From Micractinium sp. NFX-FRZ (Eukaryota; Chlorophyta; Trebouxiophyceae; Chlorellales; Chlorellaceae), in assembly GCA_029339195.1 (NCBI GenBank), contig JAPTJF010000052.1, positions 124,001-188,000 of the forward strand: a stretch of 64,000 nucleotides of DNA. Direction: 5' to 3'. The position numbers and the translations under genes were made by a program. The notes under the pieces were generated by a model. The model saw only the letters and a program-made list of their open reading frames with translations, ran no database searches and had not been told where the DNA came from. This document shows, in pieces, positions 1 to 64,000 of this stretch. Position 1 is the first letter of the stretch. Each line of letters starts with the position of its first letter.

Positions 1-799
1 CCGGCACACCGCGTCGCGCAGCTGCCGCCCCATGGAGCGGCTGAGGTGGCGTAGCGCGGCGCACAGCGGGGCCATGCAGCAGCACACACTCACGTCCACA
101 CCATTACCTCATCACCCCCTCCCCCTTCCTCCCCGCGAGCACCACCACCATGTGCGGGCAGGGTGCTGAGGCGGTGGCGGCAGCGGCTGCGACCGCTGCT
201 GCCCCACCACGCTTGCCCCATCCTGCCTGCCTGCCTGTCGCACACGAGCGCGCACGGCCCGGCCTGCCCGCCGTGCGGCTTCGCCACGACACCACTACCG
301 CCAGCGCAACACCCCGCGTTGTCTGTACAGCAGCGGCACGGTGGCGGGCGAGGCGGCTCTGACTGAACACTTTCTTTCCAGGGTTTGTTCTGCCTGACAC
401 TTGCATCACGCTTCCAAGCTTCCTGCCTCACCTCTCCTAGGCTAGACTGTTCTTTGCACACGCACACTTGAGCACCCCTCCCCCCTCCCCCCCCCTCCCC
501 CTTTTCTTCCAACCTTCTAACCTCCGGCGCAGGAGCTGCCATGCACCTGCCACACACTGTGAAGCAACAACCACACCACACTAAATCCCCGGCCTCATTT
601 GTGGCTAGAACGTCAATAGGCAAACTGGACCAGGGCTCGTTGTGTGGGTTGACAGCGGGTGCTGACAGCGGAATAACTGGGGTTAACACAAGTTTGAAAA
701 CTTCGCGGCAGAGCGCCATACATGTATTGGGTATCATATGGGTGTGTTTGCCGCACGTCTCCGCAGCTTCCATGCCACCAGATGCGCTTGGAAGGCACG
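1..799. other. Intergenic/3' flank, no supported gene
   Basis: This stretch lies downstream of the minus-strand gametolysin gene and probably holds its 3' UTR. A minus-strand ATG at 75-73 opens 25 codons (MAPLCAALRHL...) to the window edge without a stop. It could be the first or an internal exon of a gene leaving the window, but 25 open codons are unremarkable at this GC content. I see no TGTAA signal on the minus strand here. Polypyrimidine runs around 478-508 are the only obvious low-complexity feature. Confidence 0.4.
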
Positions 800-1822
800 T
801 CAGGCCACTTTTTGGCGCCTTGCTGGCGGCATCGGTGCTGGCCGCCTTGGTGGTGGAGGTGGGCTGGGACGGTGCGGTGAGGGGGGTGGGCGCGGCGAAG
901 GGCTGGGAGGTGGCGGGGAGGGGCGAGGGGGTGGTGGTGGGGAGGGGCTGAGAGGCGGTGGGGGGGAGGGAGAGGGTGGCGAGGTGCGGGGTGGCGGCGG
1001 TGGGGAGGGAGAGGGTGGCGGCGTTGCGGGGAAGGGAGGCGGTGGGGATGGCTGTGGAGGTGGTGGGGAGGGGCTGAGAGGCGGTGGTGGGGAGGGGCTG
1101 AGAGGCGGTGGTGGGGAGGGGCTGAGAGGCGGCGGTGGTGAGGGAGAGGGTATTGGTGGCACGGGAGTGGGGGGCGGTGAGAATGGCTCCGGTGGTGGTG
1201 GTGAGGGGCTGGGGGGCGGTGGGAGTGGCTGTTCTGGCGGGGGTGAGGCTGATGTCGGGGATGGCTGTGGTGGTGGGGGTGAGGGGCAGGGCGGTGGGGG
1301 TGAAGGGCTGGGAGGCGGTGTTGAGAGGGTAATGGGTGGCAACGGCGAGGGGGGCGGTGGTGAGGGAGAGGGTGGCGGGGGACTGGGAGATGGCGGGGGG
1401 GACGGGCTGGGTGGCGGCGGAGAGGGGCTGAGGGGTGGTGGTGGTTGCAAGGGCTCAGAGGATGGAAGAAAGGGGGGTGGAGGGTGAGGTGAAGGGGATG
1501 GCGGTGGTGGGGATGAGCTGGGCGGCGGAACTGAGGGGCTGGGCGGCGGAACTGAGGGGCTGGGCGGCGGCGGTGAGGGGCTGGGTGGTGGCTGTGGTGA
1601 GGGGCTTGGAGGTGGTGGCGGTGAGGGGCTGGGAGGCGGCGGTGGCGAGGGGCTGGGAGGCGGCGGTGGTGAGGGGCTGGGTGGTGGCGGTGAGGGCGTG
1701 GGTGGTGGCGGCGACGGGGAGGGCGGCGGCGGGGATGGGCTGGGTGGGGCTGGCGAGGGCGGAGGCGGGGGAAAGGGCGGCTGCGGTGGGGGACTTGCCG
1801 GAGGCGGCAGCGCCAGCCCTGC
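800..1822 (-). repeat. SPPP-coding low-complexity exon
   Basis: This is the final exon of the gametolysin-like gene. Its minus strand is almost pure (C/T)CCxCC encoding Ser-Pro2-5 repeats. The same purine/pyrimidine asymmetry makes the plus strand G-rich and creates long but spurious open frames there. Acceptor CAG lies just before the sequence encoding GLALPPPASPPP near 1820. Confidence 0.8.
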
Positions 1823-4800
1823 AGCGGGATGAGAGCAACAGCCAAGCAGTTCATGCAGAAAGCAGTCAGATGCCTCCCTGACAGCATGCACGCAGACAGG
1901 TTGGCATGCACGGGTGCCATACATAGACAAGAGGACCAAGTGGTGACAGCACGGGTGCACTTGTGAAGAAGAGAAAGAAGGTGGTGACAGCACGGGTGCC
2001 TTGCATGCGTTCATCAGCACAGCAGGCAAGACATGCACAGCCACCGCCGCTGTGACTGCCGCACCCACCTGTGACCCCCGCAGCCTTGAACTCCACTGTC
2101 CTGTCGTACCCTGGGTACCCATTAATCTGGAAGCAGTAGCTGGCCAGCACCGAGTAGGAGCGCCCCAGTGGGCAGTCGCTGTTCAAAGTGCCAGGGGTGC
2201 AGGTGGCCAGGCAGTAGGCCCAGCCGAAACTGCCGGCTGCTGAGCACCACCACCCCGCCCACTGCCGCCTGGGCAGCGTCGGTCAGCAGCTTGAAGAGCT
2301 GCGGGCTGGCGGCCGGGTTGGGGGCGGTGCCAAGGCTGGCGCAGGGCGCAGTCACGACGCGCCGGCTGGCTGCACGGCGGGAGGGAGGGAGGCACCCAGG
2401 GAGAGAAGCAGGCACAGGCGCAGGCACATGAGTGACATGAGCTGCACTGGAAGTGGAAGAAGGGTTCTTTGCAGGACACATGACGCAGCGTTCAAGTGAG
2501 CTGTTCCAAGCAGGGGTGGCTGCGCAGCAGACGTAGCGACGACAACCACGCAGCGGCGCTCACTGGACGAGCTGATGTGCAGGCACTGCTGGGTTGCGGC
2601 GTTGGCAACCTGCAGCCACACGGCGCCGGCAATGTCCCACCGCCGCCTGACCTCCCAAACTGTGTCCAGGCTGGGCATGCCGGTGAGGGGGCAATCGAGC
2701 TTGGTGTACACTCCGGAAGTACCCTCCGGCACGCTTGTGTCAACACCTGGGCACGTGCTGGGCGTGCAAGCTGCCAGGCATGCCATGGTGCCCCAGTAGG
2801 GGCCTGTGCCGGGTGCAAGCACAGAGTACTGGAAGAGGGTGAAAGTGGAGGCGATGACGGCGGCCAGAGGGGCGGGAGGAGGCGGAGCCGGTGGGTGCGG
2901 CGGGCGTGGGGGGCTGGGTGGTGGAGGGGCGGGAGGGGGCGGGAAGGCGAGGCCTGCAGGGGGCAGAGGGGGAGCAGCAGGCGCCTGGCTCACGACAAGC
3001 AGGCAGAGGCACGTCGTGCTTGGTTCAGTGCTCTGCGCGGCATGGATGCAACCCACACACCTGCCAGCGTGCACGGCAGGCCTGCACAGGATGCCAGCTG
3101 GCCCACCTGCCGCCCCCTCCACATCCGCCCCTCTTGCCCCCCAACACCCACCTTGCACCTCCTGCACTCCAAACTGCTGGATACCGCCGGCAAAGCCGGC
3201 CTGGTAACGCGTGTAGCAGAGGAGGGAGGACACTCCTGGCACGCTAGTCAAGGGGGCGGTGCACTGTGCTTGGTCGCAGATCGTGAGGCAGGAGGGGAAG
3301 CTTGGGTTCATGGCTGTGGGTGAGGGGATCATCAGGTTGTAGGTGGTGGGCAGGGCGGTGTCCTGCTGGAAACGAAAGAGCTGCAGGCTGTCGGCGGCGG
3401 CGACAATGGGGTCGCTGCTGCAGGGGCGGGCCAGCACATGGTAGGCCAGGGTCGGATAGCCTGCGGTTGTGTGGGGTCAGACCAGGCAGTTGCGTGGGCG
3501 GGGACAAGGTTGGGTGGGGATTGATGGGCAAACGGTGCCGCGGCGGCGACTCTGCATGCAGCACGTGCCCGCCCGCCTTCCGGCCCACCCTGCCCGCCTC
3601 ACAGGCGCCGCCGGCTGACAAGCGCCGCGCACCGCTGCGCCCCAGCCACACACACACACGCTTCACAGCCAGCACCAGCCAGGGCAGGGCCAGCCTCCCA
3701 TTTTCATCCCTTTGACTGCCCACCAGCACGCCTCTGCGCCTCCCACTGGCACCCCGCTGTGCCTCCCTGTTGTATGATAGCACACCCACTCTGCAGGTCG
3801 TCAATCGTCGTGGAATTGTCCACGCTCAGGCAAAGTCCCGTTTGGCTGCTCTTCAGCTGCACATAGCTCCCCGCCTTGTCTGTAAAGCGCAGCACCGGCT
3901 GCCAGGCGTTCGCCACGGAGGGGGCGGTGCATGCGGTGCTGAGAAACACGGGTCGAGCGTCGGCGGGCAGAGGGGCGGGCAGGGTGCAGGTGGCGCAGAC
4001 CTCCAGGCACCGGTTGGCACCCAGGCTTGGAGTGGTCAGCTGGATGACGGCTGGGTACTGGGAGGGGTGGAGCGCTGCGGCAGAGGCAGGAAGGGATGGT
4101 GCGGGGGAACAGGCGCAGCGCAGCAGGTGTCATGCGATCAGCGCACAGTGTGAGGGCCCAGCATGCACAGCATGCATGGGACCCTCAGGAACTGTGCGCC
4201 GCTGTTGTGCCCCCCAGCCTGCCCCTGCGGGTCACCGCTTCCCCCTCCCTGCTGACTCACCACACGAGCTGTACTGGTCGGACCAGCAGAGCTGCAGGGT
4301 GGCTGTGGTGGCGGCGGATGAGGCCAGCTTCAGAACCAGGGTGGTGCCAGGCTGCAAGCGCGGGGCGGATGAGGGGGGTGCTTGGCAAGATGTGGCAAGG
4401 TGACCCTGGGGGGCAGGCAGGCAGGCAACGCAAGGAATGGCAGGAGGGCGTGCGGGCAAGCAGGCAGGCAAGGCAAGGCAGGCAGGGAGGCAGGGAGGCA
4501 GGCAGGCAGGCAAGGCTGCTGGTGCAGGCCGCACGCACATAGCTCCAGATCGCCCCGGGCACCAGCTGTCCAATGTTCCAAGTGGACGCATTCTGGCCGC
4601 TGAACGTGTGACGTAGAATGAGTGTGCGGTGGTAAGCAGCATTCTTCTGCGGATCATGTTCAGGGCCAGGGCACAGCAGCGTGTCAACAGCTCGCCAGGG
4701 GCAGAGAGAGCGAGGCCTAGGGGCACAAAGGCAAGGCAAAGCAGGCGTCGCAGGCAGCGCAGCTCAAGGTAATCAGACGAGGCACAGGCAGCAGTGCAGG

Positions 4801-7800
4801 CTGGCAGCAGGCGCTGGCCGGCGTGTGTCATCACTAATCCAGCTGGCACCCAGCAGCAGCAACAGCAACAGCATATACATGTTCTGCATTATGGGTGGCT
4901 GCACCACCCCTCGTGGCCCGCCAGATTCGCACCCCGAAATAGGCGACGTCGTTGGTCCAGTACGTGGCCCACAGCAGGCGGCCCTGGTAGCTGGAGTTGA
5001 AGCTGCCCATGTCAAAGGCCAGCGCCTGCAGCAGCAGCAGCGCCAGCAGCAGCGGCAGGAGCACGTTCACCGTGCAGGGGTTGCGGGTGGGCAAGTGTGG
5101 GCGTGGACCGGCAGGCAGGGAGGTCGCAGGCACAGAGTGGAGGCGCATAGGCCATGGCAGGCCCGACACTGCTGTGGTTGTTCCTGTGCATGACACACAC
5201 GCACCACGTGTGCATTGTCCTCTGTGCGTGCCGGCACAGACCATTCGTGCACCAAGCCAAACTCGTGCCCCTCGCCGGGGGTGAGGGTTTGGGCAGACAC
5301 GCTGGTTGGCCTGAACAGGTCTGGCGCCAGCGAGGTTGACTGCGGGAAGTTGTAGCAGGCGGGGGCAACGCACCCCACGCCCATGATGCTGCAGGCGTCC
5401 TCGTCTGTGGGCCCGGCAAGGAAGAGGAGGGGAGCCCACGCTAGGCAGGCAGGGAACAGTCAGTTAAACAAGTAAGCCAGGCAACCGACCAACCAACCGG
5501 CCAGCCAACCCGCCCGATGTAGCCCAGCCAACTCGGGCAGCCAGACAGTGCACGGTTAGCACTCAGAAGGGGCAGCCAAGCGGGCTGGGCGTCTCACAAT
5601 TGTCGGGCATGTTGGCGCCCTCGGCAATGTCGCCCACAGACATGCCTGCCGCGTGGTACAGCCCAAAGTTGTGGCCCCACTGCGCTCACGGCATGGTGGC
5701 GAGGCACAAAGAGTGAGAGGAGGACGGCATGCCACAGCAGGCGCAACAAACAGTAAACACAGGCCCACCCAGGGTTGCAAAATATGTGCCGAGGAAAGCA
5801 GCTGTGGCCAGCTGCTGCACGACCCAGGAGCTACTTGGCAGCTGCCCGGCAGCTGCCCAGCACTGCCTGGCCCGACAGGGCAGGCTAGCTGGCGCACCTC
5901 GTGCACAAGTGTGTCACTCGGTATGTCTTTCTGTCCCACGTTGAACCAACTCTCGGCGCCATCTGGGCAGGGGAGGTGAGGAGGCACATCGGCGACATGC
6001 AGGCACACGCCTCACACAGGCCTGTCTGTTGGCCTTGCAAACCCTGGGTCAAGTGCATGCAAACCAAGCCTGCATGTACTACTTGGGGGGAGCAGGCACA
6101 GCAGGCAGGCAGGCAGGCAGGCAGGCAGCATGCCAATAGGGCCCACAAGCACGCTGCCCACCCACCTTACCTTGTGTGCCCAGGTCTGCAGGTGGTGGCA
6201 CGGAGGGGGAGGAAGGGGGAGGGGAGGTGTAAGCACGCGAGGCAGGGCGCCATGCCCACGCTGTGCAACAGACACAGCGCAGCGCAGCACAGCACGGCGC
6301 GCACAGCAGCCACACGGCTTGACGTGGCGCAAGGCACCGGCAACCACAGGCTTGCCGACTCGGATTACCGTAGAACATGCCGGGGCTTGTGATGTGCGGG
6401 AACTCGATTACAAAAAAATCGAAGGCAGAGGCATTGAGGCCCAGGGCAGCTGCCCCCAAGCGCAGGGAGTTTGTCCAGGCAGTGCGCCCAGAGTTGTATG
6501 CGCTGCAAGCAGGCAGGCAGGCGGGCAGTGGGAGGGCACACGCCGGTGGTTGGGCAGGGCAGAAGTCAGGCTGGCGACGCCAAGCAGGGTGGGCAGGTGC
6601 ACAGAGTTTGGGGTCGGGTGGCACGCAGCAGGGCGGAGGGCGGCACCGCCAGGGCATACGTGGGAACAGGCGGCAGCGCCCGTCTGAGCAGGAACATGAG
6701 TGGACAGCACGCGGCCAGAGGCATGGCGGCGGTCAAAACCCTGTCCTGGCTCACGGGTCTTGCTGGGCCACGCTGCAAGGCAAGGTGATCCTGGATGCCA
6801 CGACTGAGGCGGCCAGGTTGAGGGAGATCCCGCCAAAGGTGCAGGTGCCCAGCATCTGGTCGCACTGGCTGAGCAGGCTGCTCCAGGCCTGCAACAAGGG
6901 GGGAGGGGACGCAACAGAGGCGATGTGGGGCAATGGGGCAGTTTGAGAGTGTTTGGCCATGGCTCGGTGCAAGAAACGTGCGCAATGCACCCCCACCCAG
7001 GTGCTGCCCCCACCCATAACCGCGGCCACGCCTGCATTGCACCCATGCCCCACACTGCGCCGCTGCTCGCAGGATCCCACCCACCGACGTCGCAGCACCA
7101 CCCCTCAGCCTGCCCGCCCGGCCACTCACCGAATCGTTCATGTGGCTCGCCCGCGTGGCAGCTGCATACGGGAGGGAGCACTGGTCGGCGGGAGGGATGC
7201 TGGCGCGCACAACCAGCACGGCGAGCCCAGCCTTCACAGCAGCTGCGGGCTTGATGCCTTGGGACGTTGCCAGGCGCAGCTGCTCTAGCAAGCGCTCAGC
7301 ATGTGGCGGCGCCGCCTTCTTGACTAGTAACGAGTCCACAAATATGATTAGGTCGAGGGCGGTGGGGGCTGACAGGCTGCAGGGCAGGCAGGGCCAGCAC
7401 AGGCAGTGGGTATCAGTCATTGCAGGGCGGTAGATGCCATCCTGAACAGCAGCCCCGGCACATGCGGATGATGCCACCTCGGATGCTGTCATGTCGCCGC
7501 CGGGATACTGGTGCTGCCAACATGCAGGGGCCCCCATTGGCAGTGCACACCTGGACCCCGCCCCGCCCTCCCTCACATGGTGCCCGTCAGCACAACAGTT
7601 GCTCCATGGCCCCAGCCCGGCGGGAAGCCAGAACCGTTGCGCAGCTCTTGCAGGTTGGCAATGGCGGCATACACGGTGCGCCCCTCGTGGGGGGCCGCCA
7701 CCACCGCCTGCAGCGTGCCACCCGTGCTGGCCTGTGTGCCGGCGAACAGGCTGAGCTGGCCTGCGGGGGGTGGCAGGTGGCAGGTGCACATGCTTCCATA

Positions 7801-8198
7801 TGGGGAGACGTGGTGAGATGCAAAAAGTGCGTGCAGGCAATAAAACGTGGATTGCTGGGATATGCGGAATGGGGCCGCAGAGAGCACGGCGCATGCCGGC
7901 CGCTGGCAACCCGCTGGCTTGGAACCATCTGTTTTTGAGAATCAAGAGAGATCGAGCCAGGGCGTGGAGGCTGCCAGGGAAGCTGGGCAGGGCTGCACCT
8001 TGCATGCAGCCATCTCGGTTTACTGAGCGTGCGGCCAAGCCCAGACAGATGAGCTCAGCGAGCATGCAGCACACCTGTGAGCGACAACTGTTCTGCGGCC
8101 ACAGCGCTGGGGCAGCTGCTGCCTAAGCAGGCGGCCAGCGTGCCCGGTGCTGCCATGCCCGCTGCCACCGCAAACAGCCAGACCAGGAGCCTCCTCAT
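800..8198 (-). CDS. Secreted gametolysin-like (peptidase M11) metalloprotease with Cys-rich modules and SPPP tail
   Basis: This is a multi-exon zinc metalloprotease of the gametolysin family, which cleaves Hyp-rich cell-wall glycoproteins in volvocine algae. The start at 8198 opens a signal peptide (MRRLLVWLFAVAAGMAAP, then GTLAACLG). The zinc motif HEWGHNFGLYHA is split by an intron: HE ends the exon at 5898 and WGHNFGLYHAAG begins at 5679. The next junction (5598/5404) restores NYEDACSIMG, matching the downstream Tyr/Met-turn region of M11 enzymes. Upstream exons (about 7760-6370) encode the prodomain and the start of the catalytic domain. After the protease come Cys-rich segments (about 5060-1990) repeating a CL-x2-C(T) motif, for example ACLAACTPSTCPG and YCLATCTPGT, joined by a Pro-rich linker near 2950-2870. 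The last exon, from about 1820 to the TGA at 802-800, encodes roughly 340 residues of SPPPP/PPSPSP repeats, a hydroxyproline-rich extensin-like tail. The family call is firm. Exact exon edges in 7.6-6.3 kb and 4.8-2.0 kb are not. Confidence 0.85.
4412..4514. repeat. (CAGG)n tetranucleotide tracts in intron
   Basis: Interrupted GGCA/CAGG tetranucleotide runs (4412-4428 and 4456-4514) sit inside an intron of the minus-strand metalloprotease. In transcript sense they read (CCTG)n and are pyrimidine-rich. A similar run at 6101-6128 lies in another intron of the same gene. Confidence 0.8.
6101..6128. repeat. (GGCA)n tetranucleotide run
   Basis: Seven near-perfect tetranucleotide units in an intron of the metalloprotease gene. 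Shorter relatives occur at about 6508-6525. Confidence 0.8.
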
Positions 8199-9839
8199 GA
8201 GGCCGGTGCAGCCGGCCTGCAGCGCAAGTCAGGGCATGGTGTGTGTGTGTGCATTACATTGTGCTGGGGACAGGAGGTGCAGCGGGTTCGCGGCGCTGCC
8301 GGGCGCTGGCGGAAGGCCCGCCGCTGTCCGGGACCACGGCGCCATCGTGTTGCGTCACTCATCGCTGCCGCACCCCAGGACCCTTTAGCGTAGTGCTAGA
8401 CCAGGACAGGAACGCGCCTGCGGCCGGCCGGCACTGCACTCCGAGCGCCAGCGACACTGCTCTGCCCACTGAAGCTGTCCCACGCAGTTGAAGGCGGCGT
8501 GCGATTTTCTAGGCCTGAAACGGGCGGCAATGGCGCGTGGCACGCCCCGCAGCCGAGCCGACACATGCGGCAGGCCTGCTGCCGCCGGCAGGCGCCTGCT
8601 CAGCACGCTGCTGTGCACGACCCCCTACGGCATCCAACAGCTGGTGCCCCATGCCTGTGCATGCACAGGGCCATCTGTGTTCCCCCATTTTTATGCAGTC
8701 ACCAACATAATACAGCCAGTGAAGACGTCCACGCCTTCGATCTCGCTGCCGTACCGTGGGCCTGCCATGCTCACGAGGCCTGCTCGACCGCTCACGTTGT
8801 ATTTGGGGGGGTGACTAGTGCAGAGCCAGAGGGAAGGCTACACAGCAGCGCAGTTTGATATTAGGCGGTTCTACCGTAGCGGCCCACAGTGGGGAGGCTT
8901 GTGGGCGCCCCACTTGGCTGGCTGCTCTCTGCGACGCATGTTTGCCCTGCTGCAAGAGTAGCTTCACACGAGGATTGCAGTTTTGTCTTCCGAAAGCAAA
9001 CAAAGTGAAAAAGAGGGCTCCGAACGGCACGGCTGCCAAGACACCATGCACGGGCAGCAGAAAACACAGCGGGCTGTTCCAGTGCAGCGGGCGTTGCCCT
9101 GTGCCAACGATTGCGCTGCAGAAAACAACTGAGGGAGGATGACGGTCTAGTGGTACTCAGAATGTTGAGGCGATTGTGACAGGGGTCAGGTATCATGCGG
9201 AGGTTTGAAGCAGGCACGGGGTGTACTGGGGGCTCACAGCTTGGGTGCTCAGGGCAGGCACAACAGAGTGGGTGTGCAGAGGGCACACAGCTTGGGTGCT
9301 CAGCCTGGGTGGTGCTCAGCCCAGCAGAGGGTCCACGATTGTGTCCTGCAGGGTCCACGGACGAGGGAGGGGGGCACGCAGCAGGGCACAGCAGCGTCAG
9401 ACACTGTCGCAATGCCAGGTTCGGACCGTGGCAGAGGGCGGAATGGACGGCTGGGCGTGCCCCCCGCCAGAAATTGAAATCGCAACTCTCCTCCTCTCCA
9501 ACGGCTGCTCCCAAGCCCTGCCTGCCACCGCTCCCCGGGGGGGTCGCCCTCGAGAGTTTCCCTCCCCTCCCCTAGCCCATTCGCAGCCCCTAGCACGACC
9601 CCCAACCCCCACCAGCTCATCCGTGGCATTTGGCACACAGAAGAAAAGCATCACTCTCTGCCATCTGAGCCCCCCGCCCTTGCAGGCCATGTAGCATTGG
9701 CCACAACAGAAAGACGGCGGGGGCGCGTGCAGCGGCTCTGCCCCCATGCATGCAACGCCTCCGCTGCTTCTCCCCGCCGCACGCCACCCCTACATTGTTG
9801 CCTGTTTCTAGATTTGCTACTGACAATGCTACAACAATT
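8199..9839. other. Intergenic: 5' flank of metalloprotease and 3' flank of ureidoglycine aminohydrolase
   Basis: Both neighbours are on the minus strand, so this 1.6 kb must hold the 3' UTR of the aminohydrolase and the promoter and 5' UTR of the protease. I see no convincing coding exon and no TGTAA signal in minus-strand sense. An imperfect duplication of about 60-75 bp at 9230-9325 shares CACAGCTTGGGTGCTCAG (9235-9252 and 9287-9304). Confidence 0.5.
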
Positions 9840-12591
9840 TTAAACGTTTGGGGGCCCCACCTTGTAGAGGATGTAGCGGCTCTCCTGCGTGCCCAGCGCG
9901 GCGTACCACTGGGGCACAAAAGGCGCCATCCTGCGGGAGCAGGAGAGAGGGGGGACAACAGGGGAGGGCAGAAGTGAGGGGTGCTGGTGTGCAGCCACCC
10001 ATGTGAAAGAGTGAGCCTGGCGCACTTTAGGGGGGGGAAGAATGGCTGCTGGGGGCATTCCATGGGGCCGGGGCACTGCTGCCTTATGAGCAACCACGGC
10101 GGGACGGTTCACAAGCAGCGCTGGCTGCCAGGCCGCATAAAAAACTCACCAGATTGCGTCGCCTGCCTGCACAGGGTACCAGTCGTTGCCCAGCCTGCAG
10201 CCAGTGCGCCGAGCAAGGGATTGCAGCAAAAGGGGTGGTGAGTAAGTGCAGCCAGATCCTGCTGATGCAGCACATCCTGGGGGACCCATAGGCAGGGCAT
10301 CCCCCCCCAGTGCAACCTGTCAGGCACTGCAAGCAGCCCCCCACACACCTGGCCACGCAAGCGCAACTCACACATCTACCCTCCTCGTACCTCCGCAACT
10401 CCTGCCATCCCCACCCATGCACTTGTAGGGGCGGTCTTGCCAAGCAGCAGCAGCAGCAGCAGCAGCAGCACTGGGCACCCCACACCCCACGCCCTGCAGC
10501 TGCACTGCACGGCCCGGCAGGTGTTGTTGTTCGCACACCAAGCATGCGCACATGCCTGCACTCCAGGCGCACCTGTAGATTCCCTTGCCCTGCAGCAGCA
10601 GCAGGCCGTGCTGGTTGTAGTGCACCTCCTTCACATTCAGGTGCTCGCCGGGGAGGAAGTCCATCACTGCAAGGGGAGGGGAGGGGGCACAGGTGATAAA
10701 ACGTGTGCATGTCAAAGGGGCGGGGGCAGGAAAAGCGCCAGCTCTCGGGTCGCACACTCAGGCAGGCGGCGGTGCAAGGCGGAGCCATCCCAAGAGCCAC
10801 CCCCAGTCTATCACGTGCCCGCCGGGGCCAGGGCCCCAGCCCCAGCCCCAGCCCCAGCCACAGCCACAGCCACAGTCATGCGCTCGCTCACCATGGACGT
10901 TGAAGTCGAACTCCTCCGTCTGGGGCAGCAGCTTGCGCAGGGAGAACACCTCGCCGGCGGTGGGCAGCAGCGCCTGGTCCTGGGTGTGCCCGTGCAGGAA
11001 CTTGGGGGAGCCCTGCGGCATGGGTGGGTGATTGTGGCGGAAGGTGAGGGGATGGTGTAGAGGCAGCGCATGCGCGTAGCCTCTCAGGAGCTTGGGGAAT
11101 GAAACAATGGAGGTCTGGATAAGAAGTAGAAAGGGGCGTAAAGCGGGACGGGGAGACCAAGGCCGGGGTGGTTGGGTGTTGGGTGTGAAGCAGGCAGGAG
11201 AGTAGAGGGTGTGCAGGGGCGGATGTGAGCAGGTCTGGAGGAGCGCGTTGAGTGACGTGGGGGCAGGGGGTGAGGGGAGACCAGTGACATGAGTCGGGCA
11301 GGCAGGCAGGGGCGAGGGTGTTCCATTGGCACGGCAAAGCGGGCCCCGGTCTGGCTGCCTGCCCGCTTGCAACGGGATGCAAGCACAACAATATGTGCCT
11401 GTTGAGTGTGTGCCGGCTGTTGGCAGCGGGCCAGAGCAACGGAAAAAAAGAAACAATCAACCACAGGAGCAGGCGCACCTTGAGGGCGTAGCGGCGCTCA
11501 AACAGCAGCAGCCCGGCGCCGGCGGCAGAGGTCACGCTGTGCTCCAGCCCAGCAGGCAGGTAGGCGTAATCGTCGGCACGCAGCGCCACAGTCTCTCCAC
11601 CGACAGTCACCTCCACCAGGCCGTCCAGCACGAAAATGAACCTGCAGGAGAGAAGAGAGCAGGAGTGAGAGGGAACGGGGGCAGGGAGTGAGGGGCAAGG
11701 CGGGTGCGTGTGCAGGAGGGCAGGGGCAGGGTGGGATGCGTGTGGGAGCTGAGGCCGGCGGGGGAGCGTGGAGCAGCCTGGCAGGCATGGCCAGCACAGC
11801 AGCAGGCACACGAGGCCTGGACATGGGTGCTGTTCTGACTGCGGGCGCTACTGGACTGGCCGCCTTCCATGGGCCTCCCGCCCCCGTACGGCGCTGGCCC
11901 CGCCCCGCCCCCACCGCCATGCCCCGCCCCACCTCTCGTGCCCCTCGGGCTGCGGTGCGCCGCGCGACGCGCGCTTCATTTGCACCAGCAGCATGGCAAA
12001 GTTGGCGCCCACGACGGGGGAGATGATGTGGGCGGTGGTTGCATTGGACCACAGCGGGTTGGCGCCATACACATGTGACTCGGGAGTGACGAGGGCGTAG
12101 TTGCGCTCGTAGACGGAGCGTGTGAAGCCCGGGAGGTCTGTGGATGTGTGTCAGTTACAGCCAGCGGGAGCTACGGTAGTGGGACAGAGTGGTGGCGCAG
12201 GGGAGGGAGGCCAGGCTGGTAGGAAAGCGCAGAGCGAGGAGCAGGTGGGCGAGAGGGGACGAGGGCGGGGCGCTGCGGCGGTGGCGCGCGGCGGTGGGTG
12301 GGCTGCGGAGGCTCTGAGCCTCTCCAGCTGCGGCGCGGCTCACCTTCAAAAGAGATGCCCTGGAACCGCCCGGGCGACAGAATTGAGGAGTAGTCCCACG
12401 AAGCCTGACGCTCTGCAGCGAAGGGCAGCCACCCGCAGGCAGGGTGGGACCACTGGCACCGGCGTGTGCCTGCAAGCCCTTTCCATCAATCAAGCACTCA
12501 GCGCACCTTGCTCGTTCGCTGCAGCCGACACCAGCAGCAGCGCCGCAGCCAGCAGCACTGCCGGCCGCTGTCCGAATGGTGCCTGCGCCAT
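9840..12591 (-). CDS. UGLYAH: (S)-ureidoglycine aminohydrolase, ER-targeted
   Basis: This enzyme converts (S)-ureidoglycine to (S)-ureidoglycolate and ammonia in purine/ureide catabolism. It is a Mn-dependent bicupin in the plant ER. The ATG at 12591 begins MAQAPFGQRPAVLLAAALLL, a signal peptide. Further exons encode LPGFTRSVYERNYALVTPES (about 12138-11935), FIFVLDGLVEVTVGG with DDYAYLPAG and LLLFERRYALK (about 11640-11480), GEVFSLRKLLPQTEEFDFNV (about 11010-10890), MDFLPGEHLNVKEVHYNQHG (about 10670-10575), GNDWYPVQAGD (about 10180), and FVPQWYAALGTQESRYILYK to the TAA at 9842-9840. The metal ligands known from Arabidopsis are visible: the Glu, His and His of EVHYNQH and the Gln of PQWYAALG. 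Similarity to the plant enzyme extends over its full length. The C-terminus after YILYK (VGPPNV) comes from reading on to the nearest stop. A TATA-like CCTATATCTC lies about 60 bp upstream of the ATG. Confidence 0.95.
10444..10470. repeat. (CAG)n microsatellite in intron
   Basis: Nine AGC/CAG units lie in an intron of the ureidoglycine aminohydrolase gene. In transcript sense it is (CTG)n, so it does not encode glutamine here. Confidence 0.85.
10826..10876. repeat. CCCCAG/CCACAG hexanucleotide repeat
   Basis: About eight tandem hexamers in an intron of the ureidoglycine aminohydrolase gene, shifting from CCCCAG to CCACAG units. The minus strand reads as repeated CTGGGG/CTGTGG. Confidence 0.85.
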
Positions 12592-12868
12592 CGGTGTTCT
12601 CTCTGGGATTTGCTGACGAGAGTAGCTCACAAACGCTGCTAGAGACGAGATATAGGTCATGGACCCGCGACAGGGAGAGCAGAATTGGAGGTGGCATAGC
12701 TGGCAGCTGGCGGGGCAGGCCAGCCGGATGTTTATGCAATGCACAGCTGGCGGCTTCCTCCTGGCAGCAGCTGCTTTGAGCTGGCAACTGCTCAGGCCAT
12801 CATGTGGCGCGGCATCCTGCCATTCTCGTTAGCTCCTGGGTCCACGTCCGTGGACAGACCCTGCACTG

Positions 12869-14598
12869 TCACCAGTCGTCGTCCAGCGCCCCCCGGCGCC
12901 GTTGGATGGTCACCTGCGGTTGGCATAGGGCCGGGCGGGGGGATGGCATGCCAATTGGGGCTGTGCCTTGCAGGACTCACCATGCGTTCCACAAGTGGCA
13001 GATAGCGCCATGTGCATGCCGGGCTGCCACTTGCAGTGAGCAAGCCAGTTGGCCCGCAAGCACTCGCCCCACTGCACAGGTGGCACGCTCTCCCGCACCC
13101 ACCAGCCCTGCGCCACGAGCCTTGCATACCCGTCTAGCTGCCTGCGCACGCTTAACTCACGCCTGGCTCCCCCCCGCCCTGCCCACCACACCATGGCACG
13201 GGATTTGCAGCACACCTCACCATGCCCACACACCATCCCAGAGATGCTCACTCCACTCCCACCCCACCCACCCCGCACTCCCCGCACTCCCCAACTGCGT
13301 CTTCTTTGCCTGCTCCGACACACTGCCACAGCTCACCACGTGACATCACATGCCACCAACCAAGCACAAGCACAGGCACTCTTCACACGCCCCACCTTTG
13401 TCTTCTTCTCCGTCTGCTCCGACACCTGCTCCAGCAGCTCAATCAGCCGCGCCTCAGACACCTGCAGTGAGGAGGAGGTGTAACCATGGTGGCACCTGGG
13501 ATGAGGCGCCTGGGGCAGAGGCAGAAGAATGTGGCACCTGCCATGCAGGCAAGCAGCACAGGTGCGGGCCCCAGGCCGCCAAGACCGCGGCACTGTGAGG
13601 TGCACACGTACTGCACCGCCTGTGCACGCGCAAGCGCGCTGCACCAAAGCATGCAAAGCAAAGATTGCAAGGCAAACCGGAGTGCTTGCAGGGCGCAAGC
13701 ACAATCCCCGTTTCCGCCCGCGCCGCACCGCCATGGTCAGCATGCCCCCCCAACCTGACACGACAACCTGCCCTCCCCAAGGATATGACACCACTGTAAA
13801 CATCAACTCTGCTTAATGCCTGGCCCACCTTCTCCTGGATCTGGCCCCGCCGTGCCGCCATGATCAGCATATCCTCCACCCCCCGCGCCTTGTCCGGCTT
13901 CACCAGGCTGATGCGCGCCACTGCAGCAAGGGACGGGTGCAAGGTGGAGAGTGTGGAGGGAGGGGCGACACAAGTGTGGGCGGGTAAAGGCGCGAAGATG
14001 TTGGGAGGAAACATGGGTGGAGGCAGGCAGTGAAGGAGATAGGGTGGGTGGGCGGGTGGGGCCTGCAGCACACCGGGCGCCAAGCTGCAGGCGGGCAGGC
14101 AGCCTGTGTGCCGGCTCCCGCATCACGCTTGTGGTGGTAAAACCCTTGACGGCCCCCGTCCGACACGCACGTTGCCCCACTCACGTCGGTCGCGCGCCGC
14201 CGGTTGCAAGATGCTGTGCAGCATGGACGCCCGCTGCTCCTCCTGCGCCTGCCGAGCCTCCTCCTGCGCCGCCGCCTCCTCTGCGGAGGCTGGCGCCCTG
14301 CCGCCGGGCCCTCCCGCACCGCCGCCCTGCGCCCCCATCAGCTGTGCCATGCGCCGCTGACGGATCGCCTCAAGCTCCGCGTCGTCAGCCTGCACCAGGA
14401 CGGGCGTGTCATATGATTGGAAGAGGTTCACAAGGGCTCAAGAAACGCCACTTGTGGCTGTGTGGGGAATGGAGGCAGGCGGGCGAGGTGCGTGCAGGCA
14501 GGGGCACGGGAGGCGGAAGGCGGAGCGGTCGGCCAGGTTGGGCGGCCGCCACGGGCCCTCCCCTGTTGCCGACACCCAGCCCTGCGCTGGTTCACCAT
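12869..14598 (-). CDS. PDCD5: PDCD5/TFAR19-family DNA-binding protein
   Basis: This is the small conserved helical protein of archaea and eukaryotes. In animals it binds TIP60 and chaperonin and promotes apoptosis; the algal role is unknown. Exons on the minus strand are 14598-14596 (only ATG), 14389-14185, 13920-13829, 13461-13396 and 12913-12869. They total 411 nt (136 residues) with all junctions in frame. Key segments are ADDAELEAIRQRRMAQLMG, ARDRLARISLVKPDKARGVE, MLIMAARRGQIQEK, VSEARLIELLEQVSEQTEKK and VTIQRRRGALDDDW, closely matching the plant family (about 129 residues). Exon 2 begins at ADDAELEAIRQ with no in-frame ATG. The one-codon first exon, ATG directly followed by a GTGAAC donor, restores the family's MAD start. 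It is inferred, not proven. A Gly/Ala-rich insert follows MAQLMG. Only 277 bp separate it from the ureidoglycine aminohydrolase start. Two introns carry exon-edge echoes. Confidence 0.92.
13292..13327 (-). repeat. Intronic echo of PDCD5 exon-4 end
   Basis: Plus-strand text around 13300-13325 repeats, with changes, the real exon-4 end at 13396-13430. Both contain CTGCTCCGACAC preceded by a GTCTTCTT core; starts are 104 bp apart. In transcript sense the copy reads like VSEQ-KK followed by degraded splice-donor sequence. It lies just downstream of the real exon, inside the intron. Confidence 0.75.
13711..13756 (-). repeat. Intronic echo of PDCD5 exon-3 end
   Basis: A degenerate copy of the exon-3 end (real copy near 13840-13880). 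Both contain CCGCCATG-TCAGCAT, and starts are 127 bp apart. Translated in the matching frame it gives GGMLTMAVRRGR, against the real DMLIMAARRGQ. The donor has decayed. Confidence 0.75.
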
Positions 14599-15028
14599 GA
14601 TGTGCGCCCGCCTGTGTGCCGAGGGGCCTCCTCAGTCAAGCTTCAAGGCCGGCCGAGACGCCTGGTTGTTCTGATGGACGGCGGCAGCACACTTGCCACT
14701 CTCAAGGACCTTTGCTTGCGATCAAAGCTCGGCTGGAAATGGGACACTCGGCCTTCTCAGGGGACTGGAGCTTGAACAGAACGCTGTACCGCCCGACCGC
14801 GAGGTACAGCCCCTCCCTCAACCCTTTCGCTCTCAGCCTGCATGCATGTGCAAATTCGCATTCGTTACTGCACCGCTATCCAGGGCCTGCACTCATCGAG
14901 CTCGCTTCGCGCGCAAACTGGAGCTATTGTCGGACATTTGGGTAGCCCAGCTCAACAGGTTGCATTGATTGGAAGCAGGTTGATTCAAAAGCGGTGTTTA
15001 CGTCCGGAAGGCGTCGCTTTCGGCAGCC
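14599..15028. promoter_or_regulatory. Divergent promoter region PDCD5/PNPase
   Basis: 430 bp separate the proposed PDCD5 start (minus) from the PNPase start (plus). No TATA element is evident. The region is less GC-rich than the flanking exons, with A/T-containing stretches near 14740-14770 and 14930-14995. Confidence 0.5.
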
Positions 15029-15403
15029 ATGGTGCTCGGCAGCCGAGCGGCAGCGCTGAGGCGGTGTGCAGCGCTGCTGGCAGGAAGAGGGGCGGAACTT
15101 GAGCGTGAGTGGAAAACAGGACTTGATGAGTGCGGCATTGACAGTGCTCCCTTGGCACTGCCGCCAGCGCCGCCGCCGCTGCCTGTGCCTGTGCTGCCAC
15201 TCCAGCTTCGTTTGCTGATTGGCTGCTGCAACATGCGTGTCACAGCTGCATAGGATTTGGCTACATGCAGCGGCACATGCTCCCGCACCTGACGCTGCCA
15301 CATGCTCATGTGGTCTGGCCCATGCAGTAGAGGCAGCCGCCTGCTGGCTGCGTGCTGCCTCGACATGCCAGGCACGCAGCCTCACCCCTGCAGCCGCCGC
15401 CCT

Positions 15404-15442
<39 letters not shown>

Positions 15443-18400
15443 CAGGCAGCTCAGCACGGCGGCCAGTGGCGGCATGCCGCCCGATGAGCTGCCGCTGCCA
15501 GAGCTGCATGGCAAAGACGACTTGGAGGACGCTCTTCGGGGAGCGGCGGAGCTGCTGCCCGCCCTGTCGGAAGCGGATGCAGCACAGGCGTTGCTGTCGG
15601 GGCAGCGGTTTGTGTCAACCGACAACATTGCCACGCTGCCGCTGGGGCAGAGCCTGCGGCAGGAGGCGGCGTTCCAGGGGCAGCAGTGGGCCTTTGAGAC
15701 GGGCAAGCTGGCCCGCCTGGCCAACGGCTCCTGCCTGGTGCAGGCAGGCGGCACCACCGTGCTGGCTGCTGCCACCTGCCAGGCGCCGCCCTTCTTCCGG
15801 AGGGACGCCCAGAACCTGCAGTTCGAGGTGTGGGGGCGGGCTGGGGGAGAAGTGGGAGGGGTGGGCGATTCGGAGGAGCAGTGAGAGGAGCTTGCCGGAG
15901 GCGCAGGGAGTAGGTGGGGTTGGCATGCCAGCAGTGCACCTCGCCCTGTGCGTGCAGCAGCAGCGGATCCATCAGGGCAAGCAGCGTAGGGCTTGGCCCA
16001 ACCGTCTCCCGCTTCCATCCCCCGCCTCCTACCCCGCTTCTCCCAGGTCGAGTACCGGGAAAAGCTGTACGCGGTGGGCCGCATCCCCGGCACCTACAAC
16101 AAGCGGGAGGGGGCACCCAAGGAGCACGAGGTGCTGGCGGGGCGCCGCATCCACCGCGCGCTGCGCCCTCTGTTCCCCAAAGGATACGCTCTGGACGCTG
16201 CGGTGCGTGCTGTGCTGCGCTGCGCTGGCTGCTCCCTGCTTGGACCGCACTTGCTTGGCTGTTGCTGAAGCATGCCCTGTTACCTGCTGGGACGACGCAT
16301 CTGAGGCACACATTTGTGTTGCTGCAGCGCTGTTTAATGAATGCCCTGTCGCCTGCCTTGAGTTAACCCGGCTTGCCAGGTGGGCATGAGTGCGCAGCTG
16401 CATGCCGCTGCTGCGTGCCGCAGCGCTGTTGCGTGACCTCCTTTCTCTGGAAAGCTAGAGTTGGCCGTCCCCACGGCGGCGGGTCGGTTAGAGGCGCCCA
16501 CCGCAGCGCCGCCCCCACTCTCCCCACTTGGGATGCCTCCTGAGTGGAGGCATTGCCCCTGACACCTGAACTTTAGTACCCATGTTTCCACCCGCCTCGC
16601 TGCCCGCCCTGCTCACCCGCAGGTGTTTGCCAGCGTGCTCAGCGCCGACGGCGGCACCGACCCCGACGTCATGGCCATCTCAGCAGCCTCCTCCGCCCTC
16701 ATGTGCTCCGACATGCCGTGGGCGGGGCCCGTGGCGGCGGCACGTGCAGCAATACTGCCCGACGGCTCTCTGGTGGTGGGGCCGTCTGTGGCGCAGCAGG
16801 AGGCGGCAACACTCAATCTGCTGGTGGCCTGCACAGCGGATAGGGTGACCACGCTGGAGGCGGAGGGGGACCAGGTGGGTAGGTGGGTAGGTGGGTGGAC
16901 CACAAATAACCGTTTTGGAGCATAGCCTGTGGGCACGCTCTGCGGCAATGCCTCTGAGAGCAGGGGCAGTGTGCACTGCTCTCTGCAAGCGTTGCATCGC
17001 CGTACCGGTGTTGCAATGGGATCATAGACCTCGTCACGCCTCTTGTTTGGTGCATTGGTGCAGGTCCCAGAGGCCGACTTCCTGCGGGCGCTGCGGGCAG
17101 CGGTGGAGGCGGCGCAGCAGCTGGTTGATCCGCAGCGCCAGCTGGCAGCGCAGACGGGGTGAGAGTGCGCACGCCACCTGCCCGCCAGCCTCCCAGCCAG
17201 CCTGCTGTCTCCTCAGCTGCCCTGCTCCAACCTGCCGGCATGCCTGCCTGCACTTGTGATTCGGATGCCTGCGTCTATCCCAATGGTCGCTTGACAAAAG
17301 GACTGCAGGCATCGAGTTGCGCAGCCGCAGAACACACACCCGCACACGTGCCCGCACCCCAGCCGCAATGACCTCCCTGCCCTGCCCTCCACTCCCTGGC
17401 TGCCCCGCAGGCGGCAGACGCGGCCGGCGCTGCTGTCAGGTGCAGACTCGGCAGCTGTGCAGAAGGTGGCTGACCTGGCGGCCCCCATGGTGGAGGCCAT
17501 ACTGCGCAACGACAACCTCACGAAAGCCAGCCGCACGGTGGCGCTGCAGCAGGTGAGGAGCGGGGAGGGCAGAATCATGTATTGCATTGAGCGGAGAAGG
17601 CAGATTTCGGGGGTGGACGCACTAAGGCGCGCCCTGTGTGGCTCTGCTGCCAATGGCGGTGTGGGCGAGGGGGTGACACAGTTGAGGGGGGCGGTGCCAG
17701 CTGGCGCCGCACCCTGGGTCCGGCCCACCTCAAGTGGCATCCCACACCTTCGCCCCTGCCCTCCACCTGCTGCCCTGCCCTGCCCACACTTGGCACGCCT
17801 GCTGTGCCTGCCGTGCTCCCCCTCTGGAGCACCAAGTGCGAACTCGCCGAGCCCGCTGTGCCCGCTGTGCCGCCCCACCCACCCGCCCGCTGTGCCTGCT
17901 GTGCCTGCTGTGCTCCCCCCTTCTGCAGGCCAAGGAATCTGTGCTGGAGCGGCTCAAAGCCACGGGCGGCTTCAGAACCGAGTTTGCTCGCGTGCCTGGG
18001 TCAGGCTGCGTCAGCCCCGCTGACATGGAGCACGCTTTCACTGCCGTGCTGGGAGCAGCCATGCGGCGGATGGCGGTGGAGGAGGGGTGGCGCTGCGACG
18101 GGCGGGGCAACATTGACGTTCGCCCTGTTCACTGCGAGGTGCGGGCGAGCTGGCTGGGGCTGGGTTGGAAGGGCAGGGCCGGGCGGGGAGCTTCTGGTGT
18201 CTGCGGGGCAGGCGGCAAGGGGCGGTTGCGGGTAGTGCTGGTGCTGGTGTGCGGAGGTGTTGGGCCGCGCGCTGTGCTCTTTCTGGGCCGACCTGCCCTC
18301 CTGGCAGGCCCACTGCCCACCCCCTCTCTTCCATTGCTGCCCATGTTTTGCCCCCACTGCCGCACCCCCACCCTGGCCCCGAGTCTCCTTCCCTGACACC

Positions 18401-21400
18401 AGCCTCCACCCACCCCCTGCCTGCCCCCCACCCTCCCCTCTTCCCTCCCGCAGGTGGATGCCGTGCCTGTGGTGCATGGCTCCGCCCTGTTCAGCCGCGG
18501 CGAGACGCAGTCGCTGTGCACGGTCACCGTGGGGCGGCGGGGGGAGCAGCAGAAGATGGAGTCGCTGCTGGGCGGGGAGGGCAGCAAGCGGCTGTTTGTC
18601 AACTACTCCTTCCCAGCCTATGCCGTGAACGAGACATCCACGTGTGAGCAAGGCGCCTGGGCTGCACTTGCAGGCTGTAGTTGTTGCGCTGGCTGCAGGG
18701 ACGAAACCCTCCCCTGGCCGCCGCTGCCTGGCTGGCACCGCTTTGCGCCATGTCATCGCCCCGCCTCCACTGACTCAGGCTGCCGCTGCCCCGTGGCATA
18801 GCATGCACTTCTGCCCGCCATCTCCGACCCCACTTCTGTGCCACTGACTGCCTCACTCCCCTGGCTCGCTCCACCACCTCCCCCTCGCTGCGACTGCCAT
18901 GCAGCTGGGCAGCGGAGGGAGTGGGGTCACAGCGAGCTTGCAGAGAAGGCGCTGCTGCCCGTCATTCCCGACGAGGCCGCCTTCCCCTTCAGCTTGCGGC
19001 TGAACGCCGACACGCTGGCGTCCTCGGGCAGCAGCAGCATGGCGGCGGTGAGCGGCGGGGCGCTGGCGCTGGCGGATGCGGGGGTGCCCCTCAAGGCGCT
19101 GGTGGCAGGTGAGCACATTGGAAGGAGGAGAGAGAAGTGGCGGGGGGGTGAGGGGCTACCTGGGCAGGCTGTGGGACAGCTGGCACAGACGCTTGCGGAT
19201 GCGTGGGTGCCGATGAAGGCGCTGGTGGCAGGTGAGCATAAGGGCGCAAGGGGAAATGCCAGGGGAGGCCCTCAGGGGGTACCTGGGGAGATCGGGGGAG
19301 ATGAGACGACGACTGGCGCTAGCAGATGTAGGGGTGCCCGCCAAGGCGCTGTTGGCAGGTTTGAGGGGGCGGGCAGCGATGCACGCCCAGCTGCCTGTCA
19401 TGCTCGCCACCGCTGCTCCTGCACGTTGTGAAATCTGTCATAACAAAGCCCAAGTTAATGTGTGTGTGCGTGTGTGTTTTTACTGCCCCTCCCTGCAGGC
19501 GTGAGCGTGGGCCTCATGACCGAGACAGCCTGGGGCGGTGCGGCGCGCCTGCTGCCTTCAGCGCCAGTGCACGAGGCGACGGAGGTGGCGCCTGTGGGGC
19601 GGTACGAGCTGCTCACAGATCTGCAGGTGCGGCATGGCATGTGTGGCGCAGCAGGCGCAGCACGGTGGCTGAGGTGGCGCCAGCAGGGCGGTGCCGTATG
19701 CTTGCAGACCGGCAAATGTATCATCCTGGGGTTTAGGGCGTAGCATGCACACTGGGGAGGGCCAGCAAGCACATGTGGCAGAGGTAGCTTGCCATCGTGT
19801 TGGCACGCCGTACTCACACATATGGTGCACGTACTGCAGTGCTGCAAGGTTTGATTGCGCCACCTTCCTCAACCTACCCTTTCCTTCCGTGCAGGGGATG
19901 GAGGACCAGCTGGGAGATATGGACCTCAAAGTGGCAGGCAAGGAGAGGGCAGGCTGTTTTGGATGGTTGGGGGTGGAGACCACCCAGGAAAGGCAGAGAG
20001 CAGCATCCAGGGCAGTGCCGAGTGGCAGAGCTGGCTGGGCAGGAGGCAGGACAGGCTTGCGTTCCCCGCGCGCTCTCCGGCGCCTGCACCTGCCCCAGCA
20101 CTTCCGCTTACGCCCGCAACACCGCTCTAGTCACTGGAGGGACTCAGAGTGGCATCACCGCCCGCCAGCTGGACGTGCAGCTGTACTGCACAAGGTGGTG
20201 TGCTGTACTGCCATCCTTGCCACCTCAACCCGGGGCCCTGCCTATGCACGCATACTCGCTGCCTGCAGGCACGCGGCAGGGCATCACCGCCTGCCAGCTG
20301 GACGTGAAGCTGTACGGCGGTGTACCGCTGGAGATACTGGAGCAGGCGCTTGCTGCCGCCGCCCGGGGGCGCGCAACAGTGCTGGCGGCCATGGAGGCGG
20401 CGCTGCCAAAGGTGGGTGTGGTGTGGTGTGGTGTGCTGTGCTGTGCTGTGCTGTGCTGTGCTGTGCTGTGCTGACCTGTGCTGCTGCGCTATGATGCGGC
20501 GTGCAACAGTGGTGGCAGCCGTGAAGGCGGCGCTCCCAGATGTGGGTGCGCGGCCGTGTTGTGCTGTGCCATGGATTGCCGCCTTCGCTGTGTCTGGCAG
20601 AGCGTGCAGCTGCTGGTGATTGCTTCTGCAACGCACACCCTTCACCCACCCCACCCCAACCCCTTCAGGAGCGCCCCGCCCATGCGCCCGCCTTTGGCAG
20701 CGTGAGGGTGCCAGCGACGATGATTGGGCGGGTAATTGGCACCGGGGGCAGCGTGCTGCGGGAGCTGGAGGAGGCGTATGGGGCGCGGGTGGAGATTGAC
20801 GACTCAGGTGGGTGGGTGGCTGGGCTGCTGGTGGGGCATGCATTGGCTTTGTCAACCGCCATGTGAAAACGTTGATAGAAGCCTTGAAATACGTGCTAAG
20901 GGGGCGCTGGCTGCCCGTGTGGAGATGTATGGCTTGGGTCCGTGGGAGTAGCTGTGTGTCTATTGAGGGATCTTGCGCAGTGTGTGTGGGCAGGCAACAC
21001 CTGCCTGTGGTAGCAGCAGCAGCGGTGACCTGCTGCTGCTCAGGCACTGCTCATAATCGGACCATGCGGTGCAGTGCACACGCCCACTCAGTGGTCCGCT
21101 TCCCTCCCCCCCGCCTGCTGCCCGGGAGCCTCTGGCATGCCCGGAGGCCCCTTCCGCCCCTCACTGGCTCATGCACTGTGTCCCCTTCCTCCCATCCGTG
21201 CCGACCCACCCCACCAATGCTCATGCGCTGCACCTCCTCCCCCCCCGCCGCTCCTGTCCACCCCTCCCCTCCCTCCAGGTGTGGTCAGCATATTTGCCCC
21301 GAGCCAGGAGAGCTACAAGAAGGCGTCAGAGAGGGTGCTGAACCTGGCGGGGGAGAGCGTCAAGGCAAGTGGCTCCAGCTGCCTGGGGAGGGGTTGAGCC

Positions 21401-21911
21401 TTGCCAGCACACATAGGAGGGCCCCAGTGCACTGGCCCTGCCTATCTTGCACTCGCTCCCCCACGCCAGTGCCCCACACGCGTGCCGCCCGTTTTCGGCC
21501 GCTCACCGCGCCTCCCACATGCTACCGCCGTGGTTGCCGCACCGCGCGTGCCATGCGCACGGCCACACAACCACACACCCCCCACACGCTCTGTGCACCG
21601 TCCCCACCGTCCTGCAGGAGGGCCAGGTGTACCGCGGCACTGTGACCCGCCTGCTCGACTACGGCGCCCTGGTGAACCTCACAGACAGCGGGCTGCGCTG
21701 CCTGCTGCACATCAGCGAGCTCTCCCCCACCCGCGTGCGCAGCATTGAGGACGAGCTCAAGGTTGGGCAGGAGGTGGAGGTGCTGTGCACGGGGCGGGAC
21801 GCCAAGGGGCAGGTCAAGGTGAGCAGGAAGGCGGTGCTGGCGCGGCAGGCGGCGCAGCAGCGGTCCGCCAAAGAGGTGGCACAGGGCGGCGCTGTTGACC
21901 CCGACCACTGA
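15029..21911 (+). CDS. PNP: Organelle polyribonucleotide nucleotidyltransferase (PNPase)
   Basis: This phosphorolytic 3'-5' exoribonuclease/polyadenylase acts in mitochondria or chloroplast. The ATG at 15029 opens an Arg/Ala-rich presequence ([20 protein letters not shown]). A CAG-encoded Gln tract follows at 15408-15441. First RNase PH domain: [20 protein letters not shown], then [17 protein letters not shown]. The helical linker ends near 18120. Second RNase PH domain: [20 protein letters not shown], then [20 protein letters not shown] with the phosphate-binding SSS, then [14 protein letters not shown] with the Asp, Asp and Lys catalytic residues of bacterial PNPase. The KH domain ([20 protein letters not shown]) has its GxxG. 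The S1 domain ([20 protein letters not shown]) runs to the TGA at 21909-21911. The complete catalytic set argues for an active enzyme. The exon ending DLKVA-G appears to use a GC donor near 19942. Several introns contain duplicated exon edges. Whether it enters plastid, mitochondrion or both cannot be decided here. Confidence 0.95.
15408..15441 (+). repeat. (CAG)11 encoding Gln tract in PNPase
   Basis: A perfect CAG run in the presequence-proximal exon of PNPase, giving about 11 glutamines before HRQLSTAA. It lies upstream of the first RNase PH domain, in or just after the expected transit peptide. Confidence 0.9.
19181..19362 (+). repeat. Two intronic echoes of a PNPase exon end plus donor
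   Basis: The real exon ends at 19108 ([11 protein letters not shown], donor GTGAGC). The same exon end plus intron start recurs at about 19187-19236, with an intact CAG|GTGAGC, and at about 19311-19360, with donor decayed to GGTTTG. The shared AAGGCGCTG starts at 19093, 19216 and 19343, so units are 123 and 127 bp. This is a three-copy tandem array spanning an exon-intron boundary. Confidence 0.9.
19662..19836 (+). repeat. Intronic echoes of the next PNPase exon end
   Basis: The real exon end ([15 protein letters not shown], about 19580-19626) has GAGGTGGCGCC at 19582. A degenerate copy with the same core starts at 19671, 89 bp later, and continues GGGCGGT and CTTGCAGACC. A weaker third copy starts at 19781, GAGGTAGCTTGCC, 110 bp further on. 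Confidence 0.7.
20134..20200 (+). repeat. Intronic echo of a PNPase exon start
   Basis: The real exon begins near 20270 with [18 protein letters not shown] copy 129 bp upstream reads GGCATCACCGCCCGCCAGCT then GGACGTGCAGCTGTAC and would encode [16 protein letters not shown]. Only a few bases differ over about 45 bp. Confidence 0.9.
20412..20474 (+). repeat. GTGTG/GCTGT microsatellite at a PNPase donor
   Basis: Immediately after donor AAG|GTGGGT (exon end 20411) the intron runs as GTGTG units, then about ten CTGTG units, up to about 20474. Confidence 0.85.
20486..20550 (+). repeat. Intronic echo of PNPase exon end [14 protein letters not shown]
   Basis: The real exon end is at 20411. The copy at 20486-20550 shares GCAACAGT (20373 and 20503, 130 bp apart). 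It reads [14 protein letters not shown] followed by a displaced GTGGGTG, so it preserves both coding sense and a donor-like site. Confidence 0.9.
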
Positions 21912-22493
21912 CCGGGAAAGCAGCCAGCCAAAGCTCTGCTTGGAACGCAACCTGCCCTGGGCCAATCCCAGCATGGAAGGCCCACCCCCCTGCCGAACAA
22001 CTAGGAGGCCAACGTGGCGGTGGAGGCGCACCGAATTTGATATGATTGCGTTTTAAATGCGCCCCAACAGTGCCAATAAACCGCATACCGTACGGTTGTG
22101 GCCTGCCTGCCTACATCCACACCCTGTGAGTGGCCCCCTGGATCACACTGCTCACGCTCCCGTGGCGCCGCCCACCTCTTCTGTGATGTATGCGTGTGCT
22201 TATGCTGCGGCCGGTTGCGGCGCTCACGATGTGCAAAGAAGAGCAGAGGTGCTCATGAAACAAACAGGGAAGGAGAGGGAACAGAGAGCGGAAATGAGGA
22301 GAGGGGAGCTGCAGGGGCAGGGAGGTAGCGCCGGCTCCCTGCGGCCTGCCTGGTTGTCGGCGGGGCGGTTGCCACACGTGCTGCAGTCTGCGCTCCCGCA
22401 TCACGCCACCGGGCGACAGCTCATCGCGGCTGCCCGGAGCGTCAAATACGTGCGAATCAAGCTGCGCTGCTGCTAGGCTGCTGCTACGGCACC
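21912..22493. other. Convergent 3' flanks of PNPase and TM9SF
   Basis: The two genes face each other here across 582 bp of expected 3' UTR. I see no TGTAA on either strand. A CCAATAAACC element at 22072-22081 resembles an animal/plant poly(A) signal. No coding exon is supported. Confidence 0.5.
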
Positions 22494-23648
22494 CTAATCG
22501 ATCTTCACCGCTGCAGATGGGGAGGGCGGGCAGGGCAGCGGACGTGGTGAGCCGTAGGGCATGACGTGCTGGAGGGCATTGGCACGAGGCTGCAGCTGAC
22601 CAGCCGGGCACACACACCATGCGGCCCCCCGAAGGCAGTGATTGCACCTTGCTCAAAACACACTGCTTCCACGCCACCTAACTACAACACGGAACACAAC
22701 CTTTCAACCGGCAAGCCTGCACAGCCTAGCCCTGTACACCTAGCCGCTTGCACTCCAACCTTGACCCCCGGCAGCCCAACGGTTGCACCCACCGGCGTAG
22801 ATCTTGCAGATGAAGATGTAGGTGGCATAGAATCCTATCGTGCCGGTGAGGCAGAAGAAGGTGGCCGACACGATGGTCATGTAGCCAAAGTACATCAGGG
22901 CGGGGACCTGTGGGATGATGGGGGGGGTGGGGGTGGTGGGAGCTGGTGGGTGAGGGGGGAGGAGTGTGAGCAGCGGGAGGGGCGCGCGGGCACAGCAGAG
23001 CAACATGCCAGCACTTCTGTGCTCGCTGGTGCCCCACCTGCTGCTGCCCATGCCACCCGCCCGGCTGGCGGCTGCCTGCCCCCCCGCCCTGCCTGCCCCT
23101 TCCCCATCCAAGTCACTGCTCCCGCATGCACCGCCCACCAGCTTTGTGATGTCCAGCTTGGTGTAGAAGTAGAATAGGGAGTAGAGGAAGAGGTAGAGGG
23201 CGGAGGAGCCGCTGGTGAGGTAGGCGCGCCACCACCAGTGGTAGTCCTCTGCACGGAGCAGGGGGTGGGCGGGGCGGGGTGAGGGTGAGCAGGGTGCAGG
23301 CCAGGCAGGGGTGGGCAGGGCAGTATACAGGGGGGGAGGCGCAGGGGGGGTGCAGACCACGCGGGGGCGCTTGTAAACGAGGGGGCAGGGCGGCAGCAAC
23401 TACAGAGCGTGCGGGGGAGGGCACACGTGCGTGCAAACTGTGGCTGCACACAGCAAAGGCACACAGCAAAGGCACAGTTGCTCTAGCCATTGGGGCCCCG
23501 CACAGCTGCCCCGCCCCGCCCCACCCACCTGAGCAGAGCTGGAAGTAGGCCAGCACGATGGTGATCTCGGCGCAGGTGATGATGAGGATGACAAACACCA
23601 GGGCCAGGAAGCCAAAGAGGTAGTAGAACTGGTGCATCCACCTGCAGT

Positions 23649-23685
<37 letters not shown>

Positions 23686-26600
23686 GGTAGTAGGGGATGG
23701 TTCAAGGCACGGCTAGGCAGGAGCGTGAGGGCAAGGGCGGGAGGCAGCCCGCCGGCGGGTGCTGGCAGCCACCGACGGCTGTGCGCTGAATGGCGCCGCA
23801 TGGCTCAGGGCGGCACACCAGTAGCCGTGCTGGTTGCCATGCCCATGAAGATCATGGGAGGGTGAGCAAGAGCACGGTTACCCACCGGCCACGGCCCCCA
23901 CCTCCCACCACCAATGGCGTACACATGTGCTCCCGCAGGGTAGGACTGCCTGTGGCCCGCCGGGGGCGCTGCTCACATGGATGTGAGGATGAAGAAGAGC
24001 TCGATGAAGACGGCGCCAAAGGGCAGGATGCCGCCGATGAGGATGGAGAAGGCGGGGTGCATGTACCACGGCTGCTCGGGCACCTGGCGCGGGATCTTGT
24101 TGGTGCGCACAGGGTCCTGCGGGTTGTAGACGTGGGGACAGGGAAGCGGGTGGCGGGCACGGTAAGTGCAATGTGTGGGGCATAGGGTGGCACAGGGTGG
24201 GGGAGCGGAGGGCGCGAGCAGCAAACACCAGGCCAGAGCAGCACCTGCCCATCACCGCCTCGCCTCCTGCAGCACCTTGCCCCACCTCAACCATCCAGAC
24301 CACCCCCAACCCGCCCACCCACCTCTGGCGCGGGCTTCTTGTAGCCAAAGTAGGAGCCCACGAAGCAGAGGGGGACGGAGATGCCGCACCAGAGGAAGAC
24401 GAGGGCGCAGAGGGTGCCAAAGGGCACCGCCCCGCTGCTGCGCTGGCCCCACACCAGGAAGTTGAGGGTGAGGAAGATGGCGGACACAAAGCCGGGGAAG
24501 GCCAGCGCCGTGCGCACCGTCGTCTTCTTCCACTGCTCGCCCTGCAGCACAGCATGGCACAGCAGGCGGCAGGTGCGGGGTGGGCGAGAGCACAGGTGAG
24601 GGTTGGGCAGGCAAGGGGGACGGCTGTCCCCTCTCCCCTCCCCATGCAAGACTCCACATGCGCCCAGCCCATGCCCCGCTATCCCAAGAACTCCCTCTTC
24701 CCACAAACCTTGAACGTCTTGTAGAGGCGGGCCGAGGAGTAGCCGGCGAAGCAGCCCATGAAGACAAACAGCAGCAGCACCGCGGTCATGAGGCCGCCGC
24801 GGTTGGCGGGGGACAGGAAGCCCAGGGTGGCAAACACCATGGTGACCTGCACGGCAGGGGTGCACACAAGTCTTACTTGTCACAAAAGGCCAACACTATG
24901 GACAAGTGCCAGACCCACCGCCATCCATTCATGTTCTTGTTGGTAGTAATCACGTACTCATGTTCACCAACCACTAGCCGTGCTCTCACCAGGGTCATGC
25001 CAAACAGCTGCACCCCCGTGCCCGCCAGCACGGCCAGCCAGGATCCGTGGGAGGGGGCGCGGAAGACGTCGCCGTGCACCAGCTTCCACCCCGTCTCCTC
25101 CTGCGCCTCCTCCGCCGTCTCCAGCTGGTTGTACTTGCTGATGTCGCGGTGCAGCGTGCGCAGCATGATCATGGCCACCATGCCGCTGCAGGCGGGCAGG
25201 GTGGGAAGGCAGGGCATGATTAATAAGCCAAGGCAGGATGAGCAGCAGCAGCAGAAGCGTGTGCAGCATAACCATAGCATGTGCAGGGGGGCAAGGGGCA
25301 GCCAGCTAATGCTGGCTGCACGGGGCACGCACGGGGCATGCAGGCACACACCCAGCTAGTGCCCCTGTTCAGCGCCTTGCCTGAGGAACAGCACAATCAT
25401 CAGGCTGTTGATGATTGAGAACCAGTGCACCTGCGGGGTGCGGGGAGGGCAGCAGCGGGCACGTTGGTGCACTGGGTGGTAGCCAGAGAGGCACACACAG
25501 ATCGGGGCAAGAGATGGAGGGGTGGCGCATGCGTTGCAAACACGCAAACACACAGCCACGAGCGCGGCGTGGCAAGTTTCAGTGCAGCGTGGCGACGCGC
25601 AGCACAGCGTGTGGCCCAGCGCACCTGGTCGTCGGTGGCCAGCAGGTATGTGTCCCAGCGGGAGGCCCAGCGGATGTCGGAGGCCTTGAAGGCCACGTCG
25701 TAAGTGAAGATGACCTGCAGGGTGGCGGAAGCGGCAGCGTGGGGTTGCAATCAGGAAGGGCGGACACACATGCCACGACAACGAGCAGAGTGGTGTCACC
25801 TGCTTGCTGTAACCAACCTGTGGCAGTGCGTGGCCACGTTGGTAGCACTTGAACTGCAGGGCACCCGCCTCCTGCAGCCACATCTTTCACGCCAGGCAAT
25901 GCGCACCATCGCCGCTGCACCTGGCCCCGAGTGCTCTGCCCCGCCGCTCTGCCATGTACCCTGCCCCACCCACCTCCTTGCCCTCGGCCACCAGCTGGTG
26001 CGGCCCCTTCTCAGTCACAAACTTCTTCTCGTCGGGGTTGCAGGTCTTCAGGGTGCTGCCGCCCTCGGGGTCCCACTTCCCTGCGGAGCGGGGCAGGGCG
26101 GGTGAATGCACGGCGGCGGTGAGGCACATGCAAGTGCTTGCAGGCAGCTGGCGGCACCACAGCGGCAGCAGAAGACAGCAGTGCTATGCACACACCAGCC
26201 GCAGCATCAGCCCCGACAGGCAGCGGCGGCGGTAAGCCAGCATCTGGCCTCTCACCCTCGTAGGAGTGCTGCACAGAGAAGGGCTCCACCTCGAAGCCGA
26301 CGATGCGCGCCAGGTCGGTCTCCGCGTCCTTGTGGTACAGGATGGTGAAGGACAGGTGGTTGTTCAGGAACACGCGGTCGCTGTCCTGCGGGGAGGCAGG
26401 CGCAGGGGGAGGAAGAGAAGGAGGCAGGAGGGCGGAGGGAGTGAGGCAGGAGGCGGGGACGGAGGCAGGGAGTGAGATGGGAGGCGGAGGGCGAGGCAGG
26501 AAGGTCATCTTTGATGCTGCTGCACTGTGCCACTGCCAAAATCGAACGTTCCCGCAGCACCCAACACATGCTGCCCCACTACCTGGCTGCCTGCCAGCCA

Positions 26601-27891
26601 CTCGCAACAGTGTTCCCTGCTGCCTGGCCAGCCACGCGATGCCTGCCTTCTGACCCAGCCTTTCTTCCACATGCTCACATCGGTGAACCCCACGGGGTAG
26701 CCGCGCTCGTAAGTCTTGACCTGCTCCCCGTCATCCTCCCGCATGCGCACCATGCCAATGGGCAGGTTGTCCAGGATCCTACGAGGGGAACATCAAAGGA
26801 AAGATGGCGACGGTGGGCAGAGCATAGGGCGGGACGAACTCTTGCGGGAGGCCTGTGCACCAGCCGCTGACCCCAGGCAGCCTGCTGCGCTGCATGCTGT
26901 GCACCGCCATCACAGGCGAGCCTATGCTGTGATCCTGCTGTGCATGCTGTGCTATGCTGCGCTGTGCTCACATGTTGACGCGGTACTCATCGGAGATGCG
27001 CGACTTGAACGCCTTCTCCTGCGCCTTGTTCAGGCTTCCAATGCGGCACAGCACCTTGCAGTGATGGTTCACCCGGAACTTGGACTGCAGCACCCACAAA
27101 AGCAGGATGGGCAGGGTGATGAGCAGCAGACAGCGAGGCGGGCACTGGGCACAGCACGCAGGCTAGCAAGGAGCTGAGCTTGCAGGCGTGCACGCCACGT
27201 GCAATGATGGCACGTACTGCACACTTCTCAGGTTTTAACCGCAACACAGGCCTGTTGGGTGCACGCCCCCGCTCCGCTGCACCCCCTGCGTGCAGCACCC
27301 ACCCACCCACCCACCGTGTAGGGCGAGTTCTCGATGCGGTCGCCACGCAGCACCTCCCCCAGGTTCTCAGCCGAGCTGACAATCTTGTCGGGCCGGCAGT
27401 AGGGCAGCGAGTAGTACTCGTACGGCAGGTTCTTCACAGACATCAACTTGTTGACCTTGAGCGTAATCAGGTCACCCTGCAGCACAGCGATGTAGAGTGC
27501 GCGGATGGGGCAAGGCGGATGAATGCAGGCCACGGGGAGCGTGGCGGCAAGCCCCTTGGTGCTTGGCGGCAGCGCGGCAGGCGGCCGTTGGCGGGAGTGG
27601 CAGCTGGGGGGCCCCAACGGGCAGCGCCTGCCCGCTGATCGCCCGGGAATGGCCGACCCGTGCGCCCAGTCTGCCCCTCTGGCCTTCCTGGCTGCGGCCT
27701 CTCTGCTTGAACCGAACTCAGGCACAACCACCTTGCGGCCGCGGCAGCGCCCCCCGCGATACCCAGGGCCTCAATCTGGCGCTCCTGACCTTCTTGAAGT
27801 CCTGTGGCGCCACACCAGGCAAGTAGAAGGCCGAACAGCTGACGGCGAGCATCAGCAGCGCCAGAGGCGCCAGCAAACAGCGCCCCGCCAT
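22494..27891 (-). CDS. TM9SF: Transmembrane 9 superfamily (EMP70/nonaspanin) protein
   Basis: This is a nine-spanning endomembrane protein of Golgi/endosomes, implicated in membrane-protein sorting. The ATG at 27891 begins a signal peptide ([20 protein letters not shown]). The luminal domain contains YYSLPYCRP and the family signature [17 protein letters not shown], then [14 protein letters not shown]. After [16 protein letters not shown] come nine hydrophobic segments, including [77 protein letters not shown] and [17 protein letters not shown]. The last exon is tiny and ends VKID at the TAG 22496-22494. C-terminal K-x-D/E binds COPI in this family and retains the protein in the Golgi. Exon order and length (about 640 residues) match the family. 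One intron ends in a 36-nt C homopolymer just before its acceptor (23684-23649). Confidence 0.95.
23649..23684. repeat. G36 homopolymer (C36 in transcript sense)
   Basis: 36 consecutive G on the plus strand. For the minus-strand TM9SF gene it is an uninterrupted C36 followed by ACTGCAG and the exon beginning [10 protein letters not shown], so it occupies the polypyrimidine-tract position of that intron. The exact length could be affected by sequencing or assembly slippage. Confidence 0.9.
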
Positions 27892-28146
27892 GTTTGCAAG
27901 CGTCCTAGCGTGGCAAAGTGAGCAAACGGCACGGTTGCAGGCCTGGAGGGGGATGTATGGCCGCCAGCAAGGCAGGAGCACGGCAGCAGTCACTCAGCTC
28001 ATCAGCATGTTGCAGGGCTTCCGTGACTGACCCTGTTTGCGTCTGTAGCCGATCAGGAGCAACCGCATGCTACTGGGGGCCCGCCCAGCCTAGCCTAGAT
28101 CGCTCTCCCTCACCACTGCACACTGCTTGCCCTTTAGAGCCCCGCG
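27892..28146. promoter_or_regulatory. 255-bp divergent promoter TM9SF/TRAPPC2
   Basis: Only 255 bp separate the start codons of two membrane-trafficking genes on opposite strands, so they must share promoter DNA. No TATA box is apparent. A CCTAGCCTAG direct repeat lies at about 28089-28098. Confidence 0.55.
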
Positions 28147-29540
28147 ATGGCCGCGGGCAGCGTCCTGCACATGGTCATTGTGGGGGCGGAGGACGTGCCA
28201 TTGTATGAGGCCGACCTGAGCGCCAAGAGCACCGACGCGAGCGGGCGGGAGGTGCGCCGTTGCGGGGCGGGCGGCAGGTGCCCAAAGTCGGGCGTGCGGG
28301 CTGTTGGGGAAAGTGATCAACGGCCCAGGTGGAACTAAGCAAATGCTGCCGTAGGACCTGGAGTTTGGTGCGCAACACAGCCAGCTGTGCAGGTTGGTGT
28401 TGCCCAGCTGCTCACCCCGGAATCGCTACGTCCTGCCTCCCTCCCCCCGCCTGCGCTGCAGGAGCGTCCGCAGTATCTGTACCACTTTGTGCTGCATGCT
28501 GCTCTGGATGCAGTGGAGGAGCAGGAGTGGCACTCCAACTCCATGCACCTGGGGGTGGTGGACCGGTTCAACAACCTGCAGGTAGGGCGGGCTTGAGGGG
28601 CGGCAGAGGGCACAAGTATGAAGTGGGCCAGCATGTAGTGGCGGCCTGCAGAGCTTTGTGGAGGCAGGCTGAATGCACCATCATGTGGTTCAATGTGGAG
28701 TTCTCCATGCCAGGGATGTTTGACTGTGAGCTGGGACTTATTCGGCTAGGTGTGCTAGGGCAAATTGCGTGCTCGGTTGTGTTCAGGTTGTGCCCAGCAG
28801 GGTGCCTGGGACGTGTGTAGGTGTGTGCTGTGGGGCAGTTCGTGCACACAAGCGATGACTGGGTTGTGTTCAGGATGTGCCCAGCAGGGTGCCTGGTACA
28901 CATGTTCAGGCTCGCGCCCCCGCTTCCCCACGCCCACGCCACCCCACACCGCATGCAGGTGTCTGCCTTCACCACCGCCGCGCACGTCCGCTTCCTGCTG
29001 CTGCACGACGGCCGCAGCGACGACCTGGTCAAGTCCTTCTTCAGGGATGTGTATGAGCTCTACCTGCGGGTGAGGGGGCAGGGAGGGGCTGGTGGGGGGA
29101 GGGGTGTGTGCGAGCTGTATTTGCAGAAGATCTGGGGCATGGGGAGTGGCAACCTGTTTCTGCTACACTTGGCTTGGTTTTCTTTCCCCGGAGCGCGCGG
29201 GAGTCGGACCTGGGGGCAGGCGGCAGTTGAGGTCTAGGCCGGTGCTATCCGGGCGGCCGGCCGGGAGGCATGCTGCTCAACATGCAGAAGAGACGGCTGG
29301 TGAACAGCGGTGACAAGAGGGCTGCAGAGGGTGCCACAGTGTGCTCCGTGGAGGTCCCCGTTCCCCTTGCATGACTTGCTTCTCTTGATCATTCCCCACC
29401 CACCCTCCTGCACAACCCTCTCCTGCCGTTTTGGCACATGGCAGGTCATGCTGAACCCCTTCCACACAGCCACCACCAAAATCACGGCGCCTCTCTTCCA
29501 CCAGAAAGTGCGCCAGCTGGCGCGCAACTACTTCCGGTGA
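28147..29540 (+). CDS. TRAPPC2: TRAPP complex subunit 2 (sedlin/Trs20)
   Basis: A core TRAPP subunit with a longin-like fold, involved in ER-Golgi and Golgi tethering. Exons 28147-28251, 28462-28581, 28959-29069 and 29445-29540 total 432 nt (143 residues, all phase 0), close to human sedlin (140). Recognisable segments are VLHMVIVGAEDVPLYEADL, YLYHFVLHAALDAVEEQEW, SNSMHLGVVDRFNNLQ, VSAFTTAAHVRFLLLHDGRS, SFFRDVYELYLR and the end VMLNPFHTATTKI...QLARNYFR. Exon junctions have clean GT-AG sites. Intron 2 contains an 87-bp tandem duplication (28776 and 28863). A TGTAA lies at 30109-30113, 569 nt past the stop. Confidence 0.96.
28776..28905 (+). repeat. 87-bp intronic tandem duplication in TRAPPC2
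   Basis: GTTGTGTTCAGG(T/A)TGTGCCC followed by AGCAGGGTGCCTGG occurs at 28776 and again at 28863. Unlike the other intronic repeats described here, it does not obviously copy an exon edge. Confidence 0.85.
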
Positions 29541-30186
29541 CGGCAGCTTTCATTAGTGAATTGGAGGTGTGCAGCCGTCGCAAGGTGCTGCATAGGCCCC
29601 TCACAAGCAGGCCGCTGGCGACGGCGCACGCAGCGCTTTACCATCCTTTGTGCTGCCGGCCCACGATTGTACTTTGACACCTCTGGAGGATGCACTCTGT
29701 TCTGCAGTCCTGCAGCCATGCTCCTCCCTGACTCTGACTCATGACTCTCTGCACCCGCATTACTTACTTCCAGGCACTGTTCTCTCATGGTCATTGTTTC
29801 CCTGCTCTCTATTCAGCTCTGCTAGACTGTCTTCCCGCACGGTCCCGCCGCGTTCGCTTGCCACTGCAGCTCACATTTGCTGTTCTCCGCTACATGTTGA
29901 GCTAAAATTGATGCAACTAATCAGCACAGACGTTCTTTATGCAGCAGATTCCACTCCTTGAATGTCTGTGCATCGGCCGCGTCGCGTGAACCCCGCCAGA
30001 GAGGCGCCGAGTGCCGCTGAGCAAGCAAAGCGCGGTGCTCAAACAGTGACGCGCCTCCCCATTCGGGCCCTGTACCACCCTCGACATGCCACGGGCCCCC
30101 TTTCCAGCTGTAATCCAGCCAGCTAGAGCCCCGCCACAGTCGAGACCCTCGCAAGGCGGAGCGCACTTCTCTGAGGGTCGCTGCTG
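29541..30186. other. Intergenic between TRAPPC2 and PEX3
   Basis: 3' flank of TRAPPC2 and 5' flank of PEX3. It contains a plus-strand TGTAA at 30109-30113, the candidate TRAPPC2 poly(A) signal, only 74 nt before the PEX3 ATG. No coding exon is supported. Confidence 0.5.
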
Positions 30187-32299
30187 ATGGAGCGGTGGCG
30201 CAGGCGAGTGGGCTGCCGGCCATATTCCCGCGCCGAGGAGGGCGGCAGCCCTGCCTGCACCAGAACGGCGCAGCCTCACGACGCTGCCGCCCGCCGCTGC
30301 TGCCTGCCTGCAGGAACCGGCGCCGTGTTCTCGGCCTTGCAGCAGCCGGCGCAGCAGGGGCGGCAGCTGCATATGCCGCCTATCAGTGGTGGTATGCAGA
30401 CAGCACAGGCGACGGCGGGGATGCAGCGGGCGGCGCCGAGGAGGAGCAGGCTTCAGGGAGCAGGAGCGGGCAGCGGGAGGCGGGCGTGCTGGTAGACCCT
30501 CAAGGCCGCGCCGGCACCTCCCAGCTGGTGCGTTGCCCTGCCTTGCCCTGCCTGAGCATTACAGAAATCACTGCTGTGGGTGCTGTGGGGGTGTCATCAC
30601 GGCTTCGGTGCTGGTCTGTACAGAAGCCAGCCCTAGGTGAGAGAGGCAGCACGTCCTAGAGGCAGGCAGCCCCAGCAGCTGCCCACCTGTCTGCCCACGC
30701 AGCCTTTGCTGCACGGCACATCAAAGCACAAGGCCACCACATCGCCAATCCTTCCCAACCAGAGGGAATCACAAGGGAAGCACAACCTATCCCCCCACTG
30801 TGCCGCAGGACGCGGAGGCCCACCTGCAGCACCACTTTGAGAGCATACAAGACATTGCAGACAGCACCACACTGCCCTCGCTGCTGCCCGCGCTGGCGCG
30901 TGCGCTGGCACAGGTGGCGGATGTGGAGGCGCCCCTCGAGCGGCTGCGGTGAGTGCAGCTGGCAGGCAGGCTGCTGGGGATCCATGCGTGCATCGCGCTG
31001 GTAGCCGGCTGGTGTCGCTGCTGCTTGCACGGAGCTGCGCCTTCAGCACCATTCCCCATCCCTGGCCACCTTGACGCCCCACCTGGCTCCCTCCCTCTGC
31101 CCGCTTGCCCTCACCCCTGCCCCTGCTTCTGCCGCCCCGCAGGCAGGCCAAGGAGGGGCGCGTGCCGCTGTCCCAGGCAGACAAGCTGGCCGCCTGGGAG
31201 GAGCTCAAGGTGGCAGCGTTTGTGCGGGCCGCGGGCGCCGCCTGGCTGCTGCCCCTGCTTGATCTCTTTGTGCGGGTGCAGCTCAACATACTGGGCAGGC
31301 ACCTGTACCTGGAGTCGGCGGTGGAGGGCAGGTGGGTGGGGAAATGGGGGCAGGGAAGCCAGTGGGAAGAGGGCGAGGGTTAGGGCGAGGGTAGCTGGGG
31401 GAGGACGGGTGAGACATGGGAGGGGCAGGGACAGGGTGATTCGAGAGGGGGAGGGGGGAGCTGGGGCAGGGGTAGGATGGCGCATGGCGGGTTGTGCCCT
31501 CTCCCCTGCCCTGGTGGCACCAGCGGTGAGGGTGGCTGCTCCAGAGCACTAGGTATGCCAGCACGTGCTCAAGTGCCTCACCTGCCTCCCGCCCCCCTCC
31601 TGCCCGCTGCCTGCCCCCTTGGCCCCCCGCAGCGGCATGCCGCGCCCTGCAAGCCTGCCCAAGCTGTCGGCCCCCTCCCAGGAGCGCTTCCTGTCTTACG
31701 CCGAGTACCTGGCACAGCAGGGCGCAGCAGAGCTGCTGGCACTGGTGCGGGCGGCAGCTGAGATGCAGCTGGCCGGGGTGGCCCTGCAGGATTCGCTGGC
31801 AGCGGATGAGGTGCAGCAGCTGCTGGCCGGCATCTCAGCCCGGGCCGCCGAGGCGGCCGCGGCGGGCAGCAGCGCCTTGGGCGCGCGCGGGTGGGCGCGC
31901 TTTGTGCTGCCGCCGCCGGGCGAGGTGCACGCCTCGCTGGCGCCACGCGCGCCCGACAACCGGGCGGTGATGCTGGGTGCTGACGAGATGCTAGTGGATG
32001 CTCGGGTGGTGGAGCAGCTGGCAGCGGAGGCAGAGGCGGTGGCCAGCGGCCAAGAGTTTGCAGCTGCGCTGCAGGCAGGCAGCGGCGAGGCGCTGGCAGC
32101 GGCGGGCGCGCAGCTGGCGGCCAGCTTGGGCGGCCAGGCGGTGCCGCTGGCCAAAGCTGTGCCGTTGGTGGCGGCTGCGGGAGCGGACCTCCTCAGCTCC
32201 CCTGCCGTGCGGCCGGCGCTTGCACGGCTGGAGGCAGTGCGCAGCCTTTCAGCGCGGGTGTACGGCTGCTGCTACTGTGAGGATGCAGCGGCGGCGTGA
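30187..32299 (+). CDS. PEX3: Peroxisomal biogenesis factor 3 (peroxin-3)
   Basis: The peroxisomal membrane receptor that docks PEX19 and its cargo membrane proteins. Exons 30187-30203, 30314-30527, 30809-30948, 31143-31331 and 31633-32299 give 408 residues in frame. The N-terminus MERWRRNRRRVLGLAAAG is basic and then hydrophobic (AAGAAGAAAAYAAYQWWY), the usual PEX3 membrane anchor. Conserved core: HHFESIQDIADSTTLPSLLP, LSQADKLAAWEELKVAAFVR, LLDLFVRVQLNILGRHLYLE and QERFLSYAEYLAQQG, as in plant PEX3. Intron 1 only works with a GC donor (AG|GCGAGT) to give RRNRRRV; a GT donor 4 nt later breaks the frame. TGTAA motifs at 32424-32428 and 32456-32460 mark a 3' UTR of about 150 nt. The C-terminal half is Ala-rich and divergent. 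Confidence 0.93.
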
Positions 32300-32423
32300 G
32301 AAGAAGCATGGGGCGGGCCTCCCAACACGTGTGCCGGCAGGCAACAGGGAAACTAGCGCGGAACGGTTGGCCTGCATGACGAAGCTTGACTTTAAACGCC
32401 CTCTTTCCTGTACTCTCCTGTAC

Positions 32424-32460
32424 TGTAAGTGTTGCCAGTAGCTCATTACATCAGGTGTAA
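32424..32460 (+). terminator. TGTAA poly(A) signals of PEX3
   Basis: Two TGTAA motifs (32424-32428, 32456-32460) lie 125-157 nt downstream of the PEX3 stop and before the next gene. TGTAA is the usual green-algal nuclear polyadenylation signal. The cleavage site itself is not visible. Confidence 0.55.
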
Positions 32461-32643
32461 CAAGCAATATTGGTATGCCATACAAGAGTGAGCTGCTGTG
32501 TTGCATGCCAGTGACGACGCGCTTCCTGGCCGCCTGCCCGCTCGCCCGCCTGGCCGTCATCCATTGAACCCCAGATGTGGTCACGAAGATTTCGGTGCGC
32601 TTGATCTCACGCGGTAAACTCTCGGCTGCTTGCCTGCTAGATC

Positions 32644-35032
32644 ATGCACGCGCAGAGCTTTCGCGGCGCGCTAGCCCCGGGCCCACCACCCGTGAGACTG
32701 CAACCCCAGCTGGGCAGGCGGCCCGCGCACAACGTGCGCGCCTCTAGTAGAGCACCCAAGCTTCTTCACGACTCATCGGAACCAGCGACATCCCCGGGAG
32801 CGCCAGCTGCAGCAGTGGTGGTGGCGGCAGCGAGCGGCAGCAAGCGGCGGGGCGGCGTTCCGTTTGAGGAACGCTGCTGCCAGCTGGAGGCCTTCTGCCA
32901 GCAGCATGGCCACACCAGGGTGCCCCTCAGTGATCCATCGGGTGAGCTGGGCACCAGCCTGGGCAGCTGGTCTGGAGGGGCTGCCAGCGGCAGCTTTGCA
33001 ACGTGCACGTCGCATCTACCAACTCACCCCACCGCACACAACACGCACGGTCGACTCCCCTCGCGCCTGCAGGCCTGGGCGCATGGGCTGCGCAGCAGCG
33101 GCACGCCTGGCATGCAGGCCGCCTGCCGCCGGAGCGTCAGCAGCGCCTGGCGTCTGTGGGCTTCTGCAACGACGCCTTCCAGGACGCCTGGGCGGCCCGC
33201 TTCCGCCAGCTGGCCGCCTTCCACTCCCAGCACGGCCACTGCCGGCTGCCCCGCGCCCGCTCCGCGCAGCGCCAGCACCCGGGCCTCTACTCCTGGCTGC
33301 ACCACCAGCTGCATCTGTGGAAGCAGGGCACCCTGGCAGACGACCGGCGGCGGCGGCTGGAGGGGCTGGGGGTTGAGTTTGAGCCTCAAGACGCCGCCTG
33401 GGAGGCGCGCTTCACGCAGCTGCTCCACTTTCGCAGGGTGGGTGTGCCGTCAGGGATGGGTGCGTGCTTATGCAGGGCAGCGGTGGGTGTGTAGGCGGAG
33501 CATGACGCAGTCTGTTTTGTGCGGTTGGGGTGGGCTGGATGGGGATGCTTGCTTGGTGTGATGTGCGCAGGGCCAGGCATGGGCGGGGAACATCGCAGCA
33601 AAGGGTGCGGGCAGGCTTGCATGCTGTGCCCCGCTGCTGAGGCGTCTTCACTCTGACGGCAAGCTCATGGCGTGCGTCCGGCAGAGGGGCATGCCACGCC
33701 GCCCCAACCGCCACCACTGCCTGCCGTCTGTCAAAGCTCACGACCCGCTGCTCCCCTGCTCCCCTGCTCCACCCCCCACCACTGGGGTGCAGGAGTTTGG
33801 TCACGCCAATGTGCCGACCCACTGGCCCCCCAACCAGGGCCTGGCAAACTGGGTGGTGGTGCAGCGTCGGCGGTGGCGGGGGGCGCAGGGCGCGGCGCTG
33901 ACGCCGGCGCAGCAGAGCCGCCTGCTGGGCTGCGGGTGAGAAGGGAGGGGAGGGGTGTCTAGAGCGGGGGGCATCGCTCGGGCATGCAAGCGCCAGTTGT
34001 GGGAGCAGTCCAGCTGCCCTTCTCTATGCACCCAACAGGGCCACTGCACCGCAGTTGGCAGCCAAGCATCATTCCCCTGCTCACCTGGTACTCACTCTGC
34101 CCCTCCCGCCCCACCCACCCACCCGCCCGCTTCTGGCTGCAGCTTCCGGCTGAGCCCTCTGCAGGACGAGTGGGACCGGCGGTACAGCCAGCTGTGCGAG
34201 TTCAAGGTGCAGCACGACGGCAGCGCCCTCAACGGCCCGCTGCCCGCCGCCGACGGGCTGGCGGCGTGGGCCGACTTCCAGCGGCGGCAGTGGCGGCGCG
34301 GCAGGCTGGCGCCGGACCGGTGCGCTGCCTGCGCCACGCTGTCACTGAGCTGTGCTGGCACAGACGCTGCTGCCATTCGCTGCGCGAGTGCTCTGGCGGC
34401 GTGTGCAAATGCATGTGCTTGTGCAAGCGCATTGTGTCATGCTGCCGCTGCCGTTGGTGTTGTATGCATTTGCGGCCCCCCACTATCCCCCACGTACCCA
34501 CCCACCAATTCCTGCCAGTGCGGCGCGCCTGGAGGCATTAGGCTTTGCCCGCCAGTCCCCCCGCCAGCGCTGGCAGCAGCGGCTGGCAGCGCTGGATCAG
34601 CTGGTCTCTGTGCTGGGGTACCCAGCTGTCTACGCCCTGCTGGTCCTGGCCCCTCCCAGCAGCTCACCTCCCGCGGCTGCAGCAGCTGCCGTGGAAGCAG
34701 CATTGGCAGCGGCAGCGCCGGCGGCAGCGCCTGTAGTAGAAAGCAGCAGCAGGGCAGCTGGCAGCGAGCCACAGTGCACTGGGCCGGATGCGGAAGGGGA
34801 GCAGGCGGGGCATGGGGATCGGGTGGAGGCGGCTGGCGTGGGTGCTGATGTGAGCGCCGGCAGCGGCGTGGCCCCGGGGGGCAGGCAGCCGGCGTCCGAG
34901 GGTGGGCCGATGCTGTCTGGGGAGCAGGCAGCAGAGGTGGTGCGATGGCACCGCAAGCTGCGGCTCGGCCGCCGGCTGCCGCCTGGGCTGGGGCTGGCGC
35001 TGGCGGCCCGCGTGCTGCCGCCGGCTCGGTAG
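32644..35032 (+). CDS. Tandem helicase-associated (HA) domain protein, no helicase
   Basis: This protein is built from HA domains, a small helical family usually found beside helicases. Each unit has W-x2-R-(x)-xQL-x2-F-x3-GH...LG-x-W-x3-QR...L-x5-R-x2-RL-x-x-LG(F). Unit 1: EAFCQQHGHTRVPLSDPSG (32880-32950) plus LGAWAAQQRHAW (33070 on). Unit 2: WAARFRQLAAFHSQHGHCRL. Unit 3: WEARFTQLLHFR joined by an intron to EFGHANVPTHWPPNQGLANW. Unit 4: EWDRRYSQLCEFKVQHDGS plus LAAWADFQRRQWRRGRLAPD. Unit 5: partial, RQRWQQRLAALDQLVSVLGY. An Ala/Ser-rich spacer and a short basic tail (VRWHRKLRLGRRLPPGLGL) end at the TAG 35030-35032. No helicase motifs are present. The Arg/Ser/Ala-rich, acid-poor N-terminus could be an organelle transit peptide (inference). 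The molecular function is unknown. TGTAA occurs at 35033-35037, immediately after the stop, perhaps too close to serve as its poly(A) signal. Confidence 0.8.
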
Positions 35033-35645
35033 TGTAATATATCTATGTGGCCCCAGCCGCTGATGTTCAGTACAGGTGGCGTGGCCTGGGAGCGGGTCCC
35101 ACATGCAAAGAAGCGGGCCCTGCACACACCTGGTCCTACCACCGCTGCGCCGCCGCTCACGCGCGAGCAACTGCATGCATGCACGGCTAGGGTTGTTCCT
35201 GAAATTCTGCCTGGCGCAAACCCACAGTTGGATACCAACCATAGGTGGTCTCTCTCTCCGGAGAGAGGAAGCTGCTAACGTTCAGTGGACCCTACACAAG
35301 GGTCGGAAAGGGTGGAGCCTGCGCTCCCCCCTATGGGGACAATACCTGAACTTCGTGTTGGGTATTCCAGCAGTAGTATGAATTAACGTGGGCTCGCCGT
35401 GGGGTCCGCCGTTGAATCATGTCCGGGGATTTGAAGCTGGCCCCTGTCACAGGTGGCCCCCTGCTGCGACTGCTATGACATGGGTGGTGGCATCACAAGA
35501 CCTCCCCGGTCTTCTTATCCGGTGCATTCATCTCTCTTTGATAGGGCTGTGAACCTATCTCCTGACCTCTGAGATTGTCAGGGGGCGTCTTGGGCGTGAC
35601 TAGGGCCAGTGGCAACTGTGCGGGGCCTGCGGCCAGCCAGCCACC
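35033..35645. promoter_or_regulatory. Intergenic/5' flank of the ammonium transporter
   Basis: 613 bp with lower GC than the neighbouring exons. It contains a perfect 16-bp palindrome CTCTCTCCGGAGAGAG (35252-35267), about 380 bp upstream of the AMT ATG. No coding exon is supported. This is presumably the AMT promoter and 5' UTR, a gene class usually controlled by nitrogen supply, but no characterised nitrogen-response element can be named from sequence alone. Confidence 0.45.
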
Positions 35646-36498
35646 ATGTCGTTCAATGAGACGCTTGTGCAGGCGAGTGCGAGGGAGACACGAGGGAGTA
35701 TCAGGGCGCAGGGCAACTTGCGCCAATGCCCTAGCAGGCGGGGTGGGCACGTGGGCCCCTCGCGTTGGTACTGCGCCTGTGATCACCACAAAGTGTGAAT
35801 CACAGAGACAAGCGAGCGCCAGCCTTGTGTGGTGGCGCGGGCCGAAGCCCTCCCTCCTGGTCAGGGGCATCCCTCGTCAAGGGCCACTTTCAACCGAGGG
35901 CCCCTCCCTCGAAGGAATGTGTTGGCTGGAGAAGTGTGTCTGTGACGCGGAGGGTGGAACCCTAGCCGCCGCCGCCGCCGCTGCCGCCAGCGCCAGCCCG
36001 CCCGCGCCAGCCCGTCCGGGACTACCCCTCCCACCCGCCTGCCCCCTCACCCCTTTCTTGCCCTCCCTGCCTGCAGGAGATGATCGATGCCTCGGTCAGC
36101 GGGCTGGGCCTGCCCGCCGCTGCCGGCACAGACAGTAAGCACTCCTGCTTGGGTTGCCACTGCTGCGTGCACGCAAAATTCGACTGTTGGCCCGCCTGCC
36201 CCCGCCGCACGTGTCGCCAACCCTCCCCTCCCTCCCCACTCCCCCCTTCCCCACCCCCCGCAGTCAACAACGCCTTCACCATGTTTTCGGGCTACCTGGT
36301 GAGTGGGTGGTTGGGTGGGCCCATGCTTTCGTGGGAGAGTAAGAAGATCATGTGTGGGGGAATGAGGTTGGAGGGAAGGGAGCGCACTTGGCAGCACACT
36401 CCCCCCGCTACCATAAGGGGCTGCGCCGCGCTCAACTGGCCCGCTCACTTCACCCCACCGCTCCCACACTTCCCACCCAGGTGTTCTTCATGCAAGCC

Positions 36499-36540
<42 letters not shown>

Positions 36541-39500
36541 GCCAAGAACATCATCCTGCTCAACATCCTGGACGCCTGCTTCGGCTGCTGCGCCTGGTGA
36601 GCCACAGCCAGCAAGCCAACACGCACATCTCCATGCACAGCGCCTGCGGTCCTGGGGGCGCCATGGTCTGCCGCTGAGTGGCGCCCCGCGGCATCTCCGT
36701 GCACAGCGGTCCGTGCTCCAGGGTGGCACCGCCCGCTGAGCGACGCCCCGCGGCACCCCCGCCGCCCTCCCGTCTCCCCCTGGCAGCCCTTCTGCTCGCG
36801 CCGTCTCTTATCTGATGCCACACCCCTTCCCTCTGCCCCCCCCGCTTGGCAGGTACCTCACCGGCTGGGCCTTTGCCTATGGCGACCCCATTGCGGGAGA
36901 CGCCACCGAGTGCATCGACGGACTGGGCGGCGCCGACGCCATCACGCTCAAGGACGAGGCGTTCTGCACCTATGGCGACTTCAGCGGCTCCCAGGCCTTC
37001 ATCGGCAACCGCTTCTTTGCCATGTCCACACTGCCCCGCGGCATGTACTGGAGCTGGTGAGTGTGGGCAGGGGCACTTGCCTTAGAAATGGGAGCGCGAG
37101 CGGGTTGCGGCGCCGCCGTGGCTGGGTTGGCGCGCGCGCGTGCAGCGGGTGGGTTGGCAGGCGGCACGCTCGTGCCCGCGCAGATGCACCACCCCTGCAT
37201 TCTCTTGCCCTCACACCAGCCCCCCTTACGCCTCCCAATTCCCACCCACCCACCCGCCTTCCCGCAGGTTCTTCCAGTTCACCTTTGCCGCCACCGGCGC
37301 CACCATCATCTCCGGTGCCGTCGCCGAGCGCTGCAAGTTCGAGGCATACATGGTGCGTGGGCGGACCATGTGCGGCGGGGTATGGGTGGGTGGAAAGCAA
37401 TGCTGCTTGGCCGCACACTGCCCCCCCAGGCGGGGCCGCGCCGCGCTCGGCGCCCCTCTCGCCTTGCCCCCCACTGTACCATGCACCCCGTCTCACCAAC
37501 CCCCGCTCCACGCCCCCACCTGTACCGCAGCTGTACGAGCTCATGATCGTGCTGTTTGTCTACCCCTGCGTCGCCCACTGGGTCTGGTCCCCCTTCGGCT
37601 GGCTGTCCCCCTGGCGGTCGGCCCTCACCTCGGTCAACCAGTCCTACGTCCTCTTTGCCGGCGCTGGTGTCTATGACTTTGCTGGTGACGCTGCCGTGCA
37701 CATGGTGGGCGGCATTGCCTCGCTGGCGGCCGCCTGGGTGCTGGGCCCCCGCATTGGCCGCTTTGACGCCGCCGGCAACCCCGTCGACATGCCCGGCCAC
37801 AACGCCTCCCTCACCCTGCTCGGAGTCTTCCTCCTCTGGTTCGGCTGGTACGGTGAGTGGGCAGGCAGGAGGCGGAGACAAGGCAATGTCAGCATACAGA
37901 ATGAGAAGGGTTCAGTCGTCTTGCAGCTCCCCCCCGAGCCTGCATGTCAGCCTCCCACCCCTACGCCATGCATCAAGCTCCCCTCACCCGTCTGCCCCGC
38001 TCATCAAGCCTCCCTCCTTCCTCACCCGTCTGCTCCGCGCATCAAGCCTGCCACCTTCCTCACCCTTTCTTCCTCTCCCCTCCCACCCAATCCCCCAACA
38101 GGATTCAACCCCGGCTCCGCCGCCGGCATCATCTCCACCGGCGTGGAGAACTACTCCAAGGTCGTTGCCGCCGTGGCCGTCAACACCACCGTGGGCGCCG
38201 CCTCTGGCTGCATCGCCACCCTGTTCATCGCCATGGCCTACCAGTACTTCACACTGGGTGAGCCACGGCCGGGTGTCTCGTTGCTGCCGTGGCCGGGCGG
38301 TGTTTTGGGGCAGAAGTTGACAGCGGGGAACTGCAGTGTGGCATGATTGAATCAGCGACTGACTAGGCATCAGCCCTCACGCCCCCTTGGCCTCCTCTTT
38401 CCTCACCCTCCCTGCCCTGCCCCGCCTGTGCCCTCCCTCCCTCCCCCGCAGGCGTGGTTGTGTGGGACCTGATCATCGCCGGCAACGGCGCGCTGGCGGG
38501 CCTGGTCTCCATTACCGGCCCCTGCGCCTTTGTCCAGACCTGGGCTGCCTTCATCATCGGCGCCATCGGCGGCCTCGTCTACTTCATGGCATCCAAGGTC
38601 AACCTCTCCCTCCTCAAGGTGGGTGCATCATCCCTGTCTTGTGGCATGGTTGTGCTTGCGGCTGCTGTGCCGTGCTTTACAGCCGCCAACGGCCAGCCTT
38701 TCATGCTCCGCTGCTCAGGATGGGTGCATGGCTCTCGTATTGCAACGAGTCGTGCTCCGCTGCTTACCTGCCCGTCCCGTGCCCCTCCGCCCCCTCTCAC
38801 CCTCTCCCCGCCTCCTCCCCGCTCCTCATCTCGGCAGATTGACGACCCCCTGGACGCCATTGCCGTGCACGCCGGCTGCGGCATCTGGGGCCTGATTGCG
38901 GGCGGTGCCTTCTCCGCCCCCGGCATGGTCAACGACGTGTTTGGTGCCCACCCCACCAATGAGGACCCGGTGAGCGTGGCAGGGTATCGGGGGAACAAGG
39001 GATTCACGCTGGACAGGCCATGTGCGCCGCATCCGGCAGAAGCGCCAGCCCAGCCCGACACCCAGCCACATTGCACCGCCTCCTTCCTCCGCACACCACC
39101 CCCCAACCCCAGCCGTCTCTCATCACCACACCCTCCTCCCCACCCCTCGCTCTGTGCCTGCAGCAACGCGCCTACGGCTTCATCATGGGCGGCAACGGCT
39201 CTGTGCTGGCCGCCAACTGCATGTGCATCCTGGTGGTGGCGGCCTGGACCCTGGCCATCATGACCCCCTTCTTCCTGCTGCTCAAGAAGATCGGCCTCTT
39301 CCGCGTCTCACCCGAGGTGGAGGCACAGGGCCTGGACGTCAGCCACCACGGTGAGATATTGGGCGGGCGCATGCTGCCTCTGGTTGGCCCAGGAAGGAAG
39401 GGAGGGGATGCGTTGTTGAACGGGGGAGGGGAGCCCGTGTTGGGTGTGCGCAGCCCCAGCGCTGGGCCTGGTGTGGTGGGCAGCGCTGCGCTCTCTCCAG

Positions 39501-39770
39501 GTGCCAGCTCCAGCAACCTGCACTCCCTGGCGTCCCCTCAGCCTTGCCCTGTCCACCCTTCAACACGTGCTCACCTCTTCAATTCCGCCTTCCCCCCTCC
39601 CTCTTCCTCCCGCAGGCGGCTCCGCATACCCGCACGAGCAGGGCAAGGGCGGCGGCAACGGCGCTGCAAAGGGAGAGATGGTGTTTGGCCTGACCCCCGA
39701 GATGGTGGACCGCAAGATTGAGGAGGCCCTTGAGAAGTACAAGAAGGAGATGGGTGTGGCCGCCGTCTGA
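35646..39770 (+). CDS. AMT1: AMT1-type ammonium transporter
   Basis: A plasma-membrane ammonium transporter/channel. Twelve exons sum to 547 residues in frame: 35646-35672, 36077-36134, 36264-36298, 36481-36596, 36853-37056, 37268-37352, 37531-37852, 38102-38257, 38452-38618, 38838-38969, 39164-39350, 39616-39770. Membrane segments include [60 protein letters not shown] (first pore His) and [20 protein letters not shown] (second pore His). The cytosolic tail [20 protein letters not shown] aligns with the plant AMT1 regulatory tail, but has Ser where Arabidopsis has the inhibitory phospho-Thr. The ATG at 35646 has a good context (CCACCATG) and encodes only MSFNETLVQ before an AG|GCGAGT (GC-AG) intron of 404 nt. 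If that exon is wrong, the first Met is at 36080. A TGTAA at 40424-40428 fits a 650-nt 3' UTR. Confidence 0.96.
36619..36753 (+). repeat. Imperfect ~65-70-bp tandem duplication in AMT intron 4
   Basis: Two diverged copies, each containing CATCTCC(A/G)TGCACAGCG and ending GCCGCTGAGTGGCGCCCCGCGG or its variant. They lie between exons 4 and 5. Confidence 0.7.
37968..38065 (+). repeat. 33-36-bp tandem repeat in AMT intron 7
   Basis: Three copies of a unit containing CATCAAGC(C)T, CCTTCCTCACC and GTCTGC(C/T)CCGC, CT-rich, ending just before the polypyrimidine tract of exon 8. Confidence 0.75.
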
Positions 39771-40694
39771 GCTGGCAGTGCCTGGCTGAGCTTGCGCCAA
39801 TTGCCGGCTAGCGAGCGTGTGACGGGTGCTGACGCACGCCCACCCAACCCACCCACCCTCACTTGCTACGCACACCACACCTCACCACCCCCCAACCCAA
39901 CACTTTGTTAGCGCTGCCCTTTTCCCCGTTCCTGTCCTCCCCTTGCCTCCCTGGACCACACCTCTGGACGGCCTGTAGACTCGCCCCTCCACGCATGTGC
40001 AAGCGCCCTCTTCCTCATCTTTGGGACCGGTTGTTTTAACAGAACAATTTCGTTTTTGGCTCCTGTTGCATGGGGCAGCCCCGGCCACCTGCATGAGGCC
40101 TGCCCCTATCAACCCTGCTGCACCCTCCCGCCCTCACGGCATCCAAGCGTAACACCCCTGCCTGCCCTGCACCCCCCTGCATGACATACCTCTGGGACCA
40201 CTTGCCGCTCTGATGTTGTACCCCGAATAGTTCCCTTGAACTAGGCAAGGCCCTGCTCCCGCCTCGCTTTCATTCCCCCACCTGCATTCCTCCCCTGCCA
40301 TAAAGTGCTCGTCATGCTTGTCTCTCCTCTGCTGCAACGGCCCTCCGAACAGCTTGCTTGAGCCTCGTGCCCAACTGTCCCCGCGGGGCGCCTTTTTCTG
40401 TAGCACCCATCCACTGACCTTGCTGTAAAAGATGGGTTATGCAAGCTGCGACAGCATCACAGGCGGCAGAGCAGTGTTGACGCTCCAAGGCCAGCAGACT
40501 GCCTGGATGGTGCGCCTGCGGCCCGCAGTGCGGGTGGGAGGTGCGTCGCGCTGTGCATCCGATGCACAGCACAGCTGTAAGCTGCATGCATTTCGGTGTC
40601 TCGCCTGACCACTACTCGCTACTTTGGCAGCAGGCGGAACAGAGCGCAAAACCAGCTATCTGACCCAACGTTGACCTTTGCTAGGCAAGCGGCC
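39771..40694. other. 3' flank of AMT and 5' flank of the Gln-rich gene
   Basis: No coding exon is supported. TGTAA motifs at 40424-40428 and 40576-40580 (plus strand) are candidate AMT poly(A) signals. The first gives a 3' UTR of about 655 nt. Confidence 0.5.
40424..40428 (+). terminator. TGTAA poly(A) signal of AMT
   Basis: Context TTGCTGTAAAAG, 654 nt past the AMT stop and 267 nt before the next start. Confidence 0.45.
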
Positions 40695-43600
40695 ATGCCG
40701 CCCGGCTCGCCCGGCGAGCTCTCGGAACTCAGCGTGCAGGGCATCGGGTATGGCTCCCGACTAGTCTCGCCGCCTGGGAGCCCGGGCACACATGGCACCA
40801 GCTTCGCGCAGCCAGTCGTCTCGGAGTGGACAGCGGGCCGGCCGGCGGTGCGTCCTGGATCAGCACCGCTTGCAGGAGAAGCGGGCACCGCAGCAGCACG
40901 CGCAGGGGTGCGCTGCGCATCGGCCGCCGCCTCCCCAGCCGCCACCCCACGACCGCCGCTAGCGCTGTCGGTGTTGGCCTCGGAGGTAGTGCGCATTCAC
41001 ATCAACACGCTGCCGCCGCAGCATTGTGTTGCAGGAGTGGGCAGAGATGGGCCAGCAATCGCGTGTGCCACTCCGGCAGTGCGCACAGCAGAGGCGCAGG
41101 CACAGGTGCCGTCGCCCAAGCAGCTGGGCGTCGACTTGGCGCCTGCAGCGGCAGCTTCGCTGGAGCAGCAGGAGGTTGGGGAGCATGGAGATGTGGCAGC
41201 GGAGGAGGAGGCACACGCGCGAGGCCTGCAGCAGCACCCTGTGGCATCACCTGGCATTGAAGAAGCGGAGCCAGCGTCACCCGGGGCAGTTCCCTGGGCG
41301 GCAGCAGAGCGGCAGTGGCTGCAGCAACAGGCGGCGTACCGTGTCGCTGCCGACCCATCATCTGATGAGGAGTGCCAGGAAGGCCTCTGCTCTCCACTTG
41401 CTGACAGCGCTTCTGCCACTGGAGTCCTGCCTGTGCTGGTAGGGGAGGGCAGCCCAGGAGGCGCACCCACCAGCCCTCCCGTGGGCCAGCGAGGCGCAGC
41501 GGATGGATGGTGCGGGGCAGCAGGGGTCGCCCCAGGGGCAGCTGGACCTGAACAGGCACACGCTGGGGAGCAACAGGACGAGCAGCAGCCCGCTGCAGCG
41601 CTGCTGCCTCTGCAGGCACAGCTGCAGCCGGAGGAGGAGGCTGAATTAGATGGGGCAGGCCAGCAAAGTGCTGCGGATGTGTGGTGCTGGGCAGCAGAGA
41701 CTGCACAGGAAACAGCTGGTGTGCAGGACACACTTCTTGAGGAACAGCAGCAGGAGGAGGAGGAGCCTGCCGCAGCACTGCTGCCTCAACAGGCGCAGCT
41801 GCAGCGGGAGCTGGAAGCTGAACCAGATGCAGACAGTGGAGGTGGGAGCACAGCAGAGCAGTTACCCCTGGCACCACAGCCCAACCCAGCACTGCCACCC
41901 CCCTCGCAGCAGCAGCAGCAGATGTCACCGGTGCAGCAGATGGCATTGGTGGCAGCGCCGGCACCTGTGCTGCCACCCTCTCCGCTGGTCACATTCCCAG
42001 TGCAGCAGCTGCAGGCCGTGCTGGGCAGCGGGCTGAGCAACATGCGTCACCGCCTGCAGAACGCAGCAGAGCGGGAGGGTGCCCTCAGGTAGGCTTCAGA
42101 GTGTGCGCACCAGGGTGCACCATGTTGGTTGGGCTGTCCTGTCAGCCCCTTACTCCCGTGGCCCCATTGCATTGTCCCGCTGGCCTCTCAGTGTGCCTTG
42201 CCCCGCCTTATGTTGTGCAGGATGGAGAGCGAGATGGCAGCTGTGGAGCGGGAGGCGCTGGTGCAGGCGCGTGCGTTTGCCGAGGCGGGCCTGGCTGCAG
42301 AGCGCACCGCACGTCTGGCAGCGGAACAGGAGTTGCGGCAGCTGGCGGCACAAGTGGAGGTGGGTGGGATGGGATGTCGGCATGCAGTGTACATCTGGCA
42401 CGTGCAAGTGCAGTGGAGCCTTCGTGCAAGCGATTGGAGTGAGCAGGAGGGAGTGCAAGAGCGTGTCCTACTTGCCTGCTTGTGTCTCTGCCCGCCTGCA
42501 GGACGGGCACCGAGCGTGGGAGGAGCAGCTGGCAGAGGGTCAGGGGCAGCTGAGGGTGGCGCGCTCAGCGCTGCGTGCCCTGGAGAAGAAAGTGACCGGC
42601 CTGCAGGCAGAGCTCCAGGTGGAGCAGGCCCGGCGGCAGGCGGCTGAGCAGCAAGCAGAGCAGGCCAAGCAGCACGAGGCCCAGCTGCTTGCACTCCTGG
42701 AGGCGGAGCGTGCGGGGCGGCAGCGGCAGCAGGAGCAGCAGGCACAGCAGCAGCGGCAGGCGCAGCAGCAGGCACAGCAGCGGCGGCAGGCACAGCAGCA
42801 GGAACAGCAGCGGCAGGAGGCACATCAGCAGGAACACAAATTGCAGCAGGTGCTGCAGCAGGAGGCGCAGCGCCAGCAGGCCCAGCGGCAAGAGGCCTGG
42901 TTGCTGCAAGAGCAGCAGCTCCTTCCACAGCAGCAGCAGCAGCAGCTGGCATCGGGGCCAGCAGCAGATGCAGTGCACATGCCGCCCGCTGGCATCCAGC
43001 ATGCCAACAGGACGCCCGTCCCCGCTGCGCAGCCAGCTCAATCGCAGGGTGCCACCAGTCGCGGCCTGGGCGGCGTGGCCTCTGATGCTGTGCTGCTGCA
43101 CCACATGCAGGAGCTGCAGCAGGAGCTGGCAGCACTTAAAGCGGGTGCCCGGCATAGCGCCGTGCCTGCTCCACCTGCTCCGCAGCCTGCAGTTGCGGTG
43201 CCACAGCCAGCAGGGGGCGGGCATCCAGGCCTGCAGGCGGCGTCGGCCTACCTCCCCGCTCCCGGTGTGCAGGGCACACCTGGCATGCAGGCACTTGCAG
43301 GCAGCACAGCGGGGCAGCCCTGGCAGCAGCAGCTGCATGGGCAGCAGCCTCTGTCACTGCGGATGCCCTCTCTGGGGCGGACGCCTTCACAGGGGCAGCC
43401 CCCGGGCATCCCCAGCAGCAGCCCTGTGAGGTAAGCCATGGATTTGGTGTTGATTATTGATGGGCCTGACGAGCGCCGTGTGCCGCACGCTGCTGCATGC
43501 TGCTGCCGCCTCCCTGCTTGCCCCACCACCACGCCCCACACTGCACACATTGCAGGGTGCCTGGTCCCACACAGCCTGTGCTGGCAGAGGTGCGCAGCTG

Positions 43601-45508
43601 GCTGCACCAGCAGCAGCCCGTCGTGGAGCAGCGGGCTGGGCAGCAGCCCATGCCACAGTCCCTCGCGCAGCAGCAGACTGGGCAGCAGCCAGCCCTGTGG
43701 GTGGGGCAGGATGAGGGTGGGACTCAACAGATGATGCACGCGGCTCTGGCCGTGAGCCACCGGGCCCCTGGCCAGCCGACGCACCAGTCTTACCCGGTTT
43801 CACCTGGGCAGGGGCTGTATGGGCGGCACACAGCGATGCGTGCCGGTGCCGAGCACTGGTACCTGCCTCTGGATGCGCTGCAGCAACAGCAGCAACAGCA
43901 ACATCAGCCGCATCAGCACCAGCAGCACCAGCAGCACCAGCACCAGCAGGACCTACACCTACATCAGCAGCATCACCAGTACCAACAGCACCGGCAGCAG
44001 CCACCTCTATTACAGCAGCAGCAGCAGCAGCGGCCGTCCTCGGCTTCCCGCCGGCCGCTGCATGAGCCCCGCGCGCCGGCTCCGGCGCGCCCCACCAGCG
44101 CCAAGCGGCGCCTCATGCAGCCGCACTCGCCCTCGAGGTGGGACTACCGGCCCGCATGGAATGAGGAGGTCAGAGTGGACGACTTGCCTGCATCAGCGGC
44201 GGCGGCTCGTGCACGCCAGGTGCGGACAGGTAGAAATGATGTTGTCTGCTGCAAGCACCTGCCTGCCTGGATGCCTGTCATTTTGTGCGACGGGGCGTTG
44301 TGTAGGGGTGCTGAACGTCTCTGCTGGCTTGGCACTGCTGCAGGCCCGTGGCACCAGTGAGCAGGGTGCCCCTCTGCAGTCGCAGTCCGCACAGCAGCAG
44401 CCCATGGCGGCCCAGCAGCACCAGCACCAGCAGCAGCAGCAGCAGGCTGGGAACAATGCAGGCCAGCCGGGGTGGGGCATGTCATGGCCTGGCAGGCCTG
44501 TGGCGCAGCAGCAGCTGCAGCAGCAGCAGCAGCAGCCAGGGCAGGGCGCCATGCCAGCGCCCTGCTCTGCCTTCTTCTCTCCAGCAGCACCCGCAGCACC
44601 TTCTCCGTCCCTTCCCCCCGGCAGCCCCGTCATTCACCAGTATTTTGGCGTGCCGCCCGGCTCGCCGCCACCAGCGCCGCCATTGACACTGTATGGCCAG
44701 CTGCCACAGCAGCAGTATCAGGTGTATGGCAGTGGCCAGCCGCCGGCTCCGGATCCACACTCCCGGCCGGTCACAGCTGGAGGCCTGCAGTACGGCCTGC
44801 AGTACCAGTTGATGATGCAGCCAGGCCCGGCGCCAGGGCATGCACAGTATAGCCAGCTGCAGCAGGGCGGCCAACATGGCCTGCAGCAGCAGCAGCAGCA
44901 GGGGGTGCAAGCTCCGCTGATGCCCCAGCCAGCTGGGCAGTACCAGCAGCCGTGGCAGCAGTATCCGCCCCCCATGCAGCAGCAGCAGCAGCAGCACCGC
45001 CCTTCCACGCCAGCCACAGGCCTGGGGCTGGGCCCGCAGCGGTACGAGGGCAGTGCCACCGCTGCCAACGAGGCTTGGAATGCGCACACTACCACGACCA
45101 CCACTCCTCGCCCCCGGAGCGCTTCCGCCAGGGTGAGTCGACTGTCGGAAGTGTTCATCTCTCTGGCTGCCGGTCTCGGCATCCATAGCCTGCATTGCAA
45201 GCAGACAGCCCCTGTCCACCACCTCAACATCTGGCTTAGTGAGGTTGACCGCCTGAGGGCTGGCACATTGGGTGGAGACAGCTTTGAACGGCTGCCTGGT
45301 GCAATCGCGCCCATCCCCCAGCATGCCCCGTTCCCCTCACTTGCATGCTATGCCTGCCCTGCAGGACAAGCCGCTGGCTGTGCCGCCCACCCAGGTGGAT
45401 GAGGGGGCGCTGGCAGCGGCGCGGGTGGAGTACCTGCGGGAGAAGGACAGGATCAGGGCCAAGCGGCTGCGGGAGCTGCAGGAAAGCGCCGACTTCCGGC
45501 TGCAGTGA
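40695..45508 (+). CDS. Gln-rich coiled-coil protein, function unknown
   Basis: Six exons (40695-42088, 42221-42359, 42502-43430, 43556-44219, 44344-45132, 45365-45508) give 1,352 residues in frame. The ATG at 40695 (MPPGSPGELSELSVQG) is the first true ATG of this frame. Residues 1-465 are low-complexity and rich in Ala, Gln and Glu. About 466-730 is a coiled coil (MESEMAAVEREALVQARAF, LRVARSALRALEKKVTGLQA, LEAERAGRQRQQEQQAQQQR) running into CAG-encoded Gln blocks. The rest is Pro/Gln/His-rich, with the short ordered-looking patches PTSAKRRLMQPHSPSRWDYR and PAWNEEVRVDD. The end (VEYLREKDRIRAKRLRELQE) is a charged helix. A PPGSP motif recurs (start, about 40775, 44655). I do not recognise the family; a cytoskeletal or RNA-granule scaffold is possible but unproven. 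TGTAA occurs 113 nt after the stop. Confidence 0.75.
42720..42955 (+). repeat. CAG-rich coding repeat (Gln/Ala/Arg)
   Basis: Imperfect CAGCAGGCACAGCAGCGGCA-type units encode QQ(A/E)QQRQ blocks in the coiled-coil exon. Further CAG clusters lie at 43881-44032, 44385-44450, 44508-44540, 44883-44902 and 44976-44997 of the same gene. Confidence 0.85.
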
Positions 45509-45620
45509 ACAGGGTGCAGTGCACCCTGCACCTGCGCTTGGCAGCTGCAGCTGGGGCAGATCCCGCATGGACCTTCTTGAGGGATCCCCAGGCAGGTCCC
45601 AAGCAGCTGGGGGGCTGCTC

Positions 45621-45625
45621 TGTAA
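45621..45625 (+). terminator. TGTAA poly(A) signal of the Gln-rich gene
   Basis: Context GCTCTGTAAGG, 113 nt after the stop and 267 nt before the end of the convergent RING-CH gene. Confidence 0.55.
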
Positions 45626-45891
45626 GGAAGCACACATCGTGTGCAAGGCAGCAAGTTGGTGTTGACAGGGAGAACAGGAAGAACGTTATCAGCCATGAGA
45701 GACGAGCAGCTGTCAAAAGAAGTGAAACCTAGGGCAAGGCACAACGGTGTCACATGCAGGGCAGGGAGAGAGTTGCCAAACGAGGGACGAGCAGGTGGTT
45801 TAGTAAACGTGAATTGCAGGCAAGGCACCAAAGAAATGCAGGGACAGTACATTGCGGCGTGAGCCACCAAACATGCGGTCGCTCAGCAGCC

Positions 45892-47332
45892 TCAGCGGGC
45901 CACAGAGCGCAGGAGAGCTTGCGCCAGCGACCCTGCCCCTGCGGCCGCTCCTTGCGCCGCCTGCACCACTTCTCTCGGCAGCTTCCGCTCCAGATGCGCC
46001 GCCGCAGCAGCAGCCGCAGCCTGCGCCCACCCCACCACGTCCCGCGCGCTAGTGCGGCCGTGCGGCCGCTGCTGCCGCTGCTGCTGCTGCTGCTGGCTGG
46101 AGCGTCCCGGCCGCTGGGCCGCTGCTGGGCGCCTGCCCGTGGCCGTCTCCCAGCCCTCGAGCGCCGCCAGCCGCCGCTCAGCCAGCACCGTCTTGAGTGC
46201 GACCCGTTGAAAGCCCGGCACCGCACCCGCCACTGCTTGCTGCACCTCCTGCAGCTGCTGCTGCACCCTCTCCATTTCCAGCTGCTCCGGATGGATCTGC
46301 TGGCCGGCCCAAGGAGTGGCGCTCTTGAGCAGGCGCAGCTGGCGCTTGAGCCGTTCGGCGGCAGACTGCAGCTCTGTGCGCTGCCTGGCCAGCTGCCGCA
46401 AATCATGCAGCTGCTGTTCCGTCTGCTGCTGCAGCTGCGGCAGCTGCTCCCTTAGCTGGCGCAGCTCAGCTGGCAGCTGCCCCTCCAGCACCAGCACGTG
46501 CTCCCTCATCCGCTCCCTCAGCCGCTGCCACACCGCCCGCTGCTGCTCCGCCGCAAGGCGCGCCGAGCGCGTGGACCACACAACGCCGACCAGCCCTCCA
46601 ATCACAAAGCCTCCCAGGAGCAGCAGCGCCTGGAGGTGCCGCTTCTCTGCCGCCGCAGTCGCTTCTGCCCGCGCCAGGATGCGTGAGTAGGTGGGATGTG
46701 CACGCAGCTCTCTGCGCAGGCTCGCTGGCAGGCGGTAGGTCCCCTTGCACACGCTGCAGGGGGGAGGCAGGGAAGGCGCGTCATGAGAGTGTGCGCAAGC
46801 GTGGCAGGAGGCCAGGCGCGATGTTGGCAACCTGCCGAGTGGTGCAGCCACAGCAGCGTGAAGCATGCAAGAGTGCAACGGCCTGCTGCCACCACGCACG
46901 CTGCCTGCCGCACCCAAAACTCCCATTCTCCTCTTCTGTTCCCGGAAAGATGAACACTTCAGCACCTCACCTGCACTTCAGGCTTGCTTGGCCCATGCGC
47001 AGCCACTCCCTCAGGCAGCGCTCATGAATGTGGGCCATGCTGCCACAGCAAAGGCATGGCGTCAGCAGCGCGCCGCCGGCCTCTGAGTCCCGCTCCTCAA
47101 AGCAGACGCGGCAGATGAGCTGTTGGCTGTCTGCAGGAATTGTTTTGAGGAGGGCATGGACAGCTTGCACATTGCGTTTCTCGAGCAGGCGGAGGCCAGC
47201 GGCACAGGCTGCCGCTGAGCGCTGCAGCGGTGGCCGGCTGTGGCTCGAGGTCTCCACCGTTCCGCCGGGCGCACTGCCCAGCGCCCCTCCTGCAGCATTT
47301 AGAGCCTGATGCACACCATCGTCGGTCTCCAT
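45892..47332 (-). CDS. RING-CH (MARCH-type) membrane E3 ligase with C-terminal coiled coil
   Basis: Two exons, 47332-46971 and 46753-45892, give 407 residues in frame. The ATG at 47332 begins METDDGVHQAL. A C4HC3 RING-CH domain spans residues about 73-125: CRVC, then PCLCCGSMAHIHERCLREWL, then LKCSVCKG, the last pair created by the exon junction. This arrangement (C-x2-C, C-x-C-x4-H-x2-C...C-x2-C with the W after CLREW) is typical of membrane-bound MARCH ubiquitin ligases. It is followed by one clear hydrophobic segment (LLLLGGFVIGGLVGVVW) and a long Gln/Leu/Arg coiled coil (LPAELRQLREQLPQLQQQTE, QLARQRTELQSAAERLKRQL), then an Ala-rich amphipathic tail ending LLRSVAR. Most MARCH proteins have two or more membrane spans; a single span plus coiled coil is less usual. 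Substrates and compartment are unknown. Confidence 0.88.
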
Positions 47333-48525
47333 GTGCTGTGCGCTCTGCAGTGGCCTCGATGAAGCAGGTGCTTGCGCCGATGTCAGCGGTTGGTGAGCGC
47401 TGGGAAGTCCAATGCCAGAACCTCATAACCGGAAGCCCGTGTGCTGATTGCCTCTGTGGGCAGTACATCCGCAGTACAGCGGGTTAGGGCTCTTCGAAAC
47501 CGGGACAGCATCCTCATACTCGAACATTGATTGACGGGCAAGCAACAGTGTGGCGTAAAGTCAAATTTCAGGACGGTTGAAGGCCCCCTGGCCAGGAGTT
47601 TTGGGAGGCGCTGGCGGCTCACCGCACGGGGTACGTGGCCTGGGGTGCGTGCCTGGTGACTCCTGTCTTGCAATCTTGCAATATCCCATCAACACACTGT
47701 TGCATTGCTTCGTCCAGCCAGCTGGGGACGACCACTGTCACAGCTGCCCACGATGCTGATGGCAGCACCGCAGCCTGAGCACCACCCCCGCCCGACCCTG
47801 CTGCAACCCACACCACACGCGCGCGCTGCCCTGCCCAGGCTACGGAGCGTGACGCGCGTGTGGCGGTGGCGAGCCTGGTGTATGCTAGTGCCGTGTGTGA
47901 CGGGGCGCTGGAGAATCCGCCGGCCATCACAGCAGCACTGGGCCCCTCCTGGATGGCACCGCTCCTGGTGCCTCACCCCAGCGGCTGGCAACTCGACTTA
48001 CCAGTTAGCTGGCCTGGGGCTGGGGCAGATGGCGGTCAGCGCTTGGTGCCAGTCTATCAGAAATAAGTGACTGATAACCTGTTCATGTCAGGGTCAGCAG
48101 CGTGGCAATGTGGGAAGCCTCGGCTGCATGAACTGGCCCACTTGGCTGCGCGTGTGCAGGGGAAACTTGCTGACCTGGCGCCCGCTGGCATCTGCGGCTG
48201 TATGGCATCCTGCTAGCGGGGCTTGTCAACCCCACAACTCTCGCCCCCGCCACATTGTCGCTTGCATGTACTCCAACTGCTGGCATGTGCTCACAGCAAC
48301 CACCCGCAGCCAGGCATCAGTGATGGCACAGCAGCCGAATACGCACACAGGCACCGACAGGCTGCGCCTCCACATCTGCTCCCATCCACACCCGACACCG
48401 GTGGTGCCGGAATGGCGCTGGTATGCTCTGAACAGCGCCAAAGTGCACTGAACTGCCCGAACGCCGATACTGACATCGGTGTTGTCATGCAGGGAGGAGG
48501 GCCGTGGTCCCCTTACAACACATGA
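47333..48525 (+). other. Unresolved region, possible plus-strand gene
   Basis: This lies between the start of the RING-CH gene and the next minus-strand gene. Two plus-strand stretches look exon-like. At 47839-48066, after a CCCAG acceptor, the frame encodes ATERDARVAVASLVYASAVC and continues NPPAITAALGPSWMAPLLV. A second frame ends NADTDIGVVMQGGGPWSPYN-T at the TGA 48523-48525, followed at once by TGTAA (48527-48531). Between them PRLHELAHLAARVQGKLADL (about 48117-48180) is open in another frame. I could not join these into one reading frame or find a convincing start, so this may be a divergent short gene, a remnant or chance. Confidence 0.25.
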
Positions 48526-48531
48526 TTGTAA
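48513..48531. terminator. Back-to-back TGTAA motifs on both strands
   Basis: TTACA at 48513-48517 (TGTAA for minus-strand transcripts) and TGTAA at 48527-48531 (plus strand) lie 9 bp apart. This is the pattern expected where two convergent transcripts end: the secreted-protein gene from the right and a possible gene from the left. Confidence 0.4.
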
Positions 48532-49031
48532 TCAACAACAGCCCACCACACTGGTACAGACAAGTGCCACGTCAGCCTGCCATGTCAGCCTCCCAGCTCG
48601 CTTGTTCAGGCGCTTAGGTGACAGGCATAACAGAGTGTGGGCTGGAGATTTGAGCAAGCTATGTGGAGACTTGGGCAAGCAAGGCAGCAGAGACATGCCG
48701 TAGAGGCTAATGGGGCAGGGGGGCGGGGTAGAGCGTGGGTGCCGTGAGTGAGACGTGAGCGGGGCAGCCCGGACGATGATGTACAGGGCAAGGGGCGGGG
48801 GCGGCGGCATTGGGTACAAGCATACCACGAGGCGGGGGCTGGGCGGTAGGGGCCGCAGGGCAAGGCGAGGGCGGGGAGATATCTCAGGTATTTGGCATGG
48901 TGCTGACATGGCGGAGGCAATGGAAGATGCGTCCCGCCACCCCACATGGGCGGCGCTCCTGTAGCAGCTGGGCACGTGCCCGCCGCTCGCGTTGCCCTTG
49001 CTCACAGGACTTCAGCTGCACGGGTTGGCGC

Positions 49032-49189
49032 TCAGCACGTCCAGAAAGTGTAGGTCGCTGAGTAGGGCCCAGACCACTCGCGCCCCTCCTGGCAGCCAGA
49101 CGCCGGCTGAGGCCCACCCTTTGCGTGGGTGCGCGTGGTGTAGAACACGGGTGGGATGCCCATCTTTGACACGTCGGCAAACAGGGCTG

Positions 49190-49230
<41 letters not shown>

Positions 49231-50714
49231 AGTGTTAGGGTCCAGGCAGGCAGGCAGGTGTGCCACTGAGGGAGTCATGGAGAGTGCCAGGCACGGCAAG
49301 GCGCGGCGCCCGGCGCGCTTGGCTTGACTCAACCCGGCTGTTTTGGAACCAACTGTACATCACGCCGCGGTTTGATGTCACCGACATACATCCTTCTTCT
49401 TTGGTGTGGTACCTCTGGTGGCTGCTCAGCGGGGCTCGATGTCGATGGGGCTTGCATCCAGTGCTGCCAGGCTGTCAGGGGGATGCTGCACGCACCTGGG
49501 TACCGGATGGCCACAAAGTCAGACGCAGGGTCTTCATAAGCGGTGGATTCTAAGAGTCCAAGCTCCACCCAGCCCACCTGGGCGCCTGCACAGCACACAC
49601 ATGCAAAGTGACACCCCCTCCTTCTTGTGTCCTCTCCTCTTTCCACACGCACCGACGCCTTGCTGGCGGCCCGCCAGCCTCCGCTAGCAGTGCATCAAAG
49701 CTACCTAAGCATGGCTGCCTCATTCGAGTTTGACGACTGTGTGTGCACGCAAGGTGGCGCTTGCTTACCTTTTCCGTAAAAGGGTATCGTGGTTCTGGTA
49801 ATTGACTGCCAGGCTGCAGGCGCGCCAGGCCACAGCGGCGGGCGGCAGGCAGGCAGCAGTGGACGGGAACTGTTGGGCAGGCGCACACCAACATGGGGTT
49901 CAATGCATCACAGCTCGGCCTTGTGCTGCTGGCCACCTGCCAGTGCGCCTGTCGCAAACCATACATGCATGCACATGCAAACATGGTGTTGGTAATGCCA
50001 TTCATGCCAGTGGCCACGCCCTGTGCTGTTAGTTGCACCACAGCATCGATTTTGGCAGCTCTCACCCTGGTACGGCAGGGTGGCAGTGAAGCCGCCGCCG
50101 GTCATGGTCACGTTGGTGCCTTCTGGCACCACCTGCCACCCCCCGCCCAGGCACTCGAATGCCCTGTGCGATTCTGGATGGGGCGGCGGGAGCATCAACA
50201 AAGGGCAGCGGCATTTGTTGGCTACACACACAGGTGCGTCCAAGCGTGTGCATGAGGGCGAGACAAAGAGAGTGCAAGTCTGTGCTCGCACGAACGTGCG
50301 GCACCCCCGTAAAACGGCCCAGAAAGCTGCGTCTGCATGTGTGTGTGTGTGTGTGCATTGCGGCCCAGTTCATACCCCAGGGCGCACCCCAGCGCCTCCC
50401 ATGGTGCGGTGCAGAAGTAGAAACCAGCGGTTGTCTCATGTGAACCACCCGGAGCCTCACTCACGTGGGTCCACTTCCATCGTCAGGGCGGGGCACATGG
50501 TGCCATACACCAGCTCGCTGCTGCTTGCCGTGCCACAAGCCTCTTCGGGGCTCTGGCTGTGGTCCGAGTAGCGAGCAGCGATGGCTTCTGCAGCGGGGTT
50601 TGCGGCACAGGCGGCCTCCTGGACAGGAGCGGCAGGCGGGCGCGCTGCTGCCAGCGCCGCTGCACCCAGCAGCAACACTGCCAGCCAGGTGGGGTTGGGC
50701 CTAGGCCTAGCCAT
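49032..50714 (-). CDS. Uncharacterised secreted protein
   Basis: The ATG at 50714 opens a clear signal peptide (MARPRPNPTWLAVLLLGAAA, then LAAARP), followed by QEAACAANPAAEAIAARYSD and ELVYGTMCPALTMEVDP and a GTGAGT donor near 50463. Likely further exons, all with plausible GT-AG sites, encode AGFYFCTAPWEALG (about 50420), AFECLGGGWQVVPEGTNVTM and TGGGFTATLPYQG (50161-50066), AVNYQNHDTLLRK (about 49806-49770, donor GTAAGC), AQVGWVELGLLESTAYEDPA then SDFVAIRYP (about 49588-49505), possibly MYVTSNRGVMYSWFQNS (about 49390-49340), and LFADVSKMGIPPVFYTT (about 49180-49130). In the last frame a TGA follows FWTC at 49034-49032. No family is recognised. The Cys and N-glycosylation-type (NVT) content suits an extracellular or wall protein. 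The exon chain and the 3' end are uncertain. Confidence 0.5.
49190..49229. repeat. (CAGG)10 microsatellite
   Basis: A perfect AGGC/CAGG run of about 40 bp in an intron of the minus-strand secreted-protein gene, reading (CCTG)n in transcript sense and directly preceding the candidate acceptor of the LFADVSKMG exon. Confidence 0.9.
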
Positions 50715-50976
50715 TCTGTGCTGCCCTCGTCTGCATCGGCTTCCTGTGTCGGCTTCGGTCACGTTGGCTCGGGTTCTGATCGGCGTGAGGAAGGCCGAGG
50801 ATGGAAAGAGGAACCTACGGAAGGGTGGAGGCAGAACCCACCCACCTCGGGTGGAAGAGGAACCTACAGCCTGCGGCTTGGACGGGGTGCCTTCCCGACT
50901 TCATGTCCCCCTGCTGACATGGCAGCCCTGTGGGCAGGTGGACTGAGCAGTCCCCTGTGGAGCACTGCGGAGTTCG

Positions 50977-50981
50977 TTACA
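50977..50981 (-). terminator. TGTAA poly(A) signal of the alpha/beta-hydrolase gene
   Basis: TTACA on the plus strand (context TCGTTACAGC) reads TGTAA for the minus-strand hydrolase gene, 228 nt beyond its stop. The rest of 50715-51208 is 3' UTR and promoter space, with no coding exon seen. Confidence 0.45.
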
Positions 50982-51208
50982 GCATGTTGATGCCAATGTA
51001 CGCCTCACATGCAGCCTGCTACAACGCATCATGCACTGCTTGGGCTTGGGTGCCTGCCTCATGTGGTTGGTGTCAGCCGGCAACTGGTGGCCAGTGCGTG
51101 CGCTGTTGGGTGCTCCGTCTGGGCCCCTGCCCAGCTCGGGCTAGCACAGACAGGCATAGTGCCAGGCCCAGTGTCAGCCAGGTACCATGGTACCTTCCCT
51201 GCGCCCAT

Positions 51209-54200
51209 TCAGGCTGCTCCCAGGCCCAGCTCCAGCACAAAGGAAGCCATGAAGTCGAGCAGGACGTGGGGGGCCTCCTCGTGGCTCAGGTGCCCGCTCA
51301 GCGGCAGCACCGCCAGCCGCGGCGCCACGGCACCCAGCCGCTCAGCTATCCTGCAGGGCGGCGGAGGGCAGGGGGGCAGAGGGCAGGGGGCAGGCGGACG
51401 GGTGGGGGAGCAGGGGCTGGGAAATGGCAGTGTATGTGTGCCGCTTGAGAGGAGCAAGCCCTGTACCATCCCCGCTTTGGCCCCGCCCCGCTGCGCCTGC
51501 CGCCTGTGCCTGCCCCTTCCTTCCGCCTGCCGGGCAGGGGACCTCGGAACTCCATGCCTGTGCCTGGCAACCCTTTCAGTCCCAGTCCCACCTACCCCCA
51601 CCTACCCCCACCGGCAAACCCTTGCCCCGGCAGCATGCCCACCGCCAATGTTCGCCTGCCCCCCACCTGCTGACCGCGCTGGGCGGCACCATGTGGTCTG
51701 CCTCCCCTGTGGCCACCATCACGGGGAGCCCCGCCTGCACCACGGCATCCAGCAGGCGGGTGCGCTCCAGGGAGTGGATGTCGTTGCGCACGCGGGCCAC
51801 CTGCAAGTTGCGTGGGGGGAGCATAGCTGTCGTGAAGCTTTTGTACTGTTCAGTAGGAGCAGCTTTGAGGAGTGGATGTCGTTGTACCTGCAGGTGCGGT
51901 GTGGGCAGCATGAAGTGGACGTGGCAGCTTTCAGCTTGCAGTGAATTGGGTGGCCGGGGGCGGTCCAGGGGTTGAATGCTACTGCGCATCCAGGCTCCTC
52001 CCCTAGGTGTGGGAGCAGAGTTGGTGGGTTGGGGCAAGGCAGATGGGAGGGACAGAGACCAAGGAGTGCTTTTGCGCAAGGGGCCAAAAGCAAGATGAAA
52101 TGGGGGAGGGGCAGGGGGCAGGGCAGGAGACACGGCACACCAGGGAGGCCGGAGCTACGGCCCCAGGTATCAACACATGGGGCCCTGCACAGCTGGCATT
52201 CCAGCATGCAACCCATGAGCCTCTTGCTTCCGCTTGCCTCGGTGAGCGAGAGGTCCCAGCCCAGCACGCGCAGCGGGCGGCGGTACAGCGCCAGCAGTTC
52301 GGGGGTGAGGTGGCGCTGAGGGTCGGCAAAGGCGCGCCGGTTGGTCACCTGCGACACAGGCCAGCGAAGCAGCATTGCAATCGCATTCCAGCTGGGCAGG
52401 CTCGCAGGCTGGCAGTTGCACATGCAGGCGGTGCAGTGGTCAAGCTCGCCGTCTCAGCAGAGCAGGGTGCCCGTAATGCACAACAGGGGATAGCAGCGCA
52501 GCGCAGTGAGGCCTCACCTCCCCCACTTCGGTGCGCAGCAGGCTCCTCAGCACTCGTCGCCCCAGGCGGCTGTGCGCCAGCACGCGAGCATACTTGGGGG
52601 CCACTGTGCCAGAGAGGTCTGCGAGGGGTGGTGTCAAATCAATGGGTAGATAAAGGTGCAAATCAACAGCACATGTCATTGGGGAGCAGGCGGCAGCATA
52701 GGCCTGCAGTAAACAAAGGTAGACAGGCAGCTGCCGGCTGTTTGGGTTTCAGCCTGGGTTGCACCTGCTGCACCTTGCTTGAGAAGCCTGCCTCCCTGCT
52801 TCCTTGCAACCCATCTCTGCCCTCACTGCCCACCCACACCTGGGTGCAGCAGGATCAGGCCCACAGCCTCCGGCGCCTGCCACATCCCATCCACGTCGCT
52901 CCCGCCAGCACTGCCGCTGATCTCTTCCGACCCCGCCCCGTCCTGACCCGCCGCCTGCTGCTCCTGCGCCGGCGCTTGCTGCAGCTGGCCTGTGCCGTGC
53001 GTTGCTGCCGCTGCCGCCGCCTCCTCCTCCATGCTGCCCAGCAGGCTGCCACTGGGCTGGACGTGTGGCTCCTCCGCCAGCAGGCTACCACCCTCTAGGT
53101 CTTCACCAAGCTCCTCATCTTCTATCAACTCCTCTTCTTCCACGGTTGCCAACAGACTGAGATCCTCCTCTGGCCCCACACCCTGCCCACCGCCCTGCCA
53201 CGCCTCCTGCCACGCCCCGTGCTGCTGCTGCTGCTGCTCCGCCCGCTGCTGCTCCTGCTCCTGCTGCCAGCTCGTGGCGGCCGATGGCGGTGCTGCGCCT
53301 CCCTCCTGTGCGCTGTACCCGCTGTGCTCCCATGGCTCCCGGTCGCTCGTCTGCGGCAGGCAGGCGCAGCAGCAGGCAGCGTCACAGTCTTTCATTTGTT
53401 GATTGCTTCATTGAGTCGGGCATGCAGGCTTAGGAGCAATGCGGGTGGCGGCTGCAGTGCAAGTCAGCAAGGACGGGAGCAGTTGCCGGATCAAGCAGCG
53501 GGGCATGCACCAACCACAGAGCACTCCACCCCACCCAGCAGACGTGGCGACATGGCGAGATGCTGCGCAGCAAGCAAGCACTTGCCTGCGAGAGGAAGGA
53601 AACATTGTCGATGAGGCCCGAATGCTGGCCTGGGAGGCCGCCTGCTTCCGCGCTGCCGCTGACTGTGGCGGTCGGCTGCGACAGGAAGGAGGGGTTGTCT
53701 ACAAGGCTGCCCTGCTCTTGGAAGCTCGAGTCCTGGTGCAGTGGCCCCTCCCCCGCAAGCTCCGTGCCGTCCGTGCTGGTTGGCTGCGAGAGGAAGGAGG
53801 GGTTGTCAATCAAGCTGCCCTCTGCTCGGAAGCTGGACTGCTGGTGCAGCGGCCCCTCGCCCGCCGGCTCTGTTTGGCCGCTCACTGTAGTGCTTGGCTG
53901 CGAGAGGTACGAGGGGTTGTCTATAAGACCGGACGGCTGATCCCAGAGGCCGCCCCCATGCTCCGTGCTGCCGCTGGCTGCTGGCGCCTGCTGAGCCTGC
54001 TGCTGCTGCCGTGCTGGCTGCTGCTGCGCCTGCTGTTGTGGTGGCAGTGGCTGCGAGAGGCTGAGCTGCCGGGACACGCACTGCTCTTCCTCCTCCTCCT
54101 GGAAAGGCTCCAGCTGGCTGCCTGCTGCCTGCTGCCCTGCGCCAGCTGGCATGCCAACCCCACCATAGCTGCCCTGCCCCTGCCCTGCTGGGCCACGGGG

Positions 54201-56822
54201 GCGCAGCGGCGAGCGGCGCCGCGCTGCCGCCGGCGAGCGGGCACCCGCCCAGCCGGCCATCAGGCTGCTGCCGGTGGTGGCGCCCGGCCCCATGCGCGGT
54301 TCAATAGAGGCCGGCCACTCCCCTCGGAGCAGCTGCTGCAGCAGGCTGTGCCCACCCTCTGGCATGCTGCTCATCCAGGCCCAGTCCAAGCCCTCGGGTA
54401 GCGACCCCACCGACCCCCGGCGGCGGTGAGCTGCCCCTCCCCAGGGCGCCGCCAGCACCGGCGCTGTGCGCTGCTGCGCGCCCGGCAGCGGGCGCGGCAG
54501 GCTGGCTGCCGTCGGCGACAGCGGGTCGTGGACATAGGTGCCGTCGCCGCCGCCATGGGTGGGCGAGGAGGGGCGGGAGGGGGTGCCCAGGGCGGCCTCC
54601 CTGGCAGCCATGGCTGCTGACATCAGCGCCAGCATGGCGCCGTCGCCGTGCCCCGTCAGCACCACCCGCCGCAGGCCAACCGTGCTGGCCAGCTGCAGAG
54701 TGAGCAGCGCCTGGAACTTCAATGAGTAGGGGTTGTCGTCCAGCGGGGTGCCGGGCTCCACCTGTGGGCGGTCAGTCAGGCCTGCAAGCGGTCCGGCAGG
54801 GCAGGGAGGGCAGGAGGTGTGGGGAAGCAACAGGGACCAGGGAGGCTGGTTGGAAGTGGGGGGGCGGATTCGAAGGCAAGGAAACGAGGGCAAGGCAGGC
54901 AGCCACAAGGGGCAAGCTGGCACAGACATGAGCAGGAGCAGTTTCGTCCATTCACGGCCTGGAGTGAAGCGGCAGCAAGGGCTGTGCAGGGCCCCACTCG
55001 TGTTGAGGCTCACCAAAACCTGGCCTGTCAAACGCGAGCACAGGCAGGCCGCAGGCGTCCGCCAGTGGCTGCATGACGTGGCGCCAGGCAAAGGTGCCGC
55101 CGCCAAACGAGTGAATGAGCACGATGCCGGTGTCCCGTGCGCCGGCAGTGCCGCGGAAGCCCTGCAGGCGGGCAAGCAGGGCGGCCAGGGAAGCAGGTTG
55201 TTGTTGTTATGCTTTCCGTGCTAGAGAAGAGAGGCACCAACAGAGTATCTGGAGCGGCCTTCCAAGTGCTGTTGCAGCTGGGGGGGCGATGCAAGGCATC
55301 ACCACCTCAGGGCACCTTGCCCCCTAGCAACCCTCAGCTTGCCGGCGCCGCAGCAAGCCACAGCTGCCCTCTTCCACCGCCACCAACACACCCGATCACC
55401 GCCTGCCCTCACCAGCGGCAGGGCGAGCTTGTAGTGCACCCTCAGTTCCCCGCACTGCGCCCAGCGGCTGTCAGCATCCGCCAGGTGGGCAGCAGGCACG
55501 TCGTGCTCCGCCGCGCTCTCGCCCACATCGCCGCCGCGCCCCTCCTCTGCCTGCGCCTGCAGCTGCCCCGCCAGCAGCCAAGTGTCCTCCCCCTGCTCCC
55601 AGGGGTATCCCAGGCCGCCCAGCCCGTGCTCCCACCGCTTGCGCGCCCAGCTCACGATGCGCTGCACGGGCAGGCAGGGAGGGAGGACCCGCGCTCAGGC
55701 TGGTGAGCACGTGGCAGGTGCCAAGGTTTGTTTGGGAAGCGTGCTCAGCAGGGCTCTCACCCCTTGGTGGCAAGGCTCACCGCAACACGCTGGCACCCTG
55801 CGAGAACGCCACCCCTTGCAAGCAAGCCGCAGTGGCACTTTGCAGCGCCCCCGCCACGCCAGCAGCTGCAAGCCCCCCGACCTGCTTGCCTGCGCCGCCA
55901 GCACTTGAGCCACGGCGCAGGCCATGTGCACGGCGTACAGCGCAATGAAGGGAGGCCACTGCCGGCGCTCCCACTGGCTGTGGCGCAGGGCATCCAGCTT
56001 CATCAGCCCCAGGGGCAGCGAGACGGCGGCAAACAGCAGCGCCGTCAGGCGGGCCGGCCTGCAGGTTGCGCCGGGGGCAGAGGAAGGGCACCGGCGGTAC
56101 GGGGGTCAGCATGCCACCGGCCTGGCAGCCAGCCAGTCAGCCAGCAGAAGCAGCACCCCAGCCCACCGCCCCAGGCACGCTGTGCATGCTGTGCGCGCTG
56201 TGCCGCACACCTCTGGAACTGCGGCCCCGAGCCCAGGCAGTGCGCGAGCGTGATGCTGGCGCATCGCAGCAGGGACAGCGCGACCACGTCTTCTGCCGAC
56301 CCTTGGAAACTGTAGTGAAGCTGGCGGCTGTGGGTGGGCACTGCATTGGGCACGGCCGCCCAGTAGATGGCCAGTATGCAGGCGGCCTCGGCGGCTGCCA
56401 GCGTGGGCGGCGCCTGAAGGGGGGCGGGCAGCGCTGGGGTGCTGGGTTTGGAAGGGCGGGGGAATGCAGGCAAGGAGAAGGCGCTGCAGGCATACGGGAA
56501 TTCACAAAGAGAGTCGACAAGCAACCACCCTACATGTCCGCCCACGCACCATGCTGTGCAAGCTGCCCAGCGCGCAGGTGCACAGGAAGCGGCAGGCGGC
56601 CGCGCAGCGCAGCAGAGACTCTGGGGCGCGTGATGCTGTTGAAGTGGCAGCGCCGGACCGCGCCCGCTCCTCTTTCTCCTGCCGCAGCTCCTCTGCCACT
56701 TGATCCATTCTCAGGGTGATGATGGGCTCCCGACGCAGCAAGGCCTGCACCGGAGGCGCCAGCTGGGCGCCCCCTGGCGGCGGCTGCATGATGGACGCAC
56801 GTGACTCACGCCCTTGATGCAT
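51209..56822 (-). CDS. Alpha/beta-hydrolase-fold membrane protein with repeat-containing insertion
   Basis: The start is ATG 56822 (alternative in-frame ATG 56789). An N-terminal region with hydrophobic segments (LTALLFAAVSLPLGLM, FIALYAVHMACAVAQVLAAQ) suggests membrane anchoring. The hydrolase core begins DTGIVLIHSFGGGTFAWRHV (about 55130; oxyanion HSFGGG), then VLAFDRPGFGLTDRP and the elbow strand VVLTGHGDGAMLALMSAAM (about 54670-54615). An inserted low-complexity stretch of roughly 500 residues (54600-52840) includes four DNPSFLSQP-type repeats, Gln runs and an acidic segment (LLATVEEEELIEDEELGEDL). The core resumes with SGTVAPKYARVLAHSRLGRR, ADPQRHLTPELLALYRRPLR, LPVMVATGEADHMVPPSAVS (acid Asp) and LPLSGHLSHEEAPHVLLDFM (base His), ending at the TGA 51211-51209. 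The nucleophile position in G-H-G-D-G is Gly, not Ser. Plant relatives I recall in this family also have non-Ser elbows, so hydrolase activity is doubtful. An echo of an exon start lies at 51863-51895. Confidence 0.85.
51863..51895 (-). repeat. Intronic echo of an exon start with acceptor
   Basis: In minus-strand sense the copy reads CTGCAG then GTACAACGACATCCACTCC. The real exon start about 98 bp downstream in the transcript reads TTGCAG then GTGGCCCGCGTGCGCAACGA followed by CATCCACTCC. The copy keeps an intact polypyrimidine-CAG acceptor and would translate YNDIHSS against the real RNDIHSL. Confidence 0.85.
53610..53945 (-). repeat. Four coding repeats (DNPSFLSQP units) in the hydrolase insertion
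   Basis: About 45-residue units containing (L/I)(I/V)DNPS(F/Y)LSQP, a Ser/Thr-rich stretch, and AGEGPLHQ(Q/D)SSF occur three times. A fourth diverged copy ends LIDNVSFLSQ. DNA copies are 110-140 bp apart and still similar, indicating recent tandem expansion within the exon. Confidence 0.85.
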
Positions 56823-57857
56823 CCGTTCCTGGGCAGCGAGTGATGTTCAGAGCGACTGGCTGTTGCGGTTGCTGCTGCTCCTCGTGCCCGCACGCCACAT
56901 GGCTCTGTGCTGCCCCGGCTCGTCGCCGCCGCCGCCCGTTCCCGCCCGCGCCTGCCGCCTGCCGCTACTGGCTCAGTAACGGAACGCGCGCTCCGTGCCG
57001 GTTTACTGATCGAAACTGATGCCGAAGCAATTGCCCAAGAGCTGCCCGAGAGTTCAGAGCTCCGCTCAGTCCGGACCCTAGACCGACAGTGCAGAGACCT
57101 CGGCAGCGTTGCACGCGCGCCGAACAAGTTTTAATAAGCATGAAAACCCACTGGCATTACTGGATCGCCAATTTGTGTGAGACCTGAATTTTTTAGGTGG
57201 CAGCACGGGCAGCAAGGAGCGGCACTGGGGGCACTACCCGGCCTCTGCATGCCCCACCGTTTCTCTATTCACGTTGGTTTGGAACTTGGCTTTGAAGGAA
57301 ACAGGAGGGAGCTCGCTTCTAGACCCCCGGCTCGTGGGCTCAGCTTTTCCCCTGCGTTGCGGTAGCGTTGGCGCAGGTGCGACGGTCTTGGCTGTCTGCC
57401 GGCATGACCGACCATTGGGGCTTGCGACGCGCGGCGCTAACCAAGCGTCAGGCTGCAGGACAGCTTGTGGGCGCTAGGCTGCATGGCACACTCTGCTTGG
57501 ACGCCCCGCGTCGCTCCCACAGCCTCCAAGGCTGAGGCACAGCCCAGTCAGAGCGTGCGCGTCGCCCGCAAGGCCGCACAGGCTGCCCGCCAGGCACTGG
57601 GGTTTCGGCGTGTGGGTCCTCCACAGGCGCTGCTGCCTGCAAGGCAGAGGCACACGGCAACATTGTAACTTCAGCGCCCTGGCGAGCTCACTGCCACCAC
57701 TCACCTTCACCCCACCTGCACTTTCCCACCGCAGTTTTGCGAGCGCCCAAGAGCCGCAGCCGGCGCTCGGTTGCAGCTCTGCAGCCGCCGCCAGCGGTGA
57801 GCGACGCGCCGCCGCGGTGTGCGCTGCTCTGCACTGCCGGCAGCCCGTGCCCCCAGC
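56823..57857. promoter_or_regulatory. Divergent region between hydrolase and the 293-residue-protein gene
   Basis: 1.03 kb between divergent starts. Upstream plus-strand ATGs at 57403 (MTDHWGLRRAALTKRQAAGQ) and 57483 (MAHSAWTPRVAPTASKAEAQ) open short frames that could be 5' exons of the downstream gene, but I could not join them in frame. An A/T-richer stretch at about 57125-57195 (GTTTTAATAAGCATG...) stands out from the GC-rich surroundings. Confidence 0.4.
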
Positions 57858-59574
57858 ATGGAGCCTCTGGGCGGAGGGAGCAAGCCGCTGCGTGCGGCTT
57901 GCAGGCCCGCCACGCGGCACCGCAAGCGGCTGCAGAGCTGCAGCGACACCGAGAGCTGCTCGCCGGCAGACCCCGCGCCGCCGCTGCTCAAGGTGTGGGG
58001 TGGTGCAGGCGGCAGTGTGGGGGACCTCTTGAGCGGGGGCTGTGACGGGGCACGTGCGTAGGGAGGCAATGCCGCTGCGGCTGGCAAGCCGGTGCTTTAT
58101 GTAATTGGAGATACTGGCGATGCAGCTGCCTGTGCTGCTCCTGCACTCTCCCTTGCTGTCACGGGCGGCGCTCAGATGTGCCCAAAGCTTCCATGCAAGC
58201 GCTCCTTGGTCACCCTCCTGCCCTGCCCTGCACCACCACCCTTCCCCTTGTGCAGCGCACACGGCGCAAGGCCAACGGCGGCAGCACGGCGGGTGCTGAG
58301 CGTGGTGGCAGTGACGCCACCGCCACAGCGGCAGCGGTGGCTCCGACCACGCCCACCGCTGCAGATGCCCCTGCCGAGGGCCTCTGCCCTCACGAGCTGT
58401 CCCTCTTTGTGCGCTGGCACGCCGAGGGTGGCGGCGTGCGCGTCAACTGCCTGCGCCTCAACCCCTTCTCAACCATTGACGAGCTGAGGGGGTTGTCGCG
58501 CCGCCTGGTCAAGTCGGCATTCGCTGATGCCGCCTCCCTGCCAGATTACCTGGTGAGAGAGCGATGAGCGTGGGGTGGGGTGCTAGCATTGGGTGCGTGC
58601 GATCACTTGTGCTGAAACGCATGGCAAACTGTGTGTTTGTGCGGTGAGTGTGCCCGATCACATGCAAGTTCCACGGCATGGCGACTGGCCTGGTCATATG
58701 CCACCTGCTCCCCACTTCATGCCACCCTGTACCGCCGCCGATCTGCCCTACTTGGTACAAGCTCTCCACTGCACAACGGCCGTGCGGCCTGATCATATGC
58801 AACGTGCTTTTTCATAACACACACTTATACGTCCCACCCTCCCTCCCGCAGGTCTGCCCCGAGTGGTACAAGTTTTCTCCCGCTGAGCAGCTGGTGTCTC
58901 TGCCGGGCGACATTGCTCGCACCGAGTTCCGGCTGGCGGTGACGCTGGAGGGGTGGGAGTACACGCTGTGCGAGCGCACGCTGCCCGGCACGCCAGACCC
59001 GGAGCGCAAGCTTCTCGTCACGGTGCGAGTGGATTGTAGCGGGGCTGGCCTGGGTGCACAGTGGTGGTGGGGGCGGCTGTGATGGATGCAGGGTGTGGTG
59101 GGCTGGACAGTCATGAGTGCAGGCTGCTGACCGCTGAGAGGGTTGCATGTGCAAAGGTTACGGCAGCATATGGGTTGCTACCCGTCTGTTTCTGGGGGTG
59201 ATGCAGTGGTGCCCCCGACCGCAGTAGCTAGGCCCGCCCTCCTCTCACCCATGGTGCATGCACATTCTCCCCCCTTCCCATGTTCTGACCTGCAGCTGGC
59301 GGAATTCGAGAGTGACGCCGTGACTGTGTCCGACCGCCAGTACGTCGCCCGCCTGCTCTCCTACCCCACCGTCTGCGTGAAGCGCGCCTTCCTGGACGCC
59401 GCCGTGGCGGCGCTGCGGGAGGGGCGCGCCCCCGGCGGCGGCGGCACCAGCAGCAGCAGCAGCGCCGGCGACGGCGCCGCGTCAGGTGGCGGTGGTGAAG
59501 AGCCAGAGGGGGAGGAGGCAGTGGGGGAGGAGGCGTGCAGCCGCCCGCCCTCACCCAGCCTCTCCTCCGCCTGA
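57858..59574 (+). CDS. Conserved-looking protein of unknown function (293 residues)
   Basis: Four exons (57858-57992, 58256-58552, 58852-59022, 59296-59574) all in phase 0 give 293 residues from ATG 57858 (MEPLGGGSKPLRAACRPATR). Disordered N- and C-terminal tails flank a central region that looks folded: HELSLFVRWHAEGGGVRVNC, LNPFSTIDELRGLSRRLVKS, VCPEWYKFSPAEQLVSLPGD, FRLAVTLEGWEYTLCERTLP and VSDRQYVARLLSYPTVCVKR. The C-terminus is Gly/Ser/Glu-rich with a GGGG-SSSSS stretch. I do not recognise a family or catalytic motif. Further 5' exons are possible. Intron 2 carries an echo of the exon-3 start. TGTAA at 60589-60593 would give a 3' UTR of about 1 kb. Confidence 0.8.
58723..58770 (+). repeat. 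Intronic echo of exon-3 start
   Basis: ATCTGCCCTACTTGGTACAA at 58741 copies the real exon start GTCTGCCCCGAGTGGTACAA at 58852, 111 bp downstream. It is preceded in both by a CCACCCT pyrimidine stretch. Further upstream GATCACATGCAAG and GATCATATGCAAC mark the same repeat period. The acceptor AG of the real copy is GA in the echo. Confidence 0.85.
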
Positions 59575-60833
59575 GCAGCAGTGCCCTGCTCCCTGCCTTG
59601 GGTAGCACTGGCCGGCGGCCCCTTGCAGGGGTTGCACCAGTCAGCGCCACGCCCAGCGGCGACAGTGACACGACAGCAGCAGGCGCCAGCCAGTGGGCTG
59701 TGCGCCCGCTTTCCTTTCACCCGACTGGACACGGTGGGGTGCAGCACGGCGCGTGCCTCGGCCTGCTTCGGGGCGCTCGCGGCGCAGAGCGCAGCAGGCC
59801 GGGCCTGCGCTACACCCACTCTCCTGCCACACACAAATGGAGATTTACACGCACACTCGCTTGGTTGTTTCTCTGCTTGCTTGCACCCACCCGCCGGCAC
59901 TAGCGATTTGCATTGCACACCAACTGGGGCCCGGGTCTGCACACACATCTCACCAACGCATCGCTCGGTCCTTGGGCCCGTTTTTACCTCTCGAGCCCCT
60001 GCTTGCTAGTCGTCCCGCACACTGAGCGGGCTGCCCTTACCCCAGCACTGATGAATTTCTACAACTTACAAAAAAGATAAAAAGACACACTCTTTCCCTT
60101 GCCTGCCTGCTCTCCCGGCTCCACCGCCCCCTCCTCCCTGCGTTGGGTTCTTCTGATCTGGTTTGACTACACACCCCTCCTCTCCCCTCCCCTCCTCCCC
60201 TTCCCTCTCCCTCCTCCCTCTTCAAGGACTCCTCGACTTGTTGACCCCCCTTGCCCTGCTCTTCGTCTGCTGTCTGCCCTGGGCCCAGCAGCCCGCTCTC
60301 CCTCCCCGCCACACGCTGCCCCAGCATGGCTGGCTGGGGTGCCAAAATTTTGACCGCACTCCCCCCAATTCTCCGCTTCTCCCCGCTGCTACTCTTGCAC
60401 GAGTGGCCACCCTTCTTTTGTCCGCTGGCGTGCTCCCTCCCTCCCCCAACCTCCACACTGCCTCCCCTGTGCTCGCTTGCCCCCGCTTCCCCTTCCGCAT
60501 AGTTGCGCTGCATGTCCCCCCCTGCCTCTCCCCTCGCCCCCAGCTCTCAGGGTTACACACCTCACGGCCACACTCTTCTCACCCTGCCTGTAATCACAGT
60601 TACAGCTTCAGTCAAAGAGCAAAGGCAGCAAAGTGGGAAGAAGATATTACGAAGGGCAGCAGGGCAGGCAGCCCGGGCGCAGGGAGGCAGCCAGTCCAGC
60701 AAGGGATAGAGTACTGGCAGTACGAGGTAAGACGGGTAGGAGGGAAGCAGAATGCCGGCGGGCTGAGCAAGTTGCTGGCAGGCACTTGCAGCGCAGACTT
60801 GGGTTGTTGCTGTTCCGCAGCCCCAGCCCCCGC
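59575..60833. other. Convergent 3' UTRs
   Basis: 1.26 kb between the stop codons of the 293-residue-protein gene (plus) and EF-P (minus). It is pyrimidine-rich on the plus strand, and long open frames through it lack true ATG starts or domain content. It holds TGTAA signals for both directions. Confidence 0.6.
60553..60604. terminator. Interleaved TGTAA signals of two convergent genes
   Basis: Plus-strand TGTAA at 60589-60593 for the upstream gene. Minus-strand TGTAA (TTACA on plus) at 60600-60604 and 60553-60557 for EF-P, 230-281 nt past its stop. If used, the two transcripts would just touch or overlap by tens of bases. Confidence 0.5.
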
Positions 60834-63195
60834 TCAGCCTCTCCGCACAAAGGTGCGCTCCCCAGTTTCAACCACCACCAGGTCGCCCGTCTGCACAAAG
60901 GGAGGCACCTGGATCTGCGGGGCAACAAGGGAAGGTGGGAGGGTGGACAGACGGATGAAAAGTGAGGGATGGGTGCAGGGGCGGTGCATGGCAGCGCAAA
61001 CCGGAAGCCCTGCTCCCACCGCGCACGTCCCCACACCACCCTGGTCGCCCCCCACCTGCCCGCCTGGCGTGGCCAGCCCGGCATGCAGCCAAGCCCAGCC
61101 CAGGCCAGCCCAGCAAGCGGTTGGCAATGCGCCATGTGGCACCCCACCTCGATGCCGCCCTCGCACACCGCCCGCTTGTAGGAGGGCGCCGCCGTTTCCC
61201 CCTTCATGGTGGGGGCCGCCTCCACCACCGCCAGCGTCACGTGGTTGGGCACCTGCACACTTGGTGAGGTGGGGGTGGGGGGGCAGGCAGTCGGGTGAAC
61301 AAAGGCAGGCGGAAGGGCTTCGGTGCCCCTCTCCATTCTCAAAGCATGTGCATGCTGTGCATGCTGGGCGGGGGCGCACCTCCCCGGTGACAGGTGTGTC
61401 GCTGGTGCCGTGGAAGTTGAGGGTCACCTCCAGCCCCTCCTTCAGGAAGTCGGCCGCCTCGCCAAACACCTCCCTGTGCCCACACACGGGCATGGCAAGA
61501 AAGAAGGGTCAGACAGGGAGATGGCAGCTGGGCAGCAATGGACACCCAGCCTCACGTCATCGCCTCTACCGGAGGTGCTTCATACATGTCTGAAACAATC
61601 GGCAATCACGCTAAACAGTCCCCTGGCGAGGGGGGGGTGGGAGGGAGTGGCCAACAGGTGGCGCAACAAGGAGCGCTGGGCAGCACAGGCCAGGGTGGGC
61701 GCTGAGGGAGGCCGGCTAACCCACAGGGCTGCAGAAGACATGGGAATCGGTGCTGAGGGTCTCGCACGCAAGTCCACACCCACCTGTCCAACGCCGGCTG
61801 TTCGTGTTTCTAAGCGACAGACCCGCAGCTTCATCCACAACAGCGACAACAACTGCGTAGGCAGGGCCAGAAACACAACACCCACCTGTCCACCGGCAGC
61901 TGCTCGTAGCTCTCCGGGTCCATGCAGTGAACCTGGCTGCCTGCAGGGTGTGTGCGGCGGGAGGTGGGTGAAGTGAGTGTGCGTGAGCAGTGGGAGTGCA
62001 GCGCACTTGGCTGCCTGCGTGCGATGAGAGGTTGCTTGCAGAGAGCGCACCCGACTTTGGCCTGAGACAAACCGGAACACGGCCCTCACACACGCCAGAC
62101 CGCCCACCTCCCAACCCACCCTCGGTGTAGCGGCGCTAGAGCTTGCGCCCCTCTGGACACGGATGCCCGCCCCTACACTTCCTTCCCTAACAGCGGGGTG
62201 CAGCCTCTCACTTGACAGCCACCTCCCAACCCACCCTCGGTGTACAGGCACTGGAACTTGCGCCCCTCCAGCCGCACATGCTGCACCAAGTCAGAGGGTC
62301 GGAACTTGGCTGGGTGCTTGGCCTTGGTCACGATGTCACGCAGCTCGAGGTTGACGTTGCCCAGCTGGCGCTGCAGGGTGCAGCAGAGTGCAGGGGGTAG
62401 CAGCGTGGGCCGTGTGCACAGCTTGGGGGTCACGCAGCTCAGAGTAGACGCCGCCCAGCGCACGCCGCAGAAGACACAGTGCAGTGCAGAGGTGTCGGCG
62501 TCGGTGGCATGGTCAAGCAAAGCGGCAATCTGTTGAGCAGGACAGCAGTCGCAGCAATGGTGACTGCAGCAGTGCAGAAGTACAGGCAGGCAGGCAGGCA
62601 TGACGGCGCGGGCGTGCGGGCGGTGGGCCACTCACGCCCATGGCTCGGTTCTGCAGGCTCACAACTTGCAGCAGCTTGCCCTGGTGCTCTATCACGTTGC
62701 CCACGCGCAGCTGCAGCGTGGAAGTGAGTCGGTTGCTAGGTTGTTGAGGCAGTCATCTTGGCGACACGCATTCGCGGGGGCCACAGCACACGTGGGGTGG
62801 GTGAGGTGGGGTGGCGCAGCAGGTGGCATGGGTTGGGGACAGCTGGCAAGCGCTTGATGCAGGCTGTCTGTGGAGGCTGCTGCTGCTCCTTATGTGGCTG
62901 ATTGACCTAGTTTAGGGATGAAATGCACGGAGAGGACGGCTTGGAGCTGACGTCCGCTCTTGACAGCCTGCGATGGTCCCGCTCCCCCGACTGCTGCCTG
63001 TGGCGGCGGCGGCGGCAGACCTACCCAGGCGCCTGCCAGGATCCCGCGCACCTCATTAGCCTGCTTCTTCACCCCTCTCAGCTGCATGAGCTGAGTGAGG
63101 GCTGGTACCGCCTGCCCAAACGCCGTCACCTCGTTGAGAGGCCCTGCATTGCAGAGCAGGCTCCTTAGCTTCAACAGCTGCTGCAATCCACGCAT
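60834..63195 (-). CDS. EFP: Organelle translation elongation factor P
   Basis: EF-P relieves ribosome stalling at polyproline. This copy resembles plant mitochondrial/plastid EF-P. Seven exons (63195-63025, 62710-62636, 62370-62235, 61940-61886, 61473-61380, 61252-61148, 60914-60834) give 238 residues in frame, consisting of bacterial EF-P (188) plus an N-terminal extension of about 55. Domain I: LRVGNVIEHQGKLLQVVSLQ then NRAMG-RQLGNVNLELRDI; domain II: GRKFQCLYTEGGSQVHCMDP and SYEQLPVDREVFGEAADFLK; domain III: VPNHVTLAVVEAAPTMKGET, then IQVPPFVQTGDLVVVETGER. The exon 2/3 junction falls in the tip loop that carries Lys34 in bacteria; Arg is the only basic residue type there (NRAMGRQL). The N-terminus MRGLQQLLKLRSLLCNAG fits an organelle presequence. 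Introns 3 and 4 contain echoes of the preceding exon ends. Confidence 0.95.
61780..61815 (-). repeat. Intronic echo of EF-P exon-4 end
   Basis: In transcript sense the copy reads GTTGGACAG|GTGGGTGTG, matching the real exon end GGTGGACAG|GTGGGTGTT, about 92 bp apart. The donor is intact in both. Confidence 0.85.
62105..62158 (-). repeat. Intronic echo of EF-P exon-3 end with in-frame stop
   Basis: Copy and original are 115 bp apart. Both run through GAGGGGCGCAAG-TTC/CTC and TACACCGAGGGTGGGTTGGG, then AGGTGG. The echo changes CAG to TAG, so the matching frame (GRKL-stop) would terminate. The donor GTGGGTTGG is unchanged. Confidence 0.9.
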
Positions 63196-63439
63196 GGCTG
63201 CTGTTGGATCGCCCTAAAATCAATGCAGGCTCAAATCGTTCGGGTTTTGCTGCAAAGTCGCCACGTCCCCATCCAGCGTGGCGACGATGGGCCCTCATCC
63301 TGCTGTGAGCATAGTCAGTACGCGTTGAGGGTGAGCATAGCGTAATCTTCGTGCTATTCAGTTCTTCTCTGTGCCGCGCCGTGCCCAGCCGCTCAGGTGC
63401 CGCCCTCTGCCACTCCCCCCACCACTCCCCTCCGCCAAA
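63196..63439. promoter_or_regulatory. 244-bp divergent promoter EF-P/tRNA-binding protein
   Basis: Start codons on opposite strands are separated by 244 bp, which must serve both genes. Both products look organelle-targeted and act in translation, so shared regulation is plausible. No TATA box is evident. Confidence 0.55.
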
Positions 63440-64000
63440 ATGGCCTGCCAGGCAGCCCGCGTCTGCCGCTCCATGGTGGCGGCGCCCATGCAGCCCGCCC
63501 TGCGCAGCCTGAAGGCCGCCTGGGCCCCCGCGGCACTGCGGCAACCGCAGCAGCAGCTGCAGCGCCGTGCCGCCGCCTCGCGGACAGTGCTGGCCGCCGC
63601 TGAGGCAGAGGCCGCTGGTGAGCCTCTCCATCACATACGCAGCATTTCACACATTGCCATGCATCTCTTTTTCAGCTTCTACACACTGCAGCTGCACACT
63701 TGTGGTTGCCGCCCCTTCGCACACCCACTGGCCCGCCGCCGCCATGTCCCCTTTCTCCTGGTTGCAGCCCCCGCTGCTGCCGCTGCTGCTGTGCCCGATG
63801 TGACCAAGATGGACATCCGTGTGGGCAAGATCGTGTCTGTGGAGAAGCACCCGGATGCGGACAGCCTGTATGTGGAGCAGATTGACATTGGGGAGGCGGA
63901 GGGGCCGCGCACGATTGTCAGCGGCCTGGTCAAGTACGTGCCGCTGGAGCAGATGCAGGTGAGCAGATGAGCGGTGCTTGCAACCGTGTTGTCTCTCAGA
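63440..64000 (+). CDS. EMAPII/Arc1p-type tRNA-binding-domain protein, N-terminal part
   Basis: Partial gene running off the window. The ATG at 63440 (AAAATGG) starts an Arg/Ala/Ser-rich, acid-poor leader ([20 protein letters not shown] ... [18 protein letters not shown]) typical of a plastid or mitochondrial transit peptide. After an intron (about 63616-63767) comes the OB-fold tRNA-binding domain: [20 protein letters not shown], then [20 protein letters not shown] and [13 protein letters not shown] with a GTGAGC donor at about 63959. The [11 protein letters not shown] and SGLVK-PLEQMQ motifs are those of AIMP1/EMAPII, yeast Arc1p and the C-terminal domain of some MetRS/TyrRS. A leader directly in front of the domain suggests a stand-alone organelle tRNA-binding protein, but the missing 3' end could add more. 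Confidence 0.88.

What the first reader, a model, noticed from the sequence alone, without database searches (positions are those of the whole stretch)
12869..63195. Exon-edge 'echoes': ~90-130-bp tandem duplications straddling exon-intron boundaries in many genes
In at least five unrelated genes (PDCD5, PNPase, the alpha/beta hydrolase, the 293-residue protein, EF-P) an intron contains one or two degenerate copies of the adjacent exon's end or start, together with its splice site. At least ten sets were seen, with periods 89, 92, 98, 104, 111, 115, 123-127, 127, 129 and 130 bp. Copies lie downstream of donor-side exons and upstream of acceptor-side exons, as expected for tandem duplication of a unit spanning the junction. 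Some keep a perfect donor or acceptor, and one has an in-frame stop. The narrow period and recurrence suggest a genome-wide process that lengthens or creates introns and supplies decoy splice sites. Seen: the repeats. Inferred: the mechanism.
Basis: partly seen in the sequence, partly recalled or inferred. Interest (0 to 1): 0.78.

Follow-up and report, generated by a model that had tools for sequence, protein, structure and literature searches.

The report
Exon-edge copies inside algal introns
In this green alga's genome, about one sampled intron in six carries a decayed copy of the edge of the neighbouring exon, often with its splice site, placed roughly 105 bases away, which points to a recurrent duplication process that lengthens introns at splice junctions.

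Summary
The repeats are real and recur outside the window. In 264 kb (window plus 20 other 10-kb stretches), my gene model gave 440 usable introns; 70 carry an exon-edge echo (window 14 of 124; L013 11 of 19; other stretches 45 of 297). At score >=16, 40 of 408 donor edges and 41 of 411 acceptor edges have one, against 0.3% in other genes' introns. Displacement clusters at 80-140 bp; only direct orientation is seen there; pairs wholly between genes are rare (2 against 18.8 expected).

Two corrections. Most copies are not whole tandem units: the exonic edge (median 39 bp) stays similar, while most of the intron half is unrecognisable; four neutral tandem-duplication simulations do not reproduce this. 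The strong 108/111-bp hydrolase repeat is an in-frame coding repeat.

Echo introns are longer by about one period, so the founding event added DNA. Best reading: old ~105-bp duplications across splice junctions whose exonic half keeps being renewed by copying from the exon. Renewal is inferred. Single boundary-crossing duplications are known; the frequency and exon-half bias look new.

The parts
10419..10456 (-).
   Evidence: score 18, 0 of 100 shuffles
13289..13332 (-). Donor echo of PDCD5 exon 13396-13461, P 101
   Evidence: score 21, 0 of 100 shuffles
13713..13750 (-). Donor-side echo of PDCD5 exon 13829-13920, P 127
   Evidence: score 20
18796..18828 (+). Acceptor echo of PNPase exon 18944-19108, P 144 (weak)
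   Evidence: score 17
19182..19238 (+). First donor echo of PNPase exon 18944-19108, P 123, GT kept
   Evidence: score 41; this donor junction is gap-free against PNPase structures
19313..19360 (+). Second donor echo of the same exon, P 250
   Evidence: score 34
19664..19714 (+). Donor-side echo of PNPase exon 19499-19626, P 89, GT lost
   Evidence: score 21; junction gap-free
20134..20189 (+). Acceptor echo of PNPase exon 20269-20411, P 129
   Evidence: score 36; my model has six extra residues at this junction against the homolog
20498..20548 (+). Donor echo of PNPase exon 20269-20411, P 130 (similarity continues to 20613)
   Evidence: score 35
20899..20945 (+). Possible donor echo of PNPase exon 20669-20807, P 130
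   Evidence: score 15, 2 of 100 shuffles
28772..28899 (+). Spaced direct repeat inside a Sedlin-type TRAPPC2 intron (41 bp, 93%, P 87); not an exon edge
51869..51884 (-). Short acceptor echo in hydrolase intron 51801-52267, 16 bp exact, P 98; a second at 51955-51995, P 198
53655..53921 (-). In-frame coding repeat (108/111 bp) in the hydrolase exon 53582-54781; not an intronic echo
58735..58766 (+). Acceptor echo of exon 58852-59022 of the 293-residue gene, P 111
   Evidence: score 16, 0 of 100 shuffles
61776..61805 (-). Donor echo of EF-P exon 61886-61940, P 102, GT kept
   Evidence: score 22
62104..62166 (-). Donor echo of EF-P exon 62235-62370, P 115, GT and 16 intronic bp kept; in-frame stop inside the echo
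   Evidence: score 33
61997..62018 (-). Weak acceptor echo of EF-P exon 61886-61940, P 74
   Evidence: score 16
62429..62470 (-). Acceptor echo of EF-P exon 62235-62370, P 94, AG changed to GG
   Evidence: score 22
62235..62370 (-). EF-P exon echoed at both ends; its junctions match six annotated algal EF-P proteins without gaps

Best explanation
Two steps. (1) Short duplications, about 80-140 bp and centred near 105, arise across splice junctions and insert one extra unit into the intron; they persist because the exon copy next to the coding sequence is still spliced normally. (2) The extra copy then decays, but unevenly: its intron half is lost quickly, while its exonic half and splice-site core stay recognisable because they are now and then overwritten from the conserved exon about 105 bp away (short-tract gene conversion or template switching in the same register). 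Shown: the copies, their position at splice junctions, orientation and spacing, the added length, and excess similarity of the exonic half over the neutral expectation. Inferred: duplication as the founding event, renewal by copying, and a link to genes or transcription from the scarcity of such repeats between genes.
For: Echo introns (P <=160) minus P have medians of 259.5 (30 donor) and 230 bp (31 acceptor); echo-free introns have 226; an event that adds nothing predicts 144 and 137 (holds without L013). Displacement does not depend on match length (slope -0.05, 48 pairs). Identity is 0.55-0.74 over about 40 exonic bp and falls to near background (0.28) within 10-20 intronic bp (conditional on a query of 50 exonic and 8 intronic bp). 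Intron-half homology remains in 11 of 58 pairs at shuffle p <=0.05, more in pairs with high exonic identity, but in the 17 pairs with exonic identity >=0.85 the mean score is 10.9 against 27.8 expected for neutral duplication. Simulated old duplications (age 0.3-0.7) give the right shape but too low identity (median 72% against 80%); pairs with identity >=90%, length >=30 and length/P <0.6 are 6 of 70 real, against 0 of 250, 0 of 84 and 2 of 175 simulated. Acyl-CoA-synthetase-like paralogs: one acceptor has echoes in L005 (P 118) and L027 (P 121) that end at the same exon position within 1 bp, each closest to its own exon (83% and 98%), although the paralog exons are 67% alike over those 42 bp, as concerted evolution predicts. 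Filler between copies has no second copy in the genome in 2 of 2 tested. Mismatches by codon position are 17/16/23%, so echoes are not clearly coding-constrained.
Against: The mosaic pattern expected from patchy conversion is weak (57 pairs, Stouffer 0.56; p 0.003 only against a simulated control). The two paralog echoes could be independent events; L026 shows no echo at that acceptor. No related genome could be read, so age and polarity are not shown. Exon calls come from my own gene finder, checked by homology at only some junctions, with small gaps at three of them. 47 of 58 pairs show no significant intron-half homology. Anchoring is not uniform: of 70 matches, 26 end 0-10 bp into the intron, 17 stop inside the exon, 27 run further.
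Confidence: 0.48

Rival explanations
1. Edge-only copying: a template switch or repair event writes just the splice-site core and 25-60 bp of exon into the intron, anchored at the splice motif, without duplicating the intron half.
For: Several highly similar pairs are short: L003 41 bp at 98%, L027 54 bp at 98%, L017 39 bp at 92%, with no detectable intron-half similarity in L003 and L027. Direct orientation only (0 inverted pairs at 60-150 bp and >=28 bits). 26 of 70 matches end 0-10 bp into the intron.
Against: Intron lengths indicate that about one whole period was added, not about 45 bp. 11 of 58 pairs keep intron-half homology. 14 of 70 pairs have length/P >=0.8, that is full tandem units or more.
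Confidence: 0.2
2. Echoes are kept by selection as splicing elements (decoy sites, or exonic enhancers that act from the intron).
For: The exonic half outlives its intronic surroundings. Many echoes keep GT (22 of 38) or AG (23 of 36).
Against: Splice dinucleotides are kept no better than the rest of the echo. The L027 echo follows its own exon rather than a family sequence. Codon-position pattern is close to neutral.
Confidence: 0.14
3. Plain neutral tandem duplication across junctions, seen longer at junctions only because the exon copy does not change.
For: Explains direct orientation, added length, tolerance at junctions and, with a minimum of 45 intronic bp in the unit, part of the limit on exonic extent (above 60 bp: 0.14 simulated, 0.36 without that rule, 0.07 real).
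Against: With steady ages it predicts length/P of 0.89-0.98 and about 1.0 at identity >=85%; real values are 0.45 and 0.32. An old burst fits the shape (0.47) but not the identities. It predicts many intergenic pairs; only 2 of 128 lie wholly between predicted genes (7 when loosened to >=26 bits and period 40-300).
Confidence: 0.12
4. Artefact of assembly or of the gene finder.
For: L013 has 26 of the 128 repeats and a 100-N gap. The gene model leaves a stop in PNPase at one junction.
Against: Copies are mostly 70-92% identical (10th to 90th percentile), which misassembly does not produce. Results hold without L013. EF-P aligns without gaps at its echoed junctions to a structure and to six algal relatives; PDCD5 and PNPase align across theirs with small gaps at three. 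The repeat finder ran without the gene model.
Confidence: 0.03

Closest known systems
[quoted passage not shown]
   Same: A tandem duplication crosses an intron-exon boundary; part of a copy becomes intronic; splice signals are inherited from the parent boundary.
   Different: One case, giving a new intron. Here 70 of 440 sampled introns carry exon-edge copies, mostly without a new intron, and mostly only the exonic half is still recognisable.
[quoted passage not shown] seen only as a reference in passages of PMC3443670, otherwise recalled)
   Same: Duplications inside genes as a widespread source of intron change.
   Different: No fixed displacement or exon-half retention is known to me from it; the paper itself was not read.
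Novel Drosophila introns by tandem duplication of coding sequence (PMC2891723, outline and abstract read)
   Same: Duplicated exonic sequence ends up in an intron.
   Different: There the duplicated unit is coding sequence with a proto-splice site; here the copy includes an existing splice site.
Tandem exon duplication and mutually exclusive exons (recalled)
   Same: Exon copies in neighbouring introns.
   Different: Here usually one exon edge with one splice site is copied, the displacement is not held to multiples of three, and coding constraint is not evident.
Introners (PMC9860276, search listing only)
   Same: Many introns affected across a genome.
   Different: No shared element: the copies come from the adjacent exon and the two fillers tested have no other copy.

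Membership tests
Tandem genomic duplication across exon-intron boundaries | Copies in direct orientation next to the source | tested here: met
   128 direct pairs at period 60-150; inverted pairs in that range: 0 at >=28 bits
Tandem genomic duplication across exon-intron boundaries | Unit includes an exon-intron boundary | tested here: met
   Median extent 39 exonic and 6 intronic bp over 70 pairs; 17 of 70 matches stop short of the junction
Tandem genomic duplication across exon-intron boundaries | Similarity over the whole unit (length about equal to period) | tested here: not met
   Median length/P 0.45; only 14 of 70 pairs reach 0.8
Tandem genomic duplication across exon-intron boundaries | Adds one unit of length | tested here: met
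   Intron length minus P equals that of echo-free introns, at population level
Tandem genomic duplication across exon-intron boundaries | Absent from a relative that diverged earlier | tested here: inconclusive
   Only paralogs: L026 shows no acceptor echo where L005 and L027 have one
Introner | Inserted element shared by many loci | tested here: not met
   Fillers of L027 and L003 match only themselves; only 2 fillers tested, and that search skips simple and very common words
Tandem exon duplication | Whole exon with both splice sites, frame kept | tested here: not met
   Edge only in most pairs; P mod 3 = 0/1/2 in 21/30/19; mismatches 17/16/23% by codon position
Functional decoy splice sites | Sites used or bound | not testable with these tools
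   No RNA data; GT kept 22 of 38, AG 23 of 36

The most novel reading that the evidence does not exclude
Exon edges are repeatedly and directionally written into the adjacent intron, in register about 105 bp from the splice site, by a gene-specific copying process that recognises splice junctions (possibly through the nascent RNA or the splicing machinery), so that introns hold self-renewing copies of their exons' ends and grow one unit at a time.
Probability: 0.2. Interest if true: 0.87.

Novelty: new variant of a known kind. Interest (0 to 1): 0.62.

Why it matters
How introns gain length and where new splice sites come from are open questions usually argued from single cases. A genome in which 70 of 440 sampled introns carry exon-edge copies makes the process countable: rate, size, direction, fate of the copied splice sites and any role of transcription or splicing can be measured by comparing sister species. 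If the exonic half is renewed from the exon, introns would carry concerted, self-updating copies of their exon ends, which would mislead gene prediction and read mapping and could feed alternative splicing.

Tried and rejected
Inverted copies: sought as a sign of snap-back templated repair, none at 60-150 bp and >=28 bits. Filler as an inserted element: two fillers searched in the genome, no second copy. Neutral tandem duplication under four parameter settings: shape or identity does not fit (one, three). Coding or mutually exclusive exons: codon-position and frame tests negative. Relation of P to exon length: correlations -0.18 and 0.05. Coupling of the two intron ends: 4 introns with echoes at both ends against 3.6 expected. 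Mosaic test for conversion: weak. Intron-half homology against other loci: mean rank only 0.57 and 0.56. Paralog searches for parts of L017, L009, L006 and L013: L017 matched only itself; the others gave mostly microsatellite or dispersed-repeat matches, and no gene paralog was pursued. The crude test that copies straddle predicted junctions more often than random placement failed (40 against 37.6). Rfam (window and L013) and tRNA (window) scans gave nothing.

Literature: listings of searches showed no description of this pattern in Chlorella-type algae. The library lacks most subscription papers, and the Chlorella variabilis NC64A genome paper was not held, so prior description cannot be excluded. 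Schiml et al. 2016 and Vaughn and Bennetzen 2014, on short tandem duplications from repair in plants, are recalled and were not seen.
Full report
SETTING. The window is G000:C52:124001-188000 of an unnamed 66.07-Mb assembly in 838 contigs.

IS IT REAL. A blastn self-comparison restricted to nearby direct repeats, with simple repeats filtered out, gave 264 pairs at >=28 bits against 27 in one dinucleotide shuffle; periods peak at 85-130 with a weaker group near 205-235. A self-trained HMM gene finder (463 introns, 522 exons) placed them. Among 128 pairs with period 60-150, 67 pair an exon or junction copy with an intron copy, against 40.1 +/- 5.5 for random placement (maximum 56 of 500); 29 lie wholly in introns (36.4 expected), 23 wholly in exons (11.2) and 2 wholly between genes (18.8); 3 more pair an exon-side copy with intergenic sequence. 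The count of copies that straddle a junction is not raised (40 against 37.6). At looser limits (>=26 bits, period 40-300) 7 pairs lie between genes. Of 28 intron-only pairs re-examined at period 60-160, 12 resemble the flanking exon edge and so look like echo-echo pairs, and 8 are full tandems.

EDGE SCAN. For 440 introns with both flanking exons and no N, I compared 50 bp of exon edge plus 8 bp of intron with the intron. Score >=16: 40 of 408 donor edges and 41 of 411 acceptor edges; other genes' introns 0.3%; own reverse strand 0.2-0.5%; exon segments 60-118 bp from the junction 3.6% (of 195) and 3.2% (of 190). With score >=17 and simple matches dropped, 38 donor and 36 acceptor echoes remain, in 70 introns: window 14 of 124, L013 11 of 19, other stretches 45 of 297. 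Displacements lie at 80-140 bp in 23 of 38 and 25 of 36; 9 of 36 acceptor echoes are at 103-105 bp.

ANATOMY. In 70 exon-intron pairs found by blastn (rows dropped: pairs with both copies mainly exonic, with under 15% exon, with the other copy under 60% intron, and one pair without a junction), the exonic extent has median 39 bp (5 of 70 above 60) and the intronic extent median 6 bp; 26 of 70 matches end 0-10 bp into the intron, 17 stop inside the exon, 27 run further. Position by position, identity is 0.55-0.74 over about 40 exonic bp and nears background (0.28) within 10-20 bp of intron. The echo keeps GT in 22 of 38 and AG in 23 of 36, about as well as its other bases. Mismatches by codon position are 145/850, 138/845 and 196/849; the period is not frame-keeping. 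No inverted pair lies at 60-150 bp at >=28 bits.

CHECK OF THE WINDOW EXAMPLES. EF-P is gap-free at its three main echoed junctions against a solved structure and six algal EF-P proteins. PNPase (queried only downstream of a stop that my model leaves at one junction) is gap-free at the donors of exons 18944-19108 and 19499-19626, has six extra residues where exon 20269-20411 begins and a small gap near its end. PDCD5 aligns throughout with a two-residue gap near its last echoed donor. The TRAPPC2 model matches Sedlin_N; the 293-residue gene has no Pfam match. Full list of echoes. The 108/111-bp repeat of the hydrolase is in an open frame encoding repeated peptides, so it is not an echo; that gene has a short intronic echo at P 98.

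HOW IT AROSE. (a) Added length: for echo introns with P <=160, length minus P has median 259.5 (30 donor) and 230 (31 acceptor), as in echo-free introns (226); if nothing had been added 144 and 137 would be expected. Without L013: 258 and 216, against 141 and 136. (b) Not plain decay: simulated neutral tandem duplications of steady age give length/P 0.95, and 1.00 at identity >=85%; real 0.45 and 0.32. With a required 45 bp of intron in the unit, exonic extents above 60 bp fall from 0.36 to 0.14 (real 0.07), but no setting gives the short, highly similar pairs in proportion (6 of 70 real; 0 of 250, 0 of 84, 2 of 175 simulated). An old burst alone fits the shape (length/P 0.47) but has median identity 72% against 80%. 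(c) Intron half: significant residual homology in 11 of 58 pairs; in 17 pairs with exonic identity >=0.85 the mean local score is 10.9 against 27.8 expected. (d) Paralogs resembling acyl-CoA synthetases (named by eye from the translation, not by a search): at one acceptor L005 has an echo with P 118 and L027 one with P 121 (54 bp, 98%), ending within 1 bp of the same exon position; each is closest to its own exon; L026 shows none. At the preceding donor L005 has P 80-81 and L026 P 124. The L027 and L003 fillers have no other copy in the genome. This fits an old echo renewed from its own exon, but two independent events cannot be excluded. (e) A test for mosaic renewal was weak.

CREATION OF INTRONS. 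L027 intron 820-1127 interrupts an exon that is continuous in L005 and L026 and holds further copies (period 95, three in all) of the upstream exon end, at least two with the donor; there the intron half is also well kept. This is a candidate intron gain by duplication; loss in the other two paralogs is the alternative.

JUDGEMENT. Duplication across a splice junction is a known kind of event (PMC4974935 abstract; PMC3443670 passages; PMC2891723 abstract). The frequency, the ~105-bp register, the gene-bound distribution and the survival of mainly the exonic half are, to the extent of my literature searches, not described. The renewal step is an inference that a sister genome would settle.

Noticed in passing
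L027:820-1127: An intron absent from two paralogous genes (L005, L026), made up in part of tandem copies (period 95) of the upstream exon end with its donor: a candidate intron gain.
   Followed up: partly
L013:3280-3386: A dispersed element of about 100 bp: 20 other places on 19 contigs, 77-94% identical (capped list), flanked in L013 by 13-bp direct repeats (TGCACATCTCCCC) inside a predicted intron; no Rfam match. Possible small mobile or introner-like element.
   Followed up: partly
L006:3928-4039: Matches contig C26 at two overlapping places about 70 bp apart (74% and 73%), as if a paralogous exon there had tandem copies.
   Followed up: no
L013:1163-1777: Repeats of 99-100% identity on both sides of a 100-N assembly gap; an unresolved young tandem array or an assembly error. 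L013 was left out in control counts.
   Followed up: partly
window 849-1792: Long G-rich array with units of about 21-24 bp; its part 1458-1850 reads as repeated peptides in an antisense open frame.
   Followed up: no
window 41484-41829: Direct repeat of 172 bp, 71% identical, period 174; longer unit than the echoes.
   Followed up: no
L005:86-154; L009:1056-1150, 3359-3457, 4861-4937: Microsatellite-like CAGCACAGCG and GGCA repeats with many related copies across the genome.
   Followed up: no
window 28772-28899: A 41-bp, 93% identical spaced repeat (P 87) inside a TRAPPC2 intron that does not match the flanking exon edges, so not all such repeats come from exon edges.
   Followed up: no
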